From Malassezia japonica (Eukaryota > Basidiomycota > Malasseziomycetes > Malasseziales > Malasseziaceae), in the NCBI RefSeq assembly GCF_029542785.1, contig NC_083370.1, positions 1 to 64,000 on the forward strand: 64,000 bases of DNA, written 5' to 3'. Shown here one piece after another: positions 1 to 64,000 of the stretch. The notes beneath the pieces were generated by a model. The model was not told where the DNA came from. It did not search any database and saw nothing but the letters and a program-made list of their open reading frames with translations. The translations under genes were made by a program, and so were the position numbers. The number at the start of each line of letters is the position of its first letter. Position 1 is the first letter of the stretch.

Positions 1-379
1 CTAATCCTAATCCTAATCCTAATCCTAATCCTAATCCTAATCCTAATCCTAATCCTAATCCTAATCCTAATCCTAATCCTAATCCTAATCCTAATCCTAA
101 TCCTAATCCTAATCCTAATCCTAATCCTAATCCTAATCCTAATCCTAATCCTAATCCTAATCCTAATCCTAATCCTAATCCTAATCCTAATCCTAATCCT
201 AATCCTAATCCTAATCCTAATCCTAATCCTAATCCTAATCCTAATCCTAATCCTAATCCTAATCCTAATCCTAATCCTAATCCTAATCCTAATCCTAATC
301 CTAATCCTAATCCTAATCCTAATCCTAATCCTAATCCTAATCCTAATCCTAATCCTAATCCTAATCCTAATCCTAATCC
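1..379. repeat. Terminal telomere array, (CTAATC)n / G-strand (TTAGGA)n
   Basis: About 63 perfect tandem copies of CTAATC run from base 1 to about 379, then stop abruptly. Read on the other strand the unit is TTAGGA, one base different from the TTAGGG repeat common in fungi and animals. The C-rich strand reads 5' to 3' from the left edge, as expected for a left chromosome end with the G-rich strand running outward. No degenerate copies are visible at the inner border; the array joins directly to coding-like sequence at about 380. Confidence 0.95.
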
Positions 380-841
380 TTCCCATTCTCCTTCAAAATC
401 GTCAACATTGGTGGATTTTCGCCTTCCGAACGTTCCACCCTAAACAGTTGCTTTTTCGATTTCGAGCATGTGTTAACAAGCAGCACCTCTTCACCATACC
501 TGCTATTCTTGCCCGAATGCATCAAGCACTTGTCAGCTTCCCCTTTCAACGAAACCACGCCAGTATAGACGTCCTTTCCGCTTGAATGGCCGCTGTTCTT
601 GCACCTCGAAAATACGACTTCCATACGAGACTTGTTGTCCTTTTTAGCCTCCAGCATTTTTTCCACCGTATTCGTGGTTCATCTTCGGGGTAATAGTCAA
701 CCCCATGTGACCAGATCTCGGCGTAGAGATGAAAAGGTTTCCTTCGTACATGGGCTCACATTCCTTCACCTGCGTTTCCCCGGGTGCAGCCATTCCCATG
801 GCGAACAAGGCAGAAATAATAACTCCAGTCTTCATTTGCAT
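373..841 (-). pseudogene. Secreted-protein gene truncated by the telomere and frameshifted
   Basis: The minus-strand frame starting at 841 begins with a hydrophobic signal-peptide-like segment (MKTGVIISALFAMGMAAPG) and stays open for 65 codons to a stop at 644. A second open frame, offset by one base, continues from about 666 to 373. The switch falls at an A6 run near 655-660 (coding strand GGTGGAAAAAATGC). Dropping one A would fuse the frames smoothly, so this is either a real frameshift or a homopolymer sequencing error. The downstream part has several cysteines (SRCKNSG, DKCLMHS, VNTCSKS) typical of a small secreted protein. The last codons run into the telomere repeat, which supplies the TAG stop, so the original C-terminus is probably lost. 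I do not recognise the family. Confidence 0.6.
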
Positions 842-1631
842 TTTGCGACTTGTATTTTTACACCAACTGTTGTAGCTTATCTAGTTGTATACCAAGTTGC
901 TGCGCTCTCTTCGTAGTTCTTCTCCTATTTGTATTGATTCCCGTGCTAAGCATCCATCGGAACCCTGTCCTTCTTTCTTGGCATACGGGTATATTTGTAA
1001 TTATGCCACTTTGGTTTCATGAGCGTCGGACTTCCGCTCTCGCAGTGTGCCAAGTCAGAATGCCAGACTCCCCCACGTTGAAAAGCATCACAACCGCGCT
1101 CGATATTTCTTGCGTAAATAACTCCCCCGCGTACTCTTGGTGTCAGATGCTACAAAAATAGGCCTTGCTTTCCTGTATTTGCTTGTTGCATATAACAGTT
1201 TTGGCTTGTGCTCGGGTTTTCGCACGAACCTTGCGCAAGCTGAGAACTGTTTTCAGCGTACTAGATAGATCCGTTGACGAAATTTTAGTGGATACTTGAG
1301 CCCTGTGCAAGTTGCTGCCGATATGGCGGGCGCGGAATTAGCACTACCTCCCCTACTCCCCTACTCCTTTTGGGTGCGCGTCAGCCCGCCATTGTGCCCC
1401 TCCACATTGTGCAATTGCCTAGCACGCCATGGTCCGCGCGCAGCCTCTCTCGCTGGCGTATATTGTTTGAGAATGGGCAATATCGGCGTAGGCGTACGGT
1501 GCACCTTACTTACTATTGCACCATTTCTAAGTGGTTCTTCCTATGGGGTCCTTCAGTGAGCTTTCCTTATTGTATAAAGTAATGCCTCTTGTTACTCAAT
1601 GCCCCATCCTGCCCCTCTATAAGATCCTACA
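842..1631. other. Subtelomeric intergenic region, no supported gene
   Basis: AT-richer than the inner window. It holds short open frames on the plus strand (850-1161, 1296-1559) with no signal peptide, domain or splice structure that I can support. No copy of the telomere hexamer and no transposon feature is visible. The 3' end is presumably the promoter of the transporter gene. Confidence 0.5.
1573..1578 (+). promoter_or_regulatory. Candidate TATA box (TATAAA) of the transporter gene
   Basis: TATAAA lies 54 bp upstream of the ATG at 1632, in a region without other genes. A second TATAAG sits only about 8 bp before the ATG and is too close to be a TATA box unless the start is further in. Assigned by motif and position only. 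Confidence 0.35.
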
Positions 1632-3371
1632 ATGACCCATATGCTCAAGCCTGGAGATCTGTACATTCCAGAAAATGATCGCAACAGTGATGAGACATAT
1701 GACAAAGATGACCCCGAGAAGTACATTACTGCGGACCGCAGCTCCGTGTCCTCGGTGACTGGTGACTTGAAACTAGTCGCTTTGGAGGAAAGTGCAGCTC
1801 TGTCGGATTCACACATTTTTCAAGATCGGACATTGGCTGAACATTGGAGTAGTGTGTACGAGGATTCCAAGTACGAAGGCCGCCACCGTTTCGATCCTAC
1901 CTTCCAGTGGACCAAAGAAGAGGAGAAGACCCTGGTCCGCAAGCTCGACCTTCGCATCATGCTGCTTATCTGGATCATGTTTTTTGCTCTTGATCTTGTC
2001 CGCCAAAACATTAATCGTGCTCTGGCCAGCAAAAGCGAGAAACATTTCGGCAACTTTTTAGTTGACGTGGGTGTAACTCAGAACGACCTTAACAAAGGCT
2101 CGCTTGCTAATCTCTTGGTCTTTTTGTTCATGGAGCTTCCTTCTGGGTTAATCTCAAAGCGAGTAGGTCCCGATGTCTGGATTCCCTTCCAGATCATTGC
2201 CTGGTCTATTGTGGGTGCATGCCATGCGGCCATGAAAAGCAAGGCTGGGTTCTTCATTTGCCGTGTCTTCCTTGGTATGGCACAAGGTGGCTTCATTCCA
2301 GACATGTGCCTGTACATGACTTACTTCTACACCTCAAAGGAAATGAATATCCGAATGAGCTGGTTCTACACCGTTCTTGGTTTCTCTCAGGTCATTGGCT
2401 CCTTTCTCTCTGTCGGTTTCATGAAACTAAATGGCATGAATGGCGTTGCAGGGTGGCGCTATTTGTTTGCATTCGATGCTTGCATTTCTGGCGCCATCGG
2501 CCTTATTGCCATTGCCTTTATGCCGGGCTCTATCACAAAGACAACGACGCTTGTCATCAGGAAGCCTTGGCTATCGGAACGAGAGGAAAAGATCTTGGTA
2601 AACCGCCTGCTTCGGGACGATCCTACCAAGGGCGATATGAATAACCGCCAGTCTGTGACGTGGAAAGGTCTCTGGGATTGCCTGCGTGACTACGATGCAT
2701 TCCCCATTTATGCACTTGCGTTTATCAATTTGATCCCCTACGAGCCTCCCAAAAGTTATCTTTCCTTTATTCTAAGTGAGCTGGGCTTTAACACTCTCAT
2801 GAGTAATCTTCTGACAATCCCAAGCATGGTGCTATTCATAATCAACACGATTTGGATGTCGAACTTGGCTACTCGACTGAGCGAGAAGAGTTTAACGACG
2901 GCCATCACTAACATTTGGGTACTTCCCTGTCTCATTGCACTGATAACAATTCCTAATGTGCTTCGAAACCACTATTGGGATTGGGTACGCTTTGGACTCT
3001 TTAGTCTGGTGTCTGCTGTGCCTTGGCCCCTTTCCTTCTTGGTGGGCTGGGTCTCTGAGAATGCCTACTCGGTGCAGACGCGCACTGTGGCACTCTGCTT
3101 TGTGAATATGAGCGTGCAGATTGGTTCGATCGCGTCTTCCTTTGTGTACACGAACGGTGACCAACCCTTTTACCAGAGAGGGAACACAGCCATGGCAGTG
3201 CTTTCTGGCTTTTCCATTCTCCAATGTATCGCTACACGGTATTATTTCATTGCTCGTAATCGGTACAAAGCGCGCAAGTGGAATGCTCTTACCCCCGAGC
3301 AACAAAGCGAATATGCAATCACCACTAAGGACTTTGGTCCCCGGCGCCTGGACACACGCCTTGTGTACTAG
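1632..3371 (+). CDS. MFS anion:cation symporter, DAL5/TNA1/VHT1-type
   Basis: The 579-residue product has an acidic cytosolic N-terminus of about 95 residues, then WTKEEEKTLVRKLDLRI just before the first membrane segment. That element is characteristic of the fungal anion:cation symporter branch of the major facilitator superfamily (allantoate DAL5, nicotinate TNA1, biotin VHT1, pantothenate FEN2). About 12 hydrophobic segments follow, with a charged central loop (RKPWLSEREEKILVNRLLRD) between the two halves and a basic C-terminal tail. Members import small carboxylates or vitamins with protons at the plasma membrane; the substrate here cannot be told from sequence. It is intronless, full length, and lower in GC than the inner genes. 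Its place next to the telomere fits an accessory nutrient gene. Confidence 0.88.
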   Translation: MTHMLKPGDLYIPENDRNSDETYDKDDPEKYITADRSSVSSVTGDLKLVALEESAALSDSHIFQDRTLAEHWSSVYEDSKYEGRHRFDPTFQWTKEEEKTLVRKLDLRIMLLIWIMFFALDLVRQNINRALASKSEKHFGNFLVDVGVTQNDLNKGSLANLLVFLFMELPSGLISKRVGPDVWIPFQIIAWSIVGACHAAMKSKAGFFICRVFLGMAQGGFIPDMCLYMTYFYTSKEMNIRMSWFYTVLGFSQVIGSFLSVGFMKLNGMNGVAGWRYLFAFDACISGAIGLIAIAFMPGSITKTTTLVIRKPWLSEREEKILVNRLLRDDPTKGDMNNRQSVTWKGLWDCLRDYDAFPIYALAFINLIPYEPPKSYLSFILSELGFNTLMSNLLTIPSMVLFIINTIWMSNLATRLSEKSLTTAITNIWVLPCLIALITIPNVLRNHYWDWVRFGLFSLVSAVPWPLSFLVGWVSENAYSVQTRTVALCFVNMSVQIGSIASSFVYTNGDQPFYQRGNTAMAVLSGFSILQCIATRYYFIARNRYKARKWNALTPEQQSEYAITTKDFGPRRLDTRLVY

Positions 3372-3807
3372 GCAGCCACTCTTCCCATTGGGCTTCATAG
3401 TAAAATGATAGGGTATGATGAGTTGATACATGTAACTATGATTATAATGGCTTCTATTGTACAACTCACGTTGTGAAAACAGGGGATGAATCGATGAAAC
3501 AATCCAAGCCTGAAATCTTGAGTAAAATTAGTAGAGCAAATCTTGACATGACATATTTGCGCAAATTGTTGAAAAGTTGTAAAGGTGAATAACCCCTAGC
3601 CCACCCTCATCGGAGTCACCCTCCTACACATGGTAGTACACAATGGAAAATACCCCGTGCAGTTGTACACAATCTGGGCTGCACTGTTAGCCATTGCGGC
3701 GGTATCCTGCCCCAGGATCAGACTTGCTGAAAAGGCAATGTCCGGGATTAAGCTGCCCGGACGCAGCTTGTGTACGCTAGTGTGACTTCCGATTACCGTC
3801 TTCGCCT
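3372..3807. other. Intergenic region between convergent genes
   Basis: This lies between the stop of the transporter gene and the stop of the DIP1984-family gene. I see no supported ORF, RNA gene or repeat. It presumably carries both 3' untranslated regions. Confidence 0.5.
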
Positions 3808-4263
3808 TTACAACAGATCAGCCTCCCAGTTCAGTCGTTGGATTTTGGTGTCCAGCTCCCTGTACTCCTTTGCGAGCTGGTCGACTCTTGCTTGCATGTC
3901 CTTGACCTTTACCGTGCTAATGTAGCGCACCTCGGTACGCGTATAGCGGTCCTGTGACGTGCTGGCTTTAGTGGCGAGATCCGAGTAAAGCTTTCTCCGC
4001 TTCAGAGCCATGTCCCTGAAGGCGATGGCATCCGTGAGCGAGTATTTCTCGTCAAACTTGGTCTCGGTGTTCGTCTTGTTGATGCGCCGGATGAGTAGGT
4101 CCAGGCGGTCGAGAACTTTGTTGGCCTCGGTGAGAAGCTCCTCGGGGTCCTCTGCAGGCTCATCGCCCTCTTGGACACGGGCGACTCGAAGAATACGTTG
4201 CTGGAGTTGCTCATATTGCCGTTGCGCCTCAGCGCGCTCTGCTAGGGCCTCTGCTAGCTTCAT
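3808..4263 (-). CDS. DIP1984-family protein, bacterial-type, likely horizontally acquired
   Basis: The 151-residue product matches the small bacterial DIP1984 family along its whole length, including the family-typical start (MKLAEALAERAEAQ), a central VQEGDEPAEDPEELL, an INKTN element, the TSQDRYTRTEVRYISTV segment and the end LDTKIQRLNWEADLL. It is predicted almost wholly helical. The family is common in actinobacteria and other bacteria and has been called septicolysin-like in annotations, but its cellular role is not established; I assign no activity. The frame is single-exon, uninterrupted and the usual length, and the start is fixed by the conserved N-terminus. Because the family is essentially bacterial and the gene sits in a subtelomere between a transporter and lipases, I infer gene transfer from a bacterium. 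Bacterial contamination is unlikely because fungal genes flank it on both sides. Confidence 0.85.
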   Translation of the reverse strand: MKLAEALAERAEAQRQYEQLQQRILRVARVQEGDEPAEDPEELLTEANKVLDRLDLLIRRINKTNTETKFDEKYSLTDAIAFRDMALKRRKLYSDLATKASTSQDRYTRTEVRYISTVKVKDMQARVDQLAKEYRELDTKIQRLNWEADLL

Positions 4264-5174
4264 TGTAAGATCGCCCTGTGTATGAAGAAAAAGAGATGGT
4301 GAGATGGGGCGTTAATATAGGTTTAGCGCGAACTATCGTCGAGTCATCCACGCCGCAGTGACTCAAGACTGTGTGAAGAATTGTGATTCAACGCCACAAA
4401 CGATGCGTAGTGCCTGCAGCTGGCCCTGGAATCTAGCCTGCTACTCGCCAAGAAAGGGGTAAATTTTCCTCTCTTACGCTTGCATGCAGCGTACCTGAAG
4501 ATGTCCGTTCCTGATTTGTTCACTGCGTGCATCACGTGGCAGACCCACTTTTCCTCCGAGGCCCGCTGTCGAGTGGAACTCGGCCCAAGCCCTCGCTAAG
4601 TGAAAGATGTGATACGCTGGAGACGCAATGAAAATGAGTTGGAACCAGGATCGTTTGGCCGATAGAGTGAATCATCGTATAGTATGGGCAAACTGTACCA
4701 GGAGATCCAAACTTGTCTCTTATGTGATGACTCGAACTAGTCATGCGAGCTTGCCTGCTTCGCTAGGACTACAACCGATGTATTTTTAGAACCGTGCGAT
4801 GTGCTACTACGAGACCTTCCAGTTTGTAAAAAATGTGCCCATTTTGAGATTTAGGGAATCTGGAGCGCCGCCTCCCGATAATTCGAGAAATACCCCAATC
4901 ATACTACTTCCTTGGTCTGACCGGCGACGATGCGCTACGACGCCCTACTCCCATTCATCCTCTACCAAAGCTGCGATACAACCCAAAGACATTGTAACCG
5001 ACCCAGGTGAAGGCTGAATTTTGCTGACACAGCCAGGTGGCTCGACTATGCAGGGTCGGTATCTTGCTCGTCAAGTCGCAGGCAACGTGTGCACGTGCCC
5101 TTACTCCGTCCCCTCCCGCAGCACAGGATGAAGTCCGGTGCCCAGGCACCGGCAATGCTGTCTCCTTTGATACG
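4264..5174. other. 910-bp intergenic region with a CACGTG site
   Basis: This is the divergent region between the DIP1984-family gene and lipase 1. Several frames of 60-70 codons are open but show no recognisable content. A CACGTG hexamer is at 4533-4538. The frame of lipase 1 is open upstream to 5037, but that extension is not signal-peptide-like and is better read as 5' untranslated sequence. Confidence 0.5.
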
Positions 5175-6074
5175 ATGCGCGTTGCCAGCTTGATCCTCGC
5201 GAGCCTTGCGGTCGTGTATGCCGCCCCTACACAAGCCCCCACCTCGCACAAGCCTGGCAAGTCGCTTCCGGTGGACTGGAAGCTCCTGAGCCAGGCTGCC
5301 GGTCTCTCGCAGCAGACCTACTGCTTTTTCCAGCCGGATAACCAGACGGTGGGCGATGCGCAGCTTTTGTACGAGTATGGTGACGGCAACCTTGACCAGC
5401 GTGCCATCGTGTTCAAGTCTAAGAGCCTCGGCATTGCGGTGTCCTTTGAAGGTACCGAGCCGATCAGCATCGCCTCGATTCTCCACGATGCCGACTTTCA
5501 GCTGGTAAACCCCGACAAGGATCTAAAGGAGGTTTTCCCCCCCGGTGTGCAGGTCTTTAAAGGATTTCAGGACGCGTACCTCGCAGTGGCGCGCCCCGTC
5601 CTCGGCAAGGTGAAGGAGATGATGCAGAAGTACAACGAGACGCGCGTCACGGTGACGGGCCACTCGCTCGGTGCTGCGATGGCGCTCCTTGCTGCTGCGC
5701 ACTACGAGCAGACGCTCAAGGACGGCAGTGTGGCCAACGTCTTCACCTTTGGACAGCCCCGTACGGGCAACCCTGCGTTTGCCAATGCGATGGACGACAA
5801 GTTCCTTGGCAAGCTGTTCTATGTCGTGAACGGCCAGGACTGGGTCCCCCACATGCCCCCCCGCGACTGGAACTTCCAGCACCCGTCGGGCCAGGTGTGG
5901 ATCAACCCCCCCAACTCGCAGAACTGGACGTTCTTCCCCGGCCAAGAGGACTCGAACGGCGCCAACTCGGTGGACCCGATCTGGACCTTCCAGGACCATC
6001 ACGGCTACTACTTCCACACGGGTCTGGGCCACGGCCCTGGCAAGTGCCCCGCCACGGTCAATGACCACGAATAA
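5175..6074 (+). CDS. Secreted class 3 lipase 1 (Malassezia mono/diacylglycerol lipase type)
   Basis: The 299-residue product starts with a clear signal peptide (MRVASLILASLAVVYAAP). This start was chosen over an in-frame upstream frame because it begins the hydrophobic signal. The nucleophile elbow is GHSLGAAM with catalytic Ser at about residue 164. The Asp is in NGQDWVPHMPPR (about 222) and the His in DHHGYYFH (about 275). The conserved blocks QQTYC, YEYGDGN, GTEP and QPRTGNPAFANAMDD match Malassezia class 3 lipases such as SMG1, which prefer mono- and diacylglycerols. The enzyme would be secreted to release fatty acids, which Malassezia needs because it lacks fatty acid synthase. It is intronless. 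A paralogue follows directly at 6393. Confidence 0.93.
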   Translation: MRVASLILASLAVVYAAPTQAPTSHKPGKSLPVDWKLLSQAAGLSQQTYCFFQPDNQTVGDAQLLYEYGDGNLDQRAIVFKSKSLGIAVSFEGTEPISIASILHDADFQLVNPDKDLKEVFPPGVQVFKGFQDAYLAVARPVLGKVKEMMQKYNETRVTVTGHSLGAAMALLAAAHYEQTLKDGSVANVFTFGQPRTGNPAFANAMDDKFLGKLFYVVNGQDWVPHMPPRDWNFQHPSGQVWINPPNSQNWTFFPGQEDSNGANSVDPIWTFQDHHGYYFHTGLGHGPGKCPATVNDHE

Positions 6075-6392
6075 TGTATTTGCATAGACGCGTTAAGTAT
6101 ACACTAGCGACGATTTGAAGAATCTACCCGAGTTTATTAATTGAACCCAACCGGAACGATCGGTCGGGTTGGGAAAGCGAAGCGGGGTAAAAAAAAAGAC
6201 CCCGTACCGCATGCGTATGTGGAGATCTTTGGGCCCCACACTTCTCTGCCAAGGGCGGCGCCCCTGGACCGGGATCCTGCTCCATATGCGACAAATTCCC
6301 CGCCCCAGGTCTCTACCGCCTTCCATCTCCCCCACAGTTTCTATTGAATAAATGAATATAACTCAAATTTGATACAGTCCTCCTCCCTCACT
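6075..6392. other. Spacer between the tandem lipases
   Basis: 318 bp holding the 3' region of lipase 1 and the promoter of lipase 2. There is a poly-A run (AAAAAAAA) near 6189-6197. No gene or repeat is supported here. Confidence 0.5.
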
Positions 6393-7289
6393 ATGCGCAT
6401 CGCACTACCTCTCCTTAGCATCCTGGCGGCGGTGATTGCCGCGCCGACCAGCGCCCCCTCTTCAACACAAGCAGGCCGCCCGAACCCCGTAGATGAAAGA
6501 CTGTTGAGCCAAGCTGTGAGTCTCACGCAACAGACCTACTGCTTCGTCCAGCCGATTGGGCAAAAGGTCGGCGACGCAGAGCTCCTGTACGAATACGGTG
6601 ACGGAAATATCAATCAGCGCGCGGCCATCTTCCACTCCAAGAGTCTCGGAATTGCGGTAGCATTTGAAGGCACCGAGATTTTAAGCATTCTGTCGATTCT
6701 CCACGATGTTGACTTCTGGCCGGTCGACCCTACCAACGCTCTCAAGGACGCCGTGCCCGCAGGCACGAAGCTTTTCAAGGGTTTCCACAGCGCCTACCAG
6801 AACGTCGCAAAGCCCGTTTTCAAAAACCTAAAACGCATTATCTCGGAGCGCAACGAGACGCGCGTCACGGTGATTGGCTACTCGCTCGGTGCCGCAATGG
6901 CGGCGATGGCTGCGATGGAGTACCAGCACCGGCTGGAGCATGGCGTGCACCAGGTCTTCGCCTTTGGCCTACCCCGCACCGGCAACCCCACCTTTGCGAA
7001 TGCTGTTGACGATAAGCTCAGCGGCAAGTTCTTCTATGCCGTCAACGGCAAGGACTGGGTGCCGCACATGCCCCCCCGCGAGTGGAACTACCAGCATCCC
7101 AGTGGCCAGATCTGGATCAACCCCAGCGCGTCCGGGAACTATACCTACTACCCCGGCCAAGAAAATAAGCACGGGGCGAATTCAATCGAGCCGGTATGGA
7201 CGCTGCAGGACCACATCAACTACTATTTCCACACTGGACTGGGCCCTGGTGTCGGCCAGTGCCCGGCCAAGGTCGATGACCAAAAGTAG
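6393..7289 (+). CDS. Secreted class 3 lipase 2, tandem paralogue with a GYSLG elbow
   Basis: The 298-residue product begins with a signal peptide (MRIALPLLSILAAVIAAP). It aligns end to end with lipase 1 at roughly 60% identity by eye, so the pair is a tandem duplication. The catalytic residues are kept: Ser about 164, Asp about 221 in NGKDWVPHMPPR, His about 274 in DHINYYFH. The elbow reads GYSLGAAM instead of GHSLGAAM, so the residue before the nucleophile is Tyr. Inserted cysteines and the HPSGQ-WINP and YPGQE blocks are shared. The stop is only 6 bp from the stop of the convergent FRS1 gene. The expected role is extracellular lipid hydrolysis; the substrate may differ from lipase 1. Confidence 0.92.
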   Translation: MRIALPLLSILAAVIAAPTSAPSSTQAGRPNPVDERLLSQAVSLTQQTYCFVQPIGQKVGDAELLYEYGDGNINQRAAIFHSKSLGIAVAFEGTEILSILSILHDVDFWPVDPTNALKDAVPAGTKLFKGFHSAYQNVAKPVFKNLKRIISERNETRVTVIGYSLGAAMAAMAAMEYQHRLEHGVHQVFAFGLPRTGNPTFANAVDDKLSGKFFYAVNGKDWVPHMPPREWNYQHPSGQIWINPSASGNYTYYPGQENKHGANSIEPVWTLQDHINYYFHTGLGPGVGQCPAKVDDQK

Positions 7290-7295
7290 CACCGT

Positions 7296-9125
7296 TTAGA
7301 TAAACACCTCGAGGTTGAATTCGAGCGCCGAGCACGGGTAGCCGATGTCAAAGTGCTGGAGCACTTCCGGGTGCAGCACGCCCAGCGTACCGATCTGCAC
7401 GTCGCCCGACTGGTCGAGTGCGTTGCGCAGGCTTGGGAGCCAGTCGAGCGCTACGCTGCCCGTCGTAGACTCTGGCGCGATGCGCAGGTAAACGGCAGCG
7501 GCGCGGCCCGGGAAAAAGGTTGCATCCTCCGCCTCCTTGAGGTAGTAGCCGTGCGATGCGTTGGCGTCTGTGCGCTCAATGCGCGGCACAGAAAGGGCGA
7601 GCATGAGCTTGTCCAACAGGCCGTGCACGACCTCGAAGCCGGCCGTCTTGTTGCAGTACACTGCGCCGAGGTGGCGCTCGTTGCGTGCCATGCGCTGCGT
7701 CTCGCGCGGGTCCTTGAAAGCGACGTCCGACGCCTCAAACACCTGCATCGGAAGCGCGTGCTTCTTGTTCTCGCGGATCGTCTTAAGGATACCCGGGATG
7801 AGCGAGGTGCGCACCACCTGGAACTCGGCCGTTTTGGGGTTGCCCAGGACAATCGCCGTGGTCTTGTCGTCCTTGCGGTTCATCCATGCAAAGTTTTCGT
7901 CGTGCGAGCAGAGAATGAGGGGCAGGGCCTCGGTCCAGCCCGCGTACGCACACTCGCGGCGCAGGATATCGCTCAGCTTGTTGATCGGGAGCGGCGCGCC
8001 GACCGAGTTGGTTGCCGGGAAGGTCTTGGGCAGGTTGTCGAAGCCATGCGCGACAGCGACGTCCTCCATCAGGTCGCACTCGTGCAGGATATCCGGGCGG
8101 GTGACCGGCACTTCGACCTCGACCTCGTCCTCGTGAGCGCCCGGACGCGCAATGTGTCCCATGCGGTGCAACAGGCGCGAAATCTCCGTGGCGTCGTGCT
8201 GCAGACCGGTGCAGCGGTTGATGTACGAGACACGCGCCGTGGTGACGCGCGCGTCGAGGTTCGGTGTGATCTCTTCGTGTCCATCGGGGTATACGACACG
8301 AATCGGCTCGACCGTGAACGGCTCCGCGCAGTACTCCGAGAACATCGCCACAAGGATGTTAGTCACGATGTCGAGCTTGGTCTTGTCGAGCGCAGTCACG
8401 TCCAAAAACACGTTCTTTGTCTCGAGCGTGATCTTGGAGTGGTTCGAGTTGATAATCGGCGGCATGGACATGACGCGGCGCTGGTTGTCAAAGATGATCG
8501 GAAACACGGGGCTGTCGCGGATGATGTGCAGGTAGCGGCCGAGGTGGTGGTCCGACTCGTACAGCTCCATGAGACCCTTTCCGGTGTACTCCTCAGTGCG
8601 GTTCAGCGGCGCGAACTTGAACGAGTCCGGCGGGAGCGCCTCGTACGTGAAGGGCGCCTCGATCGTGTCGAGGTCGTGCGTGCCCATCGACACGAGCGTG
8701 CGGCGGCGCGCGAGGTTCTGGTGCAGCTTGTCCTGCAGGTCGATAAAGTTGGCGTAGCTCTCGGGCGTAAAGGTGATATTGCGCAGAATGGCGCCCGCAA
8801 AGTACGGCCGGATCTGTGCCGTCTCCTTGGTGAGGCGGAGCGTGACGAGCTCCTTGGGCTGAGTCAGGCGGTACTTGGGCACCTCCTGCTTGCCGAGGAA
8901 CACGCGCAGCGCACGCAGGATACCCTCAAAGCACAGCAAATCGTAGCGGTTCGCCGGAATGTCGATTTTGAGCTGGGGGCGCTCATTGGTGCCCTTCACC
9001 TCCTCGGTGGTGTCGTCATCGAGCTCAATACCGAACTGGAAGCAGAGCTCGTCAAACTCCTCTGTCGTGTACTGGTGCCCAAGGCCCTCAAGGAGCAGCG
9101 CTTTGTCGACACTGACAGTAGGCAT
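7296..9125 (-). CDS. FRS1: Phenylalanyl-tRNA synthetase beta subunit, cytosolic
   Basis: The 609-residue product starts MPTVSVDKALLLEGLG and matches the eukaryotic and archaeal PheRS beta chain in length and layout. An N-terminal domain with IPANRYDLLCFEG is followed by the B3/B4 editing-type region (FDNQRRVMSMPPIINS, near the middle), the B5 domain and the catalytic-like core ending in LGVLHPEVLQHF and ALEFNLE. In the alpha2-beta2 enzyme this subunit binds tRNA-Phe and edits mischarged Tyr. The frame extends 12 codons upstream, but the conserved start is the internal Met. No intron was found. It converges on lipase 2, and its promoter side faces the stop of the ETF-QO gene 83 bp away. Confidence 0.95.
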   Translation of the reverse strand: MPTVSVDKALLLEGLGHQYTTEEFDELCFQFGIELDDDTTEEVKGTNERPQLKIDIPANRYDLLCFEGILRALRVFLGKQEVPKYRLTQPKELVTLRLTKETAQIRPYFAGAILRNITFTPESYANFIDLQDKLHQNLARRRTLVSMGTHDLDTIEAPFTYEALPPDSFKFAPLNRTEEYTGKGLMELYESDHHLGRYLHIIRDSPVFPIIFDNQRRVMSMPPIINSNHSKITLETKNVFLDVTALDKTKLDIVTNILVAMFSEYCAEPFTVEPIRVVYPDGHEEITPNLDARVTTARVSYINRCTGLQHDATEISRLLHRMGHIARPGAHEDEVEVEVPVTRPDILHECDLMEDVAVAHGFDNLPKTFPATNSVGAPLPINKLSDILRRECAYAGWTEALPLILCSHDENFAWMNRKDDKTTAIVLGNPKTAEFQVVRTSLIPGILKTIRENKKHALPMQVFEASDVAFKDPRETQRMARNERHLGAVYCNKTAGFEVVHGLLDKLMLALSVPRIERTDANASHGYYLKEAEDATFFPGRAAAVYLRIAPESTTGSVALDWLPSLRNALDQSGDVQIGTLGVLHPEVLQHFDIGYPCSALEFNLEVFI

Positions 9126-9208
9126 TGTGGAAGCCGTCCAAGCGCTGCAGACGAAAACCACGTGGCACCGGCCGAAGGAGCGAACCCACCCTGGAATATG
9201 TACGGAAA

Positions 9209-11131
9209 CTACGTGAGCGAGTACTTGGGACCGCCGCCGCCCTCCGGCACCGTCCAGGTAATCGACTGGTCTGGTGTTTTGATGGAGCAGGTCTTGCAGT
9301 GGATGCAGTTCTGTGCGTTGATCACAAGCTTCTTGCCGCAGGCGTCCTCCTGGCCGTTGGCGTCCTCCTTGGGGACGTACTCATAGACCGCCGCAGGGCA
9401 GACGCGGCCCAGCGGGCCGTCAAAGGTGCCGACGTTGCGCTCGACGTGGGACTTGTAGTCGCCGTCATTCACGACAAGGTGCACCGGTTGGTCCTCGGTG
9501 TGGTTGGTGCCCGTGCGCGAGACGGAGGTGAGAATGTCGAACGAGAGCTTGCCGTCGGGCTTCGGGTAGGTAATCGGCTTGCAGAGTGCGGCAGGCTTCG
9601 TGAACTCGTGGTCCTCCTTCTCGTGGTGGAAGGTCCAGGGCGTGCGGCCCTTGAGGATCAGCGAGTCGAGACCCGAGTACATCAGACCGCCCCAGAAGCC
9701 CAGGGGGTTGTGGAAGCTCGGGCGGATGTTGCGCACCTCGTACAGCTCGGGAATGACCCAGCTCTTGTCCATGTTCGTCTTGTATTCCTCCAGGTCAATC
9801 GGGGCGTAGAGATCGTCCTCGCTACGCTTGCTCAGCGCCTCGACAGCGGTCTCGGCAGCTACAATACCACTCTTCATTGCGTTGTGCGTACCCTTGATCT
9901 TGGGCACGTTCAGGAAACCGGCCGAGCAGCCGATCAGCGCACCACCGGGGAAGTGCAGCTTGGGGATCGACTGGTAGCCGCCCTCGTTCAGGGCACGAGC
10001 ACCGTACGCAAGGCACTCACCACCCTCGAGCACCTTGGCAAAGTGGGGGTGGTGCTTCATGCGCTGGAACTCTTGGAAGGGCGACAGGTAGGGGTTCTCG
10101 TAGTCGAGACCCACAACGAGACCGAGCGAGACCATGTTGTCCTCCATGTGGTACATAAACGTACCGCCGTAGGTGTCCAGGGGCAGGGGGAAGCCCATCG
10201 TGTGGCTCACCAGGCCGGGCTTGTGGTTCTCGGGCTTGATACGCCACACCTCCTTGATACCAATACCGTAGGTCTGGGGGTCGGCATTGACCGCCTCACG
10301 CAGCTTGAGCTCGCGGATGAGCTGCTGGGAGAGCGAGCCGTGCGCACCCTCGGCCAGGAGCGTGATGGGGGCACGGAACTCCATACCCTGCTCGTAATTG
10401 TCCTTCGGCTGGCGGTTCTTGTCGAGACCAATCTCGTTGGTCACAATACCCTTAATACCGCGCTTGGTACCGTCCGCGGCCTCGTCCCAGATCACCTGGG
10501 CACCGGCAAAGCCGGGGTAAATCTCGACACCCAGCTCCTCGGCCTGCTCGCCGAGCCAGGCCGTGACACGCGACAGAGACACGATGTAGTTGCCGTGGTT
10601 CGACATCTGGGGGGGGTGCGGCATGGGGATCGTACTGCTCTCGGTCAAGAAGACCATCTGGTCCTGGAGGGCCTCTTGGTTCAGCGGCGCACCCTTCTCC
10701 TTCCAGTCAGGAATGAGCTCGTCCAGAGCACGGGGCTCAATCACGGCACCCGAAAGAATCTGGTTGCCGATCTCGGCGCCCTTCTCGAGGATGACCACAC
10801 GGATCTCCTCGCCCTTCTCCTCCGCGAGCTGCTTGATCTTGATGGCAGCGCTGAGACCGGCGGGACCACCACCGACAATCAGCACGTCAACCTCGTCGAC
10901 AACGCGCTCGTCTTCCTCCATCGCCTCCTCGGGCTGCTCCTCTTCCTTCAGCACGCGGCCGGTGTGGAAGGTGCGTGCACGCGGGGCGGCCGTCAGGGAC
11001 GACGGAGCGACGCGCACACGCTGGAGCACGGTAGAGCGCGAACGAGCAGCAGAGAGTGCTTCAGTGCATACGAGGCGAGACGCTGTAGGTGTCCGCGCAA
11101 TGCGAGCGACTTGGCGGCCAAGCATCGCCAT
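9209..11131 (-). CDS. CIR2: Electron-transfer flavoprotein:ubiquinone oxidoreductase, mitochondrial
   Basis: The product is about 640 residues. It has a basic, serine-rich mitochondrial targeting segment (MAMLGRQVARIARTPTASRL), then the FAD-binding motif DVLIVGGGPAGLSAAIK near residue 84. A conserved ETF-QO body follows (GAVIEPRALDELIPDW, GFPLPLDTYGGTFMYH, GYQSIPKLHFPGG). The C-terminus carries the 4Fe-4S cluster cysteines (VCPAAVYEY, then NCIHCKTCSIKTP). The enzyme passes electrons from the electron-transfer flavoprotein to ubiquinone during fatty-acid and amino-acid oxidation, which suits a lipid-feeding yeast. The frame is open upstream to 11218, but the targeting peptide indicates the start at 11131. 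Confidence 0.95.
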   Translation of the reverse strand: MAMLGRQVARIARTPTASRLVCTEALSAARSRSTVLQRVRVAPSSLTAAPRARTFHTGRVLKEEEQPEEAMEEDERVVDEVDVLIVGGGPAGLSAAIKIKQLAEEKGEEIRVVILEKGAEIGNQILSGAVIEPRALDELIPDWKEKGAPLNQEALQDQMVFLTESSTIPMPHPPQMSNHGNYIVSLSRVTAWLGEQAEELGVEIYPGFAGAQVIWDEAADGTKRGIKGIVTNEIGLDKNRQPKDNYEQGMEFRAPITLLAEGAHGSLSQQLIRELKLREAVNADPQTYGIGIKEVWRIKPENHKPGLVSHTMGFPLPLDTYGGTFMYHMEDNMVSLGLVVGLDYENPYLSPFQEFQRMKHHPHFAKVLEGGECLAYGARALNEGGYQSIPKLHFPGGALIGCSAGFLNVPKIKGTHNAMKSGIVAAETAVEALSKRSEDDLYAPIDLEEYKTNMDKSWVIPELYEVRNIRPSFHNPLGFWGGLMYSGLDSLILKGRTPWTFHHEKEDHEFTKPAALCKPITYPKPDGKLSFDILTSVSRTGTNHTEDQPVHLVVNDGDYKSHVERNVGTFDGPLGRVCPAAVYEYVPKEDANGQEDACGKKLVINAQNCIHCKTCSIKTPDQSITWTVPEGGGGPKYSLT

Positions 11132-11787
11132 ATTGCTGTGCTTGGTTGCGGAGGCGAACGGCGCAGACGCAACGGAGCCGGCTTCTAACGCGACACACCT
11201 CCATCGAACTTCATCCAATCAGCATTCGGCCATTGTTCAGCGGATCGGCCATGGATGCTCAACCGAGCCGCCAGCCCTGGACCCACTCGGCCGAATAAAA
11301 AGAAACCGGCGCCGGTCGGCGGCACCCCAAACCGAATGCAACCGGTCGGCTATTTGTCAGACAAATTGGGAATGCACGCACCCCGCATTGGTGTGCATGA
11401 TCTACCAAAAAGTAACAAACAAACAACACTGCGACATATCATTGTGAAATGTTGTATTCTGCGTGCGTGTCATGCAGCTACAGTTGCCAAAATCTATGGC
11501 ACGTATCATAAGCCCGTTTCTAGACATAGAAAGTATCCCGGTAACGTGTGTAAAAAATGGGGCAAATGGCGCGTCCGCCCACGGCGCGCGCCGGCGCAGG
11601 GTTGACAACGCGTTTACCAGTCAAAGTCGAATTCGTAAAAGACAACAGCCAGGTTGTTGGAACCATCTCAGTTTTGTGTTCACATCGCTTGGTCGTTAAA
11701 GATCGTCGAAGCCAGTCGGCGATCGTAGCTCCAGTTTAGCAAAGGCACTAGAATCGTAGCGAGAGAAGGTTTTTGCGTAGGGTGAAC
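11132..11787. other. 656-bp intergenic region
   Basis: It lies between the start of CIR2 and the stop of the RlpA-like gene. It holds a CCAAT-like element (CCAATCA, near 11215) and TCGGCC-type motifs upstream of CIR2. No ORF or RNA gene is supported. Confidence 0.45.
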
Positions 11788-12195
11788 TTAGTTGATGAAG
11801 CTCCACTCGATGGGGAACTCGCCCATGTCCATGTCGCCGTCGTTCAGGTCGGCGAAGAGACCCTTGGAGAGGTCAAGCGAGCCAAAGGCGCACTCGGGGC
11901 ACGAGTCAGCAACAACGGCGTGGAGGACCTTCTTGTTGTGCTTGTTGACAATGCGGATCAGGCGACCGCAGTGCTCGCTGACCGAGTCGGTGCTACCGTA
12001 CTGGTGAGCGTTGAGGGCGACAATGTGGTCGGCGTTGGTGCTCCACCAGCCACAGTTACCCTCGCTGACACCAGCGGAGTACCAGGTGGCCTTACCAGAG
12101 TCGAAGATGTCACGCGACTCCACCTTCGAGGCGGGGCGGGCAGAGACAGAGGCCACGGCGGCGACGGCAAGAATGAGAGCGCGAGAGAAGAACAT
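11788..12195 (-). CDS. Small secreted RlpA-like / expansin-like double-psi beta-barrel protein
   Basis: The 135-residue product has an N-terminal signal (MFFSRALILAVAAVASVSA). It then forms a single double-psi beta-barrel domain with the hallmarks GKATWYSAG, GNCGWWS, VALNAHQYGS, CGRLIRI, AVVADSCPECAFGSLDLS and a final EFPIEWSFI. This is the arrangement of small fungal RlpA/barwin/expansin-like secreted proteins. The D-S-C-P-x-C motif with a following D-L-S is the usual active-site-like strand, but these single-domain fungal proteins have no agreed enzyme activity; cell-wall binding or protease-inhibitor roles are known for relatives. It is intronless. A TATATAT element lies about 120 bp upstream. 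Confidence 0.85.
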   Translation of the reverse strand: MFFSRALILAVAAVASVSARPASKVESRDIFDSGKATWYSAGVSEGNCGWWSTNADHIVALNAHQYGSTDSVSEHCGRLIRIVNKHNKKVLHAVVADSCPECAFGSLDLSKGLFADLNDGDMDMGEFPIEWSFIN

Positions 12196-12875
12196 TGTTG
12201 TTGATGTGGTTGAGAAAGGAGGTTGGTGGTTTTGAGGGCCGTGCCTTGAGGTGAGCCTCGTTGAGAGTCTTGATGAAGAGAAGGGGTAAGGACTGAAAGA
12301 TTAAATGTAGTGGTCTTATATATGTTATGACCCTATGTACGCGAGTGAAAAGCGCATGCAGGCGTAGCACAATGAAGATCTACCTATCGGTCGCTTATGT
12401 GCCTGTTTGGGGATAGGGGCACCCTCGAATTGATTTTCAAGGGACGGCGCAGAGCGATTTTCTACCCTGAAATCAACCGATGGTTTACTCCGCAGTAAAC
12501 GTGGAGATGCGCGGCAATATATGACTAAGCAAATACCCATTTGTCACTAGGGTTTAATCGATTCCCGCGTGGTAGATGCTGCACGCTGGGCTGCTTGCAG
12601 CACCGATATGGTCACATGACTGGCTGGAGACCATGCGCCATTATTAATTCTGTGCTTCCGGCGATCCATGGCGTAGATCAATTCGGATTCTGTCGGAAGC
12701 GGAAAGAAGGCCGAGACCGGTGCGCACACGTTCGGCGTAGCTGTCAGTCCCCTCTATTCCATATCGACCACCCCGTATACGGGGTGAACGAGCGAGGATC
12801 TCCGATTAGTAAATACTCGTCGCAGGGGTTTTATTGCACCGCGTCACTACGTACGAGACTGCTGCAACCCCCACT
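12196..12875. other. 680-bp divergent intergenic region
   Basis: This is the promoter space between the RlpA-like gene (minus) and prefoldin 6 (plus). An open frame at 12541-12966 overlaps the true first exon of prefoldin in another frame and is not supported. An imperfect inverted repeat, CCCCGTATACGGGG, is at about 12770-12784. Confidence 0.45.
12317..12323 (-). promoter_or_regulatory. Candidate TATA element of the RlpA-like gene
   Basis: TATATAT lies about 122 bp upstream of the start codon at 12195, in an otherwise mixed-composition region. Most housekeeping genes of this window lack such an element, so the gene may be strongly inducible. Assigned by motif only. Confidence 0.4.
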
Positions 12876-13408
12876 ATGTCTTCCGCCGACAAGCTCCGGC
12901 CTGCAGCCGCAAAATTCCAAGAAATCCAGAATCGTACGTAATCGCGTGAATATGACAGGAGCGTGAACTAACGGTACCGTGTAATCAGAGTTCGAGGTCG
13001 TTGTTGATTCGCAGCAGCAGCTCCTCTCGCAGCTGTCAGAAAATCAACAAGTACAGAAGGTGCGTCGATCGCGTTCCTGGAATGGAATGGGGTACTAACA
13101 TGACACGCAGGAATTCGGTAGCTTGGAGCCGAGTGCTCGCGTGTACAAGCGCACGGGTCCTGTTCTACTCCCCCAGGACTTTGGGGAAGCGAAGGAAAAC
13201 GTAAACAAACGCATCGAGTTCATCCAGTCAGAACTGTGAGTACAAGCGAGGTATTCTTGGGGACTAGATAACTAACACGGATCTACAGCGAGCGCGTGGA
13301 AAAGCAAATCCAGTCCCTTAGCTCGGAGCGGGACGCGATCAAAAACGAGGTATGCACCGCCCCCCTGGCTTACCGCTTCAGATTGTCGCGCTCCAACAGC
13401 AGCAGTAA
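12876..13408 (+). CDS. YKE2: Prefoldin subunit 6 (five exons)
   Basis: No single long frame covers this gene; I assembled it from splice sites. Exons are 12876-12933, 12989-13059, 13111-13235, 13289-13349 and 13382-13408, giving 113 residues. Every intron has a GT donor (GTACGT, GTGCGT, GTGAGT, GTATGC) and an AG acceptor; the first three have clear CTAAC branch motifs. The protein is the beta-type prefoldin: an N-terminal helix (FQEIQNQFEVVVDSQQQL), a central hairpin (YKRTGPVLLPQDFGEAKENV), and a C-terminal helix (IEFIQSELERVEKQIQSL) ending in a glutamine-rich tail. Prefoldin captures nascent actin and tubulin and delivers them to the CCT chaperonin. Introns of 51-55 nt are long for this window. 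Confidence 0.9.
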
Positions 13409-13458
13409 CTCCTCCTAGGTCACGATACCCATGAAAGTCATTGATCATTAACATTATG

Positions 13459-15456
13459 CTACAGAGCCATGGATTGCAAACGCGCAATCTCTGCACGGAT
13501 TTCGTCGCGGTTGGCTTTAAGTGCCGTGACATCGTCCAGATTACGCGCCTTGACCGCCGATGCGAGGTAATTGCTTAGCAAGGTTTCTTGCTCCGTCAGA
13601 ATGCGCACTTGTTCGGCTTGTTCCGCCCCTCCCTGTGCCGCCTGGCGCTTGGCCGACTCGGCATCCTTCTGCTTTCGCTGTGCAGCCTCGTCGAGGCTCG
13701 GAAGACTTTGCAAAGGGAACATGTTCTTTTGCAAGAACATGGTCGCGCGGGCATGAATCGACTGCTGGAGCCGCTGCTGTGTACTCGATTCGTGCTTGTC
13801 CACAATTGGGCGCAGTGTGCGGATCTTCTTTGCGAGTTGATCGTATCGTGTGAACCTGACCAGCAGTTCTTTTCGTGCCTGAATGGCATCCTCCTGGAGT
13901 GCCTTGCTGTCTGTCACAGACGAGGCAAGTGTCGTGGCTGCATCCTTCTTTTGCAGTCCGAGGATCATCTCGTGGAATTCAGGAAGGGCTTCGTTGATCT
14001 CTTTCTGGAGCTGGAAGAGGGCAGTGTAGTGCACGGTGAGCGGCGTGGGCTTATCCGAGTTCGACCGGTAGCTGATGCGCAAGACGATCGTCTTGCAGTC
14101 GCGACAGAACCGGATCGAGCGCGCTTCGGCCTCGTGAAATGCACGTAGGGCTGCAGGTGGTGCGTCTGGGGCAGGACGGCTGGGCACGTCGCTAACACTG
14201 TATGTCTCGGGCTGTACGACCAGCATCGAGCTGCACGGCTGTTGGAGCATCGACTCGGCTGCCTCGCCCTCCTGGAGCATGTGAGGCAGTCGCGGAGACG
14301 AGCAAACCACACGGCCACACAGGCGGCAGTGGTGCCGGCGTACGGCCAACGAGAATGCAATTCTGTCTGTCAGTATCCTGTAGGCGACCTACCCGCAAGT
14401 CGCACAATTCTGTGCGTCAGTATCTTCTTGCCATTTGACGACCCGCTGCTCGGCAGCGCGCTGGCGTTGGGTGCGTCGGCTCTTTTCCGCCTCTTCCCGC
14501 GACTGAAAGAGGTCCAGGACATGTGCGCCGCGGGCGAGCAAGTTGGAAGAGGCGCTCGGGCTCGGCGCACTGAGCTCGTGCGCGAAATCGGGCGAGTGGA
14601 TGGCAATGAGCTTGGTGAGGCGGCGCTCCATGCGCTGCTCCTCGAGCTCGACCGTGCCGCGCTGCTTGGCACGCAGCTGTTCAAACTCGTCTGTCCGGTG
14701 GCGGATGACACCCTTTGGTTGGAACCCTGGACGATATGGCCGCTGCCGTGCGACAGGCACCTTTTTGGCGGCAGATGGTGCCGGTTTTGTAGGAGCGTCC
14801 AATTCTGTGTTGTCGTGCAGGGCCAAGGTCGCAGCATAGGAATGATGGTGGATCGCGGGTATGTCTCTCGACGGCGATGGCGTATGGAGGGTTGAGTGCA
14901 TCGGTGTAATGGATCGCGACAAGCTTGCATCGGACGACGTCCCCTCGGTATCTTGCACGCGCTTCAGCGGCGAGAGGCGCGCGAGTTCCGAGGTGGGACT
15001 GTCCCATGCTCCGAGCAAAGGCGACTGATCTTTGGACTCTGGGGTCGCTATGCGCGGCGGTGTGATTTCCTGCGCGTTGGCATGCACACGTCGCAGCGGC
15101 GGCGGCGATGGAGCGTCGCCTGCCGAAGAGCGCACCGGCTCCTTGCCTTTGAGCGATGCACTCTGGCTGGATTTGGATACAACACGCAAGGGCGGCGGCG
15201 CAGGCGCCGAAACTATTCTCACCAACTGAGAGCTGCGCGGCCCTGCTCCGCTTTCCGATGCATGGCGATGGGCGCGGCTCGGAGCATGGGGCCCGAGCGG
15301 TGACGGAGGTGCGGCGCGGCGCGGCGTCGGCTCCACGATGCGTGTCGACGTCGCGGACCGTTTTTGATAGGGAACATAGCCGATCGGTTGCAGCGGGTCG
15401 TGCTTTGGCACAGACGGCCCTCCCACAGCCTCGTTGATGCGTGGTGAACCCACCAT
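13459..15456 (-). CDS. FYVE-domain vesicle-tethering protein, PEP7/VAC1-like
   Basis: Two exons, 15456-14393 and 14362-13459, are joined by a 30-nt intron; the product is 655 residues. The N-terminal third is disordered and Pro/Ser-rich. The FYVE zinc finger spans the splice: WQEDTDAQNCATCG continues into AFSLAVRRHHCRLCGRVVC, with the RRHHCR core that binds phosphatidylinositol 3-phosphate. The C-terminal half is helical and coiled-coil-like (ARKELLVRFTRYDQLAKKI, DEIRAEIARLQSM). This is the layout of Pep7/Vac1 and rabenosyn, Rab5 effectors for endosome-directed vesicle fusion. Without the splice the FYVE finger would be cut in half, which supports the intron. It converges on prefoldin 6 with a 50-bp gap. 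Confidence 0.83.
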
Positions 15457-15580
15457 CGCCGGCGCAAGCAACCGGCACGCCGCGTCGTAGCGGTGGAGGT
15501 TGACTAATCGGCTTCGAAAAGGTCGTATTTATACAATCGGCGCTATGGTATAATAATGTGGGCTGGAATGATCGGCCTCA

Positions 15581-17800
15581 TTAGCGACGACGAAGGGCGA
15601 TCAGCTGTACCTCCAGCTCACAGTCGGATAAAGGGCAAGAATTAGGATCATCCATGCGCGATTGCAACACGTCCCAAAGGCTGTCAAGGACGAACTCGGC
15701 CGCGCCTTTGCTCAGCTTGCCCCGTTCGCGTAGGACCATCCGGAAATGAGATTCGTATAGGTTCTTGAACATGTGAATGAGATGCTCCGTGTATACCGCA
15801 TGAGAGATCCTGCCCGATTGTAATGCGAGCCAGGCAGGCTGAGGAAGGCGTAGGGGGTTGGGCTCGCTGTACAAGCCCTCCTGGGATTCCGGTGACGTAC
15901 TACCGCAAAGCGGATTTTCCTGGCCTGCACCGCAGCTCCAGTCCAGTTGCCAAAGGTGGTCGAGGTCGTTCAAGACGCGCATCGTCTGGGATGGCGTGCG
16001 TGGGTGCAAAGGCAGCGTCAACAACTGGCGCGCCACCGCACTTTTCAACATGCCACAGGACACGAGTCGCTGCAGGCACGGCACCAGCATCTCGGTCATC
16101 GTCGCCCAAATGTCGCGCGACGGCGGGATTGTCTTGGCGGCCTCGGGGGCAAACTCGGCCGTCTTTGCACCCAGGCTCAGCTGCTCCATCTGGTCGGGAA
16201 GCGTCGTGCCGTTGGTGGGCGAGCTCTTGTTCGCCTCTTCGGGTTCTGACCGCGCAATGAACGCCATGACAAACACGCCGCCCTGGCGGAACTCGTGCGC
16301 TCGCGCCATGAGGAAGGTGGTCAGTTCGGCTTGCGCGGTAGTGGCCAATGACACGTCCATGGCATTGGGGGTATGCGTCCAGTGCAAGTCCATCAAGCTG
16401 AAGCCAAAGTGCAAGGTGCCTTTGGGGAGAATGCGCGACCCAAACGGCCGCGAGACGAAGGAGGAGAAGATTGCGTTCTGCAGCGAAGGCTTGTGCGATG
16501 CCTGCCACACAGGATTCATGTACGATTCAGGGTGGGTGTCCAGAATGTGCGTGAATGCACGGAAATCCGTCTGCGGCGAATCCTCGTGGATCACAATAAA
16601 GTCGATCGGGTCCTGCAAAAGGGCCGTGCTGTCGACGGTAGCAATTCCGTTGACATTCACCGCATCTTTTGTGACAGAGAGCGCCTCGCGCTGGGTCTCC
16701 GCCAGCACCGAGCCGGGGACAAGCTTGGCAAACTCATCAATGATCGGGCGCAGCAGCTGCATCGATCGCGAATTGAGACAGCCAAATTCGGCGATGAAGA
16801 CTGTGTTGTTGCGCTCATCCATCGGGATGCTCTGGATGAGAGTGGGCAATACCGTCCCGAGCTTGGCACGCACACCAAAACTGAACTGGTTGTTGGTCGA
16901 GTTCGTGCCCATGTCGATCGCATTCGGGCTCGAGCCCCGGGTCACAAGTCGCGGCGGGCCTGTCGAGGGCGAGCCGGAGCGCCCCTTGCTCTCCGAGCCT
17001 TGGCGCCGCATCGAGTGACGCTTGCCAATCATGCCATAGTCAAACGCATGGGAGTCCACCGTGGACACTGGGCTGCGGTTTTCCGTCCTGCTGGAAGGCG
17101 ACGTGACCTTGCTGGTCGACGTCCGTGTCGTGGAGCTCCTTGAAAGCGCCCCGGACTCGGCATAAGACGACATGGACGTTGCCGAGGGCATAGTTTCTTC
17201 AACGGGCGTGCTTGCAAGCTGCGTATCCACACGCAACGGCATATAAGAAGGGTGAGTTGGATAGAACTGGGCATTGCTCGGCATTCCCATGGTCACCGTA
17301 GGGTACACGGACCGGGCACTTGACCACGAGCTGAAATCCGCGCTTTCCAGGGTCGCAAGCTGATCTTGCGACTTGTGCTGCTCTGAAGGCGTAATGTGCA
17401 GATGGGGATCCGAAGAGTCCAAAAAGTTGTGGGCGAAAGGCACGGAGTGAGGAAAGTACGACTGCCAAGGCGAATCCGAATCGCTCCTTCGCACTGTCGG
17501 CTGGGGCGTGATATCACGCGGCACGGTCATGGCCGGTCGAGTATCCGCTTGAGAGTCCATGTTGCCCAATCGGCCGTGATGCCACAAGGAATCTGCCTTG
17601 GCGCGCAACGTACGCTCCTCTGTGGGCGTGTCGCTTGAATAGTTCATACCCTGGTCCGCGCCATTTCTGCCTTCGTAAGGCTTGGGCGTCGATCCCGAAT
17701 GGGGAAGGATCGAGTGAATTGCCTGCTCCTCGTTCGCCCCGCCGCAGGCGCGGGGAGAGTGCGGGGTGTCGGACAGAAGAGGCGATGCCGGAGGAGACAT
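15581..17800 (-). CDS. SABATH-like SAM-dependent carboxyl methyltransferase with long disordered N-terminus
   Basis: The 739-residue product has about 300 disordered Ser/Thr/Pro-rich residues and then a domain resembling the SABATH family best known from plants (salicylate, jasmonate and indole-acetate methyltransferases). Landmarks are LGTVLPTLIQSIP (about 310), the SAM-binding strand VFIAEFGCLNSRSMQLLRP (about 340), DFIVIHEDSPQTDFRAF, SFVSRPFGSRILPKGTLHFG, FSLMDLHWTH and FRQGGVFVMAFIAR. The order of these blocks matches the family from its Motif I to the loop after strand 5. The substrate is unknown; the aromatic acid-binding residues cannot be assigned by eye. No intron was needed. The N-terminal extension is unusual for the family. 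Confidence 0.72.
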   Translation of the reverse strand: MSPPASPLLSDTPHSPRACGGANEEQAIHSILPHSGSTPKPYEGRNGADQGMNYSSDTPTEERTLRAKADSLWHHGRLGNMDSQADTRPAMTVPRDITPQPTVRRSDSDSPWQSYFPHSVPFAHNFLDSSDPHLHITPSEQHKSQDQLATLESADFSSWSSARSVYPTVTMGMPSNAQFYPTHPSYMPLRVDTQLASTPVEETMPSATSMSSYAESGALSRSSTTRTSTSKVTSPSSRTENRSPVSTVDSHAFDYGMIGKRHSMRRQGSESKGRSGSPSTGPPRLVTRGSSPNAIDMGTNSTNNQFSFGVRAKLGTVLPTLIQSIPMDERNNTVFIAEFGCLNSRSMQLLRPIIDEFAKLVPGSVLAETQREALSVTKDAVNVNGIATVDSTALLQDPIDFIVIHEDSPQTDFRAFTHILDTHPESYMNPVWQASHKPSLQNAIFSSFVSRPFGSRILPKGTLHFGFSLMDLHWTHTPNAMDVSLATTAQAELTTFLMARAHEFRQGGVFVMAFIARSEPEEANKSSPTNGTTLPDQMEQLSLGAKTAEFAPEAAKTIPPSRDIWATMTEMLVPCLQRLVSCGMLKSAVARQLLTLPLHPRTPSQTMRVLNDLDHLWQLDWSCGAGQENPLCGSTSPESQEGLYSEPNPLRLPQPAWLALQSGRISHAVYTEHLIHMFKNLYESHFRMVLRERGKLSKGAAEFVLDSLWDVLQSRMDDPNSCPLSDCELEVQLIALRRR

Positions 17801-18254
17801 TCGACTGCGGTTGACGTGGGCGAAGTGTGCGCTTCAAGTACTTCGCCACGGTCACTGCGTGTGCTTTTCCAGCGCGTGCGGGGGGCACCAGTTAGGTGCT
17901 ACGCCACCGGGCCCGCTCTTGTGCAGCGCCTAGTCCAGGTTCCAAACGCGCAAAAAGGATGCGCTTTTGTACACTGAGGCTGAATCGCCACGCAGAAGGC
18001 TAAAGTTTCTAACGATACGCCACTAAAGCTTGGCGTGGAGTAGGAACAAAATGACCACTCGACTGTGCTGCGCTCGTCCGCGAATCTTGACCCTACTCAG
18101 CGATCGGACATTTGACCAATGTCGTCCCTTGTCACGTGATTTTACCCCCTTTTCTCCCTAGGGGACTGGCTCAATTCGCGGCGTGCTTACGCTGCGTGAC
18201 CCTAAGAGACCCTAATACTCTGGCTGTCAAGGACGGGCCACCAATAAGCTTGGC
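17801..18254. other. Intergenic region with a CACGTGA site
   Basis: This 454-bp stretch lies upstream of the SABATH-like gene and downstream of GID9. CACGTGA is at 18133-18139. No ORF, tRNA or repeat is supported. Confidence 0.45.
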
Positions 18255-19765
18255 TTACGAAACAAATATTTTACGGCACAAGGCCATAGGATACTGCGAC
18301 CCCGTCCGCGGACAAGTCACCGTAGCGCGATCTGGACTTCCCACAGCAATCTGACGGAGGGCCTGCATTATTAGTCAGTCGTACGCACCTCTTCAGAGTA
18401 GACGCGGCCGTTGGGTAGACACATGGGGGGATTCTTGTCGTCCATTACTTTTCCAGTAATGCGGCAAATCAGGCGCGAGTTGCCATGATGACTGTAGGGC
18501 ACTTCGCGCGCCAGTGTACCTAGGCCCGCTGTATGACAAATGGGGCAGTCCGGATTGCGATCGTCGACCGCAGTGAGCGAAGGGCTGCTCACGTCTGCTT
18601 CGCTCAAGAAGAGGGAAGAGGCTTGCGAACCATAGTCATCCTGCGCAGAAGCGGTGTGATCTCGCAACTTTTTTGGATAGCATGAATGCGACTTGAAACT
18701 GGAAAGGCCCGCACTCAGCGCGATGTGGATCAGTGGAGTCGAAGGCAGGTCGTAGACGCGCAACGCGATCGTTCGGAACGCATCGCGCAGCATTTTCCAG
18801 CGCAGAGGGTCATAGAGGTCAGCGTAACACCACGAGTCGGGCCCCGACGCCAGCAGACCCATCGCGCGCTGCGCTTGCTGCTGCAAGTGCGGCATCTCTG
18901 CCTTGCTCAGGTGCAGCGCATGGCCGGTTTTGGGAGACTTGCTGGTCCATGACACGGCGCTGGGGTCCTGCGCAGGGTCCCCGGCGTGCATCCAGGGAAG
19001 GAGGTACTTGCGTGCATACTGTACTGCACTCTGTAAAGAGGCAGGCGAGCGATCACGGACTTGCTCAATGAATTCTTGGAGACGCAGGTCGATCTCGAGC
19101 GAAGACTTGGCTTTGCGCAGCGTGACCTTGTTCTCCGAGCACCACGCCAGGGCCGTGCTGCACGACGGCTGCACGCCCGAGTCTTCGTCCGGTACGAGCG
19201 ACTGCTCGATTTTCCGAATCTGCTCAAAGACGGGCAAGTCGACCAGGGAAGCAATGTGCTGCTGTGTGGCGAGCTGCTCGGCGCTTTTGAATGCGCCACG
19301 CCGTAGCATGTAGTCCACAACCATGCGATCCAGCCGAATCGCGCACCAGTCATGGAAGGCCTGTGACCCGGGCTCGAGCGACTGCAGCAGCTTCAAGTAT
19401 TCTGTCCTGGTCTGGGTATATTCGAGCAGCGTTCCCGCCTGTGTGCCGAGGTCGACCATCTTATCGCGGAGCTGTTGCAGCCGTTGGAGGACGGAATCTA
19501 TCGTTGCTGACACTTGGCTGGCATCGCTTTCGCCGGGATTCTTTCGCTTGGACTCGACAATGTTGCTGCAGAACATAAAGTCTTTCTCCGAGAGGCGCTG
19601 CTGCGTCTTGAGCTGGGTCCGCAATTCGTCGACCGGGAGCCGCAGGAGTGGCTGTTCGAGAATAAGGATATCTTCGATACTCGACACCCCCGCCGATGAG
19701 ACATACTTTGACGTGCTATGTATATCGCTGGGGAGCATGCTTGCGAGTGGCATCATGCCCGGCAT
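18255..19765 (-). CDS. GID9: GID/CTLH ubiquitin ligase subunit Gid9 (Fyv10/MAEA)
   Basis: Exons 19765-18389 and 18362-18255 are joined by a 26-nt intron (GTGCGT donor, CTGACTAAT branch region, GCAG acceptor), giving 494 residues. The second exon was not in any long frame but is needed to finish the protein. The N-terminal helices hold a LisH/CTLH-like region (DWCAIRLDRMVVDYMLRRG, about residues 135-155, and YARKYLLPWM) and a CRA segment. The C-terminus is a degenerate RING (DCPICHTAGL, SRLICRITGKVM, NPPMCLPNGRVYSEE, then VTCPRTGSQYP). Fyv10/Gid9 pairs with Rmd5/Gid2 to form the catalytic module that degrades gluconeogenic enzymes through Pro/N-degrons. Confidence 0.9.
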
Positions 19766-20126
19766 CCTCGCTGGGATCCTGGGGCCGTGATCGCGTAGCG
19801 AAAGGCGTATTTCACCTCCACACTACGCACGTCCCCGCCCAGTGCGCGCAAGAAGCTCGCAAGGAAACAGGCCCACAGAATGTTTGCAGCTGTTGAAACA
19901 TGCATTAGAGGTCTATAAAAACATGGGGAGTTCATGGCAAAGCATGACTATCCAGGGAGGGGAATGTAGGGGGATCATGCAAGCTGACATCGTTACTCGT
20001 ATCAGGCAAGCCCACGGGGTAGAAGGCTGACAAAAAAAGATGCCGTCCATAGTTGAGTAAGGACGAAATCATGTACAACGGTACGGTTCAAGCCGTATTC
20101 CGTCTTGTGCACATTTTATAAAACCC
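19766..20126. other. Intergenic region between GID9 and MET6
   Basis: 361 bp holding the GID9 promoter and the MET6 3' region. A plus-strand CTATAAAAA near 19912 is followed by a short open frame without recognisable content. No gene is supported. Confidence 0.45.
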
Positions 20127-22473
20127 TTAAACAAACTGCTTGCGGGCGTTCTCGGCAGCGGTGACCATAGCCTTGAGCTGAGCAGTGCACTCCTCCCAGG
20201 TACGGGTCTTGAGACCGCAGTCGGGGTTGACCCAGAGCAGCTTGGGGTCGATGAACTGGGTCATCTCCTTGATGCGCTCAGTCATCTCGTCCACCGAGGG
20301 CACACGAGGCGAGTGGATGTCAAACACACCCGGGCCGATCTCGTTGGGGTACTTGGTGTTCTGGAAGATCTTGAGCAGCTTAGCATCGCTCTTGCTGTTC
20401 TCGATCGAGATCATGTCGGCGTCAAGAGCAATGACCGAGCTCATGATGTCGTTGAAGTCCGAGTAGCAGAAGTGCGAAGCGGTGTTCATGGCGTCCGAAG
20501 CGCTGCCGACCGAGAGACGGAACGAGTCGACGGCCCACTTCAGGTAGGTGTCCCACTCCTTGCGGCGGAGGGGAAGACCCTCACGGATGGCGGGCTCGTC
20601 GACCTGGACGGCCTTGATGCCAGCCTTCTCGAGGTCAGCAACCTCGTCGCGGAGAGCCAGGGCAATCTGCTTCGACTGCACGTCACGGCCAATGTCGACA
20701 CGGGGGAACGACCAGTTAAGGATAGTGACGGGGCCCGTGAGCATACCCTTCATGACCTTCTGGGTGAGGCTCTGGGCGTAGGCCGACCAGCGGACGGTCA
20801 TGGCCTTGGGGCGCGACACGTCCGAGACAATGATCGGGGGACGGACGTAGCGCGAGCCGAAGCTCTGAACCCAGGCGTTCTGGGTGAACTCGAAGCCGTC
20901 GAGCTGCTCGCCAAAGTACTGGACCATGTCGTTACGCTCGGGCTCACCGTGCACAAGCACGTCGAGGCCAAGAGCCTCCTGCTTCTCCACAACCGACTTG
21001 ATCTCGTTCTCGAGGAACTTCTCGTACTCCTCCTGCGAGATCTCGCCCTTGGTGAAGCGGGCACGGTACTGACGGATCTCCTTGGTCTGGGGGAAGGAGC
21101 CGATGGTGGTGGTCGGGAACGGCGGCAGCTTGAGGTACTGGCGCTGGATCTCGCGGCGCTGGGGGAAGGCCGACTTGCGCGAGAGGTCCTCGGGCTTGAT
21201 GTTCGCCACGCGGTCACGCACGGTCGGGTCCGAGTTCTTCTCAAAGTCGCGGCGAGCAGCAATGCTCTTGGCGTTGACGGCAAGGCGCTCCTTGGCAGCC
21301 TCGGGGTTCTGGAGGGCCAGACCGATGGTGGCAACCTCACCCGACTTCTCGGTAGCGAACGAGAACCAGTCGAGCACCTCGGGCTTCAGCTTCTTCTCGT
21401 TGGCAGTGGTAATGGGAGTGTGGAGAAGCGACGAAGACGAGGCGATCTGGACACGGTCAGCGCCGACCTTGGCAACGGCCTTCTTGGCGAGCTCGAGAGC
21501 AGCGGCAAGGTCCGTCTTCCAGATGTTACGGCCCGAAACGAGACCAAGCGAGACGCCGATCTTGGTGGGGGCAAGAGCCTCGAGGACAGGCTCGAGCTGC
21601 TCGGGCGCACGGTCCAGGTCAATGTGAAGACCGGCGATGGGCAGGTCCTTGACGATGTCAATGTTGTTCTCCAGGCGGCCAAAGTAGGTGGCGAGGAGGA
21701 TGTTGAGGCTAGGGGCAGCCTTGGCGAGGGTCTCGTAGGTCTCCTTGAACTCCTTGGCGAGCTCCTGGGCCTTGTCAATGACAAGGATGGGCTCGTCGAG
21801 CTGGACCCAGGGGGCGCCAGCAGCCGAGAGCTTCTTGAGGAGCTCACCGTAAACCTCGACCAGCTTGGGGAGGAGGGTGAACTGGTTGAAGCTCTCGCTC
21901 TTGGCGTCCTTCGAGATCTTGCCGAGCCAGAGGAGGGTCAGGGGACCGACAATGACGGGGCGGCCGTTGTAGCCAGCCTCCTTGGCCTCAACAAAGTCGT
22001 CGATGGGCTTGGTGTTGTTCAGGGAGAAGGTCGAGTTCTCCGAGAACTCGGGGACGAGGTAGTGGTAGTTCGAGTCGAACCACTTCTTCATCTCCGTGGC
22101 GGGCAGGTCAACACCACCCTTCTGGTGGCCGCGGGCCATGGCGAAGTAGGTGTCGAGGGGCGACAGACCCGAGTTCTTGTACGCGTCGGGGATGATGCCG
22201 AAAGTGTTCGAGGCATCGAGGACGTGGTCGTACAGCGAGAAGGTGCCGGTGGGGATGATGTCAACGCCCTGCTCCTTGATGGTGGCGTAGGTAGCGAGGC
22301 GCTGCTCCTTGGCGACCTGGAGGAGCTCCTCCGAGGAGGTCTTGCCACCCCAGTAGGCCTCGAGAGCCTTCTTCACCTCACGGTGGGGGCCGATACGGGG
22401 GAAACCGAGAACGGCAGAAGTACTGGAGTCGTTAGCACTTGTCCTAAAGCATTTGCTAGTGTACGTACGCCAT
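20127..22473 (-). CDS. MET6: Cobalamin-independent methionine synthase
   Basis: Exon 1 is only ATGGC (22473-22469). A 46-nt intron (GTACGT donor, GCTAAC branch) leads to exon 2 (22422-20127), giving 766 residues, the usual MetE length. The spliced start is M-A-T-S-A-V-L-G-F-P-R-I-G, the conserved family beginning; the long open frame that reads through the intron to 22667 is not the protein. The C-terminal catalytic barrel has the zinc ligands in HFCYSDFND (about residue 650) and NPDCGLKTR (about 735), plus VLVHGEPERNDMVQYF. The enzyme transfers a methyl group from 5-methyltetrahydrofolate to homocysteine. A CACGTG box lies 184 bp upstream. Strong codon bias suggests high expression. Confidence 0.96.
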
Positions 22474-23123
22474 GTTTGTATTCGAATAAAAGGACCGGTT
22501 AGTATGTACGAGCGCTGCTCGAACAGGGATCCTAATGGTAAGAAGACAAGCTGTGTCCGGCACGGCTGGCTACTTGAGTCTTCCGACACCCCCTCCTTCC
22601 CCCGCCCGGCGCCGCGCCGTACTGGATACATTCGCCAGCAAGCTGCTTCATGCATCCACGTGTACAATTATTCGCGGGGGACATGCATGCGTTCATTTCC
22701 ATTGGTGGCCCATGCAGCCAGTCATGCGCGTTTACAGCGTGGAAGAAGCACATCACGCCACCAGCCCACGCACTTTGGCCGTAGAAGAAAATGGATATCG
22801 TAGCCAATCAGATACGCGCCAGCGCCATCGTGGCTTCCCAAGCGTTGGACGGACGACCGACGCGACGCGGGTGTGTTGGGCAGAAGATTACACGCCGGGA
22901 ATCATTGCATCTGGGAGCGAACTTCAATAGCGAAACAGAAAAAAGGAAATGATGAACATTAATCGCACCAAAGGGGGCTACCTCTATGTACAGTAACCAT
23001 GGACAGAATAAATATCACAATTGTCTTGGGTGTCAAGGTGGGGGAAGCAATTTAACAATTCACCTCGATATCAACTTGGGAATTCAAATGAAGGATGTAT
23101 TTTAGGTTGAACAGAAGAGTTGC
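22474..23123. other. 650-bp region between MET6 and the Cys-rich gene
   Basis: It contains the MET6 promoter and the 3' region of the next gene. CACGTG is at 22657-22662 and a CCAAT element (GCCAATCAG) near 22802. Short open frames at 22453-22930 have no recognisable content. Confidence 0.45.
22657..22662. promoter_or_regulatory. CACGTG box upstream of MET6
   Basis: CACGTG sits 184 bp upstream of the MET6 start codon. In ascomycete yeasts Cbf1 binds this hexamer at methionine-pathway genes together with Met4; a similar role here is inference. The same hexamer is found near many unrelated genes of the window, so it may be a general promoter element. Confidence 0.4.
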
Positions 23124-23727
23124 TTAGCAGTACTGGCCCTTGATGACCTGCTCGCAGCCATCCTCATCGTTGCCGATGTTGCAGTCGCCGGCGTTGACGC
23201 AGCAGCGGATGCAGGCGCGGCGCTGCTTGGGCTCGATAAGCTCGACGTACGAGGCGTAGCCGAGACAGACCGAGCCGGCGGGGTTGCCGCGGCCACCGTC
23301 ACCACCGTTCGAGTCGTACTGGCCACCGTCGTCGTTCGAGACGAGGGTGCTCTGGACCTTGGGGTTGATGCAACCAGTGAGCTGGGCGTACTTCTTGGTC
23401 TTCTTGAAGTGAACCTCGGTCCAGAAGCCCGAGTTCAGCTTGCCCTGCTCCGACGAGTAGGGCTTGGTGCAGAACGAGCGCATGCCACCCGGGTGCTCAC
23501 TGTCGCCGATGGTCTGCTTGGACTTGGGGAGGATAATGCAGTGGTCCGAGGCGCTGGTGATCCAAACCTGCTTGGAACTGTAGGATGGTTAGCATACATA
23601 TTCACGGAAAAAGGGGTGTTGATACATACGGCGAGGCGCGCTTGACCACGTCCTGGGGAGCAGCCTGGGCGACCGAGATAAGGCCAAAGGCGAAAGCAGC
23701 CGAAACAAGAGCCTTGAAAGAAACCAT
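23124..23727 (-). CDS. Secreted Cys-rich protein of a widespread fungal family
   Basis: Exons 23727-23630 and 23577-23124 are joined by a 52-nt intron (GTATGT donor, GCTAAC branch, ACAG acceptor), giving 183 residues. The first exon encodes a signal peptide (MVSFKALVSAAFAFGLISVA) ending near AQA-APQ and a KR site that could be a Kex2-type cleavage. The body carries VWITSASDHCIILP, RSFCTKPY, GGQYDSNGGDGGRGNPAGS and a Cys-rich tail (CIRCCVNAGDCNIGNDEDGC). The order of blocks, including the G-rich loop ending in GNP and the tail CxxCC, resembles a family of small secreted proteins found in many basidiomycetes and ascomycetes; its function is not known to me. Confidence 0.78.
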
Positions 23728-24253
23728 TCTTGAGGGGGAAATGGAAGGGGTGTAAGACTTCCTTTAGACAATGTCCTAGCTTTAAGAGCTTGTCAGGCTT
23801 GTGTTCAAAATAGGACTGCTTAGTCCCGGTCGTGTTATATGTTCAGCAGACAGTGTACGCCGAGCAACCGCGATCGGCTGTTTAGGGTATTTTGAGAATT
23901 CAGTGCATATCGGAAGTCCGCTGCGCAGGCAATTCCAAGGTCCCTCCCCTCGTTTTTGCTGTGCCAAGGCTCTTGGGCGGCCACATTCTGTTACAACAAG
24001 CACCTAATCGGCCGAGTTTGTGTAATGGACCCATGTGGGCGCCATGTGTCGCGGATCTCCGAGGTATGCGCGCCCGGCAGCTCGGGGAGGTCACGTTTGT
24101 GCATGTTTGGTGCAGCTTGAGCGCAGGAAACATTCCGACTGGCTTGTCCGAACATTGGATAAACCCTATTGTATAATCTATACGCTGGGCTGCGGCGCGC
24201 CGTATAATAGTTGTCGCGCTTAGCGAGAGTTTTGGCCCCCTGACCCTCTGACC
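23728..24253. other. 526-bp divergent promoter region
   Basis: This is shared upstream space of the Cys-rich secreted gene (minus) and the Mala s 1 homologue (plus), two secreted-protein genes. A TCGGCCGAG motif lies near 24008. A long minus-strand frame (23900-25252) crosses it but is the shadow of the Mala s 1 gene. Confidence 0.5.
24203..24208 (+). promoter_or_regulatory. Candidate TATA box (TATAAT) of the Mala s 1 homologue
   Basis: TATAAT lies about 50 bp upstream of the start codon at 24254; another TATAAT is near 24172. Both are in the divergent promoter. Assigned by motif and position only. Confidence 0.35.
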
Positions 24254-25309
24254 ATGCGTACCACCGCCCTGTACTCGGCTGCTGTTGCGCTCGCTTGCGC
24301 CTGCTCTACGGCGTGGGCTGCTGCTCTCCCTGACCAGATCAATGTGAACACGAAGAACCTGTCCCCTGAGGACAGCGTGTACGACCGTACGCGCGGTGTT
24401 TTCTACCAGTCCAACCTCTGGAAGGGCTTGATTGAGGTGTTTGACCCCAAGAAGAAGTCGCACTTCAACATCAGGATCGACGGTGTCTCGTCGAGCGGTG
24501 ACGGCCAGCAGCAGATGTCGGGTCTGTCGCTGTCCTCGCACGACAACGCCAAGCGTCTGTTCGCTGTCGCCAAGAACGCCAACTCGTTCAACTTTGGCAA
24601 CCAGAAGGACCACGGCCCTTCGTCGTTCCACGCGTTCGACCTCCCTGTGAACGAGAACAGCAAGCCCGTCTGGTCGGTGTACTTTGACGACATCCAGAAC
24701 CAGTTCGAGCAGAAGTACGGCACGCGTCCCTTTGGCACGGTCGACTCGACTCAGGACAACGACGGCAACTCGTACGTGATCTTTGCTCTTGGTATGCCCG
24801 CTATTGCCAAGATCAGCCCTGACGGTAAGACCGTCACCACCTGGGCGCACGAGAAGAGCAACGGCAACCAGCGCCCCGGTTACTCGGGCATTGCCTTTGA
24901 CCCCGCTACCAACCGTATCCTCACCTTTGGCGGCCCCCGCCCCCTGACCTCGTTCGACGCGAGCAAGAAGCACGGTACCCCCGAGGCTGTCAAGATCAAC
25001 GGCAACTTTGGCACGCTCGACGGTACCGAGAAGCTCGTCTTCGTCCCTGTGGGCCAGAAGACGGTCCTGGTCGGCGCCCGCGCCCCGTACGCCATTTCGT
25101 TCTCGACGAACGACAACTGGTCGAGCGCCTCGATCAAGAAGACTAAGCGCGACGAGCTTAAGAACAGCGGCTTCACTGCTGTGACCGACTACTACAACGG
25201 CAAGCAGCAGGGCATCTACGGCAGCAGCGCCTTCTTCAGCGACGGTGTGCACGGTGGCCGTACCAACTGGCCCCTGTACAAGCTCGACTCGAGCATCCTG
25301 CAGTTCTAA
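24254..25309 (+). CDS. Mala s 1-type secreted allergen (beta-propeller)
   Basis: The 351-residue intronless product starts with a signal peptide (MRTTALYSAAVALACACSTAWA) followed by ALPDQINVNTKNLSPED. It matches the Malassezia allergen Mala s 1 across its length. Clear blocks are YDRTRGVFYQSNLWKG, GDGQQQMSGLSLSSHDN, KNANSFNF, LGMPAIAKISPDGK, QRPGYSGIAFDP, GTEKLVFVPVG, LVGARAPYAISF and HGGRTNWPLYKLDSSIL. Mala s 1 is a six-bladed propeller of the cell surface and binds phosphoinositides in vitro; it resembles the fungal Tri14/SMP-30-like fold. Its presence is the strongest single marker that this is a Malassezia chromosome. Strong codon bias suggests abundant product. Confidence 0.95.
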   Translation: MRTTALYSAAVALACACSTAWAAALPDQINVNTKNLSPEDSVYDRTRGVFYQSNLWKGLIEVFDPKKKSHFNIRIDGVSSSGDGQQQMSGLSLSSHDNAKRLFAVAKNANSFNFGNQKDHGPSSFHAFDLPVNENSKPVWSVYFDDIQNQFEQKYGTRPFGTVDSTQDNDGNSYVIFALGMPAIAKISPDGKTVTTWAHEKSNGNQRPGYSGIAFDPATNRILTFGGPRPLTSFDASKKHGTPEAVKINGNFGTLDGTEKLVFVPVGQKTVLVGARAPYAISFSTNDNWSSASIKKTKRDELKNSGFTAVTDYYNGKQQGIYGSSAFFSDGVHGGRTNWPLYKLDSSILQF

Positions 25310-25448
25310 GAAACGCAGGCGCTACGTTCCTTCATACTTTATTTAACGCAGTCCACTCAGCTCATAGACTCTGAATTCTTTTCTGTGGTTGCGCGCCGCC
25401 CACAGACGGCCCTTTCCTCCACTCGGACGCGGTGTTGTTCTGCGGCCC

Positions 25449-26446
25449 ATGACGTCGCTGACGCTGTCGTTGGCGACGGTATGCGTCGCGTACGTGTACC
25501 CCATGTACGCGACGTACAAGGTCTTGACTGCAGCGTCGCGGAACGGATCGACGCTGAACGCATACAAATGGCACGCGCAGAGCGGCAAAGGAAAGCGGGG
25601 ACAGGCGCAGGAGAAGCCGACGGAGCTCGCCGAGCTCGAGACGCTTGCGATGTACTGGTGTGTGATTGCAATAGTGCGTGTCGCCGAGGCATGGGGAGAA
25701 TGGTCATGGAAATGGTTCGTGTCCTTCCTAACGCAGGATCCCGTTCTATCCCCACGTCAAGTTTGCGTTTGTCCTCTGGCTTGTGCTGCCGCAGACGCGC
25801 GGCGCCTCGCTGCTTTTTACGCGCTACGTGTCGCCGTTCCTTACAGAGCACGAGAGCGACATTGACAATTTCATGGACAGGGCCCGTGAGCGGCTCGTCG
25901 CGATTTCCAGCACCACGTTTGGCGTCGTGGTGAATATCCTCCGCAGCGAAGCGGGTGAATGGACTACTGCTGCCGTACGTCACACGACTTACCCAGATAC
26001 GCGCCCATGAGCCACCGCCTCGTGCCGCGCCGCCTCCCCGTGCCGCGCCGCCGCCCCGTGCCGCGCCACCGCCGCGCGAAGAGCCCGCTCCCGAACCGGT
26101 GCATGAGCCCGTGTATGAGCCGGTGCAAGAAAAGCCGCCGCCGCCTGCGCCCAAGCCCCGCCGTGGCCCGTATCCGAATGCACTGCCTACACCGCCTGCG
26201 CCCGGCCCACCGGTACCCCCGCCGACGATGCATAACCCCGCCGAAGGCGCGCTGGAGCAGGTCACGCAGCTGCTGCAAACCAGTGCGCCGTACGTTGCTG
26301 CGACCGGCGCCTCGGCCCTGCAGTGGATTTCGTCTACAGCGCATGCCGCCGAAGAGGCCGCCAAGCAGCGGCACGAAGAGGCGGCGTCGAGTGGCTCGCG
26401 GCGGCGCAACCGCTTCTTTTCCAAGGCGGACAAGATGGAAACATAG
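25449..26446 (+). CDS. TB2/DP1/HVA22 (REEP/Yop1) family membrane-shaping protein with Pro-rich tail
   Basis: Three exons (25449-25714, 25737-25974, 25997-26446) are separated by two introns of exactly 22 nt; the product is 317 residues. The first half is the TB2/DP1/HVA22 domain: YPMYATYKVLTA, LETLAMYWCVIAIVRVAEAW, then across the splice IPFYPHVKFAFVLWLVLPQT and LFTRYVSPFLTEHESDID. Hydrophobic hairpins of this family curve ER membranes. The C-terminal part is unusual: four near-identical PPPRAA units (about residues 172-190), an acidic-proline stretch and a serine/arginine-rich end. Both splices restore canonical family residues. The gene converges on the tyrosine phosphatase gene, 8 bp apart. 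Confidence 0.87.
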
Positions 26447-26454
26447 TTCATACC

Positions 26455-27316
26455 CTACGACTGACTCGCCTGTGCGGCCAACTCGATCGCACTCGCCAGG
26501 GTCACCAGCTGACCCGGCGTCTGGACCATCCCTGCGCGAAAGTGGCGCATATGCCGTGTGATGTATGCGGCCAGATCCATGCTCGGCACGGCCGTGCGCT
26601 GGGCAGCCGGCAGCTGCTGTGCGAGAAATGCGCCGATGAGCGTGCCGGAGCGGCCGATGCCGGCGGAGCAGTGGACCCACAGCGGGGCCGCCTCGGCCCC
26701 GAGGCGAGCCTGTTCAACGGCTGTGAGCAGGCCCATAAGCTGCGGCGTGGGCAGCGCGCCGTGGTCCTGCCACCCTGTATAGTGTAGAAGCGTAAGTTCG
26801 TGGCTGGCCTCGCCGTGCGTGAGCTGCAAGCGCCGGAGTATGAGGCCGCGCGTCTCGCTCGGCTCCTCGCCCAGCATCCTCACCACCCACTCGCCCTCCT
26901 CGATCGGGGAAGAGGTACTGCTGGGCCAGTACTGATGGCTCTTGATCATGTCGCGCTCGACGAGCGGCGTGAGATTGAGCAGCACGCCCACGCGCTCTGC
27001 GCAGAGGTGGTGGTAGAACGCGCCAAACGTCGACGGCGTCGGTGCCTGCGATGCGATGCACGATGCGGCGCCCGCGCTGCTCTCTGGCAGCGGCGGGATG
27101 CGCGACGCGTTCACGTAGGGGTCCGGCAGCAGAGCGTGGTCGTCTGGGTGAGCTAGGCTACGTACACGGCAGCACATTGGTATACCGATTCGCGCTCGCA
27201 TTGCGCAGTGCACTTGCGAATGAGTGTTCCGACGTGTCGCCGCGCGTCCAGTCCACATGGTTCAGCACCGCGAGCACCTCGGCGGCGCGCTGGGGCCACG
27301 GCCGTGCCTCGGACAT
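26455..27316 (-). CDS. Protein tyrosine phosphatase, classical type
   Basis: Exons 27316-27166 and 27143-26455 are joined by a 22-nt intron; the product is 279 residues. The splice rebuilds the canonical NRYTNVLPYDHALL segment, and PDPYVNASRI follows. The catalytic signature is WVHCSAGIGRSGTLIGAFL (Cys about residue 209), and the WPD-loop position reads YTGWQDHGALPTP, where the usual Asp-Pro is shifted to W-Q-D-H. The general acid Asp is therefore present in a modified loop. The end has a QTPGQL Q-loop. An in-frame upstream Met at 27373 would add 19 residues and overlap the EXO70 start. The partner or pathway is unknown; MAP-kinase dephosphorylation is common in fungi. Confidence 0.86.
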
Positions 27317-27348
27317 CAAAGTGGAGGCGGGTCCGTTCCGGCGACGAG

Positions 27349-29296
27349 ATGGTGTATCCGGCGCGTGTTGCATCCTCGTCGGTCGCTCCGGCGATGGACA
27401 GCGACATGGCGTTGGCCGAGATGGAGCTCTTGGAGCAGAACCAAAAGCGGCTCGCGAATCTGACCGGGCGCATGACCACGATTTTGAACGGCTTCGACCG
27501 CCGCCTGGTGAAGCTCGAGAGCAGTATCCTTCCGATCCACCGCAGCACGCAACAGCTCAGTCATATCAGCTCGAACATTGAGTCGACACAACAGGAGCTC
27601 AGTCGGAGTCTGCAGCACTACGGTGTAGTGGTCGACGAGGAGCCGCTGATCCTCCGCGGCCCGAATCCCCGCGATCCGTGGCCCTATTTGGAGGCGATCC
27701 AGCGCGTGGCCCAAGGCATCGTCCAGACCAGGGCGGGCGAGCTGAAAAATCCCGAGCAGGTCGTGAGCAAGATGGAGACGCTGCGCGACCTCGGCGCAGG
27801 CAACGTCGCCGAGCTCGTTCGGGAGTATACCTCGACGGAATCGCGACCGATCGACCTGCGCGCCTATCTCGACCAGCAGCACGGATTGCCTACGCTCTCG
27901 AGCGAGTGCCTGACCTCGATCAAGGCTTTGCTGCAGTTCCTCTCGACGCTCGAGCACGGCGCTCGTCGCGCCGAGTCGCCGTTTCACCTCGCCCTGGCGT
28001 CTTATGCACAGGTGCGCAGCGCATACTGCAGCGCGTGCCTTGCGCCGCTCGTCGAGCAGATCACCGGCGTGGCGAACGTGGTACAGGACCCGTCCGTTCA
28101 CGCGCCACGCGAGGCGCTGGTCGAGTACAAGCGCGGCTCGGCGGGCTTTTACAACTGGCTGCAAGGCATGCTGGGCATGCTCCAGAATGAGCGCGCAATC
28201 GCCGCAGCCCTCTTTGAGGGCATGAGCTGGCAGAATGTCGAAACACATACCTTTACGAGCGTCGTACAGCCGCTCGTCACGTCGGTCAGCGCGCTCCTGC
28301 CGACGCTCCTGCCGCGGCTGCAGCACGGCCTCAACGCGCACCGCTTCTTTGTGCTGGACTTTTTGGGGGCGGGCAGTGCGGTGCTAGGGCCGGACGGACA
28401 GCGCTGGAGCAGCGCGCTGAAGAGCACGCAGCTTCCGTTAGACCTGCCGACGGCCATGGTCCAGACGCGCCAGGACGCGGTGCAGTTCTTCCCCGAAGTC
28501 TTGCGCGATATCAAGGTGATCCCCGTGCAGCGCGAGCATGACGTGCTCCATGTGGACGTCAGCGACATTGCGCGGCTCGGCGTGCAGCTCCTGCGCGGTA
28601 TGGCCGAGTACCAGGACGTGCTCCTCGGCCTGCTCCAGACGCTCCCCGCCAAGAACTGGAGCGATAGCGAGTCCGCGGCGCGGACCACGCAGAGCACCGG
28701 CGCGGACGGACTCTACTCGGACTATATCTTTGACGTGCTCGCGTCGATCGTCTCTTCGCTCGAGCGCTCGGTCGCGGCGGTGCCCCAGGCGACGGTCGCA
28801 GCAATCTTTTTGCTGAACAACACCTCGTACCTGCAGCAAGAGGTGAGCCAGATGCACGGCATTCTGCCGCCTGCGGCCGCCGCCTCGATCGACCAGCTGC
28901 TTAAGCAGGCGCTGCGCTCCGCCCGCACGTCCTACTTGGAGTCGTGGAACAATGTGGTCAACTCGCTCGTGGACGACGGGCCGTCGCTCTCCCGCGCCGG
29001 CACGATCGGCAAGCTGGGCGTGCTGAGCAACAACGAGCGCAACCGCGACACGACCGCGCGCTTCTTTGAGCAGATCAGCGAGAAGGAGCGCATTCACCGG
29101 ACGCAGCCGCTGCTGCGCAGCAACCGTGCGCTGCTCGAGTCGCTCCGCGACGACGTCGTTCGGTACGTATCCAGTCTAACGCAGCCTCGTATGCCCACTC
29201 TACTCGGTCTACTCGGCGAAGCAAAAAGGCGACGCCCGGACCCGCCGCCCCAGCGAGCGCGAGGTGGAGGCGATCCTCATGCAGCTCTTTCTCTAG
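27349..29296 (+). CDS. EXO70: Exocyst complex subunit Exo70
   Basis: Exon 1 (27349-29162) and exon 2 (29185-29296) are joined by a 22-nt intron; the product is 641 residues. The short second exon provides the conserved Exo70 end (PLYSVYSAKQKGDARTRRPSEREVEAIL, then MQLFL), which would be lost otherwise. The N-terminus is coiled-coil (MELLEQNQKRLANLTGRM). The body is a stack of helices including NNTSYLQQEV near residue 490. Exo70 binds PI(4,5)P2 and Rho GTPases and tethers secretory vesicles at the plasma membrane. A later Met at 27394 (MDSDMALAEM) is an alternative start. It is divergent from the phosphatase gene by only 32-77 bp. Confidence 0.92.
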
Positions 29297-29512
29297 GCCA
29301 TAGTGTGGAGCGGCGCGTAATTTTGGCTTATTCATTGTGGGGTAGATTCTGCATGAACGTGTTCTAGCACGGTGTCGCTATTGCCACCGTGCTGCGCGCA
29401 GCACGTTTATTACCCCCACCATCTCTCTCTCTCTGCTCACAAGCTGGTCTTGTGTGCATTAACCCTTGAATCGAATCCTTCTCCTCGCGCACGCTGGTAG
29501 TGCGTTCTCACC

Positions 29513-30370
29513 ATGGTTCTTTCTCTTCGTTTGCTCTCTGCTGGCCAGAGGCCCTCGGTAACTACTGCATCGGTTCTGGTGCTCTTTGCGTTTTGTGATA
29601 TACTGATCTCTAGCGTTGACGGCGCGCCTGTGGCGCATGCCACGAGCCACGGCCACCAGCGGCACGGGCACCATACCCACGGTGGGCAGGTCGTCTCCGA
29701 GAATGCGGCGGTCATGACGCGGTCGAAGCATGCGTCGAAATCCAAGTCTGCGCCGGGCGTCATGTCCCCGCAGAACAAACTGTTCCCGCTGATGATCGTG
29801 GTCATTGTTCTCGCTTGCCTGATCGGCACGGCCTCGCTTGCGCTGCTGGCACGGTGCCTTTTGCGCCGCAAGCCGGGCCAGGACGAGCCGGAGGAGGCGA
29901 TGCCTGAGAAGCGCGAGGCGACGCTGCGCCACGCACAGTCGTACGAGTCGAATGCGACCCTGTTCGACCCCGACTTCTCCGAGAAGCCCAAGGTGCCGCT
30001 CGCGCGCCCGGTCATGTCGAGCGTCTCGCGCGGGACACACGGCCGCTTCGGCTCGATGAGCTCGATGGCGCTCTTTGACCCCGACTACCGCGTCGCTCCA
30101 GGCGTGCCGGACAAGTGCGAGCACACCGCCGAGCTGCGCGAAAAGGTCATGCAGTCACGCGCATCGAACTACAGCACCGACTCGGGATCGACTGTCTACT
30201 CTATGCATGCTCAGGTTACGCCGGAAGAGGCCGCGAGCGTGCGCCAAAACGACCTTGGCGAGCCGTGCCTCACGCGGGGGGCGCAGGGATGGAACATCCA
30301 CGCCGAGCACGAGATGGACGGCATCGAGGACGTCTCGCTCGACGGACCGCCCCGCCCGGTGAGGGCCTAA
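29513..30370 (+). CDS. Single-pass membrane protein with signal peptide, unknown function
   Basis: The 285-residue product has an N-terminal hydrophobic segment (ASVLVLFAFCDILISSVDGAP), a His-rich extracellular stretch (HATSHGHQRHGHHTHGG), and one strong transmembrane helix (LFPLMIVVIVLACLIGTASLALL, about residues 91-113, written here in two parts of the same helix). A basic stop-transfer RRK and a cytosolic tail of about 165 residues follow. The tail repeats an SSMALFDPDYRVAPG / NATLFDPDFSEKPK unit. It has no recognised enzyme domain. The layout resembles fungal cell-surface sensors or septum-associated Ser-rich membrane proteins, but I cannot place it. It is intronless, with a CT-rich tract (CTCTCTCTCTCTC) upstream at about 29423-29436. 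Confidence 0.75.
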   Translation: MVLSLRLLSAGQRPSVTTASVLVLFAFCDILISSVDGAPVAHATSHGHQRHGHHTHGGQVVSENAAVMTRSKHASKSKSAPGVMSPQNKLFPLMIVVIVLACLIGTASLALLARCLLRRKPGQDEPEEAMPEKREATLRHAQSYESNATLFDPDFSEKPKVPLARPVMSSVSRGTHGRFGSMSSMALFDPDYRVAPGVPDKCEHTAELREKVMQSRASNYSTDSGSTVYSMHAQVTPEEAASVRQNDLGEPCLTRGAQGWNIHAEHEMDGIEDVSLDGPPRPVRA

Positions 30371-30478
30371 TCTGACTCATGAGCATGTACACTAGTTGGT
30401 AGTTTATTCGAGGTTCGCTAGGATAGAATAATCCACACGGTTTCACCCCTCACGCCAAGCAGGCACAAGCCCGATTAG

Positions 30479-30484
30479 CACGTG
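30479..30484. promoter_or_regulatory. CACGTGA box upstream of verprolin
   Basis: CACGTGA lies 40 bp before the verprolin start codon at 30524. It is one of a recurring set at similar distances in this window. Confidence 0.4.
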
Positions 30485-30523
30485 ATGCTACGGGCTGCGT
30501 GCTGCTTCCTGCCTTGTCTCGGT

Positions 30524-31835
30524 ATGGACTCCGCACTTCAGGATGCGATCCGTAAGGGCAAGTCCCTGAAAAGTACGTGGATTGGCTATTCAGCTAACCA
30601 CAGAGGTAGAGACTGTGGATAAGTCCGCGCCGGCCGTCGCTGGCAACGTAAATGGATCTTCGGGCGGCGGATCGGGCGGAGGTCGCCCGGCCTTGGCCAG
30701 TGCGCCGCCCCCGCCCCCAGCCGGAGGACCGGCGGGGCTGGGCGATATCTTTGCAGGGGGTATGCCGAAACTCCGCTCGACATCGGGAGGAGCGAAAACC
30801 ACTGGAGCTCCACGTACGTTGCATGGTCTGACCACAGCAGCCGCACGGCCGCCGCCCCCGCCAGGTGCACGCACAGCGCCCGGAGCACCAAGGCCTCCGG
30901 CGCCGCCAGCTCCGTCGCACGGCGCGCCGCGCCCGCCCGCGCCCAAGCCGCCAGCACCAAAGCCGGCCGGTGACAAGCCCAAGCCACCTCCGCCTGTTGC
31001 GCCGCGCGCGAAGCCCGCAGCCCTGTCGAGCACGCCCCGCCCGAAGCCGCCAGCACCGCCAGCGCCGCCGGGTGCTGCTGCGCGGCCTCCGCGTGCGCCG
31101 CCAGCGCCTCCCGCGCCGCCGGCACCTTCTGCACCCGCACCGCCGGCACCACCGGCTCCTGCGTCGCAAGCCAGCGGCGCACCTCCGCCGCCACGCTCGC
31201 GGCCGCCGCCGCCGCCTTCAATGCCTACGCGTGCAGCGCCGCCGCGCCCGCCGCAGAGTGCGCCGCCAGCTCCTCCTGCTCCCACGGCCTCGGCAGCACC
31301 TCCTGCGACACCTCCTGCAGCACCTCCTGCACCTCCTGCACCTCCTGCACCTCCTGCGGCTCCTGCGGCACCTCCTGTGGCACCCCCCGCACCTCCTGCG
31401 GCACCCCCCGCACCTCCTGCGGCGCCTCCGGCCCCCCCAGCCGCTTCGCCCGCTCCTGCCTTTACGAGCTCCTACTCGTCTGCGGCGCCTGCCCTCCCTG
31501 ATGCGCTGGTTGCCGGCCGCCGCGACCCTGTGACGGCGACGCTGCCTGTGCGTTCTACCGATCCGCCCAGCAGCACGCTGAGCGCGATGCCGCCGCCCCC
31601 CCGCGCCTCCCCCGCGCCCTCGAGCTATTCGAGTTTCCCCAATGGAGGCGCGCCGACTTCGCGCAGTACGTTCCCCCCCGCTAATGCAGTTCCCTCTCCT
31701 CCCCCGCAGTCAGGTTCGTGGACGTTCCCCTCGTCGTCAGCCTTTCCGCCCCCCCGGTCGTTCCCCCGTACGGCGCATCAATACCCCAGCGGAGCGTCTA
31801 AAGGAAGCAGCTTCGACATGCGGTCTATGCAGTAA
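30524..31835 (+). CDS. VRP1: Verprolin / WIP-like actin regulator
   Basis: Exons 30524-30572 and 30604-31835 are joined by a 31-nt intron; the product is 426 residues. The WH2 actin-binding motif spans the splice: LQDAIRKGKSLKKVETVDKS. The middle is an extreme proline/alanine-rich region with many PAPPAPPAPP and PPPPRSRPPPPP runs able to bind profilin and SH3 domains. Near the C-terminus GSWTFPSSSAFPPPRSF matches the WASP-binding element of verprolin and WIP. The protein links Las17/WASP to actin patches and endocytosis. The first exon is outside the long frame and was found from the GTACGTGG donor and the CTAACCACAG acceptor. Confidence 0.9.
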
Positions 31836-31836
31836 A

Positions 31837-31954
31837 GATCGAAACGAAATATAGACAATTTATCAACAAGGGGGCGTGCTCAGCACGTTTCAGTGCGGTC
31901 AACGCAACAACGATCGAAACAGAATATAGACAACCATAGCAGTGTGCTCAGCAC
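31837..31954. repeat. Short direct duplication in the 3' region of VRP1 and the small secreted gene
   Basis: Two related units share GATCGAAAC, then AATATAGACAA, then the imperfect palindrome GTGCTCAGCAC (units 31837-31886 and 31912-31954). The second unit ends exactly at the stop codon of the minus-strand small secreted gene. The units differ in spacing (39 versus 32 bp between the elements). Confidence 0.65.
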
Positions 31955-32268
31955 TTACGCCGGCGCAGCCTTGACGCCGTCGGTGGGCGCGGCCTGGGGC
32001 GGGGGAGCGCTGTGGGCCTGGCCGTTGATGCTGCCGAGCCAGGCGGTCGCCCAGCTGTTGGCCTGGCTCAGGACCGAGGAGTCGCCGCTCGGGGCGTACT
32101 GGGTGGCGTAGCTGTTGGCTGCCTTGAGGGCGCCGCTGGCATCGCCGGCCCAGCTGGGCTCAGCACGCTTACGGATGGCTGTTTTAGCGATTTTTACGTA
32201 CGATCAGCGTTCGCGGTGGTGGCGATAGCCGCGACGATAGCAGACACGAACAGGGTGCGGAAGTACAT
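31955..32268 (-). CDS. Small secreted Ala/Ser-rich protein (two exons), unknown function
   Basis: Exons 32268-32202 and 32178-31955 are joined by a 23-nt intron (GTACGTAAAAATCGCTAAAA then CAG); the product is 96 residues. It has no long open frame and would be missed without splicing. Exon 1 encodes an ideal signal peptide (MYFRTLFVSAIVAAIATTA, cleavage near ANA-D). After a dibasic RKR, a Kex2-like site, the mature part is AEPSWAGDASGALKAANSYA followed by a stretch containing two NSWA/NSYA units and an Ala/Pro-rich end. Codon use is as in neighbouring genes. I do not recognise the family; a secreted peptide precursor is one possibility. Confidence 0.7.
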
Positions 32269-32510
32269 GGTGTGGGAAGTGAAAAATGGGGAGAATGGGC
32301 AGAGCTGCCAGGGGCTAAGCCTCAAGGCTTGCGTGACATGTTAGCCGATGCGTGCCGCACGGGAATTGGCGTCACTCCACCGATGATTTGTCAGCAGCCT
32401 AATGAGGTCGGAAAAGAGGTTGGGAACACGACTTCTTTCACTCGTCCTTGCTGCGCGGTTCTTTGCAGAGGACTGCTGGTACTGTCCAGTCTTTCCTATT
32501 GAATTTTCTA

Positions 32511-33437
32511 ATGGCGTCTGAGCCATCGTCTCAGCCCGAAGGGGCGACTGCTACTGTTCCTGGTGCGGGCCAGAGTGCACTGCCCGCCGAGCCGCTTGCC
32601 TCGTCGCAGGCTGCGCTGGCCACCGCGCTCGAGGAGCACAAGGAGGAGCCAAGCACGACAGAGGCATCTGCCGAGAAATCGGACGACGGCGAGGTGCGCA
32701 CCGTCTTCCAGGACCCTGTGAACTTTAATGTGAAGCACCCGCTGTACAATTCGTGGACGCTGTGGTTCGACAACCCCCTGCACAAAGGCTCGTCCAGCGC
32801 CAAGGAGCGCCGTGAGAGCTGGGGCGCGAATCTGAACCAGGTCGGCAAGCTCAACAGCGTGGAGGAGTTCTGGGGCCTGTACAACAACATTGTCCCCCCC
32901 TCGAACCTGCCGCAGAGTGCCAACTTTTACCTGTTCAAGGAAGGCATCCAGCCGGCGTGGGAAGATCCTGCGAACGGCAACGGCGGCAAATGGAGTGTGC
33001 AGCTTCCGCGTGAGAAGCACCGGAGCCAGATTGATAAGCTGTGGCTTTATACCGTACGTTGCAGCATGGCTAACAGTTAGATGCTCTCGGCCATCGGCGA
33101 GACGCTCGAGACGCCCGCGGCAGACAAGCGGCCGCCGCCCTCCTCGCAGGAGGAGATGGTGACCGGCGTGATTCTCCAGGCGCGCTCCAACTTCTACCGT
33201 ATCTCGGTGTGGACGCGCCGCGCGGACGAGTGGGACGTGGAAGTCCCCGAGGGCGAGGAGCCGTCCGAGTCGGTCCAGGTCGGCCGGCGCCTCAAGGACA
33301 TTGGTCGATTCCTCAAGACCGACGTGTTGGGATACCCACTGGACGCCAAGGTCGGAGGCGGCTTCTCGTCCGAGGTTGAGTTCCAGAGCCACAAGGACAG
33401 CGAAAAGAAGCGTGGCAAGCGGACGCTTGTCAACTAA
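32511..33437 (+). CDS. CDC33: Translation initiation factor eIF4E
   Basis: Exons 32511-33053 and 33081-33437 are joined by a 27-nt intron; the product is 299 residues. A disordered N-terminus of about 75 residues leads to the cap-binding fold: HPLYNSWTLWFDN (first cap-stacking Trp region), SVEEFWGLYNNI with the eIF4G-contact Trp, and FKEGIQPAWEDPANGNGGKW with the second cap Trp and the Glu that reads the 7-methylguanine. Exon 2 continues with VTGVILQARSNFYRISVWTR. The C-terminus is longer than in yeast. The factor binds the mRNA cap as part of eIF4F. The start at 32511 follows a plain 5' region; an upstream in-frame start is not ATG. Confidence 0.92.
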
Positions 33438-33571
33438 AGCAGTGTTCTCGTAGTCACTTTTTTTTCTCATACAAAATGCGAAGCTTGCGCGATCAACAGC
33501 ATCACGCCGATCAGGTATATATGCTACAGGAATCGCAGCGCGGCCAAGCAGCAGCTTGGCGCACACGCCAC

Positions 33572-35260
33572 TTACGAGGAGGGCGGCACCGAGTTGGGCA
33601 CCTGGGCAAGCCACGGATCCTTGAGGATCTCGTCGGTCATGCAGCGCATCTTGGGGTCCGGGCACAGCATCTTTTTCAGCAGCGGGCGGCACTCGCGTGG
33701 CGAGAGGTTCGGCAGGGGACTCGGCACCGGCGTGTTCAGGTACGAGTGCACAAACTCTTGGAACGTCGTGTCGGACATCTTGGCCACGCGCCACGGGAGC
33801 TCTTGGCACTCCATGCAGTAAAAGACCACGGCCGCGGCCCAGATGTCGACGAGGCGCGCGTCGTACTCTTTCTGCTCAAACTGCTCCGGAGCGATGTAGG
33901 GCTCCGAGCCGCAGAGGCCCTTGCTGTAGTGCGTCGACTTTTCCCAGCACATGCGGAATACGTCGCTGACGCCAAAGTCGGTGATCTTGATGTTGCCTTG
34001 GCCGTCGAGCAGCAAGTTCTCGGGCTTGATGTCGCGGTGCGCGACGCCCATCGAGTGCAGGTAGTGGATGCCCAGCAGGGTCTGCTTGAAGTAGGACTCC
34101 ATCTCGGTCTGCTTCATGCCGCCCTTCTTGATCGCAGCGTAGAGATCGCCGCCATGGCAGTACTCCATCACCTCGCACCAGTGCTGGTTCTCGTCCTGGA
34201 CCAAGTCCACGGTCTCGACAATGTTGACGTGGTGCAGCGTCGAGGAGATACAGAACTCGGACGTGAGCTTCTTGACGTATTCCTTCTCGGACTCGTTCTT
34301 GCGGCGCTTGCGGAACTCTTTGACGGCATAGAGCTTCTCGGTACTCTTGTCCCACTTGTGCGCAATGCGCACCACGGCCGTCGCACCTTTGCCGATCGCC
34401 ACACGCTCGCACGTTCCGTACTTCTTCAAGAGACTCGCCACCTCGCCAGTCGCCGGGCCGACGTGGCCGTGCGCGCTGCTCTTGGAGCTCTTCTTCTTTT
34501 CCTTCGGCGGCTTCTCCGACTTGCCCTGGCCAGATGTGGCGCTCTGGCTGCCGTCGGAGCGGTGCGAGGCCGTCGAGCCACGGCGGTTGATCATGGGGCT
34601 GTTCATGATCATGTCGCGCAGCGTCGAGCCCGCACCGCTCTTGGTCTTTTCGGGCGGGGGTGCGCCGCGTGCGCCCGCATCCCAATCCTTCAGCGCAGAG
34701 GCGGTGAGGCGGTTGCCGGATGCAATCGTCGTCGAGGAAGCATTTCCGCCCGCGGACTGCTCCAGGCCGCCAAACGAGTTGTGACGCTCGCGCGCGTGGA
34801 ACGAGGGCGTACGGCTCGGCGGCTGGCTCGAGGGCGACTTGATCTTCATCGCATCGGTCGACTCGGCAAGCACCTCGTCGTCACTGCGGCGCGTCGGGCT
34901 GCGCGACGAGTCGGTGCGGTCGTGCTGCGGTGTACGCGGCGAGTGCGGCGTCGGAGGCGTCGACGTATCGCGCTCGTGCGTGTCCTTGGAGCCGGGCAGC
35001 ATGCGGCGCAGGATGTTGCGGCCGCTACGGTCCTTTTTCTCCTCGGTCGGGGCACTGGCAGGCAGCGGCGCCGCCTGCTCCGGGGGACTCAGCACCGTCG
35101 GCGGAGCAGGGGCCGTGTCGGGACGGACAGGCGAGGGAGGGGGCATCAGAGATGTCTCCTTGTCCTTTGCGGCGGCATCCGGCGCCTCGGCAGCAGGCAT
35201 TTGCGCCACTGCGCCCAGCGACGGAGCCGTTGTCGGAGTGGATTGGGACACGTTTTGCAT
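33572..35260 (-). CDS. Ser/Thr protein kinase of the HAL4/HAL5/NPR1 group
   Basis: The 562-residue product has about 275 disordered Ser/Pro-rich residues and a C-terminal kinase domain. Key elements are the glycine loop IGKGATAVVRI, the lysine AVKEF, HRDIKPENLLL, the metal motif TDFGVSDVFR, the activation end GSEPYIAPEQF and WAAAVVFYCM. The short KGLCGSEPYIAPEQF segment and the acidic/aromatic HWCEVMEYCHGGDLY hinge are typical of the fungal group that includes Hal4/Sat4, Hal5 and Npr1. Those kinases stabilise potassium and amino-acid transporters at the plasma membrane. The frame begins upstream at 35299, but the first good Met is MQNVSQST at 35260. No intron was needed. Confidence 0.87.
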   Translation of the reverse strand: MQNVSQSTPTTAPSLGAVAQMPAAEAPDAAAKDKETSLMPPPSPVRPDTAPAPPTVLSPPEQAAPLPASAPTEEKKDRSGRNILRRMLPGSKDTHERDTSTPPTPHSPRTPQHDRTDSSRSPTRRSDDEVLAESTDAMKIKSPSSQPPSRTPSFHARERHNSFGGLEQSAGGNASSTTIASGNRLTASALKDWDAGARGAPPPEKTKSGAGSTLRDMIMNSPMINRRGSTASHRSDGSQSATSGQGKSEKPPKEKKKSSKSSAHGHVGPATGEVASLLKKYGTCERVAIGKGATAVVRIAHKWDKSTEKLYAVKEFRKRRKNESEKEYVKKLTSEFCISSTLHHVNIVETVDLVQDENQHWCEVMEYCHGGDLYAAIKKGGMKQTEMESYFKQTLLGIHYLHSMGVAHRDIKPENLLLDGQGNIKITDFGVSDVFRMCWEKSTHYSKGLCGSEPYIAPEQFEQKEYDARLVDIWAAAVVFYCMECQELPWRVAKMSDTTFQEFVHSYLNTPVPSPLPNLSPRECRPLLKKMLCPDPKMRCMTDEILKDPWLAQVPNSVPPSS

Positions 35261-35480
35261 GGTCACACAGCGGTCAGACCACGTTCTCTCGAATCGCACA
35301 GGCCAACAGAGGCCAAAACTACGCGCCTAGAACGGCGGTAGTGGTGCAGAGGGTGTGATCCTCTGGGGAAAGGTCACCGGCGTAAATGGCCCCTGTGGTG
35401 CAACTTTGCGCACAGCGAGTCTAGGCCCGCCGTGTTTCACAGACACACGCGGCGCTGCCTGCGCCACAATTTCCCGTAGG

Positions 35481-35486
35481 CACGTG
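35481..35486. promoter_or_regulatory. CACGTGA box between the kinase and HEM2
   Basis: CACGTGA lies 67 bp upstream of the HEM2 start and about 220 bp upstream of the divergent kinase gene. Confidence 0.4.
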
Positions 35487-35552
35487 ACAGAAGTCAGCGG
35501 AAGGCAGGTGGAACATGCTGCGGCTCGAGTGGAGGTTCGTGCGAACCACGCG

Positions 35553-36601
35553 ATGGCGGAGAGGTAGGTGGTGGGGGGTCTGACGCAGTACGCTGTTGCA
35601 TCCCAGCATCGCGACGCCGCTGGGCCGCGCGCTCCAGGCGCAGTCGCATGCCGTGACCAAGTCGGCGCTGATGTACCCGCGTACGTCGTGTGACTCACCC
35701 AGTCTTTATCACCGATGAGCCGGACGCCCAGGTGCCGCTCGGCGGCATGCCGAACCAGTACCGCTGGGGCGTGAACCGCCTCGAGGGATTCCTGCGGCCG
35801 CTAGTCGAGCGCGGCCTCCAGTCGGTGATTCTTTTCGGCGTGCCGGTGTGCAAGGAAAAGGACGAGACGGGCACGCTCGCTGACGACCCCGAGGGGCCGG
35901 TGATCGCGGCGATCCGCGCGATCCGCGCGACGTTCCCGAGCGTGTACGTCGCCGCGGATGTGTGTTTGTGCGAATACACCTCGCACGGCCACTGCGGCAT
36001 TGTGTACGAAGACGGCACGATGGACAATGACAAGTCGGTGGCGCGCCTCGCCGACGTCGCGGTCGCCTATGCCAAGGCGGGTGCACACTGCGTCGCCCCG
36101 AGCGACATGATGGACGGGCGCGTGGGCGCGATCCGCGACGGACTCATCAAGGCGGGTCTCCGCAGCCGCACGACGCTCATGGCATACAGCGCCAAGTTCT
36201 CGTCCAAGATGTACGGCCCGTTCCGCGAGGCGGTGGCCAGCGCGCCGAGCTACGGCGACCGCCGGTGTTACCAGCTGCCGTCGAATGCGCGCGGCCTGGC
36301 GCGCCGCGCGATCACGCGCGATGTCCAGGAGGGCGCCGACATCATCATGGTCAAGCCCGCACTGCCCTACCTTGACATTCTCAGCGATGCACGCGAGCTC
36401 GCGCCGGACTACCCACGCGCGTGCTACCAGGTGAGCGGCGAGTACGGCATGATCCACGCGGCGGCGAATGCGGGCGTCGGCAACCTGCGTGGCATGGTCG
36501 AGGAGAGCATGACGTCGATGGTCCGCGCCGGCGCGTCGCTCATCCTGACCTACTTTACGCCCGAGCTGCTTACGTGGCTGGACGAGCCGCAGCCTATGTA
36601 G
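35553..36601 (+). CDS. HEM2: Delta-aminolevulinate dehydratase (porphobilinogen synthase)
   Basis: Exons 35553-35563 (11 nt), 35589-35680 and 35703-36601 are joined by introns of 25 and 22 nt; the product is 333 residues. The first two exons supply MAESTLLHPSIATPLGRALQ and TKSALMYPLFITDEP, the conserved beginning. Zinc-binding cysteines are in DVCLCEYTSHGHCG. The two active-site lysines are in LMAYSAKFSS and IIMVKPALPYLD. The enzyme condenses two 5-aminolevulinates into porphobilinogen for heme in the cytosol. Its stop codon ends at 36601 and the stop of GPN3 on the other strand starts at 36602. Confidence 0.95.
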
Positions 36602-37519
36602 CTACGGCGCCTCCTCTTCTTCGTCCATATCCTTTGGCTCGGCCGGCTCCTCGTCCTCGCCGTACTGCACAATGTTGTCGATGCACGACAGGGCCATTGC
36701 GATGCTGTCCTCGTCGGTGAGGTCGAGCGGCAGAAACGAGACCATGCTGTAGTCCTCGATCTGAATAAGCGAAAGAAAAACGTACCAGCTGCACCACCGC
36801 ATGGTTCAGCGCTGAAAACTTGGGGTTTGTCTCGGCGTTTGCCTCGTCGGCGAGCAGCAGCGGATCGGGGTCCATGTACCGCTCCATCTCTTTGCGCTGG
36901 ATATACTTGGGGCCCTGCTTGTCGTTGTTGTGGTAGACAAGGTCCATCTTGGTCATGATATTGATATGAGGGACGTCGAGATTGATCATGGTGCTCATCG
37001 CGCTCAGCACGCCTGCAAAGTACTTGGGCTTGTCGTCCATAAAGTGTGAGTCGAGCAGGTAGGCGGCGCATACCCGAAAGTTGAACTGCTGCTGCATCAG
37101 CTGCACAAACCGTGTCATGACTGGATAGTGCGTATACAGCTCAATCTGGCCGGGGCAGTCAATGATCAGGTAGTCGTTGTCATAGTTCCCCAGCTCGTTC
37201 TCGAGCCAGTCGAGATTGTTGAGCAGGTAACTGGGTTAGCACAAAAAAAAAAACCTACTCAAAGCAGTAGATCAGACCACCGTTCGGGCCGAGATCCATC
37301 TCTTCCATTACATCCTCGAGCGAAATGAGCTCGCGCAGGTCGATCGACGGCTCGTACTCGAAGCGCTCCGCGGCAGGATCGAGATTAAAGAGGTGCACAC
37401 TCCGGCCGAGACTGTGCGCATGGCTCACGAGTGTCGAGCAGAACGTCGTCTTGCCGGCGCCGGCGGGGCCTGCGTTAGCCAGAATACACACCCGTCACCA
37501 GCACTGCGTAGCGGCCCAT
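36602..37519 (-). CDS. GPN3: GPN-loop GTPase 3
   Basis: Four exons (37519-37492, 37469-37259, 37230-36786, 36760-36602) are separated by introns of 22, 28 and 25 nt; the product is 280 residues. The Walker A ([14 protein letters not shown]) is split by intron 1. [37 protein letters not shown] with switch II, and the base-recognition NIMTKMDLV follow in order. The name-giving Gly-Pro-Asn insertion is in [12 protein letters not shown]. The acidic end (DMDEEEEAP) is usual. Gpn3 works with Npa3/Gpn1 in nuclear import and assembly of RNA polymerase II. Intron 2 contains a run of 11 T in place of a normal spacer. Confidence 0.92.
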
Positions 37520-37583
37520 GCGGGGATCGAAAAAGGACGTCGGCCTCCACAGCACGTGGCGGACTACGGTAGTGTACATAGAG

Positions 37584-38348
37584 CTACTTGATGTAACGCT
37601 GGGTGAGTAGAGAGACGTACGCTCATAAACTTTTTGTGGAACTCGGTGCCTGGGTAAGTAGAGGTGACGTACGTGTAAGATCATTGACAAAGCCGCGCTT
37701 CGACAGGTCCGTCGTGCCTGCGGCCTGGTTCCGGAAAATCAGGTCCTCGTCCCAGCGCTGCTCGGACGGTGCAGCGGCATGCGCCGTGCTGTCGCCGTGC
37801 AGCGCATTCTCGAGGTTCAATAGCGGGTTGCCCCGTGCGATCTCCTCTTCGCGCGTCATTTGGTCCTGCACCGTCTCGCGCTGTTCGCGCCGCTCCTGTT
37901 CTTCCCGGCGCTCTTGCTTGATCTTTTCGAGCTCGCGCAGGAGGGCCTCGGTATCGTCTTCCTCGTCCTCGTCCTCGTCTTCCTCGTCTTCCTCGTCTTC
38001 CTCTTCGTCGTCATCATCGTCGGCGGCTTTTTCCTTGCCTTTCGGCGCGTCTTCCTCGTCATCCGCGTCGAGGTCCTCGGCACTCCCGAGGAGCTTGCGC
38101 CGCTTCCCGTCGCTCTCTTCCTCCTCGTCGTCGTCCGCGTCCGGGTTGCGCGCCGCCTTGGCCCGTTTTTCGCCGGCAGCGAGCTCTTCTTTGAGCTCCT
38201 GCAGGGACTTGCGTTGCTGGTCGCCCGGTTTCCGGAACTTGAGCTTGGTCTGCGCAGGCAGAGAGTGCTTCGAAAACGCCTGCGACAGGTGCGCAATGTC
38301 CGACTTGCCCTTCGCCGGCTCCCACGTAGGACGGTGCGCCGACGACAT
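37584..38348 (-). CDS. CWC15: Spliceosome component Cwc15
   Basis: Exons 38348-37673, 37649-37621 (29 nt) and 37598-37584 (15 nt) are separated by introns of 23 and 22 nt; the product is 239 residues. The N-terminal SSAHRPTWEPAKG is the family signature. A long acidic middle (DDDDDEEEDEEDEEDEDEDE) and a charged helix (ELEKIKQERREEQERRE) follow. The end is restored only by splicing: FVNDLTRTEFHKKFMSRYIK. Cwc15 belongs to the Prp19/CDC5L-associated complex and stabilises the active site of the spliceosome. It is divergent from the PCI-domain gene with 44 bp between start codons. Confidence 0.92.
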
Positions 38349-38361
38349 GGTGGAGAGTTGC

Positions 38362-38367
38362 CACGTG
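38362..38367. promoter_or_regulatory. CACGTGA box in the 44-bp CWC15 / PCI-gene divergent promoter
   Basis: CACGTGA lies 13 bp from the CWC15 start and 25 bp from the start of the opposite gene, so it must serve both or fall in a 5' untranslated region. Confidence 0.45.
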
Positions 38368-38392
38368 ACACCTTGTCCTGTGCACCGTAGGG

Positions 38393-39725
38393 ATGGCAGG
38401 CGCGGTGGAGTCGTTCCTGGGTGCGTTTGGGGGCGCGTGCCGCGCGTCGGACGGCGCACAGCTCCTTGCGTGTTTCCGACTGGATCCACAAGCGTACGCT
38501 GCGCTGCAAGCGGCGCTCGGCGCGGGCGCCGCCGCGAATCTCGACGCGGTCGAATGGGTGAGCAGCAAGACGCACGACAAGCGTTTCCGCGCGCTGGCGC
38601 ACGAGTTCCTCGAGTATGTCGCACGCGAGGCGCCTCCGAGCATCGCCGGCGGCGCGTCTGTGTACGATATGTGGGTCAAGGTCTTTTCGCAGGCAACGGC
38701 GATCTTTGCCTTGCCAGACACGGTCTGGTTTATCCCTACGCTCAAGCATCTGGCCCAGCAGCTCGTTACGCTGGCCATCCGCACCGACAAGCAGAGCGGC
38801 TCGCGCATGTATACCAAGACCATCGATGCGGCAGGGCGCCTCTCGAAATGCGCGGGCCTTGCGGCGAACGACCGGACGGCGCTGCCCGGCCCCGACACGA
38901 AGCGCGCCGCGGTGCTTGCGCTGGCCAACGCGAGCTTCCGCGCGTACTTTAAGCTGAACAATACGCGGCTGTGCGAGACGGTGCTCGGCTCGGTGCAGAA
39001 TGCGATGCTCATGAACCGGCGGCACGGCGACGAGCAAGGGAGCGGCGAAGAGGTCTATCCGCTGGCCGAGCGTGTGACGTACCGCTACTACCTCGGCCAG
39101 ATCCGGCTGATCCAGCACCGGATCCAGGTCGCGGCGCAGCACCTCGACTGGGCATTTTCGCACTGTTCGCAGCGCCAGTTTCACAACCGGCGCAAGATCC
39201 TCGCCTCGCTCGTCGCTGTGCACCTGATTCTGGGCCGGTACGCGTCGCCGCACCTCCTCGAGACGTTTGGTCTGACGGACGAGTATGGCAAGATGCTGTA
39301 CTATCACAAGCTCGGCTACGGCCGCGGCGTCCAGCAGGAGCTGGAGCGCCACTGCGACTGGCTGCGCACCAAAGGGCTGTACATGGTGCTCGCCGAAAAA
39401 GCGATGCTCGGCCTCTGGCGGAACTTGTTCCGCCGGTGCCTGCGCCTCGCGCCTAGCCGCGGCGCCGCGCCCAACGCGCCGCCGACGCTGCAGCTCGCCA
39501 TGCTGCTTGGCCCAGCGCGGATGGCATGGGGCGACGCGGCGCTGCAGGCCGAAGACATTGAGTGTATCGCCGCAAACTTGGTGGACCAGGTAGGTATACG
39601 CGCCGGGAGCGACTCACACACAGGGGCTGATGAAGGCGTACATTCTGCACTCGAAAGGGCTCGTCGTCCTGCAGAAAGGGCCGCACCTGGGCTTTCCACC
39701 GCTCGCTAGTGTGTACCATAGCTAG
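38393..39725 (+). CDS. PCI-domain protein, CSN12/PCID2 (Thp1) family
   Basis: Exons 38393-39589 and 39624-39725 are joined by a 34-nt intron; the product is 432 residues. The N-terminal half is made of helical repeats (HFLEYV-like segments, FIPTLKHLAQQLVTLAIRTD). The PCI winged-helix part begins near residue 220 with YPLAERVTYRYYLGQI and includes LDWAFSHCSQRQFHNRRKIL and LLGPARMAWG. Exon 2 supplies the conserved end GLMKAYILHSKGLVVLQKG followed by FPPL. The family includes Csn12 (COP9-associated) and PCID2/Thp1 (TREX-2 mRNA export, with Sac3 and Sem1); I cannot decide between them by eye. It ends 6 bp from the convergent TRM10. Confidence 0.85.
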
Positions 39726-39731
39726 TGCGAG

Positions 39732-40787
39732 TCATTGGGAGGGCGCGTCGGTCGTCTCGGCAGCTGCGTCCGCCGCGTCGGCCTCGCCACCCTCGTTTTG
39801 GTGAAACTTTCGCGTGGGAAGGCCCCGTTGCAGCGCCGCCGTCCAGTTGCGCGTCTCGGTCCACCCCACGAGGATCTCAAAGACCTGGTTCACGGTGAGC
39901 ACCTTGCGTGCGTTCATCCGCTGCCCCGCCAGGAACGCCGGGTCGATCGGCAGGCGCGCGGTGCGGATCCCCAGCGCCTCGGCCTTTTTTGCGCAGAGGT
40001 TCTTGTACCGATTGCGGTCGACAATCCCTCCAATAATATACGTTTTGCCCTCCTCGAGCGTGTCAATGGTATCGTCGGTATCGGCCGTGAGGTAGACAAT
40101 GTCGTCTTTGCTGCTCGGCGCGACGTTCGCCCACGCCTCGTCCGCGGCGTCGCGCGCCTCCCAGAGCCGCTCCAGGCCGCCGTACTCGAGGAGCTTGACG
40201 CGCTGCCACCTGCGCCATGAGCCCTGGTTCTTCTCCTCCATATGCACCCCGACGCGGTCGCGAAAGAGGGACGACTCGCCGGAGCCCGCGGTGGGAAAGA
40301 CGTGCGCGCCGCCGTGGGGCGGCGCAAATCCCAGCGACGCGCCCGAGACGCGCCCTGCCCCCGCAAAGACCACCTCCTGGAAGGGATTCGCGGAGCTGCG
40401 GTTCGCGCCGTAGAGGTACCCCAGCTGCGCCGCGAGCGACGTCGCCTCGTCGGCCGTCATTAGATCGTCAAAGCCGAGGTCCACCACGACGCGCGCGCCA
40501 AACGGCACAGCCGGCGTGCGCACGCGCGGCACGTACGCCTCGGGATTCTGTGCACGCTGCGCCTTGAGCTCGTGCCGCCGCTCCTTGCGCCGCTGGCGCT
40601 CCTTGGCGCGGCGCTCGTGCTTCGTCGCGTCCTTTTTTTCCTGGCGCAGCGCGCGCTTCGCGAGCTTCTTCGCGGCAGTCTTGCTCATTTCGACCTCATC
40701 GCCGGTGACGGGGTCCGTGACCCGCACCGGCGGCGCGCGCCGCTGTTGCTCCGGCGGCCGCGCGGCTTCGTCCTGCAAGTGTTCCAT
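39732..40787 (-). CDS. TRM10: tRNA (guanine-9-N1) methyltransferase
   Basis: The 351-residue product has a basic lysine/arginine-rich N-terminal region (TAAKKLAKRALRQEKKDATK and further) that binds tRNA, then a SPOUT-type methyltransferase domain. Conserved parts are VVVDLGFDDLM, the DDIVYLTADTDDTIDTLEEG block with the proposed catalytic Asp, TYIIGGIVDRNRYKNLC for SAM binding, and LTVNQVFEILVGW. It methylates N1 of G9 in tRNAs, which in a basidiomycete is nuclear/cytosolic. The first ATG is 40787; the 5 upstream codons begin with a non-ATG. A poorly conserved acidic end (NEGGEADAADAA) closes it. No intron was found. Confidence 0.93.
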   Translation of the reverse strand: MEHLQDEAARPPEQQRRAPPVRVTDPVTGDEVEMSKTAAKKLAKRALRQEKKDATKHERRAKERQRRKERRHELKAQRAQNPEAYVPRVRTPAVPFGARVVVDLGFDDLMTADEATSLAAQLGYLYGANRSSANPFQEVVFAGAGRVSGASLGFAPPHGGAHVFPTAGSGESSLFRDRVGVHMEEKNQGSWRRWQRVKLLEYGGLERLWEARDAADEAWANVAPSSKDDIVYLTADTDDTIDTLEEGKTYIIGGIVDRNRYKNLCAKKAEALGIRTARLPIDPAFLAGQRMNARKVLTVNQVFEILVGWTETRNWTAALQRGLPTRKFHQNEGGEADAADAAAETTDAPSQ

Positions 40788-40917
40788 GCACGACACAGCC
40801 AAGCGGTTTTTTTGGTAAGCATGCGCATGTCACGCGCATGTGTTGTAGAGCCCCGTAGGTCCAAGGTGTATAGATGCACGGGCATCCCTTTCCTTTGCGC
40901 CAGCGGGGTGTCTTGCG

Positions 40918-42614
<1,697 letters not shown>

Positions 42615-42655
42615 CGCTCGCTGCCCCAACTGCCTCTTATGGTAGTCTGTACCAC

Positions 42656-42661
42656 CACGTG
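42656..42661. promoter_or_regulatory. CACGTGA box upstream of GCV2
   Basis: CACGTGA is 70 bp upstream of the GCV2 start codon at 42731, within a 116-bp intergenic gap. Confidence 0.4.
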
Positions 42662-42730
42662 ATTACAAATCTTGCATGCAGTGTTAAAGCCTGAACGACC
42701 CGGTGCCCCTCTTCCCCAATTGCCGTAGCC

Positions 42731-43864
42731 ATGATTCTCGCAAGGAGCTCGGTGGCGCTGCGTGCGCTGCCTCGCGGCGTCCTGCGTGCTTCTGTCGGCG
42801 CTTCTTTCCGTGTGAGTGCCTCGCCTCGTGTCGTTCGCAGCCTTGCGACGCAGTCGGACGGTGTCCGCCTCGACGAGCCGCGCCCCAACGCTTCGGTGTA
42901 CGATGCGCAGGACACGTTCCTGCGCCGCCACGTCGGGCCGCGCTCGGCGCAGATCGAGCACATCCTCAAGACCCTCGGCTACAAGACGGTGGAGGAGTTT
43001 GTGGAGAAGACGGTGCCGGAAGAAGTGCGTCTCACGCAGACCGACTCGCTCGTCGACGCGATTCCCGCCTTCTCGGAGCAGGAGCTCGCCAAGCGCGGCG
43101 CCGAGATTGCCGCACAGAACAAGGTGTTCCGCTCGTACATCGGTATGGGCTACAACGCGACGATTGTGCCCCAAGTCATCCTGCGCAACGTGCTCGAGAA
43201 CCCGGCGTGGTACACGTCCTACACGCCCTACCAGCCGGAAATTTCGCAGGGCCGCCTCGAGTCGCTGCTAAACTACCAGACGATGGTCAAGTCGCTCACC
43301 GGCCTCGACATTGCCAACGCGTCGCTCCTGGACGAGGGCACGGCCGCGGCCGAGGCCATGATCCTCGCTTTGGGCAATACCAAGGACAAGAAGAAGAACG
43401 TGTTCCTCGTCGACGAGAACGTCTCGCCACAGACCGTGGCCGTGGTGCGCGGCCGCGCCAAGGGCTTCAACGTCGAGGTCGTCCAGGCGCCGCTCGCCAA
43501 GGACGGCAAGGCGCAGCTCCCAGAGGACATGTCGCGCGTGATGGGTGTCTTGGTGCAGTACCCCAACGTCGACGGCGTGCTGTTCGACTACGCGTCGCTC
43601 GCCAAGGATGCCAAGGCGCAGGGCGCGCTCGTCGTCGCAGCGACCGACCTCTTGGCGCTGACCATGATCCAGCCGCCGGGCGAGTGGGGCGCAGACATCG
43701 CGCTCGGAAACGCCGCGCGCTTCGGTGTCCCGCCGGGCTACGGCGGTCCCCACGCGGGCTTCTTTGCGGTGACCGACGCGCTGAAGCGCCGCCTGCCGGG
43801 TCGCCTGATTGGTGTGTCGCGCGACGCAAACGGCCGTCCGGCGTACCGCCTCGCGCTCCAGACG

Positions 43865-43896
<32 letters not shown>

Positions 43897-45832
43897 GTCG
43901 AACATCTGCACGGCGCAGGCGCTCCTCGCCAACATGTCGGCGATGTACGCGGTGTACCACGGGCCCGACGGTCTGCGCCGCATCGCCGCCAAGGTGCACG
44001 CCGAGACGCGTGTCCTGAAAAAGATCGTCGAGCAGCTCGGCTACTCGGTCCCTGTCGCGGACGGCACCTTCTTTGACACGCTCACAATCACTACCCCCTC
44101 GGGCGTTGGCGCGCAGGACGTGATCAACGCCGCGCTCGCCGCCGAGATCAACCTGCGTCCGGTGGACGCCTCGCGCGTCGGTGTCTCGCTCGACGAGACC
44201 GTCTCGCGCGAGGACCTGCTTGCGCTGGTGAACGTCTTTGCGGCCGCTGCGAACAAGGCGCCGCTCACGCTCGAGGCGCTCGAGCAGACCGCCAAGGAGC
44301 TCGGCCTGTCTGCCGACAAGCTCGACTCGCTCACGATCGGCGACGCGTTCCAGCGCACGACGCCGTTCCTGACGCAGCCCGTCTTCCACGAGCACCGCTC
44401 GGAGACGAGCATGCTGCGCTACATTCACTCGCTGCAGAACAAGGACCTGTCGCTGGTACATGCCATGATTCCCCTCGGCTCGTGCACCATGAAGCTGAAC
44501 AGCACCTCGAGCATGGCGCTCCTGTCGAAGCCGGAGTACAACGCCTTGCACCCCTTTGCCCCGGTCGACCAGGCGGAGGGCTACCAGACGCTCATCCGCG
44601 AGCTCGAGCACGACCTCGCGGTGCTCACCGGCTTCCCGGCCGTGTCGGTGCAGCCGAACTCGGGTGCGCAGGGTGAGTTTACGGGTCTGTCGGTGATCCG
44701 TGCTTATCTTGACGCCAACGGCCAGGAGCACCGCAACGTGTGCCTGATTCCCACCTCGGCCCACGGCACGAACCCCGCGTCGGCAGTCATGGCCGGCATG
44801 AAGGTCGTCTCGGTCAAGACGCTGCCGGACGGCACCGTCGACCTCGAGGACCTGCGCGCCAAGGCCGAGAAGCACAAGGACGTGCTCGCCGCGACGATGA
44901 TCACCGAGCCAGGCACGACCGGTATCTACTTCCCGAACATCAAGCAGGCCTTTGACATTGTGCACGAGTTCGGCGGCCAGGTCTACCTGGACGGCGCCAA
45001 CTTCCAGGCGCAGGTCGGTCTGACGAACCCCGTGGTGATGGGCGCGGACGTGACGCATTTGAACCTGCACAAGACCTTTAGCATTCCCCACGGCGGCGGT
45101 GGCCCGGGTGTCGGCCCGATCGGTGTCGCGGCGCACCTTGCGCCTTTCCTGCCCGGCCACCCGGTGATCAAGACCGGCGGCGAGCACGCGATCGAGCCGG
45201 TCAACTCGGCGCCGTGGGGCTCCGCGTCGATCCTGACCATTGCCTGGGCGTACATTCGCATGCTCGGTTGGACCGGTCTGCGCACCTCGACCGAGGTCGC
45301 GCTGCTGAACGCCAACTACGTCGCCGAGAAGATCAAGGACAAGTACAAGGTCAAGTACGTCGGCAAGCACGGCAACGTCGCCCACGAGCTGCTCGTCGAC
45401 ATTGCCGACTACCAGCCGCTGGGCCTCAGCGTGATGGACTTTGCCAAGCGCCTGATGGACTACGGCTTCCACCCGCCGACGTGCTCGTGGCCGATCTCGA
45501 CCGGTCTCCTGATCGAGATCACCGAGAGCGAGCCGTTTGAGGAGATCGAGCGCCTGGTCGAGGCTATGCTGAGCATTGCCGAGGAGGCGGAGGAGATCCG
45601 CGACGGCAAGCAGCCCAAGGACCGCAACATCCTCAAGCTCGCACCGCACACCATCGAGACGCTCACCGCCGAGACCTGGGACCGCCCCTACTCGCGCGAC
45701 CGCGCCGCATTCCCGGTGCCGGGCCTGCGTAAGAACAAGTTCTGGCCCCCCGTGTCGCGCATCGACGATGCCTACGGCGACCGCAACCTCGTGTGCGAGT
45801 GCGGCGACGTGGAAGACTACACGGAGAAGTAA
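42731..45832 (+). CDS. GCV2: Glycine decarboxylase P protein, mitochondrial
   Basis: The 1033-residue intronless product begins with a mitochondrial presequence (MILARSSVALRALPRGVLRA). The two half-domains of the P protein follow, with FLRRHVGPRSAQIEHILKTL and IGMGYNATIVPQVILRN near the start. The pyridoxal-phosphate lysine is in THLNLHKTFSIPHGGGGPG near residue 780, with SHAHGTNP-like SAHGTNPASAVMAGM and MITEPGTTG before it. The enzyme decarboxylates glycine and passes the aminomethyl group to the lipoyl H protein. Very biased codon use leaves long empty antisense frames, which are artefacts. Transcribed in the same direction as CBK1. Confidence 0.97.
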
Positions 45833-45921
45833 ACGACAATCGAGGCTCAACCCTGTCGTGATGCACTTGGCCTTTTGTATGTGTATGTAAATGAGGGTAC
45901 ATAAATCTTCAACGATGCCCA

Positions 45922-47583
45922 CTAGTCCCACAACATTCCCAGCAACTTTTTCCAACCGCGCGGCTCCTCCAATTTTTGCTCGGGATGCCGCTCGACCTCG
46001 TCGAGCGCCGCGCGGAGCGGTATGTCGACAAGCGACACAATTTTCGTTTTTTTTATCCATTTCCATAGGACAAACGCGGTAAGGACCAGCGGAATGTCGA
46101 GATAGCTCGATACAAAGCCGCTCGCACTCCAGTTGCCCCGCGTAAAGACGCTAAAACCGCCAGTCAGGAGGATGATGACGCAAACGACGAGCGCAACGGG
46201 CGTCGAATACGCCGTCCAGCGATTGTGCCACGGCAGCTCGCGCGTGGATATGCCTTGTTTCTTGAGCGCCAGGAGCATGCGATAATGGTTCAGCAGGATG
46301 GTGATCCACGAAATCAGCACACCACACGCCGTCAGGTTCACGAACCAGTAAAAGACGGTCAGCGCAGTGTTCGACAGCGACATGAACGCGAGCAACATAA
46401 AGGCGCTCTGCAGCGCGACACACACATACGGCACGCCCCAGCTCGTGGTGCGCAAAAAGACCTTGGGGGCCTGGTCCTTCAGCGCAAGGCCATAGAGGAC
46501 ACGCGTGCCCGCCAGCAGCGCCTGGTTCGCCGAGGACCACGCCGAGGTGATCACCACCGCATTCACCACCGAGGGAATCGCACGGATCTGCGCAGCGCTC
46601 GATGCAATGACGAACGGCGACTGCGCCGCGGTGCCAGACTGGTTGTCCAGACGTGGATCGTCGCTCGCGACCAGCATGCCGACGATGAGCACGGCAAGAA
46701 TATAAAAGACGGTCACTCGCACAAATACCCGCTTGCACGCATTGGGGATTACTTGGCGGGGACTCTGCGTCTCGGCAGCGGCCATCGCAATCGATTCGGT
46801 GCCCGCAAAAGAAAAGACGGCAGACGTCATCACCGCCCAGTAGCCCAAAAACTTGCCCCAGGACCCGGATGCGATGTACTCGACAAACGGCCCGGGCGTG
46901 TCCCAGTAGTGGAATCCGAGGCGTGGCACTCCAGATACGCCACCCAGGTTAATCACAAGGCCGAGGATGATGAGAAAGACGATAAAGATGATCTTAAGCA
47001 GCGCAAACCAGTACTCCACCTCGCCATAGACACGGATCAGCGACATGCCCACCGCGGAAGTCAGCAGGATAAAGACAACAATCCACACCGCCGACGACAC
47101 GTCCGTCCAGAACTGGAACAGGACACAGATCGCCGAGAACTCGGCTGGAATCGACATCCAGTTGCCGTACACGATATTGTATCCGATCGCGAAACCCAGC
47201 GCGGGGTCTACAAAGAATTCGGCATGGCGCACAAATGAGCCCGTCACCGGAAGTAGCGCAGTCACTTCGCCGAGCGCAAACTGCACCGCACACACGACCA
47301 GGCCCACGGTCGCGTAGCCCAAGAGCGCGCCGAGCGGCCCGGCGGTCTGGATCGCGCCGCCGAGGCCCAAGAAAAGACCTGTGCCGATCGCACCAGCGAT
47401 CGCGATCAGACTGATATGGCGCTGGCGCAGTCCCCGCGCCAAGTCGCGTCCCTCGCGCAGTGTCACGAAAGCGTCGTCGGGCTGCGTACCGTGCCTTATC
47501 GCCTGCTCCTCGTCTGCGGCATCCACGCTCTTGTAACCATTCTTGTCCGGCTCCGTGTCGGCCATGGTGTCCGAGTCGGACAT
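45922..47583 (-). CDS. Amino-acid permease of the fungal YAT family
   Basis: The 553-residue product has a 55-residue cytosolic start and 12 hydrophobic segments. The first carries the permease signature ISLIAIAGAIGTGLFLGLGG. Other conserved parts are GPLGALLGYATVGLVVC, FVDPALGFAIGYNIVYGNWM, FAGTESIAMAAAETQSPRQV, PNACKRVFVRVTVFYILAVL and SSANQALLAGTRVLYGLA. These are hallmarks of the AAP/YAT family (Gap1, Can1, Lyp1 and others) of plasma-membrane proton symporters. The specificity cannot be read. The start is the first ATG (47583); the upstream open frame starts with GTG. No intron. The C-terminal EEPRGWKKLLGMLWD is typical. Confidence 0.92.
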   Translation of the reverse strand: MSDSDTMADTEPDKNGYKSVDAADEEQAIRHGTQPDDAFVTLREGRDLARGLRQRHISLIAIAGAIGTGLFLGLGGAIQTAGPLGALLGYATVGLVVCAVQFALGEVTALLPVTGSFVRHAEFFVDPALGFAIGYNIVYGNWMSIPAEFSAICVLFQFWTDVSSAVWIVVFILLTSAVGMSLIRVYGEVEYWFALLKIIFIVFLIILGLVINLGGVSGVPRLGFHYWDTPGPFVEYIASGSWGKFLGYWAVMTSAVFSFAGTESIAMAAAETQSPRQVIPNACKRVFVRVTVFYILAVLIVGMLVASDDPRLDNQSGTAAQSPFVIASSAAQIRAIPSVVNAVVITSAWSSANQALLAGTRVLYGLALKDQAPKVFLRTTSWGVPYVCVALQSAFMLLAFMSLSNTALTVFYWFVNLTACGVLISWITILLNHYRMLLALKKQGISTRELPWHNRWTAYSTPVALVVCVIILLTGGFSVFTRGNWSASGFVSSYLDIPLVLTAFVLWKWIKKTKIVSLVDIPLRAALDEVERHPEQKLEEPRGWKKLLGMLWD

Positions 47584-47889
47584 TGCGAGAAGTGGTGTTC
47601 GTTCCACGATGAAAAGCACTCCCTAATGGAGGAGAGGGCGCAGTGTGCGTGCCTGGCATCCTAAAATGGCGTGCTTCATTATAGTATGCAGCGCCTCCAC
47701 TGTTGCGCCCGATTATCTTTGCTAAGCAGTGCGGCCGTGCGAAGCGTGGGGTGTATCGGGCGCGAACGTTTCTCTAGGCAACAAGCGTCACGTAATGGTC
47801 TATAGCGTAGATGGAGAGACTATGTTGTATCGTAGAGCCGTGTATCTCGGCAGACATTCTAGCCTTCGCAGCGATACAATTTGCGACCA
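47584..47889. other. Intergenic region between permease and hexokinase genes
   Basis: 306 bp containing the permease promoter and the hexokinase 3' region. A near match CACGTA occurs at 47791. No gene is supported. Confidence 0.45.
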
Positions 47890-51121
<3,232 letters not shown>

Positions 51122-51307
51122 GGTAGGATCGCGTTCAAAATAGACGGATCGGTCCGAAGCGAACCGTGCCGCATCTCAACGCACACGCGCCGGCAAATCC
51201 CTGCGCGATGCACGCGCCCTGCATCTTGCACGTGGCCAGGGCGGGCGCCGCACCCGTGCAACGTGGCCTGCGCGGCGCGCGTGGCAGAACTATAGAACTA
51301 TAATGTT

Positions 51308-51313
51308 CACGTG
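51308..51313. promoter_or_regulatory. CACGTGA box upstream of eL42
   Basis: CACGTGA lies 94 bp before the eL42 start and 187 bp before the divergent UGM start. Ribosomal-protein genes of several ascomycetes use Cbf1 at this sequence. Confidence 0.4.
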
Positions 51314-51406
51314 ATTATAGCCCCGCTAGCCTAGTACGCCGGCGCGAAAGGCTTCTCGCCACGAACCGTCGTCAGTGTACGTGAACGCTTGACGTGCTGA
51401 CTCCAG

Positions 51407-51783
51407 ATGGTGAACATCCCGAAGACGCGCAGGACCTACTGCAAGGGTAAGACCTGCAGGAAGCACACGTACGTATCTTGCTCCCGCTGACCCAGTCCCC
51501 ACAAGGTGACCCAGTACAAGTCGGGTAAGGCGTCTGAGTACGCTCAGGGTAAGCGTCGTTACGTCCGGAAGCAGAAGGGTTACGGTGGTCAGACCAAGCC
51601 CGTCTTCCAGAAGAAGGCCAAGACCACCAAGAAGGTGGTGCTCCGTCTCGAGTGCACCGTGTGCAAATACCGTGCTCACCTCGCGCTCAAGCGCTGCAAG
51701 CAGTACGTATTCCTAAAACGACTAACATCAGCTTCGAGCTTGGCGGTGACAAGAAGACCAAGGGCGCTGCCCTTGTGTTCTAA
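51407..51783 (+). CDS. RPL42: 60S ribosomal protein eL42 (L44)
   Basis: Exons 51407-51468, 51496-51702 and 51732-51783 are joined by introns of 27 and 29 nt; the product is 106 residues, the universal length. It begins [20 protein letters not shown] and has the zinc-ribbon cysteines ([15 protein letters not shown] with a following KRCKHFELGG). Position 56, which decides cycloheximide sensitivity in yeasts, is Pro in QTKPVFQKK, predicting a sensitive ribosome. Just before the ATG, a GTACGT at 51379 and a CTGACTCCAG ending at 51406 look like a 5'-UTR intron that places the acceptor directly against the start codon. Confidence 0.95.
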
Positions 51784-51939
51784 GTGCCTCGCACTTTGCA
51801 CTTCCTTTGTTGGTGCGACACGCGCGCTACGCTGTGTATGAGCCTCGAGCGACGTGATGTAGCCTAGCGTTGTTCCAGCAATCAAAAGCAGGATATCATG
51901 CCATGAATTGCAGGCCTAGTTCTATGGGTATCTGCCGCG

Positions 51940-53852
51940 TTAATAGTACTTGGGCGGGCCACCGCCAGGGCGCGCAGGCGCGCCCGTCGCGGGGTTGTAC
52001 CACCCTTGGTCCTTGCCGCGCTGGAAGCCGCCGCCGCGGGGGGGGGCGGGCGCCATCGGCAGGCGCGGCATCGGAGGATAGGCGCCACCGCCCGGCGCCA
52101 TGGGCGGCTGCTGCGGGGGCGGGATCGCCATCGGAGGCGGCACCATCGGCAGCGCGTCGCGCGCCGAGGGGATCGGCATCGGCGGATGGACGCCGGGCAT
52201 GGGCGCCATCTGGACGCGGCCCGGCACCTTGTGTCCGTGCTTGTTGCGGTCGATCTCTTTCGAGGGATTGTACTTGGGCAGCGACGCGGGGTCCGCGGGG
52301 TAGGGCTTCGTCCAGAACCACTCGTGCTCGAGCGCCTCGGCGGCCGTCATGCGCTTGCAGGGGTCGAGGACCAGGAGGCGGTCGATTAGGTCGGCGCACT
52401 CGCGGCCCACGTCGACGACCGTCGTAAAGTGCTGCCGCACCACGCGGGGATGGCGTCCAAAGTCGTGGCGGCCCTGCGTCGCGGGGTTGTTGTCCGGGCG
52501 TCCGGACGCGGTCGCGTTCTTCACGCCAGGGAGCTTGGACCAGCCGGGGAAGTTGTCGTCGTTCGGCGAGCCGCACAGCGACGCGATCAGCTCGAGCTGG
52601 TTGATTTCCGAGGCGCCTTTGAACAGCGGCTTGCCGGTGACCATCTCGGCGAGAATGCACCCGATGCCCCACATGTCGATCGGCGGGCCATAGTTGCGCT
52701 GCCCGGCGAGCAGCTCGGGCGGACGGTACCAGCGTGTGACGACCATGTCGGTGTAGTTGTTCGAGCCACCTTTCCACCCCCGCGCCTTCCACGCGTGCCC
52801 GGGGTCAAAGTACGGGCGCGCGAGGCCAAAGTCGGCGATCTGCAGCTGGCCATTGTTGTCAATGAGCAGGTTCGCGGCCTTCATGTCGCGGTGCAGGATG
52901 CGGTTTTGGTGCATGTACAGTGTGCCTTCGAGGAGCTGGCGCATGTACAGCTTGATCTGGTTCATCTGCAGCTGGATCGTGGGGTTGTCCAGCAGGCCGT
53001 TCAGATCGTGGTCCATGTACGGCTCGACCATAAACACCTCGCCCATCTTTCCGCGCTCGCCCGAGGGGTTGTACGCCATGTCGATCACAGGCACAATATA
53101 GGGATGGCGCAGCGTCTTGAGCAGCTTGATCTCACGCAGCGCAGTGATCGGCATGCCGTCCTTCACCTCGTGGATCGTGACTTTTTTCAGCGCCACGTCG
53201 CGGCCACTCGAGAGCTGCTTTCCTTTTTTGACCTCGCTGCGTGAGCAAAAAAAACGTACCCAAATGTGCCTTGGCCGAGCTTGACGGTAATTTCGTACTT
53301 GTCCAGCGTGCTGCACCCCTCAAAGACGCGCTCGGCAAGCGGCGCAGGCCGCGCACGCGCCCGGCGGGCGAGCGTGCCGGGCCGGGGGCCGCTGCGCACC
53401 TTGATCGGCGTCGCGAGCTTCGGGCGCACAGGCGGTGCATCGTCCACCGGCTCGTCGCGCGGCCGCATCTCGGGGCGCGACGGCTTGCGCTTCGCCTCGT
53501 TGCGTGCCGTGCGGGTCTCGGTGTAGGCCGCGGGCGGAGGGCGCGTTTCCTGCGGATCGTCGAGGTGGTACGGCGCCGGGCGGGGGCGCCCGCGGTCCGG
53601 CCCGTCGCGCCGCGGCATGTCGTACGGCTGGTCGTCGTAGTCGTGCGCGCGCATGCGGTCGTCGCGGCGATCGTCGCGCCAGCGCGGCCCAAAGCTCCGG
53701 CGTCGCTGCATGTTGCCCGGCCGGTTTTTGTCGTACGGACGCGGGGGCGAGCGCGAACGCGCGCGTCCCCCTCCATCGTACGGGTGCTCGCGGCCCGGCG
53801 AGCGCGGAGCGCGCACCGGGGGGCGCCCGTCGTACTCACGGTCCCGCGACAT
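51940..53852 (-). CDS. BUR1: Cyclin-dependent kinase Bur1/CDK9-like
   Basis: Exons 53852-53260 and 53236-51940 are joined by a 23-nt intron inside the glycine loop; the product is 629 residues. About 180 N-terminal residues are Arg/Asp/Pro-rich and disordered. The kinase starts at YEITVKLGQGTFGEVKKG and has VALKKV, the C-helix TALREIKLLKTLRH (PITALRE instead of PSTAIRE), LHRDMKAANLLID, ADFGLARPYF, the T-loop NNYTDMVVTRWYRPPELL and a Pro/Met-rich tail. HRDMKAANLLI is typical of Bur1/CDK9, which phosphorylates the RNA polymerase II C-terminal domain and Spt5. It is divergent from SLU7, 42 bp apart. Confidence 0.92.
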
Positions 53853-53894
53853 GGTGGAAGACTCGGCCGTTGTGATGACTAAGCGTCGCTGACC

Positions 53895-55160
53895 ATGCCG
53901 CCCAAAGACGAAGGCAAGAGCGAGGAGAAGCCGGTTCACCATGAGTTGAATCCGCATATCCCCGCGTTCATGATGAACGCGCCGTGGTATATGGAAGGTG
54001 CTGGTGATGCGCTTGCGCACCAGCGCAAGCCGGACGACGGCAAGCACCAGGAGGCGGGCATGAGCGACTGGTACAAGCGCGGCCTGACGGCCGGTCCTGC
54101 CGCGACGCGCTACCGCAAAGGCGCGTGCGAGAACTGCGGCGCGATGTCGCACAAGACGCGCGACTGCCTGGAGCGTCCCCGGAAGCGTGGCGCGAAGTGG
54201 ACCGGCAAAGACATCCGGCCGGACGAGGTGGTCCAGTCGCTCGACAAAGACTTTAGCTTCGACGCGAAGCGCGACCGGTGGAACGGGTACGATCCGTCGA
54301 TGCACAAAGAGGTCGTGCGCAAGTACGAGGCGATCGAGCAGGAGCGCCACCGGCTGCGCGAAGAAGAGATCGATAACCAGACCGCCACGGATCTGAACAC
54401 CGCCAAGAAGATCGCCAAGAAGGACAAGGCGCGCGAGCACGCGTCGGATGACGACTTTGACAGCAGCAGCAGCGACGAGGATGACGACAAGTACGCAGAA
54501 AAGGCCAGCATGGTCGGCCAGGCGATGGACGGCGACAAGCGCAGCACGGTGCGCAACCTGCGCATCCGCGAGGACCGCGCCAAGTACCTGTACAACCTCA
54601 ACACCGACTCGGCGTACTACGATCCCAAGACACGCTCCATGCGCGAGGTGCCGGTTGGTGACGGGGACGAGGCGTTTGAGCGTAGCAAGGGCGACCACGT
54701 CGAGATGCAAAAGCTCCAGATGTTTGCCTGGCAGAGCGAGTCGCGGGGCAACGCGATACACATGCAGGCCAACCCCACCGTGAACGAGATGCAGTACAAA
54801 GAGTACCAGCAAAAGAAGGACAAGCACCTCGAAGAGACGCGCAGCAGCATCCTCGAAAAGTACGGCGGCGAAGAGCACCTCAAGTCCCTGCCGAAAGAGC
54901 TGCTCGCGGGACAGACCGAGCACTACGTCGAGTACAGCCCCTCCGGCCAGGTAATTAAGGGCCAGGCGCGCGCGACGCCGAAATCGCGGTACGAGGAGGA
55001 CGTCTTGGACACGAATCACACCTCCGTCTGGGGGTCGTGGTACGACATGAGCACGGGGGCATGGGGGTACAAGTGCTGCCACAACACCGTGCACCGCTCG
55101 TACTGCACCGGCAAGGCAGGCATCGAGGCCGCAAGCGCCGCGGCGGCGTCGCAGTCGTAG
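53895..55160 (+). CDS. SLU7: Pre-mRNA splicing factor Slu7
   Basis: The 421-residue intronless product begins with LNPHIPAFMMNAPWYM, the family N-terminus. A CCHC zinc knuckle follows (CENCGAMSHKTRDCLERPRK, about residues 78-97), with KWTGKDIRPDE and FDAKRDRWNGYDP. The middle is acidic (ASDDDFDSSSSDEDDD), then RNLRIREDRAKYLYNLN and the end with VWGSWYDMSTGAWGYKCCHN. Slu7 acts in the second catalytic step and in yeast becomes necessary when the branch-to-acceptor distance exceeds about 7 nt. That is notable here because most short introns have a distance of about 5 nt, while the longer introns have more. Confidence 0.95.
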   Translation: MPPKDEGKSEEKPVHHELNPHIPAFMMNAPWYMEGAGDALAHQRKPDDGKHQEAGMSDWYKRGLTAGPAATRYRKGACENCGAMSHKTRDCLERPRKRGAKWTGKDIRPDEVVQSLDKDFSFDAKRDRWNGYDPSMHKEVVRKYEAIEQERHRLREEEIDNQTATDLNTAKKIAKKDKAREHASDDDFDSSSSDEDDDKYAEKASMVGQAMDGDKRSTVRNLRIREDRAKYLYNLNTDSAYYDPKTRSMREVPVGDGDEAFERSKGDHVEMQKLQMFAWQSESRGNAIHMQANPTVNEMQYKEYQQKKDKHLEETRSSILEKYGGEEHLKSLPKELLAGQTEHYVEYSPSGQVIKGQARATPKSRYEEDVLDTNHTSVWGSWYDMSTGAWGYKCCHNTVHRSYCTGKAGIEAASAAAASQS

Positions 55161-55182
55161 TCATGTAGCTATACCCTGTATA

Positions 55183-56013
55183 TTACTTCTGCAGGCGCTT
55201 TTGCGCATCGCTGGCGAGGCGCTCGACGGCGGCCGTGTGCGCTTTGGTCAGGTCCTCGAGCTTCTTGGACTCTTTTTGCATCACCGTCTTGGAGACGACC
55301 TTGTTGTCGAGGTCGGCTTTGAGCTGCTTCTGCGCAGTCTGCCGCGCGGACCGCAGCGCGACCTTGGCCTGCTCACTGGCCTGCACACACTTTTGCACCA
55401 GCAGCTGGCGCGTCTCGCCCGTGGGTCTGGGTTAGTCCAGCGACGTACTTGGGCACGGGCACCACAATCACACACTCGCCTTCCTCGGGCGCGATGCGGG
55501 GGGACAGGTCGAGCTTGGCGGCATAGATGCCTTTTTCAATGTGCTTCAGCGACTGTGTGTGAGGGGGATAGACGTACGCCTTCCTCGTAGGCCGTAATAA
55601 TCAGCAGGTTATCGCGCACACCGACCGTCGCATAGTCGTGCAGCGGCGTGGCCTTGGTGTCTTTGCCGTACGACACGCGCACAGGGTCGAGAAGCGCTGC
55701 GTTAGGATTAGGACGTACACGCATCGACACGGCCCAGCGAGCCGACAGTCGCCTGGACACTCTCGGCGCACTTGGCCACGGTCTTGGCCATCTGGTCGCC
55801 GATCGCGTTCAGGTCGAGCTGGCCCTCGACATCGGCAGGCGGCTCGGCCCCTTTGTCGGCGCCGCCCTTTTTCTTCTTGGCAAGGGCGGCAGTGGTCGTC
55901 AGGGGACGGGCTGCGGGGAGGGGGGTCGTTGCGAGCCGCGTCAGAGCAGGCACGGCGCGCGCCATAGGGACTCGCGCACGGCCTGCGAGCCGGGGCACGA
56001 CTCGAGCGAGCAT
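55183..56013 (-). CDS. RRF1: Mitochondrial ribosome recycling factor
   Basis: Four exons (56013-55719, 55696-55578, 55552-55449, 55426-55183) are separated by introns of 22, 25 and 22 nt; the product is 253 residues. A basic, Arg/Ala-rich targeting region (MLARVVPRLAGRARVPMARA) leads to a Lys/Gly-rich spacer. The RRF fold follows: LLDPVRVSYGKDTKATPLHDYATV, SLKHIEKGIYAAKLDLSPRI, VPVPKPTGETRQLLVQKC with the classical P-x-x-T-x-E-x-R element, and the long C-terminal helices. It splits the post-termination mitoribosome with mEF-G2. It continues on the same strand as TAF9, upstream. Confidence 0.92.
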
Positions 56014-56261
56014 CGTAGCAGAAATGGGTCGGATTACGAAATGCGGGGGATTTTGCAGGTGGGCCAGGGCCAAGAGGAGGTGTGGGGACAAGGGGTGCGT
56101 CAAGCCGCTGGATCCCCCTACGATCCACGCATGATTCTCTCACGACCGCTTGCTCCCCCATCCAGCCCCACAGTCCCCAGCCTTCTCCGTGCACTACTGC
56201 ATCTTCTTCTTTTCTCTAGCATCTATGTCTGCATGGCGGCGGGTATCGTACAGCCATAGCT

Positions 56262-56892
56262 CTAGTCGTACTCTTCGTCCTCCTCCAAAGCACGCTTGGT
56301 GCCCTGCGCGCCCTGGTCCTGCGTTGCGTCCTCCATGGTTGTATCCCCCACCGAGTCCTTTCCTGGCGAGGCGTTCGTGCCCTCGTGTTGCTGCGGCTCT
56401 GGCGGGATGATCGAGTCGCCAAACGTCGTCTCTGGCGCGTCCGGCACGATCGAGAAGTTGACGTTCACGAGACAGTGCTCCGGCGGCGGCAGGCGGATAC
56501 CGTGGCGGTTCGACACTGGCGGGAGCGGCACGCTATTGAGCGACGATGCGAGCGAAAGCAGCATCTCCTTTGGCGGCGGCTGCGAGAACGAGTAGTTCAC
56601 GCGGCTCTGGATCGCGAGCTGCACGTCGTCAATCGACACGTTGCTCCCCCCCTGGCGCGATGCGGCATGGTCCGCATACACGAGCGCATCCTGCAGCACT
56701 TGGCTGGTGTACCCTGCATAAGTGACGCGACGTACGGTTGGCGAATTCCATGAGCTGGACGAGCACCGCAGGCTCCGCATCCTCGATACCCATACTCGCG
56801 AGAATCAGCGACATGAGACGTGCATCGCGTGGGATCGGCGCCGCGGACGGCCCGGCGTTGTTCGTGCGCCCTTCCGTCTTGCTCGTCGACAT
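56262..56892 (-). CDS. TAF9: TBP-associated factor 9 (TFIID/SAGA)
   Basis: Exons 56892-56736 and 56713-56262 are joined by a 22-nt intron; the product is 202 residues. The histone fold is in the N-terminal half: RDARLMSLILASMGIEDAEP, VLVQLMEFANRYTSQVLQDA (across the splice), YADHA and NVSIDDVQLAIQSRV. A conserved LPPPEHCLVNVNFSI follows, and an acidic end (ALEEDEEYD). Taf9 pairs with Taf6 in TFIID and SAGA at promoters of RNA polymerase II genes. Its start lies close to the stop of the RET2 gene (50 bp). Confidence 0.92.
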
Positions 56893-56942
56893 GGCGGCGG
56901 ACGGCAAGCGCGTATTTCCACATCCGTTATTTCCTCTACATC

Positions 56943-59830
56943 CTAGTGCACCAGGTAGTGGTCCGTGTTCAGCTGTGCGTGGAACGCGAACGGAATCGGC
57001 GCGCCGGACTCTTGCGAGGTCACGTCGTTGACCTGCAGATTAAGCAGCGTACGAGACGAGGTGAAATCGACCGAGACGGGGAAGAACACGTCGACGTCGT
57101 CGCCGCCGCTCGGCACGGTGAACTCGAGGTTCGCCGCAGGGTTCTGCGCCGAGATGCTGTCGAGGCGCCAGATGACGCGCGCGTTCTGTGCGTCGAACTC
57201 GTACGCGCCGTCCTCGGGGTCGATCACCGCAGGCTCGGCACCGGCAGGCACGGGGATCACGATCGAGACGTCTGAAAGCTCCAGCTCGCTGTTTTCCAGC
57301 TCGTACTCGACGTTCACCTCGCAGCCGCCGTCGCCGGTAGGGCTCAGCCACACCATCACGCCAAGCGGCTTCTGCGATTCGTCCTTCGTGACCGAGCGCC
57401 AGCGCAGCACGCCGACCTGCTGGTTCAGTGGGAAGGGGCGCTTGGGGTCACGCAGCGCAATACGGCGGCTCTCCCACACGTTCTTGTCGACGTGGGGGTG
57501 CGTACGGTAGGTGACCTCCTTGCCGCCAAACTGCGCGCCGGCCGTCACGCCGAGCGAGAGGCGCGCAAGCGCCGCATCGGTGATCTTGAGGTGCAGGTCA
57601 CCCTTGATCTCGAGCGAGTCGAGGCCGCCGTCACGGTTGCCGGCAAAGGTGACACGCTCCTTGGCAAGCAGCTCGACACTGGCGGGCGCAGCGGCAGCAG
57701 CGGGGGCGGGTGCAGCGGGTGCAGCGGTAGGCGCAGGTGCAATGGGCGCAACAGCAGGCTCAGCCGCCGGAGTAGCCGCGGCCATCGAGGCAGGGAGCGT
57801 CGCGCTCGTCTTGGCGGGCGTCGGCGGCGCCTCGGGCTCGGGCTCGGGGACCTCGAGCGACTTGGGCGCAGGCACCTCAACCGGGGCCGGCGCAGGCACC
57901 TCGGGCTCGGGCTGGAACGCGGCCTCGGCCTGCTGGGACTCGTAGACGTCGTCCGTGTCAAGCAGCGAAGACTGTGCAGGCGCGCCAGCCGAGAAGTAGG
58001 GGTCCTCGGCGGTCGGCTCAAACGCGGGCTCTTTCGAGGCGTACGCATCCGCAGGCTCAAAGAGCGAGTCGCTCGTAGGCGCAGGAGCCGTGTGGGCGCC
58101 CCACGCATCCTCAGGCTCACGCGCCTCGGGGTCGTACTGGTCTTGCACGCCGGTGGGCTGCGCAAAAGCGCCAAACGCGGCGGCGTCGTCCTTGGGAGCA
58201 TAGGCGTCGAATGCGGCGGACTCGTCCTTGGGAGCGTAGGCGTCAAATGCCGCAGTGTCTTCCTTGGGAGCATAGGCGTCGAACGCGGCGGACTCGTCCT
58301 TGGGAGCGTACGCGTCAAAGGCGGCACCCTCGTCCTTGGGGGCGTACGCGTCAAATGCCGCAGTGTTATCCTTTGGCGCGTATGCATCAAAGGCGGCACC
58401 CTCGTCCTTGGGCGCAAAAGCGTCAAAGGCGGCACCCTCGTCCTTGGGAGCGAACGCATCAAAGGCAGCGCCCTCGTCCTTTGGCGCGTACGCATCCAAC
58501 GCCTCGGGCTCGCCGTAGGGGTCCGCCTGGCCCTCGAGTTCGCCGTAGGGGTCCGCCTGGCCTTCGAGCTCACCGTAGGGGTCCGCCTGGCCCTCGGGCT
58601 CACCGTAAGGGTCCGCCTGACCTTCGAGCTCGCCATAGGGATCCGCCTGGCCCTCGAGTTCGCCATAGGGGTCTGCCTGCGCCTCGGGCTGTGCCTCGGC
58701 ACCGTACGCGCCCCACGTGCCACCGTCAGCAACGTTCAGGTCAGCCAGCTGCTGCTGCACGTCCTTCTGCACAAACGCCGGCGGCTGCACGACCTGCGGC
58801 GACTTTTCGACGGGCGGCGGCGCGAGTTCCGGCGTGTCCTGCTCGAGCAGCGACGGCTGGGGCACAACCGGCTCCTTTTTGCGGAGCGGCGCGGATCCGA
58901 GGCTCATGCCCTTGGCTGGCGCAGCCGGAGCCGCGCGCGGAGCAGGAGCAGGAACCGGAGCCGGAGCCGGGGCCGGGGCCGGGGCTGCGACGGGGGCCGC
59001 GACGGGGGCCGCGACGGGCGCCTGCGCCGGCGTTACCGGCTGGCTCTCTGACGGGATGCGGCGGTCGGTCTTTTGCAAGCTGCCCATGAGCGCGGCGCCC
59101 TTGGGCTTTTTCCCCAGCTGCATGCCCTTGCCCTTGAACGGCGTGGCCGGCGCGGCCGGCTGCGACTCCGGCATGCTGTGCACCGGCGCGGCGGCCGGCG
59201 TGTCGTACGTCTTGGAGACGCCCTGGTAGCCGTCCCCTCCGAACCCGCCCTGCTGGCGGCGTGTGGCGTCGCGACGCTGCATTTCGAGCTGGCGCGCACG
59301 GCGCTTGAGCTCCTCCTTCGCCTCGAGCTCCTTGTTGCGCTCGATGATCTCGTGGATGCGCTCTTCGTGCGAGTCCATCTCGAGCATCGTGCGGACCTGG
59401 GACAGCGACACGTTCTCGCGGTATCCCATGCTGACGATCTCGTCGAATGCCTCGAGGATCTCGAAGCAGGACATGAGGATGTCGTGTTCCTCGAGCGAGT
59501 GACACTGGTCGCTCACTGCCCGCGCGAGGAGGTGCAGCGTGTCAATGTCCTGTAGGATGTTGGAGTTCTTGGTCGTGATCAAGATCATATACAGATCCTC
59601 AAGCGGCTGGTACACGAACCGCACGCTGTCCGTCTCGACAAACGTGTGTTGCGACCCCGAATGGATCAGCTTCGGGAAGGAGGCGAGCAGTGCCTCGATC
59701 CGCGAGCCAGACATTTCCCGGAACTGGCGCGAGATGACGGCTGGGTTAGTTGTCGCGACCTACGTTTCCCGCCTCGCGTCGCAATTGAAGCTGCGAGAAG
59801 CACCTATCATAAGCTCCTTCCACCTACCAT
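56943..59830 (-). CDS. RET2: Coatomer subunit delta (COPI)
   Basis: Exons 59830-59828 (ATG only), 59803-59764 and 59740-56943 are joined by introns of 24 and 23 nt; the product is 946 residues. The spliced N-terminus is MVLLAASIATRGGKPVISRQ, which matches the longin domain of delta-COP; the Met that opens the long frame (MSGSRIEALL) is internal. The C-terminal mu-homology domain begins near residue 650 (SLEIKGDLHLKITDAALARL) and ends HAQLNTDHYLVH. Between them is a large lineage-specific insert of two tandem repeats: GQADPYGELE units and DAYAPKDEGAAF units. Delta-COP is part of the Golgi-to-ER coat. Confidence 0.94.
58000..58700 (-). repeat. Two in-frame tandem repeat tracts inside the coatomer delta gene
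   Basis: Tract 1 (about 58490-58690) has about six copies of a 33-bp unit encoding GQADPYGELE-type decapeptides plus one. Tract 2 (about 58170-58500) has about nine copies of a 36-bp unit encoding AFDAYAPKDEGA-type dodecapeptides. Units differ mainly at synonymous positions, so selection on the protein or old duplication is likely. Both are acidic and probably disordered. Confidence 0.85.
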
Positions 59831-59893
59831 CCTAACGCGTGGCCAAACGCACTGGGCAGGCCGCCGGCGTCGCCCGCCAGCTCGACTTAGTAT

Positions 59894-59899
59894 CACGTG
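59894..59899. promoter_or_regulatory. CACGTGA box upstream of RET2
   Basis: CACGTGA lies 64 bp upstream of the RET2 ATG at 59830 and 15 bp from the stop of PRE1. Confidence 0.4.
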
Positions 59900-59913
59900 A
59901 CTGTCCGTGCCCG

Positions 59914-60523
59914 CTACGCGAGGTCTATGGAGCGGACGCCGTGCTCGTCGACGACGCGCACGGTAAACGTGCCTACGTCGATCACGAGACGTTTCCGGAG
60001 CTCGTCAATGCACCGCTTGAGCAGGTCCAGGCCCTCTTCGAGCGACATATCCGGGCGGTGGTAGCGGTCCATGGTCGACAGCGTGAGGTACGCCGCATAG
60101 CCCTGTGCGGCAAACGGCACCTCGACCTGCGTGCCGAGGTAGTCGACCCAGTAGAGCGCCGGCGTCTTGGATGGCGCGTCGTAGCCGCCGAGGAGCAGGT
60201 TCACCTGGTAGGGCTTGCGCGAGCGGATCGACTCGGCGAGCTGTGTGCGGATCCACGCTGCGGCCGCCTTTGGGCGCAGGTCGATGTTGTTTCTGGGTCA
60301 GTGCGGCAACGTACCGGATCGAATAGAGGCGCATGTTGCGCTCAATGTACTCGGCAAACTGGATCGTGTCGCCCGACTCGCCCGAGTAGGTCATGACCAG
60401 GTTTTTGCTGAGGACCTTTTGCTTGTCCTCGTCGCTTTTCATCTTCACGATCGACCGCGCGGCATTGTTGTCCGACGCGATGATTGTATAGCCTTGGCCA
60501 GTGATGCCCAAGAGGCACTCCAT
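59914..60523 (-). CDS. PRE1: 20S proteasome subunit beta-4
   Basis: Exons 60523-60315 and 60292-59914 are joined by a 22-nt intron; the product is 195 residues. It begins directly with MECLLGITGQGYTIIASDNN, i.e. no propeptide and no catalytic Thr1, as usual for the inactive beta-4 ring subunit. Further conserved parts are FAEYIERNMRLYSIR, the splice to NNIDLRPKAAAAWIRTQL, VNLLLGGYD and LYWVDYLGT. It belongs to the core particle. It is divergent from MTW1 with 72 bp between start codons. Confidence 0.95.
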
Positions 60524-60556
60524 CGTGGTGTGGAGCGACGCTGACGACGCTTTTGC

Positions 60557-60562
60557 CACGTG
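60557..60562. promoter_or_regulatory. CACGTGA box at the centre of the PRE1 / MTW1 divergent promoter
   Basis: The box is 33 bp from each of the two start codons (60523 minus, 60596 plus), almost exactly central in the 72-bp gap. A single element could set both directions. Confidence 0.5.
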
Positions 60563-60595
60563 ATCGATCGCGTCGCGGAGAAACACGCCTCCACC

Positions 60596-61376
60596 ATGGC
60601 CGAGAGCACTGCGCGCGACGCCGAGGCGGCGCACCGCCATGTGATGCTCACCGAGCTGTTTGGGATGCATCCCCGGGCGATCGTCGATGCACTCGTCGTG
60701 CACGCAAACGAGCACCTGTACCTCCTCGGCGCGAAACTCGAGGAGCAGGTGCGCGCCCTCCTCCCGGCCGACCAGGCCGAGCGCGACGCGGAGCAGGGCG
60801 TGCACGCGATCACGACGCTGCTGGAGAATGTGATCGACTATATTATGGATGCATTCGAGCTGTTTTGCATGGACTCGGTGTTTGTTATAACCCCGGCACA
60901 GTCGCGGCGCATGACCCTCAGCCACCACCGGGGGCTCGACCTGCGGGGCGAGACACAGGAACGGATTCCCGACGCGGAGCACGCTCTGCGGCGCAGGATC
61001 GCGAGCGTACGTCGCACAACTCACCCAGGCCCGCGCGACACAGCACCGCCTCGCACAGGCCGAGCAAGCGGCGCACGTCCGCCTGCAGCGCGCCGAGGCC
61101 GTGCGCTCTGCCTATGCGTTTTTCGGCGTGGAGGCCAAACGGGCGCTCGGGGACGCGTCGCCGGTCGACGCGGCACACAAGGTGACGCTCGCCGTGCCCA
61201 AGGTCCTCGCGGCACTCGAGCGCCTGCGCGCAGAGCGCCCACTAGCCCACGCCCTCCTCCCTGCGCCCGACGCAGAGCACCCGGTGGACCAACGCGCGTG
61301 GGAAAAAGGGCGCGACGAGTACCTCAACTGGGAGGCACACCGGATTATTGCGAGCATGCGTGCCCATTCCAGCTAG
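60596..61376 (+). CDS. MTW1: Kinetochore MIS12 complex subunit Mtw1/Mis12
   Basis: Exons 60596-61006 and 61029-61376 are joined by a 22-nt intron; the product is 252 residues. The N-terminal helix HVMLTELFGMHPRAIVDALV and the block EQGVHAITTLLENVIDYIMDAFELF match the Mis12 head domain. The rest is coiled coil (ATQHRLAQAEQAAHVRLQRA), ending with WEKGRDEYLNWEAHRII, the family C-terminal motif. It joins centromeric CENP-C/Mif2 to the Ndc80 complex. The ATG context at 60596 (CCACCATGG) is ideal; the upstream frame begins with GTG. Confidence 0.88.
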
Positions 61377-61404
61377 ATACCCTTGCAGCGATGTAAAAAA
61401 CAGT

Positions 61405-62839
61405 CTACATAGCCTGCTCTGCCGGCTGCTGCCCCTGCGCAAGGGCCTGCTGCCGGTAGTACTCCTCCCACTCCTTGGAGTAGTCGCGCACGGGCTGTCC
61501 CTCGGCGGCCTGCGCCTCGCCGCTCTGCTGCGCGGCCTGCGCCGCGTAGTACGCGGCCCACTCGGCAGAGTAGTCGCGCGGCGCTTCGTCCGGTGCCTCG
61601 CGCGCGCCCCAGCCCGCGTCGGACTGCGCATCGTACGTCGGCTGCTCCGGGCGCGCGTTCGGCGCGTTCCACACGCTCGGGTCGCGCCACGGGGGAATCT
61701 TTTCGCCCTTTTCGTTGAGCAGCGGCTCGGGCATGGCGGCCATCGGCGCGCGGGGCGCAAACGGATCCTCGCCGATCTCGGCCATGAGATTCGCGTACTC
61801 CGAGTCGACCTGGTTGCCGTACGCCCCCCAGCCCTCGCCTCCTTGCGCCATGCAGTCGCGCGCGACGTGGCCGGGCTGGCCGCAGCGGTGGCACGTAATG
61901 CCGCCGCCCCAGTTGCGCTCCTGCAGGCACTCAAACTTGCGGTGCCCCTTTTCGCCGCAGTTCTGGCACACTTGGTTCTCGTCGTCGCGCAGCGTACCGT
62001 TGAGCACCGCGAGCTCACGCAGCTGGCTCCGCTTGTGGTCGTTTTGGGTCTCGGGCGTGGAGGCGGCCGTGGACACGACCTCGTTGATGAGCTTAATGCA
62101 GAGCTTCACTTGGCGCTCGGTATCGGCGGTAACAATGCAGTGCATGTCCTCCTCGTCCTCCGCACTCGCGCCTTTGCCGTGCTTCACACTGCCGCGGCCG
62201 CGGATATGGATCTTGGCCCCGCTCTGGTTCTCCATCTTTTTCAGCGTATTGCCGCGGGGGCCGACCAGCAGACCAAAGAAGTTGATCTCGGGGAACTCGC
62301 GCACAGGCAAATACACCTTCTCGGTCGGGCGCATCGTCCGCTTCGCCGCCTGGTACTCGGCGGGGGGGCGGAACATGGGGTCGATCTTCATCTGCCGCTC
62401 CACAAGGCGGATGCGCTCCTCGTCGAGCTTCTTGCGATACCGCATCTCGCGCGTGTTGTTTCGGCGGCCGTACTGGTCATAGGTTGGGGGGGGACGGCGA
62501 GCGCTCCTTCTCGGGAGGGATCACATCGCCGGTCCGCATCTTGCGGTTGATCTCTTCAAGGCGCACCTGGATCGCATACCGATCGAGGTCCTGACCACTC
62601 ACAGGTCCTTGAATCGCGGCAGGCGCAACATCTGAGCGCTCGGCGCCCCAGCGCGAGCGCCGCTTGCGCGCACCGTGCGGATCGTCGCCGCCGTGCGGCT
62701 GGGGCGGCTCGTCCGCCCGGCGCTTCGGCGCATCGTACGGACCGGGGGCTTGATCGCCGCCACCGCCGCCCCAGCGTCGCGAATGGCCGAGCGGCTGCGC
62801 GTTCATGCCCGTGATCTGGGCATTGTTTCTCCTGGACAT
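61405..62839 (-). CDS. MSL5: Branchpoint-binding protein (SF1/BBP), with apparent frameshift at a C8 run
   Basis: The frame from 62839 (MSRRNNAQITGMNAQPLG) runs 120 codons to a stop at 62477. A second frame, offset by one, starts inside the same homologous region and continues to 61405. They meet at a C8 run (+ strand G8, 62486-62493). Total length 1435 nt is one base over a multiple of three, so a single extra C explains it. No GT-AG intron gives the right frame. After the run come TYDQYGRR and NNTREMRYRKKLDEER, the KH-QUA2 domain (KVYLPVREFPEINFFGLLVG, GPRGNTLKKMENQSG), two zinc knuckles (CQNCGEKGHRKFEC, CHRCGQPGHVARDC) and a C-terminal region with YSAEWAAYYAA and YSKEWEEYYRQQ repeats. BBP recognises the branch sequence in the commitment complex. 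Confidence 0.88.
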
Positions 62840-62885
62840 CGCGCGACGGTTCAGTGGCGAGCGGCGCCCGCGCAGATTTGCGCAC

Positions 62886-62901
62886 CACGTGGGACCACGT
62901 G
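62886..62901. promoter_or_regulatory. Two CACGTGG boxes in the BBP / coiled-coil divergent promoter
   Basis: CACGTG occurs at 62886-62891 and 62896-62901, ten bases apart, within the 85-bp gap between start codons 62839 and 62925. A nearby GGGACC is shared by both units. Confidence 0.45.
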
Positions 62902-62924
62902 GCATTGGCCTGAGCGGGTTGCTC

Positions 62925-64000
62925 ATGGCGAAAGGCTCACGGCGAGGACGCAGCGGCGCACGGCCCAAAGGCGACGACGCGCAGAAGGGCGCCGGACGGG
63001 GGGAGGCGCAGAAAGGAGGAGTGGACGCAGGTGGCAAGGATGCGCCGGCGGCTACCGATGCTAGGGACGATGCACGCGCCGACAAGGGCCAGGGCAACGA
63101 GGCCCTGGATGCGCCGGCACCCAAAGACACCAGCGGGGGCGCCAAAGGACAGCGCGAGGACGCCAAGGACGAGCAGAATGATGCTCAGGACGATTCGGGG
63201 CCCAAAGGATCCGCAGGCAACGAGGCCACTGGCACAGACGTGCCTGCCGCTGCCGAGCCGCCGATCGAATCCACGCCGAACGAACCCCTGCCGAACGAAC
63301 TTACACCGGAAGCTACTACCAGCGAGCCTTCCCCGCCCGACACCGGCCGCGACGTTGCTGCGCTGCACGACACCATCGCCCGCCTCCAGTCGGAGCTCGA
63401 CGATACGCAGCGCGCCATTGCCGAGAGCCACAGCGCATTTGCCGAGCAGCTTGTCGCGATGCATACGCAGCACGCCCAGGACCTAGACGAGGCCGTGGCC
63501 AAGGCCGACGCGGCGCACGGCCAGCATGCCGATGCCCAGGACGCGACCGACCGCCTGGAGCAGCTCGAAAAAGAGCACGCATCGCTCGCCAAAGCGCACG
63601 ACGAGCACAAGTCTGCGCTGGATGCCGCGCACGAGGCGCAGCGTGTCTCTGAGCAGCGCACGCACGACGAGCGTGTGCGTCTCGAACGCGAGATCGAGGG
63701 TGTGCGCGCCGAGCGCGACGCGGCGCGTGCCGACCTTGCGGCTGCCTCGGCGACCGTCACGTCGCTCGAGGCACAGCTTGCCGAGCGCACCGCGTCTGCG
63801 CAAGACGTCGAGGCGCTCGAGCAGCGCATTGCCGTACGTCGCTTTTCTCACGCAGACCCTCACTACGCACGCGCCCACGCTGGCTCCTCCGGAGCCCCTT
63901 GCGGACATTGCACGCTCGCTGGGCTACTCTGCACCCGACTATGTACGTTGTGTTACTGACGCAGACCCTTGCCGAATCTGTACGTCACGACGCTGACCCA
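62925..64000 (+). CDS. Coiled-coil protein, partial (continues beyond the window); golgin-like candidate
   Basis: Exons 62925-63833, 63856-63942 and 63965-63979 are visible, joined by two 22-nt introns; a third intron starts at 63980 (GTACGT...) and the window ends on its CCA, one base short of a 22-nt intron. The visible 337 residues start MAKGSRRGRSGARPKGDDAQ and pass through about 120 disordered Asp/Ala/Lys-rich residues. A long heptad-rich coiled coil follows (DTIARLQSELDDTQRAIAES, LEQLEKEHASLAKAHDEHKS, EREIEGVRAERDAARADLAA) and then PLADIARSLGYSAPDY. The basic start and coiled coil recall the golgin Rud3, but no GRAB or GRIP domain is visible yet, so I leave it unnamed. Confidence 0.7.

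Follow-up and report, generated by a model that had tools for sequence, protein, structure and literature searches.

Introns of exactly 22 nt dominate the intron length distribution of the genome studied here, and the distribution has a sharp lower edge at that length, so that they form an ultra-short class. As judged from the sequence, they are very probably usual GU-AG introns, spliced by the major (U2-type) spliceosome and worn down to the shortest form it accepts. The window, the stretch of 64,000 nt in which the class was noticed, lies at the beginning of a 2.11-Mb contig; the genome comprises 8.43 Mb in nine contigs, and a sample of 264 kb consisted of the window and the next 200 kb. Neither the Rfam search nor the tRNA search of the window gave a match. 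The ribosome recycling factor encoded in the window has nine named relatives with >35% identity, all of them from Malassezia, and the best full-length relative is that of M. brasiliensis (73% identity over 99%). These closest protein relatives indicate that the host belongs to the genus Malassezia.

The 22-nt introns of the window

The initial annotation proposed 17 complete 22-nt introns in the window and one more truncated by its end. All 17 run from GT to AG on one strand, and 16 contain CTNAC followed directly by (G/C)CAG, as had been claimed; the exception, at 56714, reads CTTATGCAG. The truncated intron is complete in the contig. The introns are as follows.

25715..25736 (+), 22-nt intron, HVA22-like gene; junction within the TB2_DP1_HVA22 domain; gene finder: 79-nt intron with the same 3′ end
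25975..25996 (+), 22-nt intron, HVA22-like gene, proline-rich part; frame only; gene finder: 286-nt intron
27144..27165 (-), 22-nt intron, protein tyrosine phosphatase gene; within domain
29163..29184 (+), 22-nt intron, Exo70-like gene; close to the end of the Exo70_C domain
35681..35702 (+), 22-nt intron, aminolevulinate dehydratase gene; homologue alignment
37470..37491 (-), 22-nt intron, GPN-type GTPase gene; P-loop start, edge of the domain match
37599..37620 (-), 22-nt intron, Cwc15 (spliceosomal protein) gene; homologue alignment
41295..41316 (+), 22-nt intron, Cbk1/NDR kinase gene; homologue alignment
41830..41851 (+), 22-nt intron, Cbk1/NDR kinase gene, HRD region; homologue alignment
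49352..49373 (-), 22-nt intron, hexokinase gene, residue 8; outside domains
55427..55448 (-), 22-nt intron, ribosome recycling factor gene; within domain
55697..55718 (-), 22-nt intron, ribosome recycling factor gene; within domain, position common to relatives
56714..56735 (-), 22-nt intron, TAF9 gene, without CTNAC; Pfam domain spans the junction
60293..60314 (-), 22-nt intron, proteasome subunit beta type-4 gene; homologue alignment
61007..61028 (+), 22-nt intron, Mis12 gene; within domain
63834..63855 (+), 22-nt intron, gene without a tested domain; frame kept
63943..63964 (+), 22-nt intron, then a 15-nt exon; in-frame alternative: single 59-nt intron 63943-64001
63980..64000 (+), 22-nt intron truncated by the window end (63980-64001 in the contig)

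A scan of both strands of the window with a loose pattern (GTNNG N8 YTNAYNYAG) gave 18 matches, namely the 17 introns and one at 4299, which lies within no intron of the window gene models. These models contain no intron below 22 nt, and sizes of 23–25 nt come next, in agreement with the initial annotation. Its statement that all 17 restore known protein motifs held for 13, which lie in a Pfam domain or an aligned homologue; for the other four (25975, 49352, 63834 and 63943), removal keeps the reading frame and nothing more. Our own gene finder recovered 14 of the 17 as such, choosing longer introns at 25715 and 25975 and one 59-nt intron at 63943, and at these three positions the 22-nt versions are likewise open in frame. 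Positions 63965-63979 may thus be a 15-nt exon between two 22-nt introns, with the 59-nt intron as the in-frame alternative. The gene for Cwc15 (37584-38348, minus strand) has a 23-nt and a 22-nt intron of its own, about ten codons apart.

When the spliced proteins were aligned with homologues, no gap was seen at the 22-nt junctions of proteasome beta-4, Cwc15, Cbk1 and aminolevulinate dehydratase. Pfam domains span junctions in the tyrosine phosphatase, the Exo70-like protein, the GPN-type GTPase (at the domain edge), the recycling factor (two introns), TAF9, Mis12 and the HVA22-like protein. Removal of these segments thus appears to restore the coding frame and a homologous protein, as is expected of major (U2-type) spliceosomal introns, and the GU..AG ends and the branch motif near the 3′ end are likewise those of this type.

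Of the three introns in the recycling factor gene, two occupy positions that relatives share. At the first (22 nt here), the predicted proteins P0006, P0015 and P0017 of relatives start within an intron or are read through it; at the second (25 nt here), P0016 (M. furfur) and P0017 run into one. At the first position P0017 has seven extra residues, which would fit a retained 21-nt intron with an offset of 15 from the first G (G1) to the branch A; by the protein letters of P0017, the floor of this offset may differ between species. Five predicted proteins of relatives (P0008, P0010, P0011, P0013 and P0015) end near residue 208, a point at which the present genome lacks an intron; this pattern suggests an additional intron in other Malassezia species.

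Coding frame across the candidate introns

Removal of 22 nt predicts a frame shift of one base. Between the best codon-usage frames upstream and downstream, a one-base shift was found in 57 of 74 candidates in the 264 kb, the other shift in 13 and none in 4, and the spliced form scored above the retained form in 68 of the 74. Of 72 cases read on through a retained 22-nt intron, 56 reached a stop within 150 nt, 18 of them in the intron itself, so that unspliced copies would be selected against. A looser motif gave 25 candidates at 15–21 nt versus 99 at 22 nt; spliced beat retained in 13 of these 25, including 4 of 5 at 16 nt, and a few introns below 22 nt may therefore exist, though there is no excess in their number.

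A gene finder given only GT and AG, with no length term, predicted 23 introns of 22 nt, whereas four control dinucleotide pairs gave 4, 2, 2 and 5. The codon model of this finder is weak, and it predicted 160 introns overall, barely more than the controls (143–150). With splice-signal matrices, again with no length term, the gene model of the 264 kb contained 153 introns, among which 75 measured 22 nt, 25 measured 23 nt and a single one 18 nt; since the matrices were built from 22-nt candidates, introns with other signals are underrepresented, and the histogram describes introns with these signals. Reversed motifs in the same model yielded 19 introns in all, one of them of 22 nt. At a stricter penalty, none of 134 introns was shorter than 22 nt, and the 18-nt intron was gone; we did not retain it. 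In the 264-kb gene model, 24 nt was low (3 versus 9 at 25 nt).

Genome-wide counts

The strict 22-nt pattern (GTACGT-N7-CTNAC-SCAG) occurs 1,437 times in the whole genome (743 + 694), and the same pattern reversed, used as a control, does not occur (0 matches). The same ends occur 3 times at 15–21 nt (17, 19 and 20 nt; control 1) and 361 times at 23–53 nt (control 12). One hundred of these 361 were listed, and 5 that spanned two introns were dropped; among the 95 matches kept, 41, 15, 14, 7, 5 and 5 were of 23 to 28 nt, respectively, and 8 were longer. Avoidance of lengths divisible by three was considered and not adopted, because 24 nt is not low among these strict genome matches listed (15 versus 14 at 25 nt). 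With the pattern GTNNGT + CTNACNCAG, the 264 kb contained 74 matches at 22 nt (control 1), 11 at 23 nt and 2 at 24 nt, with 4 in all at 15–21 nt. Extrapolation from 72–75 introns of 22 nt per 264 kb puts the genome total at approximately 2,300. The sharp edge at 22 nt that the initial annotation anticipated for an intron length histogram is thus seen in both the genome pattern counts and the gene models of the 264 kb, and it is very sharp.

Two limits within the intron

When candidates in the 264 kb were tabulated by the offset from G1 to the branch A and by the distance from the branch A to the last G, the peak lay at (16,5), with 58 counts, versus 9 at (17,5) and 5 at (16,6). Offsets below 16 had 7 counts versus 5 in the control, and distances below 5 had none versus 1. 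The branch A lies five bases before the last G in 106 of the 153 introns of the gene model. Genome-wide, CTNAC followed directly by YAG, which gives a distance of 4, was found in 48 matches of 18–24 nt (control 1), of which 39 were of 21 nt, 4 of 22, 4 of 23, 1 of 24 and none of 18–20 nt. The strict 21-nt candidates amount to approximately 3% of the strict 22-nt class; their branch A is four bases before the final G, and they are shortened on the 3′ side with the offset unchanged. Because these 39 candidates exist, the length of 22 nt is not absolute. The offset is at least 16 and the distance at least 5 (rarely 4), and in both the commonest value is at the floor. In these counts, the hard floor lies in the offset from G1 to the branch A, at 16; the distance from there to the last G has a floor of 5, rarely 4.

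One of the 39 strict 21-nt candidates was inspected in its gene. It lies in a METTL16-like gene (L023 1428-1448, minus strand, equal to G000:C8:266885-266905), is divisible by three, and adjoins a 22-nt intron (L023 1519-1540). If retained, it would add seven residues; a gap of six is present there in the best structure hit and in 12 of 14 aligned relatives.

Splice-site signals and spliceosome components

The inner bases of the 22-mers vary freely, with weak preferences at +8, +9 and +13. At the 5′ splice site, mostly GTACGT, position +4 is C in 72% and A in 3% of 72 introns from the 264 kb. In Saccharomycotina, METTL16 is described as accompanying a preference for A at +4 (PMC10581693); here, in contrast, a METTL16-like gene (G000:C8:266816-267695) and a canonical U6 occur without such a preference. 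We therefore discarded the idea that A at +4 is rare because METTL16 was lost, a METTL16-like gene being present. The genome contains U6 (80.8 bits) with the canonical ACAGAG box and U2 (123.1 bits) with canonical GUAGUA. A compensating change in either RNA was likewise rejected, both being canonical in their pairing regions, and so was loss of Prp18 as an account of the short branch-to-3′ distances, given that positions 51-142 of the 143 of the Prp18 domain were matched. A whole-genome search for U1 snRNA with the Rfam U1 model and two patterns, run without a positive control, gave no match, and a search of the genome for the RED_N domain, also without a positive control, gave no match and no candidates.

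Comparison with known short introns

Tiny introns are a kind already known from ciliates, a nucleomorph and Trichomonas, and short introns are known in Malassezia. Stentor coeruleus introns are 15–16 nt long with the branch A at position 10–11 (PMC9505925), so that 22 nt is no general spliceosome minimum. The proposal that 22 nt is the physical minimum for this spliceosome must accordingly be narrowed: the very sharp edge speaks for it, whereas the 39 strict 21-nt candidates speak against an exact length, and Stentor against generality. As in Stentor, the introns described here are nearly uniform, tiny GU-AG introns with the branch A five bases before the last G (10 of 15, 11 of 16), and they coexist with a canonical U6 (ACAGAGA in Stentor) and a canonical branch-recognition sequence in U2. 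Unlike here, where the offset is 16 and CTNAC is strong, the introns of Stentor, a ciliate and not a fungus, have an offset of 9–10, are AU-rich and show no strong branch consensus. For human introns, the in vitro minimum from 5′ splice site to branch is reported to be approximately 50 nt (PMC6692369), and the offset of 16 falls between this value and that of Stentor. These comparisons suggest that the 3′ distance may be a common limit and that the 5′ span may differ between lineages.

Other eukaryote groups have introns in a similar size range, including Nyctotherus (21–29 nt, with no branch motif found; PMC2633312), Paramecium bursaria (median 24, minimum 15; PMC12862383), a nucleomorph (mostly 18–20 nt; cited in PMC5014332) and Trichomonas, whose type B introns, only 24 in number, are 23–25 nt long (PMC12316389) and, as here, have the branch site close to the 3′ end. 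Giardia introns have a fused branch/3′ splice site, VCTRACACRCAG (PMC6679479), and the fusion at a fixed distance is shared with the present introns; Giardia differs in having very few introns and, by our own count in this sequence, 7 rather than 5 bases from the branch A to the last G. Among fungi, introns of 20–40 nt are reported in Cryptococcus (PMC11913375) and very short introns in Malassezia (PMC7426719), the median being 30 nt for M. restricta and 40 nt for M. arunalokei (PMC9241646). Gene prediction in M. restricta was run with limits of 20 and 15 nt (PMC6473144), and mean intron lengths of 76 and 79 nt come from two annotations, apparently of M. globosa (PMC4634964). Our search of the open-licence literature found no mention, for Malassezia, of a class of 22-nt introns, an edge at that length or a branch point at a fixed position. 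Two genome papers on M. sympodialis (Zhu 2017; Gioti 2013) may already describe part of the 22-nt picture.

Floor, optimum or insertion

On the reading that we favor, an intron would consist of two recognition blocks that nearly meet: the 5′ splice site, mostly GTACGT, and a branch site fused to the 3′ splice site (CTNAC-SCAG), with seven bases under loose constraint between them. An offset of 16 would be the least at which U6 can hold the 5′ splice site with U2 on the branch site. Deletions would push introns down to this floor, and selection would remove shorter forms, because these fail to be spliced and, when retained, shift the frame.

The shape of the distribution also admits the less likely reading that 22 nt is an optimum and not just a floor, an offset of exactly 16 fitting best, like a ruler, with longer introns actively disfavored. 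At distance 5, counts fall steeply from 58 to 9 between offsets 16 and 17 in the 264 kb, and in the genome 1,437 matches at offset 16 stand against an estimated 150 at 17 (from 41 of the 100 listed among 361), while the later length steps are shallow (15, 14 and 7 among the 95 matches kept of those listed). A strong deletion bias against a floor could, however, yield the same shape, and longer introns are common, given that, in the model, 78 of the 153 exceed 22 nt or are the single 18-nt one. If there is an optimum, it may reflect a rearranged geometry of the early spliceosome, a tentative proposal in which the offset of 16 would be both floor and optimum, at about a third of the human value of approximately 50 nt in vitro, and perhaps without RED, which short human introns need.

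The uniform length, shared ends and many copies would also be expected of a recently spread, introner-like insertion family of fixed length. We consider this very improbable, because the inner bases vary freely apart from the weak preferences noted above, introns of 23–28 nt have the same ends, and two of the recycling factor intron positions are common to other Malassezia. That the 22-nt segments stay in the RNA, as chance or translated sequence, is hardly credible in view of the 1,437 matches against none in the reversed control, the frame tests and the homology across junctions.

Implications

For worn-down introns of the major spliceosome, as favored here, the practical consequence is that genes of such yeasts will be broken by any gene finder whose minimum intron length is set higher. 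Some public protein predictions for relatives (P0006, P0015, P0016, P0017, P0023 and P0027) read into an intron at these same positions. Structurally, the question of how near a 5′ splice site and a branch point may lie to each other is still open. The initial annotation is confirmed as a precise observation, and its interpretation is partly supported: the limit would be an offset of 16 plus 4–5, not a length of 22, and would belong to the present spliceosome, not to spliceosomes generally. Many introns stacked at one offset provide a natural ruler that yields two readings of the limit (16 and 5), both statistically sharp, and that could be set against relatives having other limits.
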